A stretch of DNA of 25,026 bases from Perkinsus olseni (Eukaryota; Perkinsozoa; Perkinsida; Perkinsidae): contig JABANP010000649.1 in the NCBI GenBank assembly GCA_013115135.1, positions 1 to 25,026 of the forward strand. The letters run 5' to 3'. Under the pieces are notes generated by a model that saw nothing but the letters and a program-made list of their open reading frames with translations, was not told where the DNA came from and did not search any database. The translations under genes were made by a program, and so were the position numbers. Shown one piece after another: positions 1 to 25,026 of the stretch. Position 1 is the stretch's first letter. Each line of letters opens with the position of its first letter.

Positions 1-2129
1 GGTTCCAGCCTCTCCTGAACTCCAGATTCAGCATTGTTGATACAGGTCAGCAGCCTGTCCCAAATATGAGTCATGAGGTATGCTCTCAAAAAGAGCAGAG
101 ATATTGAGAGCACTCGTCGCAAAGTTGCGACTCGCAACACTCAGAGCAGAGTCCCCGGCGAGCAACCCGCGTTCAGGGCGCGTACGATGGCGGCGTAGTT
201 CTGAGTGAACGGCTTGACGGATGCAATACGGGCGCTCCAGCGAGTGTTACTAACCGAGTGGAGTGCTCGCACCTGCCACAGTCCATCTACTCGGGCTCGC
301 GGCGAAGAAGGTATGAAGATTGCTGATGCATGAGAAGAACACATCCCCGCATGAGATCGACGCCCACACAATCATTAACCAGCAGATTCAAGGAGTGCGC
401 AGCACAAGGACTGAAGAGCGAGCTTTTTGGGCTCGTTGAACTATTACTCGAACCCCTGCGTGTCTTCCACTCATCGTCGCCGCATTATCATACGGGCTGG
501 GGCACGAAGGTCGCCCACTGGTAGGTCTAAATCTCTGAGGAAGCCGGAATAATTGATCTGCGATTCCCGTGCCGACTTGTCATGGGTAACTCAAAGCGAA
601 CGAACCGCCCTTTTATCTGGAATGTTGCCGGCCCTTCAAGTACATACCGTAGTATGAGCACCGTTTGTTCGATATGGGAACGATCCGGAGTGGAGTCCAG
701 AATAGCAGCAAAGAAGCGAGACCTTCTCTCAGAGAGAGTTCACTCTCATTCAGTATCTCGCGGAGAATCCTGCTCGAGATCACCTCTACCAATTCATTTT
801 GTATGCACGCCATGACAGGGAGTGGGGTCACCACACTGTGGTGTTCCCCTTACTACGGTCTTCTCGTCATTTTGACGTTGCTCGGATGTCATCCAAATGC
901 GACTCCATGCAGTCGTCGAATTGGCCAGCAGCTCCGCCGACCCCATGAAGTTCCTGCTGCTCTCTCACCAATACGAGCCGTCGAACCTCGGAATTCCAGC
1001 CCACGATGCCAAGAAAAGAGTGATCGCAAGGAGACGCCCTCAATATTTTGCGCCATTTAGTAGCTTCTGCTGGATCAGTCCTCAGCCACTGTGTCAATAC
1101 GAGGTTGCTTAGCTTCCTTATGCAGAAAAATTCCTCCAATCCAAGTAGCTCGACATGTGCGCAGCGCCTTTCCTCGTGGCCATAAACAGATCTCTTCGGA
1201 TATTGTTCCCAACTGTGACTCCTGTCTGTTGAAGGGAGATTCCCCCATGGTTGGGGATTCCCTGTCTGCTCGACCCTGTCAAAGAATCTATAGAGGTTCT
1301 GGCGAATCATTCTATAGAACCTCCTGGTCTCCGGAGCTGGGCAAGGCGTGGCACCGCGCTACCGTCGGTGAGGTCGGCAGGACCTCATGAAGGCAGCAAA
1401 GGGAATCCTTGCTTCCGTCGTGAAGTCCTTGCCATGGATAACGCGAAGGCAAACTATGCCGATGCCGAAAGTCGATGCTGCGGAGTGACAATCGCGGTTC
1501 GGCAGGCATCGTTGCCTCCCGCAGACCTCTGCGAAAAATGATAGCATCGGGAGGCCGACGCCCGTCTACTCGAACCGTCATCAAGCAGTGCTCGGGTCAA
1601 GCACCTGATAACCTGCCGATCCTCGTAGAACACTAGCTTGCTAGCGTGGATCGCACAACCGGGTCCTGCTTACCGGGACACGAGGTGTCTTCAATTGATG
1701 CGCTTCGCTCCGCTGTGCTCAAGACAAGAAACTTCCCCCCATGAAATACTAGGGCTTCAGATGGCTTAGAACACCTTTCCCGGTGTGTTGCGTCCCATGT
1801 CACCCGATACACCCGAATGGCAATACCAACATCGATGGTGCGCACAACTGTTACGCTCCATCTGTGTTCATGCGTGCAGAGTAGTTCCAGGCAATAGCTC
1901 TTTCATAAGATCCATCTCGCAAGCTCTCTCTGGCCTCGTGTTCTACGTATGAGTAAGGTGAATACGACAACAACAACATAAGATGGCCGGTATTAACCTA
2001 GATAGACTCCTCTCCGTTTATCCGCCGAAGGATTTGGCTTCGCCGTTCATTGGAGATCTTCATGTGAAGTTGTTATCTCTACGCTATTGATACTCAGTCA
2101 CCGGATCGCTTTATAAGATCTTTTAGCCC

Positions 2130-2176
2130 GTTAGGTTACTCTTCGTTCGTCAATGACGAACGAAGAGTAGCCTAGC
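2130..2176. repeat. 23-bp hairpin with 1-nt centre
   Basis: Two 23-nt arms (2130-2152 and 2154-2176) mirror each other around a single A at 2153. They differ at two positions, and both would form G-T pairs in one strand. The inner 16 bases are exact. It lies immediately before another 1-nt-centred palindrome. Confidence 0.9.
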
Positions 2177-2181
2177 AGACA

Positions 2182-2204
2182 CGCGATGACGAATCGTCAT
2201 CGCG
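2182..2204. repeat. Perfect 11-1-11 palindrome
   Basis: CGCGATGACGA and its exact reverse complement are separated by one A at 2193. It follows the 2130-2176 hairpin by five bases. Confidence 0.95.
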
Positions 2205-2260
2205 ATTGCCGAGTGGACCACCTCGATAACCAGTGGAGTGGGTGGATAAGCTGCGGAACA

Positions 2261-2282
2261 GCGTCACGGTGACGCCGTCACC
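2261..2282. repeat. 22-nt 7-8-7 palindromic scar, perfect
   Basis: N = GCGTCACC. N1-7 (2261-2267), the full reverse complement of N (2268-2275) and N2-8 (2276-2282) follow without a gap. All 14 constrained positions match. The net gain over one N is 14 nt. Confidence 0.9.
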
Positions 2283-2341
2283 AGAAGGTGATGACGCATG
2301 AGGCATCGCGCATCCAGAAGGCTCGAGACTTATACTCATCG

Positions 2342-2356
2342 GCAGCAACTTGCTGC
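2342..2356. repeat. Perfect 7-1-7 palindrome
   Basis: GCAGCAA and TTGCTGC flank a single C at 2349. A second perfect one, CGCTCCA-C-TGGAGCG, lies at 2385-2399. Neither has a second mirror centre 7 nt away. Confidence 0.9.
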
Positions 2357-2472
2357 TTCCAAGACGCGCCTCGACCGATCCTTTCGCTCCACTGGAGCGC
2401 CCTTTGAGTAGACCTCTCACAGTTCACCCGTGGTCGGTGCTCGGATCTCCCGGGCTACCCTCCTTCGAACCA

Positions 2473-2494
2473 GTCTAACAGTTAGACTCTAACT
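2473..2494. repeat. 22-nt 7-8-7 palindromic scar, perfect
   Basis: N = GTCTAACT. Left copy of N1-7 at 2473-2479, reverse complement at 2480-2487, N2-8 at 2488-2494. All 14 constrained positions match. Confidence 0.9.
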
Positions 2495-2735
2495 CCCGTT
2501 ACAACGGTGATGGTTGTCTTCATGCACGTGCACTTCTAGCGTTGTAAGCTTAACAACCGCCTGCGCCGGCTGTAGAGTCACTCACGAATGACCGGAATTT
2601 GATCGGGAGGCACGCTCGGTGGATACTGTTACTCCCCTTTGATCTAGTTGGTAACTCTGGTTCATCGATCCTCATTTATCAAATCAGTCTCTCATCACGA
2701 ACTTATTTCCGATCAGGAACCTCATTTCCTCCAAG

Positions 2736-3006
2736 ATGAACCTCGTGTCGACCTGTCTGATCGTCACCCAGCTCTTTGCAGCCACGACATGCCAACTCTG
2801 GTACATTCACTTACCTGACTCCAGACTTCAAGCTGGCTCTACGTTGTGGGCCATTACGCAGTGATGTCAGGCTTACTGTCGAGGTTACTAACGGGCGACG
2901 CTCACGAGGTATACTCATATCCACTCAAGATGAAAAGGGCCGTCACAAAGCACCTTTTGAAGGATTCTTCACCACGAATTATACTGTCGACTTTGGAGTT
3001 CGAAGA
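2736..3006 (+). pseudogene. Secreted protein gene, 5' half, cut by retrotransposon
   Basis: The start ATG at 2736 opens a clear signal peptide (MNLVSTCLIVTQLFAATTC): a short polar start, a hydrophobic core and small residues before a likely cleavage site. Right after it the frame shifts by one, apparently from one extra C near 2793. The mature part then continues from 2794 to 3006 (about 71 codons, beta-strand-like, including TPDFKLALRCGPL and LTVEVTNG). The reading stops where the LTR element begins at 3007. The rest of the gene lies at 7907-8434, and the codon phase matches exactly across the insertion. I do not recognise the family. It looks like a cysteine-containing secreted beta-rich protein of about 265 residues. 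With the insertion and the frameshift it is probably inactive. Confidence 0.7.
3002..3006. repeat. Target site duplication, left copy (GAAGA)
   Basis: GAAGA directly precedes the element start TGTTG at 3007. The same five bases follow the element end CAACA at 7902-7906. A 5-bp duplication is normal for LTR integrases. Confidence 0.85.
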
Positions 3007-3073
3007 TGTTGATGCCCAATGGTTGTGACCGTGACGTTGTGAGTTAAGCCTCCGTCCCCTTCGTAGCTTATTA
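3007..3073 (+). repeat. 5' LTR remnant
   Basis: It aligns with the first 64 bases of the 3' LTR (7697-7760), starting TGTTGATGCCCAAT and including GTTGTGACCGTGACGTTGTG. Differences are one substitution and small AG, CC and T length changes. After 3073 the similarity stops, although the 3' LTR runs on for another 141 bp. The sequence that follows contains inverted copies of GTAGCTT (3063-3081 and 3096-3103), so the rest of this LTR was apparently rearranged or lost. Confidence 0.8.
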
Positions 3074-3185
3074 AAAGCTACTGAAATATCGTAAAAAGCT
3101 ACGTATTTATCACTCGTAAAGATATTACTCAGGGCCGTCGTTTAGCACAAAGGCATTACCCCGATAGTTTATTCTGGGACTGGAG

Positions 3186-3942
3186 ATGCTCTACCATATG
3201 TGGTTTTTAAACGACGATTTGATTTTGCTATGTCGACAGAATGGATTGATAGGCGATCCAGTGTCGGTCTACCATCTTCTTCTTCGCTGTCTCTCTCCTG
3301 CCTTGATTGTTGCTCTCAAATCCATCTGTTGTTGGTCTTGGTATTGCCAAAGATTGGGATTCGAGATAGGTCGGTTATTCTCCCTCGTTATCATTGTCCT
3401 GTTCTGTGTGAGTGACGATGTGGCAAGGCTGGGAGCTAGTCAGTCCTTTGCTAATATAACTCAGAGTCAGAACGAGACTGTTTCTGAATTTATCGTTCGA
3501 TTTTTCGAATGCATCATCCGATCTCACTCGCCTATTTGGGGCTAGGGAGGTAGATGATGAAAAAGTTGCGTACTACCTTTTGAAGGCATTACTACCGGTA
3601 TGGAGGTCGACTGCAATGGACATTCTTTCTCGTGGAGGAGACCTACAGACGGTGGAACGTGAACTTTCTCAACGGAACGATTGGAGAAGGCGGTTAATGG
3701 TTCTACCCGTAGTTCTTCTCCCTTGACTCGACTACTCGTGTTCGATTGAATGCTATAAGTGGCGAGGTCTCTACTGGGGAGGAAGGCGGTGGTGCTGGTC
3801 AGTCTGACAACAACGGCGTCATCGACGACAGTCTAAAGTTGGTGAAAAAGCCCTGTTTCCAATGGAGGGATACTGGATCAGTTTGACAAGTACCAGTATT
3901 ACTGGTACTTGTACATTCGGCGACAAATGTCGTTTTTACATG
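3186..3942 (+). pseudogene. gag: gag-like region with CCCH zinc finger, broken
   Basis: A capsid-like segment begins in the frame that reads SFANITQSQNETVSEFIVRF (about 3445-3504). It continues one frame over as DLTRLFGAREVDDEKVAYYL (from 3520) after a one-base change in a T-run near 3502. Further on, GEVSTGEEGGGAGQSDNNG leads to KKPCFQWRDTG (to 3876) and, after a 29-nt interruption, to TCTFGDKCRFY (3907-3939). Ignoring that interruption and one missing base before the final His, the spacing is C-x8-C-x5-C-x3-H, a CCCH zinc finger rather than the usual CCHC knuckle of gag. The true start is not clear. Confidence 0.65.
3886..3912. repeat. Perfect 13-1-13 palindrome inside gag zinc finger
   Basis: ACAAGTACCAGTA and its exact reverse complement surround a single T at 3899. 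It belongs to a 29-nt segment (3877-3905) that interrupts the zinc finger and is bounded by two copies of TACTGG. Confidence 0.95.
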
Positions 3943-4853
3943 AACAGTCTAATATTGCTAATGTTGCGCCTATGGTGGACTCAACCTCGTCTCCTTATGC
4001 TACAGCTGTTGATTCAGTTGCAACCAGGACAATTGAGGGGTCTTCATGTGACGTATTGGCTTTAGCGGCTGGTAATGAGCATTGTCTATCGTTTGTGAGT
4101 CTAGATATTCCGGAATATGGATCGGCTCCTGTCCTGTTGGATTCTGGTGCGTTCTGGAATTATGCACCTCTTAGGTTACTAGAAGATTTAGGCTTCTCAG
4201 AAAAAAATCTGACTGGCTGTGAGGAGGTTGTTACCTTAGCAAATAGTTCTAAGAGTCATGTTTGTGGGACTATTAGTATTAATAATCTGGTCTTTCGGGT
4301 ATTGGATTCCAGTGTTGATTATTTGATCATTGGAGTGAAGTCTATGTATGATCTTGGTATCAGTTTGTCATTTGGTGATGGTCACTCTGCGGGTCTCTTT
4401 GCTATAAGCATGGGACAAGCACACACTATTGCATCACTATGTGCATGTGGTTTGACGGGTTATGATGGTCGAGATCAGCTGTGTACGGTATGGTCGCCTA
4501 ATGTATTTGAGAGTTCTTTGACTGGGGACGTCTCGCCCGTCTGCGATTGGTTACCGGTTGTCGGTTCCGAAGGCTATTGTTGGAGGGCAAGGGCTGATGA
4601 AGAACGAGATACGGCAACCCAACGTTATGCCATCCAGGTAAAGGTTCCCCATGACAAAGAAAAGGTCGCAAGGTATCCTTCAAGAGGAGACTATGGTAGG
4701 CGCATGGTTGAGAAGATGGAGGAAGCTGAGCAGGTGAAATTCCTAGCTGAAGTTCAGAACTATGAACACAAGCTTTGGTGGAAGAAGATTGGCTCAGTTG
4801 AGACCAACCCACCGTCACCTGGTACTCTGGTGGTTTTCCCCGTCAGGGCTTAG
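3909..4853 (+). CDS. pro: Retrotransposon aspartic protease segment
   Basis: This is the longest intact frame of the element (314 codons), although its first codon here is TTG, so it is a piece of the gag-pol polyprotein rather than a separate gene. The active-site triad DSG lies at residues 78-80 in the context APVLLDSGAFWNYAP. The second conserved hydrophobic-G motif is DYLIIGVKSMYDLG near 137-150. Both are typical of retropepsins, which cleave the polyprotein. The C-terminal third (charged, VEKMEEAEQVKFLAEVQNYE) leads toward the reverse transcriptase. A TAG stop ends it at 4851-4853, and the next domain is in another frame beyond a 14-nt scar. Confidence 0.75.
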   Translation: MYIRRQMSFLHEQSNIANVAPMVDSTSSPYATAVDSVATRTIEGSSCDVLALAAGNEHCLSFVSLDIPEYGSAPVLLDSGAFWNYAPLRLLEDLGFSEKNLTGCEEVVTLANSSKSHVCGTISINNLVFRVLDSSVDYLIIGVKSMYDLGISLSFGDGHSAGLFAISMGQAHTIASLCACGLTGYDGRDQLCTVWSPNVFESSLTGDVSPVCDWLPVVGSEGYCWRARADEERDTATQRYAIQVKVPHDKEKVARYPSRGDYGRRMVEKMEEAEQVKFLAEVQNYEHKLWWKKIGSVETNPPSPGTLVVFPVRA

Positions 4854-4865
4854 AAAGTTGGGTCA

Positions 4866-4887
4866 TCAACCCGGGGTTGACAACTCC
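4866..4887. repeat. 22-nt 7-8-7 palindromic scar, one mismatch
   Basis: N = TCAACCCC on the left, with reverse complement at 4873-4880 and right copy CAACTCC at 4881-4887 (one mismatch). Removing 14 nt places the protease frame and the reverse transcriptase frame (RPVLDARLRN at 4892) in the same phase, although the TAG at 4851 remains. Confidence 0.75.
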
Positions 4888-5700
4888 CATACGACCAGTT
4901 TTGGATGCCCGATTGAGGAACTTGTTCAGTCCGGTTAGTTCGTATGTCATGGTCTGATGGTCCTACAATTGGGTCTATTCTTTTGGATTTGAGGCTACGT
5001 TATAAACGGCACTCCAGGGTTTTGGTGAGAGATGCGAGTGCCGCATTTTATCGTATCCGTCTGGAAAAGATTCAGTGGTAGAGTTGGTGGCTAATGGTGT
5101 GCTCTATAAAAGTTGTCGCCTTTGTTTCGGTCTACGAGCGGGCCCCATGTTGTTTGTGGGCTGGCCTTACCTTCATTTTGGACTTAGCGCTGTCAGAGCT
5201 CCTCGGATAAGGTTAAGGAATATTTATGGAATTGTTCTATCTACCTTTATTTAGATGATTTAACATTGGTTATCAATGAAGGTGGGTGATTCCCCTTATC
5301 TGGTTGATGGTAGATCTGTTGCTGATATATTACTAGAGAAGATAACAGATGTTGCTGGCCGCTACGGTTTTGACTTTCCAAAAGAAAAAGGGATGTGACA
5401 GTGCCGACCAGAAGGACTTTAAACATCCTCGGTATACGATGGGTATTTGATAAGGAGAATTCTGGTGATCTTGGTTTCTGGTCTGCCTTAAGCATAAGGT
5501 TGGTCAGTACCGTGATGAGAACAATAAGATTAAGACCAAGTGGACGAAAAAGGTCATTATACTCGTTGTCTGCGGTTGTGAGCAGTGGTTGTGATCCTCT
5601 ACTCATACACGGTTCAGAAAGGTTAGCCGGTGATGTTTTTGAAGATAATCGGAGGTGCTCTGGCGAAAGGTCAGAAGTGGGATGACGAGTTTGTGATCAA
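4883..5700 (+). pseudogene. pol: Reverse transcriptase remnant
   Basis: Conserved blocks of a retroviral-type reverse transcriptase can be read in shifting frames: RPVLDARLRNLF (from 4892), the motif A region VLVRDASAAFYRI with the catalytic Asp at 5031, FGLRAGP (5126-5146) as the motif B region, and the catalytic YLDD box at 5248-5259 followed by LTLVINEGG. Downstream, RYGFDFPKEK and LNILGIRWVFDKE correspond to the thumb/connection. Order and spacing are right for one domain. At least five single-base frame changes or stops interrupt it, so it cannot make a working enzyme. Confidence 0.8.
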
Positions 5701-5802
5701 GGAAGATGATCCGGCTTATCATGTATTGTCCCTCATGTCTTGAGACTATTGAGAGATACCAGAGCACAGAGTGCTATCATCCAGTACATGAACTAGTTCC
5801 TG

Positions 5803-6310
5803 GTGATGATGAGATTCATGTTTTATGTTGATGCGAGCTCCTTGGCATGGTCGTGGGTCATGATGACTTATGATGCCAAAAATGAATCTGAGTCGATGCT
5901 ACAATCATCGGGTGGTATCTTCAAGGGTGCTGCACGTAATTTTCATATAAACAGAAAAGAACTAATAGCTTTATCGAAAGCTACCTTGGCTATCCACTCG
6001 GCGCTATCTGGCAAAACGCAGGTATCCTTTGGTCTCTCGAGTGGTGATTTTCAGTGACTCTCAAACGGTTAATCGTTGGGTGACTACCAATAAAATGTTC
6101 TGTACGAAGTCTCGAACGAGTGGTGAGTTAGGAGGCTCACCGAAGCCATCCGCGAGATTATCGGTGATCTGCAGTCTACTGGTGTGTCTGTGGTTGTACG
6201 GAAGGTCGACTCTGACTCTAATAAAGCGGATGCATTATCAAGGCTACCGTTATTGTGGGGTTATGACCGGTTGGATTTTGTTGATGGTGGTGATGCTCCT
6301 ATCTTCCTAG
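5803..6310 (+). pseudogene. pol: Retrotransposon RNase H remnant
   Basis: FYVDASSLAW (first catalytic Asp at 5830-5832) opens the domain. FHINRKELIALSKATLAI supplies the conserved Glu. IFSDSQTVNRWV (Asp at 6056-6058) follows after a one-base frame change. VRKVDSDSNKADALSRLP near 6200-6250 is the C-terminal block with the last Asp and the Asn-x-Ala-Asp-x-x-Ser-Arg signature of retroelement RNases H. The domain normally degrades the RNA strand of the RNA:DNA hybrid. Two frame changes (about 6040 and 6130) break it. Confidence 0.75.
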
Positions 6311-6510
6311 CGCTAATCCTGTGCATACGGTGCAGGGGGTGATGAGGCGCTCGGTCAGGATGAGTCGGTGTTGCTGACAGGTGTGCTTACTCGTGACTCG
6401 TTAAAAACAACTTCAACGCCAGTCTCCATTTTTGGAAACCGGTTGTAGAGTTTGTTGAATCGGGGAGAAAAGGGCATCCTGTAGCTGCTGTTCTCAAAGC
6501 CGCCGAATGT

Positions 6511-7529
6511 GTGCGTTTATCACATGATGGTGTTCTCATGGGCTTGCGTTATGCCCATGGATCTGTTCTGCAAGAACCTCGAGAAGTTTATATCGTTCCT
6601 GGGGATACTACCGATGGTAGGAACTTATCGTTCCGTATTTGTTTAAGTTTCCATAATGGGAACCACTACAACCCCCGATACCTGCGGTATGAGATATCTC
6701 GCAAGTTTGATATTAGTGGTTTTATCGAAGTTATGCTCATTGGTCTATCGCCAATGTAAACGATGTCAACAAGCTGCGGTCACTAGGTTCTATAAAGGTT
6801 TTTGGGACATACTGATATCCCATCATCTTCTATATGGGACAGTGTATGCCTCGACATTGCGGTTCCCTTCCTCAAAGATGTTGATACTCACTACACGGTG
6901 GCATTGGTATGTGTGGATATGTATTCGCACTATGCTATTATTGTTGGTCTACATAACCAACGATCTCAAACGGTTTGTGGTGCACTCAACCGTCTTATCC
7001 AGGAGTATGGACTCCATACTATGGAGTTATGCGGGAACTCAGGAGCGATGGGGGCCCCTGTTTTGTTTCTGCCTACTTCAAGCGATGGTTGGTTAGCAAG
7101 GGAGTTTCTCATAGAGTTGTGAATGAATATTCACCTTTTGAGAATGGTCTAGCCGAAAAAACCGTTAGTGGCCTCAAATCAAGTATAAGACTCTTTCCGG
7201 AGGTTCTTCGCAGTCGCGATCACGATTCGTCTCATTGGTATGAGGTGGCATCTAAAGCGGTGAGAAGGCTCAATGACCGACAGTATCTGAATACGACTCC
7301 ATTTGCTCTGTGTTTCGGTCGTGAACGACGCTCACAGGAAGAAGCTCGGTTGTCTCTGAAGCCGAAGGATACCACAGTGGAGGCCTTGAAGAAGCAAAGG
7401 GAGGAAATGAAGGCTGACTTTAACCGTGAACGTTCTCTTCGGACCCCTGGTAGACAGTTTTCTCCAAGATCGTTGAAGATTTCTCCCGGTCAGAAAGTTA
7501 AGGTGTTTCGGCCCTGGCGTTGGCCATAG
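6511..7529 (+). pseudogene. pol: Retrotransposon integrase, broken by a 14-nt scar
   Basis: The N-terminal part holds HNGNHYN and, in another frame, YRQCKRCQQ, consistent with an HHCC zinc-binding module. The catalytic core has Asp at 6853-6855 (CLDIAVPF), Asp at 7047-7049 (LRSDGGPCF) and Glu at 7155-7157 (NGLAEKTV). Between the last two there are 35 residues, the classical D-35-E spacing. The frame changes between the first and second Asp exactly at the 22-nt palindromic scar 7005-7026; without the 14 extra bases the two halves read through in one frame. Other one-base shifts occur near 6800. The C-terminal part (7330-7529) is basic. No chromodomain is visible. Confidence 0.85.
7005..7026. 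repeat. 22-nt 7-8-7 palindromic scar in integrase, perfect
   Basis: N = GTATGGAG. N1-7 (7005-7011), reverse complement (7012-7019) and N2-8 (7020-7026) match at all 14 constrained positions. The mirror arms extend further, to 8-1-8 on both centres. It shifts the integrase frame by 14 bases. Confidence 0.95.
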
Positions 7530-7687
7530 AAGAGGCCTATTGAAGAAACCGGTCAATACAGTTGTGTCAAAACGAGGTGTTGATGTGGAGCTATTAGAAG
7601 ATGGCAAGTCTGCAGGCAATGAAGTTACTGAGCATATTCGTAATATAAGACCATACTATGCTTAATTTGTGATGTTGGTACACGGTC

Positions 7688-7696
7688 AGGGGGTGA
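7688..7696 (+). promoter_or_regulatory. Probable polypurine tract
   Basis: AGGGGGTGA lies directly before the 3' LTR start TGTTG. LTR elements prime second-strand synthesis from a purine run at this place. One T interrupts it, so the call rests on position. Confidence 0.45.
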
Positions 7697-7901
7697 TGTT
7701 GATGCCCAATTGTTGTGACCGTGACGTTGTGTTAAGCCTGTCCCCTTTCGTAGCTTATTATCAGCGCAAAGCTTGTCCCCGCCGCAGCAGACGCTGTAGA
7801 CTATGCTTGTATTGTATGTTCTATAGTTACTTTCTATATTTCTACTTGTGTTGAGATGACTGGGACGCCACAACACTCTACAAACGATGCGGGCAACAAC
7901 A
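7697..7901 (+). repeat. 3' LTR (205 bp)
   Basis: Starts TGTTG and ends CAACA, short perfect inverted ends of the standard TG...CA type. The first 64 bases match the 5' LTR remnant. The end is set by the GAAGA duplication at 7902-7906. An ATG at 7856 inside the LTR opens a frame that runs into the host gene, so its first 15 codons are LTR sequence. Confidence 0.8.
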
Positions 7902-7906
7902 GAAGA
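7902..7906. repeat. Target site duplication, right copy (GAAGA)
   Basis: Second copy of the five bases seen at 3002-3006, directly after the CAACA end of the 3' LTR. Confidence 0.85.
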
Positions 7907-8434
7907 AAAGGACGCATTTACTTCTTTCGGCGGCGCAGGTTCCTTCTACCGGTCTTACGCCTCCTGCCGGGAGTCAATCTTGTAAGAGGAGATTTGGGTG
8001 ACATCACTTTCACCGACAGGACTCGTATCATGAGTCGCTTTGAAGGCCAAGAGCGGTGGTTCGCCTGGGAAACCATTAATCTTTCTCCGGGTGTTTTCAG
8101 ATTTCGTGAGACCACGGGTGATCTAAACGAGGTGACCATCCACATCGTGTCGGATAGAAGTGCAAGCATCAACGTCAGTTGTCGTGGGCTTCAAGGTGTT
8201 AGCGCAACGTTCGATCTTGCGAGAAGTGTTAGCCGGCGAAGCGTGGCATACAATATGCGCCCCACTAGCTCTCTCAACACCTTCCGGAAGCAGGTAACTG
8301 ATCTCTGCGGTAACGGAAGGTTTCGATTTCTGTTTTCGGGGGTTCTTGCCGCGGACGAGAACAGGATCTACACTCCTTATTTGATTCCGGGCCGGAACTC
8401 TCTACTTTTGCCTCTCGACAGGATCACTCATTAG
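7907..8434 (+). pseudogene. Secreted protein gene, 3' half
   Basis: This continues the gene begun at 2736. Codon phase matches across the removed element (CGA AGA at 3001-3006, then AAA GGA at 7907). It gives 175 codons and a TAG at 8432-8434, with no internal stop. A very basic stretch (IYFFRRRRFLLP) is followed by a region with alternating hydrophobic and polar residues that looks like beta strands (EVTIHIVSDRSASINVSCRG, then CGNGRFRFLFSGV). I do not recognise the fold. The open frame beginning at 7856 is a chance fusion with LTR sequence, so an ATG-based gene call would carry a false N-terminus. Confidence 0.7.
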
Positions 8435-9202
8435 ACTTTTTTTGCGCTGATCATCTGAGAGATGAACGGTCGGTGATAGTTCAGTAATTTTGTGTTTTTA
8501 TGGAACTCTGCACTGAATACTCGCCGACGACAGGTGGTTATCTCTGTACACGCCTTACTATAGAGTATGGTGATAGATCGCTCTAGCGTCCCCGTTGTCA
8601 CCTATTTGTTTTCTCCTCGTTGTCAGTCCGTCATTAAAAAGTATTCTTACTCTGGTATAGTTTTGTCAAACTCGTGGCGAAACGAAGTACGATATACGTT
8701 GCTGTACCGAAGAGTAGATTTTTCGCCTGCGTCATGCGTGGGTGGGTTTTGTTAAAAGCGGGGCGTCATCGACAACATTGCCGTGTCATCCAGTGACGCA
8801 TGGCTCTTTGTGCTTCTGCGAAGTAATCGCGACGAATAGACCCTAGATTCGTCCTTTTCTGCTGTCTTCTTCGAAATGACTGGCATAGCACGGCATACCA
8901 TCTCGATGGTGCGTACACCTTAAAGAGTCCCCCTCTCAGTAACTCGTCATGGGTTGCGTTGTTATTTCTGGTAAAAATGTCGAACGCACGGCATGAACCG
9001 GTATGAAAGTTTTTAGGAAGAAACCCCAACATCTTGCAGATCATTATTGCGGTACAAGGCTAACAATGGAGTTTCACCCGCGATATGAAAAACACTAGTG
9101 AAAAACACATTTTACATTTCACATCGCAAAATTCACATCCAACAAGTGAAATTTAGTCAAAAACGCGTGAAACACCTGAGGCGTTTTTCACTCGCGGTGT
9201 AA
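8435..9202. other. Gene-free stretch
   Basis: No gene is supported. From about 9085 the sequence is AT-rich and repeats GTGAAA and TTTCAC in both orientations (9090-9200), so it is rich in potential stems and might be the end of a non-autonomous DNA element. Confidence 0.4.
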
Positions 9203-9240
9203 AACGCGAAGCAACTTCGCGTTCCTCGCGAAGATCGCGA
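9203..9240. repeat. Chained inverted repeats, wider centres
   Basis: AACGCGAAG-CAA-CTTCGCGTT (9203-9223) shares an arm with CTTCGCG-TTCCT-CGCGAAG (9215-9233), which shares an arm with TCGCGA-AGA-TCGCGA (9226-9240). It zigzags like the 7-8-7 scars but with centres of 3, 5 and 3 nt and centre spacings of about 11 and 9. Confidence 0.85.
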
Positions 9241-9330
9241 AATTCTCAAATTTTACTAAACTCAATTCCAGCAGATGAGAGAAGAAAGTTCAGTTAGCTA
9301 CGCCAGTGCCGGTCTGCTGGTGCTACGAAT

Positions 9331-9368
9331 TAATCAGAATACGACAGGCTAATCAGAATACGACAGGC
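9331..9368. repeat. Exact 19-bp tandem duplication
   Basis: TAATCAGAATACGACAGGC occurs twice in direct succession. It lies just outside the 3' end of the transposase remnant. Confidence 0.95.
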
Positions 9369-9378
9369 ACGAGAGACT

Positions 9379-9879
9379 CTACTTGGCAAAACCAACACGC
9401 CTGCGAACGTGACACCGACGTCTCCGAGACGTCGTCTCGTATACAGAAAAATCGAAACGCTTGAGGAAACCAAAGGCACGTTCGACGATGCTGCGCATCG
9501 GAGCTTGCCTCTGGTTTGTCAGAGGATCTCCGAGTTTACCCAGGCGCACAGCCTCTCTATGGATATACAGGTCGTGGCGTGCTCCAATCCACGTCAAGCT
9601 CACACGGACGATACGGCCACGGATGTCAACCACAGCCTGTATTTTCACGACATGAGATTTATACTTGGGTTGGCAGTAACAACGTTGGTTCTGACTAGGT
9701 CGACGGATGCAGATGGGAAACACATCAACATGCCTAATGACGTTCTTAAAAAGACCAATCTCTCCAAAGCGAGGGAGACTCAGCGGGACGTAGGGGTGCT
9801 GGAGCAGGAAGTCGTGCAGTCGTATCTCAAGATCAGCCACTGTCTGAGAAAAAGAACCTCCACATGATGAAGACCACAT
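9379..9879 (-). pseudogene. PIF/Harbinger-type (DDE_Tnp_4) transposase fragment
   Basis: The 166-codon frame carries the hallmarks of this transposase family: VDVFPICIRRP with the first catalytic Asp (residue 52), a KSHVVKIQAVVDIRGRI block, WIGARHDLYIHRE with the second Asp (103), and SIVERAFGFLKRF with the catalytic Glu (133). Only 29 residues separate the second Asp from the Glu. Family members normally have a longer segment there (GDSGY-like and further), so an internal deletion after LGD at 116-118 is likely. The N-terminal part is short as well, and I see no partner MYB-like gene nearby. The enzyme would cut and paste a DNA transposon; this copy is probably inactive. Confidence 0.8.
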
Positions 9880-10431
9880 CTGGTCCTCAATGAGGACTCC
9901 TCATCTCATGGTCAGAGTTCTGCTTGTAACCTGAGGCAACTAGGAGACCTAGTAGGCCACTAGCTGCGAGGCTACTAATCTCGCAATAGCACTGGAGCTC
10001 GGAAGCTAGGAGCGCTAACCCCGTAGAGCAAGAGCTTGGAATTCTACGTCACCACTTGGGTAGTAGGTGACGTTTACGGTACGGTCCTCCAAGCTGCATG
10101 TCTTGCTGAGTGAAGGCCCGGGCTTTGCCTGGAGAAAGTTCAAGCAAGCGTAGCAAGCATCGTTTGTGCGCGAGCTGCTCGCGCGCCCCCGTGATCGACC
10201 AAAGTGGTAGCAACTGTATGTTGCGTTCGTGGTTGTAGGGAGCGGAACCCGGCGTGAGAAGGTCTTCCGGGGCGGTTCCGGGGGAATTTTTCCATTACCC
10301 TTGGTTAGTTATCTGGGAGACATTGCCTGTGTGCTTGCGTGCAAGGCAATGTGACTGTGTTATGTTGGCCGCTGGCCCGAGGCGTGTTGGACATCCTGGC
10401 GATGTCTGCCGGTCTTCGGGTCTCGGGCTAA
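9880..10431. other. Gene-free stretch with hairpins
   Basis: No gene is supported. Inverted repeats include ACGTCACC with GGTGACGT (10046-10073), a perfect 8-1-8 palindrome at 10168-10184 and ACATTGCCT with AGGCAATGT (10320-10352). Confidence 0.5.
10168..10184. repeat. Perfect 8-1-8 palindrome
   Basis: GCGCGAGC and GCTCGCGC flank a single T at 10176. It has no partner centre 7 nt away. Confidence 0.95.
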
Positions 10432-11088
10432 TTACTCTGGCAAGAATTACTGCAGGCTTCTCTCGTCACTCAATCCCGATCAAGTAACAGGCTTTCATCC
10501 GACCACGCAATCTTTCGAAGACAATATCCTCAAGTTGTATCTCGTCCTGCGCGCCACAAACTCGAGCGGCTCTACCCCTCCAACCACCACTTGGCTTTGC
10601 TCATGCCCGTCATACGCTGCACTGGGAACCACCACATTGTTGTGGCCCAAGCCATACAGGCTATTATCGATCGTCGCCGACCTGATGCTACCCCAGTTAG
10701 ATCCACGGGTCGAAACAGGGCCACTACGGCCTCGTCGGGGGCACCCCCAATCGTGCATCACCCAATAATTAAGCCGGTATCTCCTACGATGCTGGCGGGG
10801 GTGGTCCCTGACGTCACAAACCACCTCGGTCGACAACTAACTACCGCCCACAGGAACTCTCCTCCACTGTCCACAGCAACACCGAAGACGGAAGACGCGA
10901 GCAATGCTTTCCGAGGTCTTCCGGCTTTGGGCTCACGAGTTGCACCAGTCCGAAAATGTTACGATTCCGTCGTGTTAGGTCAATGCATACCATTCGGGAA
11001 GGAGTCTGAAGCCGCAACTCTCCCTGTCCCTCCCCGGGCATGCCGGCACTGTCGACCATGTTGCTTCACTTGTGTCATCTCCCTCTGA
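10432..11088 (+). CDS. Long open frame of unknown product
   Basis: The frame is open for 218 codons from the stop at 10429 to the stop at 11086, with the first ATG only at 10591, so any coding part before it would need an upstream exon. The first section looks like real protein (SDHAIFRRQYPQVVSRP, LERLYPSNHHLALLM, VAQAIQAIIDRRRPDATPV). The later part becomes rich in Thr, Pro and Ala and ends in a Cys-rich tail (ACRHCRPCCFTCV). I do not recognise it. A decayed mobile-element protein or one exon of a host gene are both possible. Confidence 0.35.
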   Translation, partial: LLWQELLQASLVTQSRSSNRLSSDHAIFRRQYPQVVSRPARHKLERLYPSNHHLALLMPVIRCTGNHHIVVAQAIQAIIDRRRPDATPVRSTGRNRATTASSGAPPIVHHPIIKPVSPTMLAGVVPDVTNHLGRQLTTAHRNSPPLSTATPKTEDASNAFRGLPALGSRVAPVRKCYDSVVLGQCIPFGKESEAATLPVPPRACRHCRPCCFTCVISL

Positions 11089-11335
11089 TGGCGCGGCCGC
11101 GGGAGTTCGTGCCGATGTTGCGTGGCCCCGTGTTGACTGGGCAGGACGGCCTTCTGGTCGTCGAGGGCCTTTAAGACATACGGTGACCAGTGTGCGATGC
11201 GAGAAGACTGAAGAGGCTATGCGGGCGGCAGGAAGTTTGCAGATACCTGACGCCGCCTCGGGTACGAGGGTTCATGAGCATTCCAGTGAGCTTAATCGAA
11301 GATCCTGCTCTGCATTCTCATGTTTTATCCTTTAG
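11000..11335 (+). CDS. Overlapping open frame, possible continuation
   Basis: In the frame next to the 10432 frame, an open stretch reads through PGHAGTVDHVASLVSSP, VRADVAWPRVDWAGRP and VRCEKTEEAMRAAGSL to a TAG at 11333-11335. Its composition is more protein-like than the end of the previous frame, so the coding frame may switch here (frameshift or small intron). An ATG lies at 11072. No family is recognised. Confidence 0.25.
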   Translation, partial: RSLKPQLSLSLPGHAGTVDHVASLVSSPSDGAAAGVRADVAWPRVDWAGRPSGRRGPLRHTVTSVRCEKTEEAMRAAGSLQIPDAASGTRVHEHSSELNRRSCSAFSCFIL

Positions 11336-11880
11336 GTAGTCCTCCCAGTATCCCCGCACCGCCGCCGCTGAATACCGAAGCGACGATTTCCCGAGTTGCC
11401 ATCGCAGCATCTCCAGTATTCCACTGTACAAGGCGCGTCAGCAAATATCGCATTGTGCATCGGCTGACCTTCCATAGATTCCCACCCTTCGTCGTCGAGC
11501 AAGCCTCGTACCATAGGTGGCGTCCCAAGTCCGGATAGTCAACCCGCACAAGCCCCGCAGGCCCGCCCGCACACTTATTCACCATCCCTTGCCGTCCCAT
11601 CCGTTCAACCGTCCCATTCCTTGGCCGGAGGTAGAGGGTAGGTCGAGTCTGTGACCGTCACACTGTCTTAGTAGCATAATGACAGTGACAGTCACGGTAC
11701 CAGCACAGTTAGCCTGTGATAACGCCACAGTGCTGTCTTGTATTCGTCAAGTAGACCCACACTCTTGTAGGTGAAGGGTGCTTCTGGCTTCTGGCTATGA
11801 GCTTATTTACCCGGGTCTCGGTTAGAGCTTTATGCTTGTCCGGACCGCGGGTAAGAAATAAGAGCTCGCCCGGGAGTATA

Positions 11881-11907
11881 ACTTTACGCCGCACTGCGGC
11901 CTAAAGT
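11881..11907. repeat. Nested hairpin
   Basis: ACTTTA and TAAAGT enclose CCGCA-C-TGCGG (11889-11899), a stem with small internal loops and a 1-nt centre. Confidence 0.8.
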
Positions 11908-11936
11908 GAGTCGTAGAGTTACAGCGTCTTGTACGA

Positions 11937-11951
11937 CTGCGGCAGCCGCAG
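11937..11951. repeat. Perfect 7-1-7 palindrome
   Basis: CTGCGGC and GCCGCAG flank a single A at 11944. Confidence 0.95.
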
Positions 11952-11982
11952 TAAGAAGCAGACATCACTTACGTGGTAGGGA

Positions 11983-12004
11983 ACTGGGACTCCCAATCTG
12001 GGAG
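11983..12004. repeat. 22-nt 7-8-7 palindromic scar, one changed base
   Basis: N = ACTGGGAG in both outer copies. The middle reverse complement at 11990-11997 has one base changed. Mirror centres are at 11990 and 11997. Confidence 0.8.
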
Positions 12005-12086
12005 ATGACGCCCGAAAGTGGATGTCACGAATAAGTCCGATCGAAACCTGTTCCGTAAGTACGAGAGATGGGACCGACGCTGAGAA

Positions 12087-12108
12087 TCCAGAAATTCTGG
12101 ACCAGAAT
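12087..12108. repeat. 22-nt 7-8-7 palindromic scar, perfect
   Basis: N = TCCAGAAT. N1-7, reverse complement (12094-12101) and N2-8 match at all 14 constrained positions. Confidence 0.95.
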
Positions 12109-12121
12109 GGAAAGCAACGCA

Positions 12122-12143
12122 TTCAGTGGTACTGAATCAGTAC
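12122..12143. repeat. 22-nt 7-8-7 palindromic scar, one mismatch
   Basis: N = TTCAGTAC, reverse complement at 12129-12136, one mismatch at 12128. It begins only 14 bases after the previous scar ends. Confidence 0.85.
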
Positions 12144-12174
12144 GTTGTGACGTGACGAGGTCCAGACCGTCTCG

Positions 12175-12196
12175 AATGCTGACAGCATCATGCTGT
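12175..12196. repeat. 22-nt 7-8-7 palindromic scar, one mismatch
   Basis: N = GATGCTGT, reverse complement at 12182-12189, one mismatch at 12175. The second centre is also that of a perfect 8-1-8 palindrome (12181-12197). Confidence 0.85.
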
Positions 12197-12232
12197 CTAC
12201 AATCACCAGAGGGCATGGAGCGTGATGTCTAG

Positions 12233-12254
12233 CAGCTATTATAGCTAAGCTATA
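12233..12254. repeat. 22-nt 7-8-7 palindromic scar, one mismatch
   Basis: N = TAGCTATA, reverse complement at 12240-12247, one mismatch at 12233. Confidence 0.85.
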
Positions 12255-13283
12255 CCTTAAAGACACACGGCGTCGACTTGAAGCGGTCGACCCTCTTGAC
12301 TAGAGTCTTGTCGAGTTTTCGGAATGCCTAGACTGGTAAAACCGTGACGGCGGGGGATTGGGAGGAAGCGGTTAGAACCGCCGCCCCCTTTAACTTAGCA
12401 CTCTCGGTATAAAGTGCTACAGATGTGTTGTCTCATACAGTACCACCCTAGTACTCAACTGATTCGAACAGACCACTTTCGTCTCGCGTCAAGCCATTGA
12501 ACGGGAAACCTCGTTTTGACGAGCGATTGAATTTTCCCTATCATACAACCGGTGGCCGCCACGAGCTCGCCTTCGTCGGTCAATCGCAAACCTCAATGGA
12601 ACAGAGGAGAGGTGAAAGCTCTCGCGTGAAAGTTCGTTGGCCGCCTCATCCCCATCATCGAAGTACCACATAACTGTCGCTAGACGAGAGACGCTATAGC
12701 GCACGCACTTCACGGCGGCAAGGGGAGCATTCCCGCATAGTGCATTGCGGGCACCATTCAGGGCTGCAATCCCGCAGTGAGTGCCACCCTGATTGTTTGA
12801 CTGCGCGACGAGAATGGACCGCCGCGGTAGTCTCCTACATATCATCTGAATCGGTGGTATGTTACTATTGTTACAGTAGTCGAATCGACAGAGTCAATCC
12901 GGTGCGCGGCAGTGCCGCGGCGGCACGGGACAGGAGCCTAGCTGTCCCGGGGACAGTGTCCCCTCTCAGAAAGGAGCTGCCCTTCTAATATGAGACTAAA
13001 GGGACCGCTGAGGTGCCTCAACCTCATCCTGCCTGGGCTCTCATTCGTGAGAGCTACTGCACGTCTACAATGTGTGAGTCATTCGATTCCCTGTGTTAGA
13101 ATCTGGCATGGTTTTGGAAGGGAGACAGGGAGCCATTGAGGACTTCTCGTGGCTATAAGCCACTAGCTAGCTCGCAGGTGTGCTACTTGGCCAGCCCATT
13201 CGAGCGAGTTCATCAAGCAGATCGTTCTACCAAGCTGAATGCCCGGTACTGCTTTGCCAGTTATTAAGTCTTGACAAGTCGCA

Positions 13284-14906
13284 ATGATCCAACTAACTAT
13301 TCTATGCATCATTTATGCTGTCCACGCGGAGTTCACGGGTAGGGCGGCGGTCTTCCATGCTACGACGACTAACCTTTGCAATAAAGATGCGAAGGACGCT
13401 CATGGCAATCTCGTCCCCTGTGGCATATCTCGAGCTAGAGAGACTCTCGGGCTGACGTTGCCTGGTATGGAGGACGGTTCTCTCACTACAAGGGAGCATA
13501 TCATTATTGCTAGAGATGGCAACGTGAGGGTCAAAGCTATGCCAAGCCGCCCTTATCAGTATTTCATGTACACCGAGACCCTAAAGAACGTCAAAGTTCA
13601 TCAGCTGTACAACCACCAAGCCATCGCCCTCATCGACAGTACGCCCGAGTTCGAAGCGCAGCGCCTCTACGGTACCGGGCTGAGTAAAGATGGTTGGACT
13701 GACGAAGGCACGACCAGTCTCGACGGCAAAGCGTTACACAGGTGGACCAAGCGTGGGCCGCAAGGCCTCGATAAGGCTTCTGGCTTCAATTACACAGCCG
13801 TCTATCAGACTGGTATGTACCCTGATATTTGGACGTTCTATACCGACTCAGATGACTCAGCACCTGTGAAGCTGGTCGGGTCTAACTCCTTCTGCAACAA
13901 GGCCTTGCAAGTTACAGAGTACTCCAACTACCGCACTTTGGATGAAACGCTCACTGTGGAGGACTCTATCAAAGAGATGCACGCCATGTATGGTATCGGG
14001 TCTCGCATATTATCCGTTGGAGAGAGTCAGGAGGTTCCTAAAGTATGTGAAGATCTCTTGGAGGCTCCCTACGTGTGTGAGTCTGAACGGGAGTTCTTCG
14101 GAGACGGTCAAGAGGTTGACTGGATACCTTCTGGCAGGAGGATGCGTGGAGCCACAGAAAGCCAGGATATCATCCCGTACTTCGACGTTGCCGAGGGCAC
14201 TGCGGCTTATACGTTCTTCCATCACCAATATGAGAGGCGCCTCCTTCAACTGCTCAAATTTGAGTTCCCCAGCAATTGCAACAACACCGATGGAACTACT
14301 GCTCTGAACTTCTGCCTCTTCGTCGCCGTCGATGCGACTATGTCGACTTACACGCTGAAGGCAGGGCTGACGTTCGTTGATGTGAATGATAAGAACAAGA
14401 AGGCTTCCCTCTACGTCGCTGTTGTAATCGGAAAGGAACTCGGCAACCGTGTTCTGAGGTTGGAGTCCGTGGCCCAGGGAACAGCTACGATATGGCAGGT
14501 GGGGGAAGGAGCCAGTCTTAGCATCGATGTAACGGTTGCTGGCAAGGTCTCCGATGATACGGCGCAGCAGATATTCAAGGCTGAAATACAGATATCGGTT
14601 TCATTCAACGTGAATCTCCCCGTGGTCGGAAGCGTCATGGACTGTACCGCCTATGCGAAAATTGCCGTCACAGCGGCTCCGAACAACGTTATCACGGCCT
14701 ATGGTGAGATCGGTAGGAGCATTTCCCTGCTCGTCGCTGGCGCTGGTGCTGGGGTTAACATTAAGGGGAACACACTCGACAACCAGCCTAACAAGTGGAC
14801 TTTCAAGTCGGAGATATTCTTTACCGCGTGGGTGAATGTCATCTTATGGAGCAATCACTGGAGGTGGAGTTTGGAGTTCTGGAATACTAAAGCGGTATAC
14901 TTCTGA
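13284..14906 (+). CDS. Secreted protein of unknown function, 540 residues
   Basis: This is the only long intact single-exon gene in the window. The ATG at 13284 is chosen because it begins a signal peptide (MIQLTILCIIYAVHA, cleavage likely before EF), and the frame runs unbroken to TGA. The mature protein should enter the secretory pathway. It has eight cysteines outside the signal (32, 46, 204, 255, 265, 332, 344, 454), enough for disulfides, and sequons at N169 and N333. Residues 140-215 (WTKRGPQG, MYPDIWTFYTDSDDSAPVKLVG) resemble a small beta-barrel module in general style only. From about 340 the chain alternates hydrophobic and polar residues, so an all-beta C-terminal half is likely. 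There is a glycine/alanine-rich hydrophobic patch (LLVAGAGAGVNI) near 482-493. I recognise no family. No 1-nt-centred palindrome of 7 or more bp was found inside it. Confidence 0.85.
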   Translation: MIQLTILCIIYAVHAEFTGRAAVFHATTTNLCNKDAKDAHGNLVPCGISRARETLGLTLPGMEDGSLTTREHIIIARDGNVRVKAMPSRPYQYFMYTETLKNVKVHQLYNHQAIALIDSTPEFEAQRLYGTGLSKDGWTDEGTTSLDGKALHRWTKRGPQGLDKASGFNYTAVYQTGMYPDIWTFYTDSDDSAPVKLVGSNSFCNKALQVTEYSNYRTLDETLTVEDSIKEMHAMYGIGSRILSVGESQEVPKVCEDLLEAPYVCESEREFFGDGQEVDWIPSGRRMRGATESQDIIPYFDVAEGTAAYTFFHHQYERRLLQLLKFEFPSNCNNTDGTTALNFCLFVAVDATMSTYTLKAGLTFVDVNDKNKKASLYVAVVIGKELGNRVLRLESVAQGTATIWQVGEGASLSIDVTVAGKVSDDTAQQIFKAEIQISVSFNVNLPVVGSVMDCTAYAKIAVTAAPNNVITAYGEIGRSISLLVAGAGAGVNIKGNTLDNQPNKWTFKSEIFFTAWVNVILWSNHWRWSLEFWNTKAVYF

Positions 14907-14931
14907 AGGCCAGCTGGTGGCACGGCAGCTG

Positions 14932-14956
14932 CCATGGATGGGACTCCCTTCCATGG
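14932..14956. repeat. 12-1-12 palindrome, one mismatch
   Basis: CCATGGATGGGA and TCCCTTCCATGG flank a single C at 14944, 26 bases after the stop codon of the 540-residue gene. It could also form a stem in the 3' end of the transcript. Confidence 0.9.
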
Positions 14957-15004
14957 AGGTCTCAACTTCTCGCTGAATCTAAAAGCAGCTGCTACCTCAG
15001 AGTA

Positions 15005-15026
15005 TACAATAGTATTGTAACAATAC
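15005..15026. repeat. 22-nt 7-8-7 palindromic scar, perfect
   Basis: N = TACAATAC, reverse complement at 15012-15019. All 14 constrained positions match. A further mirror (ATACT-C-AGTAT, 15023-15033) continues the zigzag. Confidence 0.95.
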
Positions 15027-15395
15027 TCAGTATCGGGAAATTCTGACAGCTCACTGAGCCTTTACGTGAGAGGCTTCTCATTTTATGGACCCTTAATAGT
15101 CGCTTGGTTTCCATTTGATTGTTCTGAACTCTTTATGGATTGAGGATAGTACTTATTTTCATTCGGCCAAGTAAATGGTTCTCGAGAAACTATTAAATAA
15201 CACAAGTCAACTCTGTAGAGAAGTCTTCTTGACATATCCAAGGTGTGTCCTAGTCGGAATGACTCCGCCGATGGCTATCGTTACCTTCACGATGAATTCC
15301 ACTTTTTGCCGTTTCCGTCAGTCCGATTTGGTCGATTTCCTTGGAAGCCCAACCACCAAATTCTCATCATGTTGGGTTACAGTTGTCAACATACG

Positions 15396-15417
15396 TATTT
15401 GACTCAAATAATTTGAG
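15396..15417. repeat. 22-nt 7-8-7 palindromic scar, perfect
   Basis: N = TATTTGAG, reverse complement at 15403-15410. All 14 constrained positions match. Confidence 0.95.
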
Positions 15418-15644
15418 GTGACAGAAGTCTTGTGTCACGAGACGCTCCCGTGTCGGGAGTTTCAATAGGGCGCAGGAGACTCTGTCAAAGTTTGCTGGAT
15501 CAAATAGGCTCTGACGAGTATTGACCCTGGATCTGGGTTCAAATACAAGGTCTCGAATCTGGAACGCGGCATTATTCAACTTCGAAGACAAGGATCTCAC
15601 GGCGTGGATGAGAGGATGTCCCCAGAGAGGCCAGAGGGGGTGGC

Positions 15645-15666
15645 CCCCTCCGGGAGGGGCCCTCTT
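15645..15666. repeat. 22-nt 7-8-7 palindromic scar, two mismatches
   Basis: N = CCCCTCCC, reverse complement at 15652-15659. The right copy has two mismatches at its end. GC-rich low complexity makes this one less certain. Confidence 0.6.
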
Positions 15667-15772
15667 GGTCTATGACCTAGTGTGTTCGAATATCGCAGCT
15701 GATACGACGATACTGGTGACTAGTATCAAGATTCAATACCTCAATATGTAAAAGTATCAATGTGTGCGCCAT

Positions 15773-15851
15773 ATCAACTTCGAGATTCGAACTCGGGCCC
15801 CCGTAGACTGGCGCCTGAATCTAGCGCCTAGGACCACTCGGCCAAACTGTC
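15773..15851 (-). tRNA. tRNA-Leu(CAG)-like, degenerate
   Basis: On the minus strand the A-box region TGGCCGAGTGGTCCTAGGCG and the T-loop GTTCGAATC match eukaryotic tRNA-Leu. The anticodon loop TTCAGGC gives CAG, and an extended variable region is present as expected. The stems are poor: two mismatches in the anticodon stem (CTAGA/GCCAG), one in the T stem, and a mismatch plus several G-T pairs in the acceptor. I read it as a tRNA-Leu pseudogene or a tRNA-derived repeat rather than a working gene. Confidence 0.55.
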
Positions 15852-15945
15852 GATGTCGACGTGCATAGATGCTGCCCCAGGCCGTATGCAGTACATTATT
15901 CGAAATTGATAGCCTCAGCGAAGACCATTCCAAAGTCAACTCTCA

Positions 15946-15964
15946 CCAGTAATACTATTACTGG
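15946..15964. repeat. Perfect 9-1-9 palindrome
   Basis: CCAGTAATA and TATTACTGG flank a single C at 15955. The following AT-rich bases contain further mirror copies, including TATTAGCC-TTCAC-GGCTAATA. Confidence 0.95.
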
Positions 15965-16054
15965 ATACTACTAATCATTACTAAATTTATTAGCCTTCAC
16001 GGCTAATAGTAATAGTAATCGCACTCAATATGCTGCAACGAAACGCTCTTATGC

Positions 16055-16124
16055 GCCGCTATCGTCTAGTGATTAGGACGTTAGTTGTGGCCGTGACAAC
16101 CCCGGTCCAAATCCGGGTAGCAAC
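16055..16124 (+). tRNA. tRNA-His(GTG)-like, degenerate
   Basis: The D-arm region TCGTCTAGTGATTAGGAC, the anticodon loop TTGTGGC (GTG, His) and a fully paired T arm (CCCGG/CCGGG around TCCAAAT) are recognisable in the right order and spacing over 70 nt. The acceptor pairs at 5 of 7 positions. The anticodon stem GTTAG/CGTGA pairs poorly. Eukaryotic tRNA-His has the same loop followed by CGTGG, so the 5' side has probably decayed. It is likely a pseudogene, though an unusual functional tRNA cannot be excluded. Confidence 0.5.
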
Positions 16125-16153
16125 TTTGATCGGGCAGCTCCAACAATGCGACA

Positions 16154-16175
16154 GTCTTAAGTTAAAACTTTTAAC
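16154..16175. repeat. 22-nt 7-8-7 palindromic scar, one mismatch
   Basis: N = GTTTTAAC, reverse complement at 16161-16168, one mismatch at 16156. The second centre is also a perfect 8-1-8 palindrome (16160-16176). Confidence 0.75.
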
Positions 16176-16408
16176 TGCACGAGGAACCGTCTACCGGCCA
16201 TTGGCTTTCCATACGTGCTAGGATAGCGCTGCGATTTGTACTTCGCGGCAGAGTACATCACCTCGGCCATTATGTCTAAAAAACTTATATGTCTTCTTAA
16301 CCGGGCCACCAAACTAGGCTGGGGGAGGCGCTGGAATTAAGTGATGGATTCTGCATCGCACAGGCACTCGATGGCTGTGTTTTATGAGCCGCGAACCGTG
16401 AAAATGCA

Positions 16409-16430
16409 GGACAATGATTGTTCAACAATC
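16409..16430. repeat. 22-nt 7-8-7 palindromic scar, one mismatch
   Basis: N = GAACAATC, reverse complement at 16416-16423, one mismatch at 16410. The second centre is also a perfect 8-1-8 palindrome (16415-16431). Confidence 0.85.
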
Positions 16431-16612
16431 AACATCGGGTCCGGATCAAGTAAAGTATGAGTTTTCTTGCCATCTTCTCTAAGAGACCCTTTTTTTCATC
16501 AGCAATCTCTCGGAGGAACGATTGGGAAGAACCGTTCTTTTCGTTTCAGCCACCCTGTTGACGGTATGCCTGTGCGGCCTAGTCGTATTAATCGCACCTT
16601 GCTTGCGCGAAG

Positions 16613-16704
16613 TCCTTAGTTCGATGTTCGGCTCAGGCGCTTCTCCTCGCAAGTTGAATCCTTAGTTCGATGTTCGGCTCAGGCGCTTCTCCTCGCAAGT
16701 TGAA
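16613..16704. repeat. Exact 46-bp tandem duplication
   Basis: Two identical 46-bp units, 16613-16658 and 16659-16704, each beginning TCCTTAGTTCGATGTTCGG and ending CGCAAGTTGAA. No difference is seen between the copies, so the event is recent or this is an assembly artefact. Confidence 0.95.
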
Positions 16705-16738
16705 TCGTGGTGGCCTAAGAATTCGGCAACAATTCATA

Positions 16739-16767
16739 ATTTGTGGCAACCAACTTGTGCCACAAAT
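16739..16767. repeat. 10-bp inverted repeat beside tRNA-Arg
   Basis: ATTTGTGGCA and TGCCACAAAT are exact reverse complements 9 bases apart, 19 bases beyond the 3' end of the minus-strand tRNA-Arg gene. Confidence 0.9.
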
Positions 16768-16786
16768 ACACTCGGGAAAGAATAGC

Positions 16787-16858
16787 GATCTCGGTGGGAC
16801 TCGAACCCACAATCTTTGGTTCCGAAGACCAACGCCTTATCCATTAGGCCACGAGACC
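16787..16858 (-). tRNA. tRNA-Arg(TCG)
   Basis: A complete 72-nt cloverleaf is visible on the minus strand. The acceptor stem GGTCTCG/CGAGATC pairs at all seven positions (one G-T). The D arm GTGGCCTAATGGATAAGGC, a 5-bp anticodon stem TTGGT/ACCAA with loop CTTCGGA (anticodon TCG, arginine CGA codons) and a 5-bp T stem GTGGG/CCCAC around TTCGAGT are all present. A and B boxes are near consensus. No intron. Only a short T-run follows the 3' end, so the terminator is unclear. It looks functional and is the only sound tRNA of the three in this cluster. Confidence 0.93.
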
Positions 16859-17136
16859 ACATTCTACGAGTGTTGCGTATTCAGGAGGCGGCTGACCCGA
16901 GACAGTTCCAACTACACAGTTCTTACTCTACTCAAGAGCGATACCGCATACAACACACTTGATCCCGTATGCTGCATATTCGGATTCGTACCGTAGCATG
17001 CAGTGAGCGACTGCTACGGACCGAAGAGAGCGGGGTTCCAAGAGTACGAGGAACTTTGCCTCGGTCAGGGAAGACACGTTGCCCTCTAGTGAGCTCATGG
17101 AGGTCTGTCTTCACATATGCCGCTAGTCACTAGACT

Positions 17137-17155
17137 TGCCCACTCCGAGTGGGCA
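17137..17155. repeat. Perfect 9-1-9 palindrome
   Basis: TGCCCACTC and GAGTGGGCA flank a single C at 17146. Confidence 0.95.
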
Positions 17156-17537
17156 TCAAGTGGTACAGTGGCAGCCTGCGCATATTGGTGAAGGGCTGTT
17201 CCGTAGCCTTTGAACGCAAACAGATTCCAGTCGTACAGTTGCAATCCATACAGTAATTTGTTAATGGCTCGGTGCAACTCGGCAAACGATCTTGATAACG
17301 CGCATCACTGAACTGTGACTGAAGTGAAGTCAGACGCATTTCATTCGGTGAGAGCCTTCTCCAGATTGGGCCGGCTTTGTCAGTGACTTTTCTCCGACTC
17401 AGGGACTCTGAGTCTGAAGATTATGAAGAGCCACACGTTGTCCATGGTGAATAGTCCGCTCTTGCTTCCTCTGCATCGCTAGAATTTCGTCCCGCCCATG
17501 TTGAACTCAACTGTCGACGTTTTGTGACTCGTACCTG

Positions 17538-17559
17538 CGACTCCGCGAGTCGGACTCGC
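17538..17559. repeat. 22-nt 7-8-7 palindromic scar, one mismatch
   Basis: N = CGACTCGC, reverse complement at 17545-17552, one mismatch at 17544. Confidence 0.85.
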
Positions 17560-18268
17560 AGGCTGAGAGAGCTCGCTCGTGGCCGAAAGCGCCTTCGACG
17601 CTTTGGTCAGCCAGGCTCGCCACAGTGGAAATGATTGCTGCACATGCGAGAATAACAGCCCCGGAACGAAGCTCCGTGAAAGAAGGCCGTGAGTCCCAAC
17701 GTGCAGAATACTCGCGAACCTCCTCTGAAGTCTCGTCCGAAATGATACTTGCTAGTTCGAGGGGCCTGGGACGGCCGGAAATGTTGTTGGCTCCGTGCCG
17801 ATTCTGAGCCGAAACTCAGCCTCGCTCAGCACATTACAGCCCACTTTCGAGTAAAAACTCACAAATCTACGCGATAGTCGTATCAAACATCAGTTGAGCA
17901 GGTGACAGTGCGGCATGTGGCATGCAGCATGTTCAAACACAGTTCTTCAGTTGTAGCTTCCGTTTCTGAGAAAATATATGACGATCAAAGTCCGGAAGGA
18001 ACCATTCAACAGAGCAGTCCCCGAGAAAGGCGGCGCTGATCGCTTGATCGTCTACCACACGAGTTGGCCATGTCAAACGTCCTCATCTTGACTCAACATG
18101 CTCGTTGGTTCGCTGCCTCGTTGAAGAGATTTCGTCGCCCCGATAACTTACTTTCTTCCGTCAGTTCGGTGTAAATTCGCTTATTCGGCGATCATGGAGG
18201 ACTCTCTCTCTTCGAGATTTCTGAGGCAGGAATGTTGCAGGGCTCGCTGGGGACTCCAAGGCCCTCAC

Positions 18269-19049
18269 TCACTCGTCTTCAGCCAGGGCATCGTAGAACT
18301 CCTCAACTTTTTCACCCTCGAGACATTCGGTCCCGTCTCCACCTCTAGATACCACATGCACATAGCTCGCCACGTAAATAAGAGTGCTTCCGACGGTACC
18401 GAATGGTATCAGGCCGAATAAAATTACAACCAGCCCGGGGTTCCAGCTCAGCCATATGAGCTCCCCTATTGGCTCGGGCAGCGTCCCCGACATCATTCCG
18501 GCTACAGTGCGATCGGCGAGAAATGCCGCGCCTTGAAGAACAGTGCCCCTCCCTTTGCCTCGGAGAATCTTCGCGACTCTCGTGTCCTTCTCCTGGGCTT
18601 TATTGAGTGCCCCGGAGACGCCAAATTGTTTTCGGAAGTCCCGCAGGCGAGCTGACATGTGAAAGCCGACCACCAACCACCACAGGCATGTGATGATCAT
18701 AAATATCAGCCAAGCCTGAGAAGATCGAGGACACGAGCATGATACAGTGGACTTCACAGGGTGGAGCGGATCAACACAGTAGGCACTTCAAGTCCGGCGG
18801 CAGGAACTTTTCGAATACGTTTTCAATAGTGCACGACGACGATGTACACCTCTGAGGTGTCAGCTCACGCGCAACCCATTTACTCTTGTCTTACTGAACC
18901 AGCTAAGGCTACTACGGTCTCACCTTCCCAAGCTGCGACTTAGCCCTGCCGGGTTCTGTTACGATAACTGCGCCAGCCAGAATGAAATCGCAAACTACTA
19001 ATACGTAGAGGACGAGCGGAGCGTAATCGAACATGAGCGGCTTGATCAT
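18269..19049 (-). CDS. Two-exon membrane protein, about 190 residues
   Basis: Exon 1 (19049-18924) starts with ATG and encodes 42 residues with a strong hydrophobic segment (APLVLYVLVVCDFILAGAVIV). It ends at a donor, AAG|GTGAGA. A 208-nt intron (18923-18716) ends in CGATCTTCTCAG. Exon 2 (18715-18269) begins in the same phase with AWLIFMIITCLWWLVVGF and ends at TGA. At least three membrane segments result: about residues 10-31, 43-60 and 135-165. A basic stretch lies between the second and third (RVAKILRGKGRG) and an acidic tail at the end (GEKVEEFYDALAEDE). Both exons share frame, strand and hydrophobic character, which supports the splice. A further 5' exon is possible, because TTCCCTCTCAG just before the ATG could be an acceptor. 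No family is recognised. Confidence 0.6.
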
Positions 19050-19142
19050 GGGGTGCTGAGAGGGAATAAAAATCAGATTCGAGATTTTACGTGTCGTTGA
19101 TGACTGTCATGAGTGGCTAATAGCTACAGGCTGTAAGGATGA

Positions 19143-19164
19143 CACGTTCGGAACGTAACGTTTC
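19143..19164. repeat. 22-nt 7-8-7 palindromic scar, two mismatches
   Basis: N is about TACGTTCC, reverse complement at 19150-19157, mismatches at 19143 and 19163. ACGTTC-G-GAACGT and AACGT-A-ACGTT are the two mirrors. Confidence 0.65.
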
Positions 19165-20320
19165 GTTCGACGGCCCAACAGCTCATCGAATTGCTAAGGA
19201 CGGCGTCATTCGGTAGAAATACTCGACGGCAGGGATAGAACGAGAAGCCGTCTGAATAGCAGACCAGCAACGTTTCTACTACGCCAGATGACCATATCTT
19301 TTAGCCTATTACAAGCATAGTGTTCTCATGGAAGTGCACGTGCCATCTCCATGCGATGTCAGGAGAAAGTTACGGCAGGAGGATGAGCATCACAATCAGC
19401 ATCCCTGTCCGGAGACTCAGCCCGAAGCAGGTCCCCTGACGAACTGACGAACTCATAACCCTTGCCGACTGAACGCCAGACGCGAGGCTGCATGACAGAT
19501 CGCCTTCTCGGTTACCTGCGTTGAAGCTGCGAATCATCCGCTGGGGCGTGCTACAGTCGTTAGTTGGTTAATCGGAATGAAAACACTGCTGAGACAAAAA
19601 ACTATCAGAACAGGGGACAGTTCTGGCGAGGCTGACTCCAATGCCTGGGGGAGTTAAGGATGAAGAGTTCTATACTCGAATCAACCGCGGTTCGATTCAT
19701 ACTCTGAGGAAGGCATTTCCTCTTGGTCCGATCAGCAGCGATTTTCGAGTGCAACTTTCACCGATAGAATTCCGCTATCAGATGGAAAACTGCAGTTATC
19801 ATCGACAGCGGGACGATAGAACGCGAGGAGCAGCGACCACGGCTGTAACCGTCTAGGAGCAATAGCATACGAGCAGCGATATCCAAATATTCTTGAAGAC
19901 CACTATTGTGTAAAGTGGCGTGATAGCCGGCGCCCTTTGTGCTGAGAGACGCGGCGATTATACCATGTACACCACGATGTATAAGGAAGGCTTCCATTGG
20001 TATCCATACATACCCTCGCCCGGGATTGAACCTGGGCGGGTGATGAAACAGTGCGAAGCCTTTGAAGCACGCATACGCGACGGGCCTGCCTCCTAATAGA
20101 TGCACTTTTCGTGCAATGTGCAAGAAATATCTGCGCCGCTTCGACGATATGATTGTTTCTTTCTTCTTCTTCTCTACCCTTGTCACCGGTCTTTGATTTG
20201 TTCAGAATCGTAGCGGATTGAGGCAGACTTGGTACCGTCGATGGTGAATTGTTGACGATGATAATGTTGTTAATTGTCTGATGTGATGCGCCTACTTCAG
20301 TACAAGAATCTCAAGTAAGA

Positions 20321-20376
20321 TTTTCAGAGTAAAAATAGAGATTCTCGAATCGAGAAGTTTCATTTTGCTCTGAAAA
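20321..20376. repeat. Long hairpin enclosing a smaller palindrome
   Basis: TTTTCAGAGTAAAA (20321-20334) and TTTTGCTCTGAAAA (20363-20376) pair at 13 of 14 positions and enclose TTCTCGA-A-TCGAGAA (20342-20356). It is a candidate cruciform or structured RNA about 120 bp before the next possible gene. Confidence 0.85.
20335..20356. repeat. 22-nt 7-8-7 palindromic scar, two mismatches
   Basis: N = TTCGAGAA, reverse complement at 20342-20349, two mismatches in the left copy. Confidence 0.6.
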
Positions 20377-20492
20377 ACTCCTTCCCACCAGCGCCGAGAG
20401 ACCACCTTCAGTGAACGGACTCTGAACATAGTTCGCGTCATAGTAGCAGCTACCGTCATTTCGCTGCTTCCTCGTAGCTGAGCTCCGTTCCA

Positions 20493-20970
20493 ATGACTGT
20501 TCAAAACACCACCGATGGCTCGCTGAAGAATATCGGTGAAGGGTCCGCCCCTCCAAGTCTACTGATGAACGCCACGCTTTCTGACACCTCTAGCTCTGAT
20601 TCGGAGTCCTCTGTGTCCACGCCACGCGCCGAGGGCCCTGGCGGAAGGCCCAACTTCGGTCCCGTCCCGAAAGTCGACGACCTTCTCTCACGCGTGAAGA
20701 CTTTCCTCTCGACCCCCAGCGGCCCCGGCAGCAGCTGGACAGGTTAATTGCGACCCCGAAGTGGTCCGGGACGCTTCGGGTGGTGAAGTGCGGCTTCGCG
20801 AAGAGTCGTCCCAACCGACTGAGCAAGCAGTTGAAATCGATGTCACGGCCGGTCTTCGACGTTCGAGGCGACGCCAATACGGTCGAGGAGGAAATGAGGA
20901 GGAAGAACGTTCCCGTGGTCGCCGCCAAGGGGGTGAAGGGAAGCTCATTGAAGAGATGCACGATGAGTGA
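20493..20970 (+). CDS. Possible low-complexity gene, frame uncertain
   Basis: An ATG at 20493 opens 84 codons, Ser/Pro/Gly-rich (SDTSSSDSESSVSTPRAEGP, then PKVDDLLSRVKTFL), closing at TAA 20745. In the next frame an open stretch from 20697 to 20970 encodes a charged, probably disordered segment (EVVRDASGGEVRLREESS, RGGNEEEERSRGRRQGGEG). The two could be parts of one gene joined by a small intron or broken by a frameshift. I found no convincing splice pair, and no family is recognised. Confidence 0.25.
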
Positions 20971-22413
20971 TCTTTTTCTGTATTACTTTTACTACCACGT
21001 CTACTACAGCTTCTCGTCGTGTGACTTGTGTTATTTAGCGAGACTATGACCTCTCCGTGGGAGCGGCGTTGTGCAGTACCATCCCCTGTACATCCGTCAC
21101 ACGATCGCGCTTCGAACAGATTTTTACTGTCGGTATCTTATTTGTGATAAACTTTGAAATTACTCGGCGTAGTTCCTCGACACTTCTTAGTACCGCATGG
21201 ACATTATTATTTCACAACTGTTGCAAGCGATTGAACTGAACCCTCAGGGGGTCGTATGGGAGATGCGTGGTTGTCTGAGCTTCCATAATACGAGATCCGT
21301 CTGAGGCTGCATCGAGATTATTGTCCGGAAATCGCTCAGTTTTCACTCGGCCTGGCTCTTACTGGAAACGCGACATCATCACTGCGACTCACACACACAT
21401 CAGAATCAAGAGTGTTTTGGCATAAGCATGATGAACATAACATCGACTTGAAAATAAATGAGGAGATTCCTCAGCGCCATCGCGCAAGAGTGAACGAAGG
21501 AGATGCTCGTGGCCATCGCGCGAAACTGAAGATGGTCCGAGTTCCGGAAAAGACTTACTTCATACCATTAACCACGCTTATACTGACTTCCTGTACCCCA
21601 TCCTCTCCACCAGTTCCTTCTCTCACGGCTGACATAGGAAATACCGATGAGTGGTTTTAATTTCAGCATACCATCACTTACGCTGTATAAAGACTGTCCG
21701 GAATGAAGTTCCTTCCAGCCTGCGCAAAACCGTCGGGATGATTGCCCGCAAAGACCAACGGTTACTCACTCTCTCACGGATATGCCCCTTGGACCTGATT
21801 GATCAAAGATTCTCCATGGGTGACCGGAGGTGTCATCAACGGGCTCTAATCCAACCTAGCAGGAGGTCATCCGTCGGCGGTGACACGAGGTGACACAGAC
21901 CGCCCAGCGCATATAAGAACAAGAAGCACTCGACCGGCAACACTCAATCTCACCTTGACTGGAGGGGCACGCCTTCCCTCGGGTGATTCTTGGTTCGCTG
22001 AAAGGGAAAATTCATCAGGCTAGGATCGATGATTGCTCACGAGAGATGCTTCCCTGAAGTTCACCCAGCGCTCCGGCATCTGGCCTTCCGGGGCCGACAT
22101 AGACTAGGCAGCCAACAAGGCTTAGTTGGTTGTGAAGCGACGAAATCGTCGATGGATGGTATTGAGAGATCACGAGGCTGGCTGGATTCTTACGCGTACG
22201 GGCGCATTCCTTCCACGCAACTAATGCTCTTTCTCTGAAGACACGAAGGGATGGAAATGCAGCCCGCAGGGAGTCGAACTCCCGGGCAGCTGGGGCAGTC
22301 CGCTTACTGTTTCGCGAATATTCGGGTACTGAGATAAAAAAAACAATCAACGCCCGACTTCAACGTAGAGAGGGACTTGGCTCGCGAGAGCGCGACACGC
22401 GTCTGGGAAGGGC
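20971..22413. other. Stretch without a supported gene
   Basis: A plus-strand frame is open from 21291 to 21660 (123 codons, including EIRLRLHRDYCPEIAQFSLG and a Lys/Arg-rich part), but it has no good start, splice site or domain. A repeated GCCATCGCGC occurs at about 21477 and 21513. Nothing else is recognised. Confidence 0.35.
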
Positions 22414-22924
22414 CTACAAATTCTTCTCTCCCAGCATTTGCTTAACAGCCTTCTTCATGCGAACGAGGGGAACTGTAGGAGAGAGGTCGCGGCCATGGGT
22501 CGTGGGAAATGTAAGATCAAGCAGCGACCTCTGATTCTTACGCCGTCATTCAATGTCTGAACAAACAGAAAGAGGCGCGAAGCGAGCCGCTAGCGGAGAG
22601 CGATGGCCCCTTTTGGAAGGACTCCGCATCTTCAAACCTCGGCCTTTGTTCTCCAGGTAGTCCTGGGCTTCTTCAGCTGTCAGGGTCTGGGTACTAAAAT
22701 GAAAAGGGTAATTTAATAGTTGAATCGGCCTCCCACCTCCCACTTGTTCGCGCATCTGAGGAGGAACAAGGGAAAAGGCCACAGACGACAGAAGGATGAA
22801 GGTTCGCTCACTGCCTCCGAGAAGCAACATACCTTGTCCACTTCCAGAGATATTTCTCTGTTGAAGCTCCAACGACCGCCAGGAAGGTGAGGATGGTGAA
22901 GATGACGTTCCAACAATGAAGCAT
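22414..22924 (-). CDS. Three-exon small secreted protein, about 68 residues
   Basis: Exon 1 (22924-22833) encodes a classic signal peptide (MLHCWNVIFTILTFLAVVGA) followed by STEKYLWKWT, ending ACAAG|GTATGT, a strong donor. The next acceptor, CCTTTTCATTTTAG, opens exon 2 (22693-22638), which stays in phase (TQTLTAEEAQDYLENKGR). A CTCTCTCCTACAG acceptor opens exon 3 (22472-22414), which gives PLVRMKKAVKQMLGEKNL and TAG. The weak point is the exon 2 donor G|GTTTGA. Without that splice, exon 2 would run on to a TGA at 22546 and the protein would be about 79 residues. An alternative acceptor (CTTGTTCCTCCTCAG) also lies inside intron 1. The product is a short, basic, helix-prone secreted peptide; no family is recognised. 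Confidence 0.5.
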
Positions 22925-24278
22925 TTCTGTTACCGAACGATCTGGGGATGATGTGGTATGTAAAACCCGCGCTGTGAAGGAAAACCGCGTTTCGTCTCAG
23001 CTGTGACAACCTCGCTCCACGGCTATTAACATTATCACTCGCCCTGGAAACGCAGGGTACCTCGGGACGCGTGGGTTGATCGTCTCGCCGGAGTACTCAA
23101 ACTAAGCTTTGAAGCTGATTGTCCACCTCTCACAGCGGCAGCGCATGCTCAGCTGGAGTCTGGTGGCGCAAGAAGACCCATCCCAACTGGGTCAGCTCCT
23201 GTCGCTTTACGCCATGGGTCGTGTTGTTTCTCATGTTTCGATTTCGTCCTCGCCCCTATGTCCGTCCATGCTGCTGTTTCCCGCACTGCTCTGTTGGCTA
23301 CTACCCAACTGTTGGCTTCTGCCACCGAGACGAGGTGGAGTGCTCTTTGCTAACTACCTCCGCCGAGTACGTACTGATAATTCGCAGCTCGCCCTGAGGC
23401 GGCCGGAACGTCCAACGGCGTTGTGGACGAACAGACCTTCGGCAACGCGAGGAACTGGGCGCATAGTGCCAGTGAGGAGAGGGAATCTTTCTCTTAGTCG
23501 TGAAGACCAGATGGCGGGCCCGGTGGAGAAGGCGATTATCCTCAAGCTAGAGCCGCCGTGCCAACGGAGGTGTTCGCGGATGTGAATGTAAAGCGGAGAG
23601 TGTTTCGCCAACGTTGAAACGCATTTCCCCGGCCAGGGCGACACGATGACGTCGATGCACTTTCTCCTACTGCAAGAACGGGAGACATCGAGGAACGAGT
23701 TGGATTTCCTTTGCCGGAGTAGCGAAGCTTCTACAGATTCCGCCATGCTGCCTTGGGTGAGGCTCGCGGACTGGCCTCTCCTCGGAGTACGTGGGTCAAC
23801 GCGAAGATATCTTTCAAGCTCGTCTTGGACGCCTCCTCGGCATACAGTCCTGCAGTTGTCTCCGAACTACAACCTGATCCCCAGCGTTCCATCGCTGTAC
23901 ATGCCTTTGTGCCGCGGTGGCGTGCTCGCTAAGGTTACCCTCAGTGGGGAAGCAGTGGCAAACCGTCGTTTTACGTCCTTTTGACGAAGATAGAGGTTGA
24001 AGCGATGGAGCGGGAGGCGCGAAGCTTCCGTCGATCGCGCTGACTCCGAAGCACCGTAGAAGCCCCGCGTGTGATGTCCAGTGTACGATAGTATGGACTG
24101 CACGTAGCCCGACGATTTCACCGATAATAAGATCACCATTAACAACTTCCGAGGTGGGATGCTGGCACGTCGTTGATGAGCCTCAGCCGAATGGATGATC
24201 GTGCCTTGTCGCTTTCGCATTAGTAGTTGCTGTCAATGGTTGTGATGATATTCATGTTTCTCTTGTTAACGATGTGGT
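22925..24278. other. Possible coding or pseudogenic stretch, unresolved
   Basis: On the plus strand one frame from about 23050 to 23940 reads protein-like segments separated by stops, including DAWVDRLAGVLKLSFEADCP, PEAAGTSNGVVDEQTFGNAR, DALSPTARTGDIEERVGFPL and TWVNAKISFKLVLDASSAYS. This could be an exon-intron gene or a decayed one. Candidate splice signals exist (for example the acceptor GCTTCTACAG at about 23733), but I could not build a consistent model. Confidence 0.25.
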
Positions 24279-24302
24279 TTGTTGTTGTTGTTGTTGTTGT
24301 TG
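24279..24302. repeat. (TTG)8 microsatellite
   Basis: Eight perfect TTG units, followed by TGTGTG. Confidence 0.95.
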
Positions 24303-24650
24303 TGTGTACTCTCCCTTGCGTTGCGGTGACGACCGTTACGCGAGCAGCATGCTATAAGCCTTAGCGGCCGAGTAAGGTGTCGTAAACCATCTATCAGGTG
24401 AATCTCAGTCCGTGCTTGGTCGCAAAAGAGGTGTCTAACAACCGTTCTCGTGGAGCAAACGGTTGAGCTCGGTGCGGGCAGAAGGAATGATGTGATGCTT
24501 AGTACTACCAAGTTGGTAGGGGCTGTTCGATCCTCGGGGTTGACTTTCTCACCAGCACAGAACATTCGAAATCAAGGCAAAATTGGCGGAGTGCACTCAC
24601 GCAGATTTGCTTCAGAAGGCATAGATCATAAGGAGTGTTTCAGTCGCTGA

Positions 24651-24854
24651 GTTCGGGAGATTGTAGGGGAGTTTTTGCCGCGGCTGGGAGTGAACCGCGA
24701 GCCGGTACGTCACTTGTACTGTCTTGAACCCTGTCTGGGAGTTGCGGGAAAGCAATGGATGGCTGTTGTCGGCCCGCTGCCTATGGATCGTGTCACCACG
24801 CTTATAGCGATGAGCGCTAAAAATGATTCTGATGAGAGAACTGATGATGACTAG
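24651..24854 (+). CDS. Probable last exon, unknown protein
   Basis: An open stretch of 67 codons ending in TAG (24852-24854) reads like the C-terminus of a globular protein: VREIVGEFLPRLGVNREPV, then GKQWMAVVGPLPMDRVTTLI, then an acidic tail (SAKNDSDERTDDD). It has no early ATG, so it should be reached by splicing. Upstream in the same frame an open stretch from 24450 (LSTTKL, then NIRNQGKIGGVHSRRFASEG) is separated only by a TGA at 24648-24650. A candidate 45-nt intron with good ends (TTG|GTAGGG to CACCAGCACAG) lies within it. No family is recognised. The gene may continue upstream; the last 170 bases of the window hold nothing I recognise. Confidence 0.4.
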   Translation, partial: VREIVGEFLPRLGVNREPVRHLYCLEPCLGVAGKQWMAVVGPLPMDRVTTLIAMSAKNDSDERTDDD

Positions 24855-25026
24855 GGGGTGTGAAGCTGCACGAATAGTGTGTTCAATTCGTGAAGATTTT
24901 CCAGGAAAGGAATCCAAGGGTTCACTCTGGCAAATTGCAGAGGTGGCAGCGCGCCTGCAAGGCGTACGAACTGATCCGCCTCGAGCGTGCGCGCGTTTAT
25001 AAAGCGAGAAGTCATCAACTGGAAGA

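What the first reader, a model, noticed from the sequence alone, without database searches (positions are those of the whole stretch)
2261..20356. Seventeen copies of a 22-nt '7-8-7' mirror structure, each a 14-nt insertion
Seen directly: at 2261, 2473, 4866, 7005, 11983, 12087, 12122, 12175, 12233, 15005, 15396, 15645, 16154, 16409, 17538, 19143 and 20335 the sequence reads N1-7, full reverse complement of an 8-mer N, then N2-8. Six are perfect (2261, 2473, 7005, 12087, 15005, 15396); the others have one or two changes. Fourteen positions are constrained, so a perfect case is expected about 1e-4 times in 25 kb at equal base use. The 8-mers differ and show no obvious consensus, so this is a process, not a repeat family. 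Known: hAT transposases make 8-bp target duplications, and Hermes excises with a 1-nt offset, leaving flanking DNA as hairpins. Inference: if both hairpins (N1-7 capped by the complement of N8, and the mirror image) are nicked at the base of the duplication, their 8-nt overhangs are N and its complement, anneal perfectly, and give exactly 7-8-7. A homology-guided repair of hairpin ends, massive hAT-like excision, or programmed DNA elimination would each be new here.
Basis: partly seen in the sequence, partly recalled or inferred. Interest (0 to 1): 0.95.

Follow-up and report, generated by a model that had tools for sequence, protein, structure and literature searches.

The report
Stereotyped scars of jumping-gene exits
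The genome of a single-celled mollusc parasite, the same as or very close to Perkinsus olseni, is dotted with 22-letter mirror-image scars, each a 14-letter insertion where a relative of the site was found without it, and each likely left when a hAT-type jumping gene was cut out and its hairpin-sealed broken ends were rejoined in one near-uniform way.

Summary
The window holds 10 perfect and 15 near-perfect 7-8-7 structures; chance gives about 1e-4 perfect ones. In 274,467 unique bases of the same genome there are 129 perfect sites, all at 8-mer size with a 1-nt offset. For 26 sites a relative elsewhere in the genome has the bare 8-mer, so each is a 14-nt insertion; in repeat-rich alignments 23 of 60 indels of 5 nt or more are 14 nt long. 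Ten rarer loci carry both half-structures in full, N1-7 rc(N) ... rc(N) N2-8, and 5 of them keep at least 7 nt of inverted flank in between: the same two opened hairpins, joined without annealing. The genome holds hAT transposase genes and a 320-bp hAT-like MITE with an exact 8-bp duplication in 21 of 21 copies read. Best reading: hAT excision leaves two flank hairpins with a 1-nt offset, which are opened deep and annealed through the duplicated 8-mer. Missing: one locus seen empty, filled and scarred, and a test in a second species.

The parts
2261..2282 (.). perfect 7-8-7 scar, N = GCGTCACC; 14-nt insertion
   Evidence: empty (single 8-mer) in paralogue C236:1-3000 (L066)
2473..2494 (.). perfect 7-8-7 scar, N = GTCTAACT
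   Evidence: paralogue L068 has a shortened form lacking 8 nt
7005..7026 (.). perfect 7-8-7 scar, N = GTATGGAG, inside a 4.9-kb inserted element
   Evidence: empty in paralogue C489 (L068)
   Evidence: also present in L031
12087..12108 (.). perfect 7-8-7 scar, N = TCCAGAAT
   Evidence: shared with C489 (L003)
   Evidence: shared with C235 (L002)
   Evidence: shared with C489 (L003), one mismatch in C235 (L002)
15005..15026 (.). perfect 7-8-7 scar, N = TACAATAC; 14-nt insertion
   Evidence: shared with C235, single TACAATAC in C489 (L003)
15396..15417 (.). perfect 7-8-7 scar, N = TATTTGAG
   Evidence: shared with C235 and C489
822..843 (.). 7-8-7 scar with one mismatch (perfect in relative L025), N = GTGTGGTG
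   Evidence: empty in C489 (L027)
4866..4887 (.). 7-8-7 scar, one mismatch, N = TCAACCCC
11983..12004 (.). 7-8-7 scar, two mismatches, N = ACTGGGAG (perfect in C489, L003)
   Evidence: empty in C235 (L030)
12122..12143 (.). 7-8-7 scar, one mismatch
12175..12196 (.). 7-8-7 scar, one mismatch (perfect in C235, L002/L030)
12233..12254 (.). 7-8-7 scar, one mismatch
15421..15442 (.). 7-8-7-like, two mismatches (may be chance)
15645..15666 (.). 7-8-7-like, two mismatches, GC-rich; relatives carry four more bases here
16154..16175 (.). 7-8-7 scar, one mismatch; the C489 copy is 7 nt longer
16409..16430 (.). 7-8-7 scar, one mismatch
17538..17559 (.). 7-8-7 scar, one mismatch
18846..18867 (.).
19143..19164 (.). 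7-8-7 scar, two mismatches
20335..20356 (.). 7-8-7 scar, two mismatches
24498..24519 (.).
2146..2200 (.). unannealed double-hairpin scar, N = TTCGTCAT: N1-7, rc(N), inverted left flank (21 nt as kept in C236), inverted right flank (4 nt), rc(N), N2-8; a 47-nt insertion
   Evidence: absent from C236:22100-24200 (L067) and C489 (L068); shared with C236:1-3000 (L066)
116..138 (.). 7-8-7 scar with one extra base (perfect in relative L025), N = GTCGCAAC
   Evidence: empty in C489 (L027)
1657..1678 (.). decayed 7-8-7 scar (two mismatches in relative L066), N = AACCGGGA; 14-nt insertion
   Evidence: empty in C489 (L068)

Best explanation
Each 7-8-7 is likely an excision scar: a hAT-type DNA transposon that had duplicated the 8-bp target N was cut out, both flanks were sealed as hairpins with a 1-nt offset, and the hairpins were opened and annealed through N. 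Step by step: (1) insertion makes N-element-N (shown for hAT elements of this genome, not at the scar sites themselves); (2) excision nicks one nucleotide into the flank and the flank's 3' end attacks the other strand at the element border, so the left end becomes N1-7 joined to rc(N) and the right end rc(N) joined to N2-8 (inferred; known for Hermes, recalled, and hairpins on flanks known for Kat1); (3) the hairpins are opened deep in or beyond the duplication on the strand that leaves 3' overhangs (inferred from the bases at positions 8 and 15); (4) the overhangs, rc(N) and N, anneal and are filled or trimmed, giving N1-7 rc(N) N2-8, a net 14-nt insertion (inferred); (5) when they are not annealed, both half-structures are joined with inverted flank between them (seen as sequence, mechanism inferred). 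The scars then drift as neutral sequence.
For: Exclusive size and offset: 129 perfect at k=8 d=1 in 274,467 bases, 0 at d=0 and d=2, 0 at k=9-12 d=0-2. Empty sites: 26 distinct sites have a relative with exactly the single 8-mer between the same flanks (28 query sites). Of 99 distinct paralogue insertions of 5 nt or more, 35 are 14 nt, the next commonest size has 9. Unannealed class: 10 distinct loci with full N1-7 rc(N) ... rc(N) N2-8; inverted flank of 7 nt or more in 5 of them (C236/C611 21, C235 11, C93 8 and 10, C1 10, C624 7), 2 nt in 2, none in 3; none in the shuffled sequence; with other k and offset 1 such hit (k=7, d=0, gap 63) over six settings. Centre bases: among 22-mers with the three 6-mers intact, position 8 pairs with N8 and position 15 pairs with N1 in 154 (both), against 2 with both unpaired as N8/N1, 18 mixed (instances, overlapping loci included), which fits 3' and not 5' overhangs. 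hAT in the genome: 21 dimerisation-domain matches over cut-off, one 580-aa reading frame with DUF4371 and hAT domain, elements with TIR TAGAGATGGGCAAA and an exact 8-bp duplication (L010, L012), a 320-bp MITE with TIR CAGGGTGGCCCA and an exact 8-bp duplication in 21 of 21 copies read, up to 99% alike, filled in L044 and empty in L045. Target bias: N2 = T in 87 of 204 symmetrised positions, p about 6e-5, in the direction of the Hermes nTnnnnAn consensus (PMC2803484, passages). Shared, slowly decaying copies (90 of 238 sites have a 22-nt relative) rule out a sequencing artefact.
Against: No locus was seen as empty, filled and scarred; the one attempt (C540) failed because the element there has an unrelated right flank. 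Surviving elements are few against thousands of scars (14 exact TAGAGATGGGCAAA ends; 40 MITE copies scored of 60 candidates), so most responsible elements are gone or unidentified. The MITE's own 21 duplications show the T2/A7 bias only weakly (T at 2 in 7, A at 7 in 6; counted by eye). Three of 10 unannealed loci have filler that matches neither flank. Perfect scars exceed one-mismatch ones (129 against 67, 75, 107 for 0, 1, 2, 3), more than steady accumulation alone predicts. In other hosts hAT scars are short and mixed, so the uniformity needs a host- or element-specific cause that I have not identified. 64 of the 99 paralogue insertions are other sizes, many without any hairpin signature.
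Confidence: 0.87

Rival explanations
1. Programmed DNA elimination: a domesticated hAT-like transposase removes thousands of elements on schedule, and the sequenced cells show only the healed sites.
For: Scars far outnumber the elements I could find; one long intact-looking hAT-like reading frame exists; more perfect than one-mismatch scars.
Against: Scars are inherited and decay: 90 of 238 sites have a 22-nt relative and mismatch classes are graded, so they lie in the copied genome. In the fixed sample density (5 perfect in 50 kb) a slow neutral build-up suffices. Filled hAT elements persist in the same assembly.
Confidence: 0.05
2. A different transposon superfamily with 8-bp duplications and flank hairpins (not hAT) made the scars.
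For: Merlin elements also make 8-9-bp duplications and Merlin-related frames are reported in Perkinsus marinus (PMC8101967, passages).
Against: Merlin ends begin GG (same passages); the 8-bp elements read here begin CAGGG or TAGAG, and hairpins on the flank are the hAT route (Kat1 and Hermes in PMC4763223, passages). I did not search the genome for Merlin.
Confidence: 0.06
3. Template switching or replication slippage at short palindromes creates inverted copies.
For: The products are locally templated inverted copies.
Against: Switching has no fixed length; here only one length and offset occurs, target sites are not palindromic before the event (empty alleles).
Confidence: 0.01
4. The 22-mers are functional hairpins (terminators, tiny RNA-spliced inserts or protein sites) kept by selection.
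For: Perfect symmetry is common and several sites are shared among copies.
Against: The 8-mers differ (102 distinct), sites come and go between close copies, decay freely, and two of them break the reading frame of one DUF6740 copy (L007).
Confidence: 0.01

Closest known systems
Ac/Ds (hAT) excision footprints in yeasts and plants
   Same: Palindromic P-nucleotides centred on the complement of the base next to the element, explained by flank hairpins opened by host enzymes; palindrome arms up to 20 nt in S. cerevisiae (PMC5873905, passages).
   Different: There the outcomes are mixed (28 types among 128 in Candida albicans) and mostly tip-opened; here one product with the whole 8-mer inverted dominates and I saw no tip-opened type among the paralogue insertions with a direct repeat of 6.
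Kat1 of Kluyveromyces lactis and Hermes
   Same: hAT-type enzymes that leave hairpin-capped flanking DNA (PMC4763223, passages).
   Different: Kat1 breaks are healed by gene conversion in mating-type switching; here ends appear to be joined to each other.
mPing (Tourist MITE) excision repaired through target-duplication microhomology
   Same: The duplicated target supplies the homology that guides repair (PMC4561436, abstract).
   Different: mPing uses 3-bp staggered cuts (length recalled) and heals precisely; here hairpins intervene and the healed site keeps 14 extra bases.
Introner elements of Amoebophrya and algae
   Same: Short inserts with direct and inverted repeats in a relative lineage (PMC7789003, passages).
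   Different: Introners are spliced introns; the scars are 14-nt DNA insertions with no element left.

Membership tests
hAT transposon activity (as maker of the scars) | 8-bp target duplication | tested here: met
   Scar structure is built on an 8-mer only; hAT elements in the genome duplicate 8 bp: MITE 21 of 21 copies read, L010 and L012 exact, L023 one mismatch, L009 no match.
hAT transposon activity (as maker of the scars) | hairpins on the flanking DNA with a 1-nt offset | tested here: inconclusive
   The scars have exactly the sequence this predicts, and the unannealed class supports two hairpins; the intermediates themselves cannot be seen in a genome sequence.
hAT transposon activity (as maker of the scars) | hAT transposase present in the genome | tested here: met
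   21 PF05699 matches over cut-off, 0 in the 14 control genomes; L015 frame with PF14291 and PF05699. Catalytic residues not tested.
hAT transposon activity (as maker of the scars) | filled site N-element-N at a position that is scarred in a relative | tested here: not met
   Looked for (all pairs held) and at C540; none found. L020 has a hAT end directly next to a 7-8-7-like 22-mer with the same N.
hAT transposon activity (as maker of the scars) | nTnnnnAn target preference (Hermes) | tested here: inconclusive
   N2 = T in 87 of 204, p about 6e-5, a weak bias; not all hATs share this consensus.
Merlin | 8-9-bp duplication, ends starting GG | not tested
   No Merlin search was run; the 8-bp elements found here do not start GG.
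Programmed DNA elimination | elements present in one nucleus or stage and absent in another | not testable with these tools
   Needs reads from defined stages.

The most novel reading that the evidence does not exclude
Exit of these transposons is a measured two-cut reaction: after hairpin formation the transposase complex, or a nuclease bound to it, nicks each hairpin at the base of the 8-bp duplication, so that both ends carry matching 8-nt 3' overhangs and are joined like restriction fragments. That would be a cohesive-end exit route for a hAT element, not known to me, that makes excision almost deterministic.
Probability: 0.22. Interest if true: 0.85.

Novelty: new variant of a known kind. 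Interest (0 to 1): 0.68.

Why it matters
Hairpin ends made by hAT enzymes (and, in vertebrates, by RAG) are opened by host nucleases in ways usually inferred from a few hundred selected events. Here one genome keeps a readable record: an estimated 2,000-14,000 perfect scars (extrapolated from 5 in 50 kb), nearly all with one outcome, plus a minority that shows how far each hairpin was opened. In repeat-rich stretches this single event is 23 of 60 indels of 5 nt or more, so it is a major mutation class in this parasite, moves reading frames (14 is not a multiple of 3), and offers ready strain markers. It also gives a simple scan (k-1, k, k-1) to look for past transposon activity in any genome, even when no element survives.

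Tried and rejected
Second peak at k=10, offset 3 (7 hits): rejected, they are 7-8-7 sites with one more fitting pair. 5'-overhang version (8-6-8): rejected, 2 of 174 instances against 154. Loss of end joining as the cause of annealing: not supported, a Ku-domain match exists (one exon, 28.3 bits against a cut-off of 25), as do SNM1-like and Mre11 (one stop inside) matches. Introners: scars leave no element and the one paper listed for Perkinsus plus introner concerns Amoebophrya. First density guess from hAT-bearing and paralogous loci (79 perfect in 108 kb) was biased upward; the 50 kb sample gives about a seventh of it. Filled-site hunt by large paralogue gaps gave one clear hAT-like filled/empty pair (L044/L045) and none at a scar. 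Attempt to show a three-state locus at C540 failed. L037/C206 neighbourhood search found no further copies, and the far end of the C206 element was not reached. Phage collection search with the DUF6740 protein gave nothing; Rfam gave only the tRNA. A self-comparison of the 4.9-kb insert found only a 70-nt end repeat. Literature searches listed no paper describing a 7-8-7 scar; I saw listings and abstract starts, and passages of six papers only, and the library lacks most subscription journals. The density extrapolation and its 95% Poisson range (1.6-11.7 for a count of 5) were worked out by hand.

Full report
What the window is. The 25,026-base window is the whole contig C611 of a 61.5-Mb assembly in 968 contigs. 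Its one long gene, 13284-14906, belongs to PF20525/DUF6740 and is 95% identical to Perkinsus olseni FOZ60_012483. Three other contigs of the assembly have the same lengths as the contigs listed for FOZ60 proteins (34,813, 88,316 and 45,952), so the genome is P. olseni or the same record.

The observation. All 17 listed sites are there as described, and a full scan finds 10 perfect, 10 one-mismatch and 5 two-mismatch sites in the window. Over 274,467 unique bases (window plus fetched loci, overlaps merged, MITE snippets left out) there are 129 perfect sites, and 67, 75 and 107 with 1, 2 and 3 mismatches; ten simulations of the same bases gave 0, 1, 9 and 100 in total. Counts are by genome position, so copies of one ancestral scar count more than once; by 8-mer there are 102 distinct among 153 perfect instances (overlapping loci not merged). 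The size spectrum has one spike: k=8 with offset 1. Much of this sequence was chosen because it holds hAT domains, hAT-end matches or paralogues. Fifty kilobases from 13 contig positions chosen without regard to content hold 5 perfect, 6 one-mismatch and 4 two-mismatch sites, about 0.1 perfect per kb or roughly 6,000 in the genome (2,000-14,000 by a hand-worked Poisson range).

Insertion, not ancestral sequence. Window 15005 is shared with C235, while C489 has only TACAATAC between the same flanks. Window 2261, 9418 and 822 are absent as exact 14-nt gaps in paralogues, and 11983 in C235. By 50-bp flanks, 26 distinct sites have a relative with exactly 8 nt in the gap. Among 99 distinct insertions of 5 nt or more between paralogues, 35 are exactly 14 nt; 44 of the 99 have a direct repeat of 5 or more at their ends, and 29 of those 44 are 14 nt. 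In 13 chosen pairs (37,803 aligned bases, 1,056 substitutions; five pairs involve the window and some overlap) 23 of 60 gaps of 5 nt or more are 14 nt.

The unannealed class. Insertions of 24, 33, 37, 47 and 64 nt with a 6-nt direct repeat read as both half-structures in full. At window 2146, N = TTCGTCAT is followed by rc(N), then 21 nt that are the inverted left flank as kept in C236, then 4 nt of inverted right flank, rc(N) and N2-8; the two other copies have the bare site. At C235:231136 the left hairpin carries 11 nt of inverted flank. In all, 10 distinct loci have the full form with a gap of 2-42 nt; inverted flank of 7 nt or more is present in 5, 2 nt in 2 (weak), and none convincing in 3. 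A shuffled control gave none; six other k/offset settings gave one hit. The search required both halves in full, so partly opened hairpins would not be listed. The 37-nt case at C489 is more complex, with filler.

Which overhang. If hairpins were nicked to leave 5' overhangs the 22-mer would read 8-6-8. Of the 174 22-mers with all three 6-mers intact, 154 have both centre bases as 7-8-7 predicts and 2 as 8-6-8 predicts; 18 are mixed. So 3' overhangs are inferred. Annealing anywhere within N gives the same product, so the exact nick place is open for the common class.

The likely maker. The genome has 21 hAT dimerisation-domain matches, a 668-aa open frame at one of them, in which the piece scanned (580 aa) has DUF4371 and hAT domains. 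Elements ending TAGAGATGGGCAAA have exact 8-bp duplications in L010 and L012, one mismatch in L023, none in L009; only 14 exact ends exist in the genome. A 320-bp MITE with ends CAGGGTGGCCCA has an exact 8-bp duplication, and no other length from 4 to 12, in all 21 copies I read (20 fetched of the 40 scored, plus L044). L044 is filled and L045 empty for it at CTCTTTCC. One MITE copy, L098, itself carries a perfect 7-8-7 that other copies lack. Target positions 2 and 7 favour T and A (87 of 204 symmetrised, p about 6e-5), the direction of the Hermes consensus seen in PMC2803484 (passages). No site was seen both filled and scarred.

How much activity is needed. Under steady neutral accumulation, perfect, one- and two-mismatch classes should be about equal; 129, 67 and 75 are near that with an excess of perfect ones, which hints at recent activity but is also affected by how loci were chosen. 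With about 6,000 perfect scars, each lost at about 22 times the per-site mutation rate, the genome gains roughly one scar per few hundred substitutions (inference, hand arithmetic). That is modest and needs neither a burst nor programmed elimination.

Compared with what is known. Ac/Ds scars in yeast, plants and Candida are explained by flank hairpins, P-nucleotides and microhomology, with palindromes up to 20 nt in S. cerevisiae but mixed outcomes (PMC5873905, passages). Kat1 and Hermes leave hairpin-capped flanks (PMC4763223, passages). mPing repair uses the target duplication as microhomology (PMC4561436, abstract). New here is the combination: one dominant product in which the whole duplicated 8-mer is inverted between its two truncated copies, at genome scale, in an alveolate. 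I file it as a new variant of hAT excision repair, not a new kind of system.

Limits. The link from scar to hAT rests on the 8-bp size, the 1-nt offset, the hairpin signature and the presence of hAT elements, not on a three-state locus.

Noticed in passing
window 3007-7901: A 4.9-kb insertion absent from C236:22100-24200 (L067) and C489 (L068), flanked by a 5-nt repeat GAAGA, ends TGTTG...CAACA with a 70-nt near-terminal direct repeat; probably a retroelement with short terminal repeats.
   Followed up: partly
L020/L038 (C206:42955-42990): A hAT end TAGAGATGGGCAAA stands directly beside a 7-8-7-like 22-mer (two mismatches) of the same N, CTGTCCCC; the relative in C204 (L037) has the bare 8-mer. 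Repeated use of one site, or a one-sided event.
   Followed up: partly
L007 (C114:84279-85929): One DUF6740 copy carries two 14-nt scars (L007 2298 and 2957) that break its reading frame; the other copies aligned lack them.
   Followed up: partly
L098 position 231 (C619): A perfect 7-8-7 scar inside a copy of the 320-bp hAT-like MITE, absent from other copies: scars mark MITE copies too.
   Followed up: no
window 9379-9879 (-): Reading frame with a DDE_Tnp_4 (Harbinger-type) match.
   Followed up: no
window 1849-1969: A 120-nt segment with dozens of copies across contigs, often in pairs about 583 nt apart.
   Followed up: no
window 2411-2417, 9149-9158, 12418-12426, 12775-12784: Other 7-10-nt insertions between paralogues without the hairpin signature; origin unknown.
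   Followed up: no
window 16785-16858 (-): tRNA-Arg (anticodon TCG), found by ARAGORN and Rfam.
   Followed up: no
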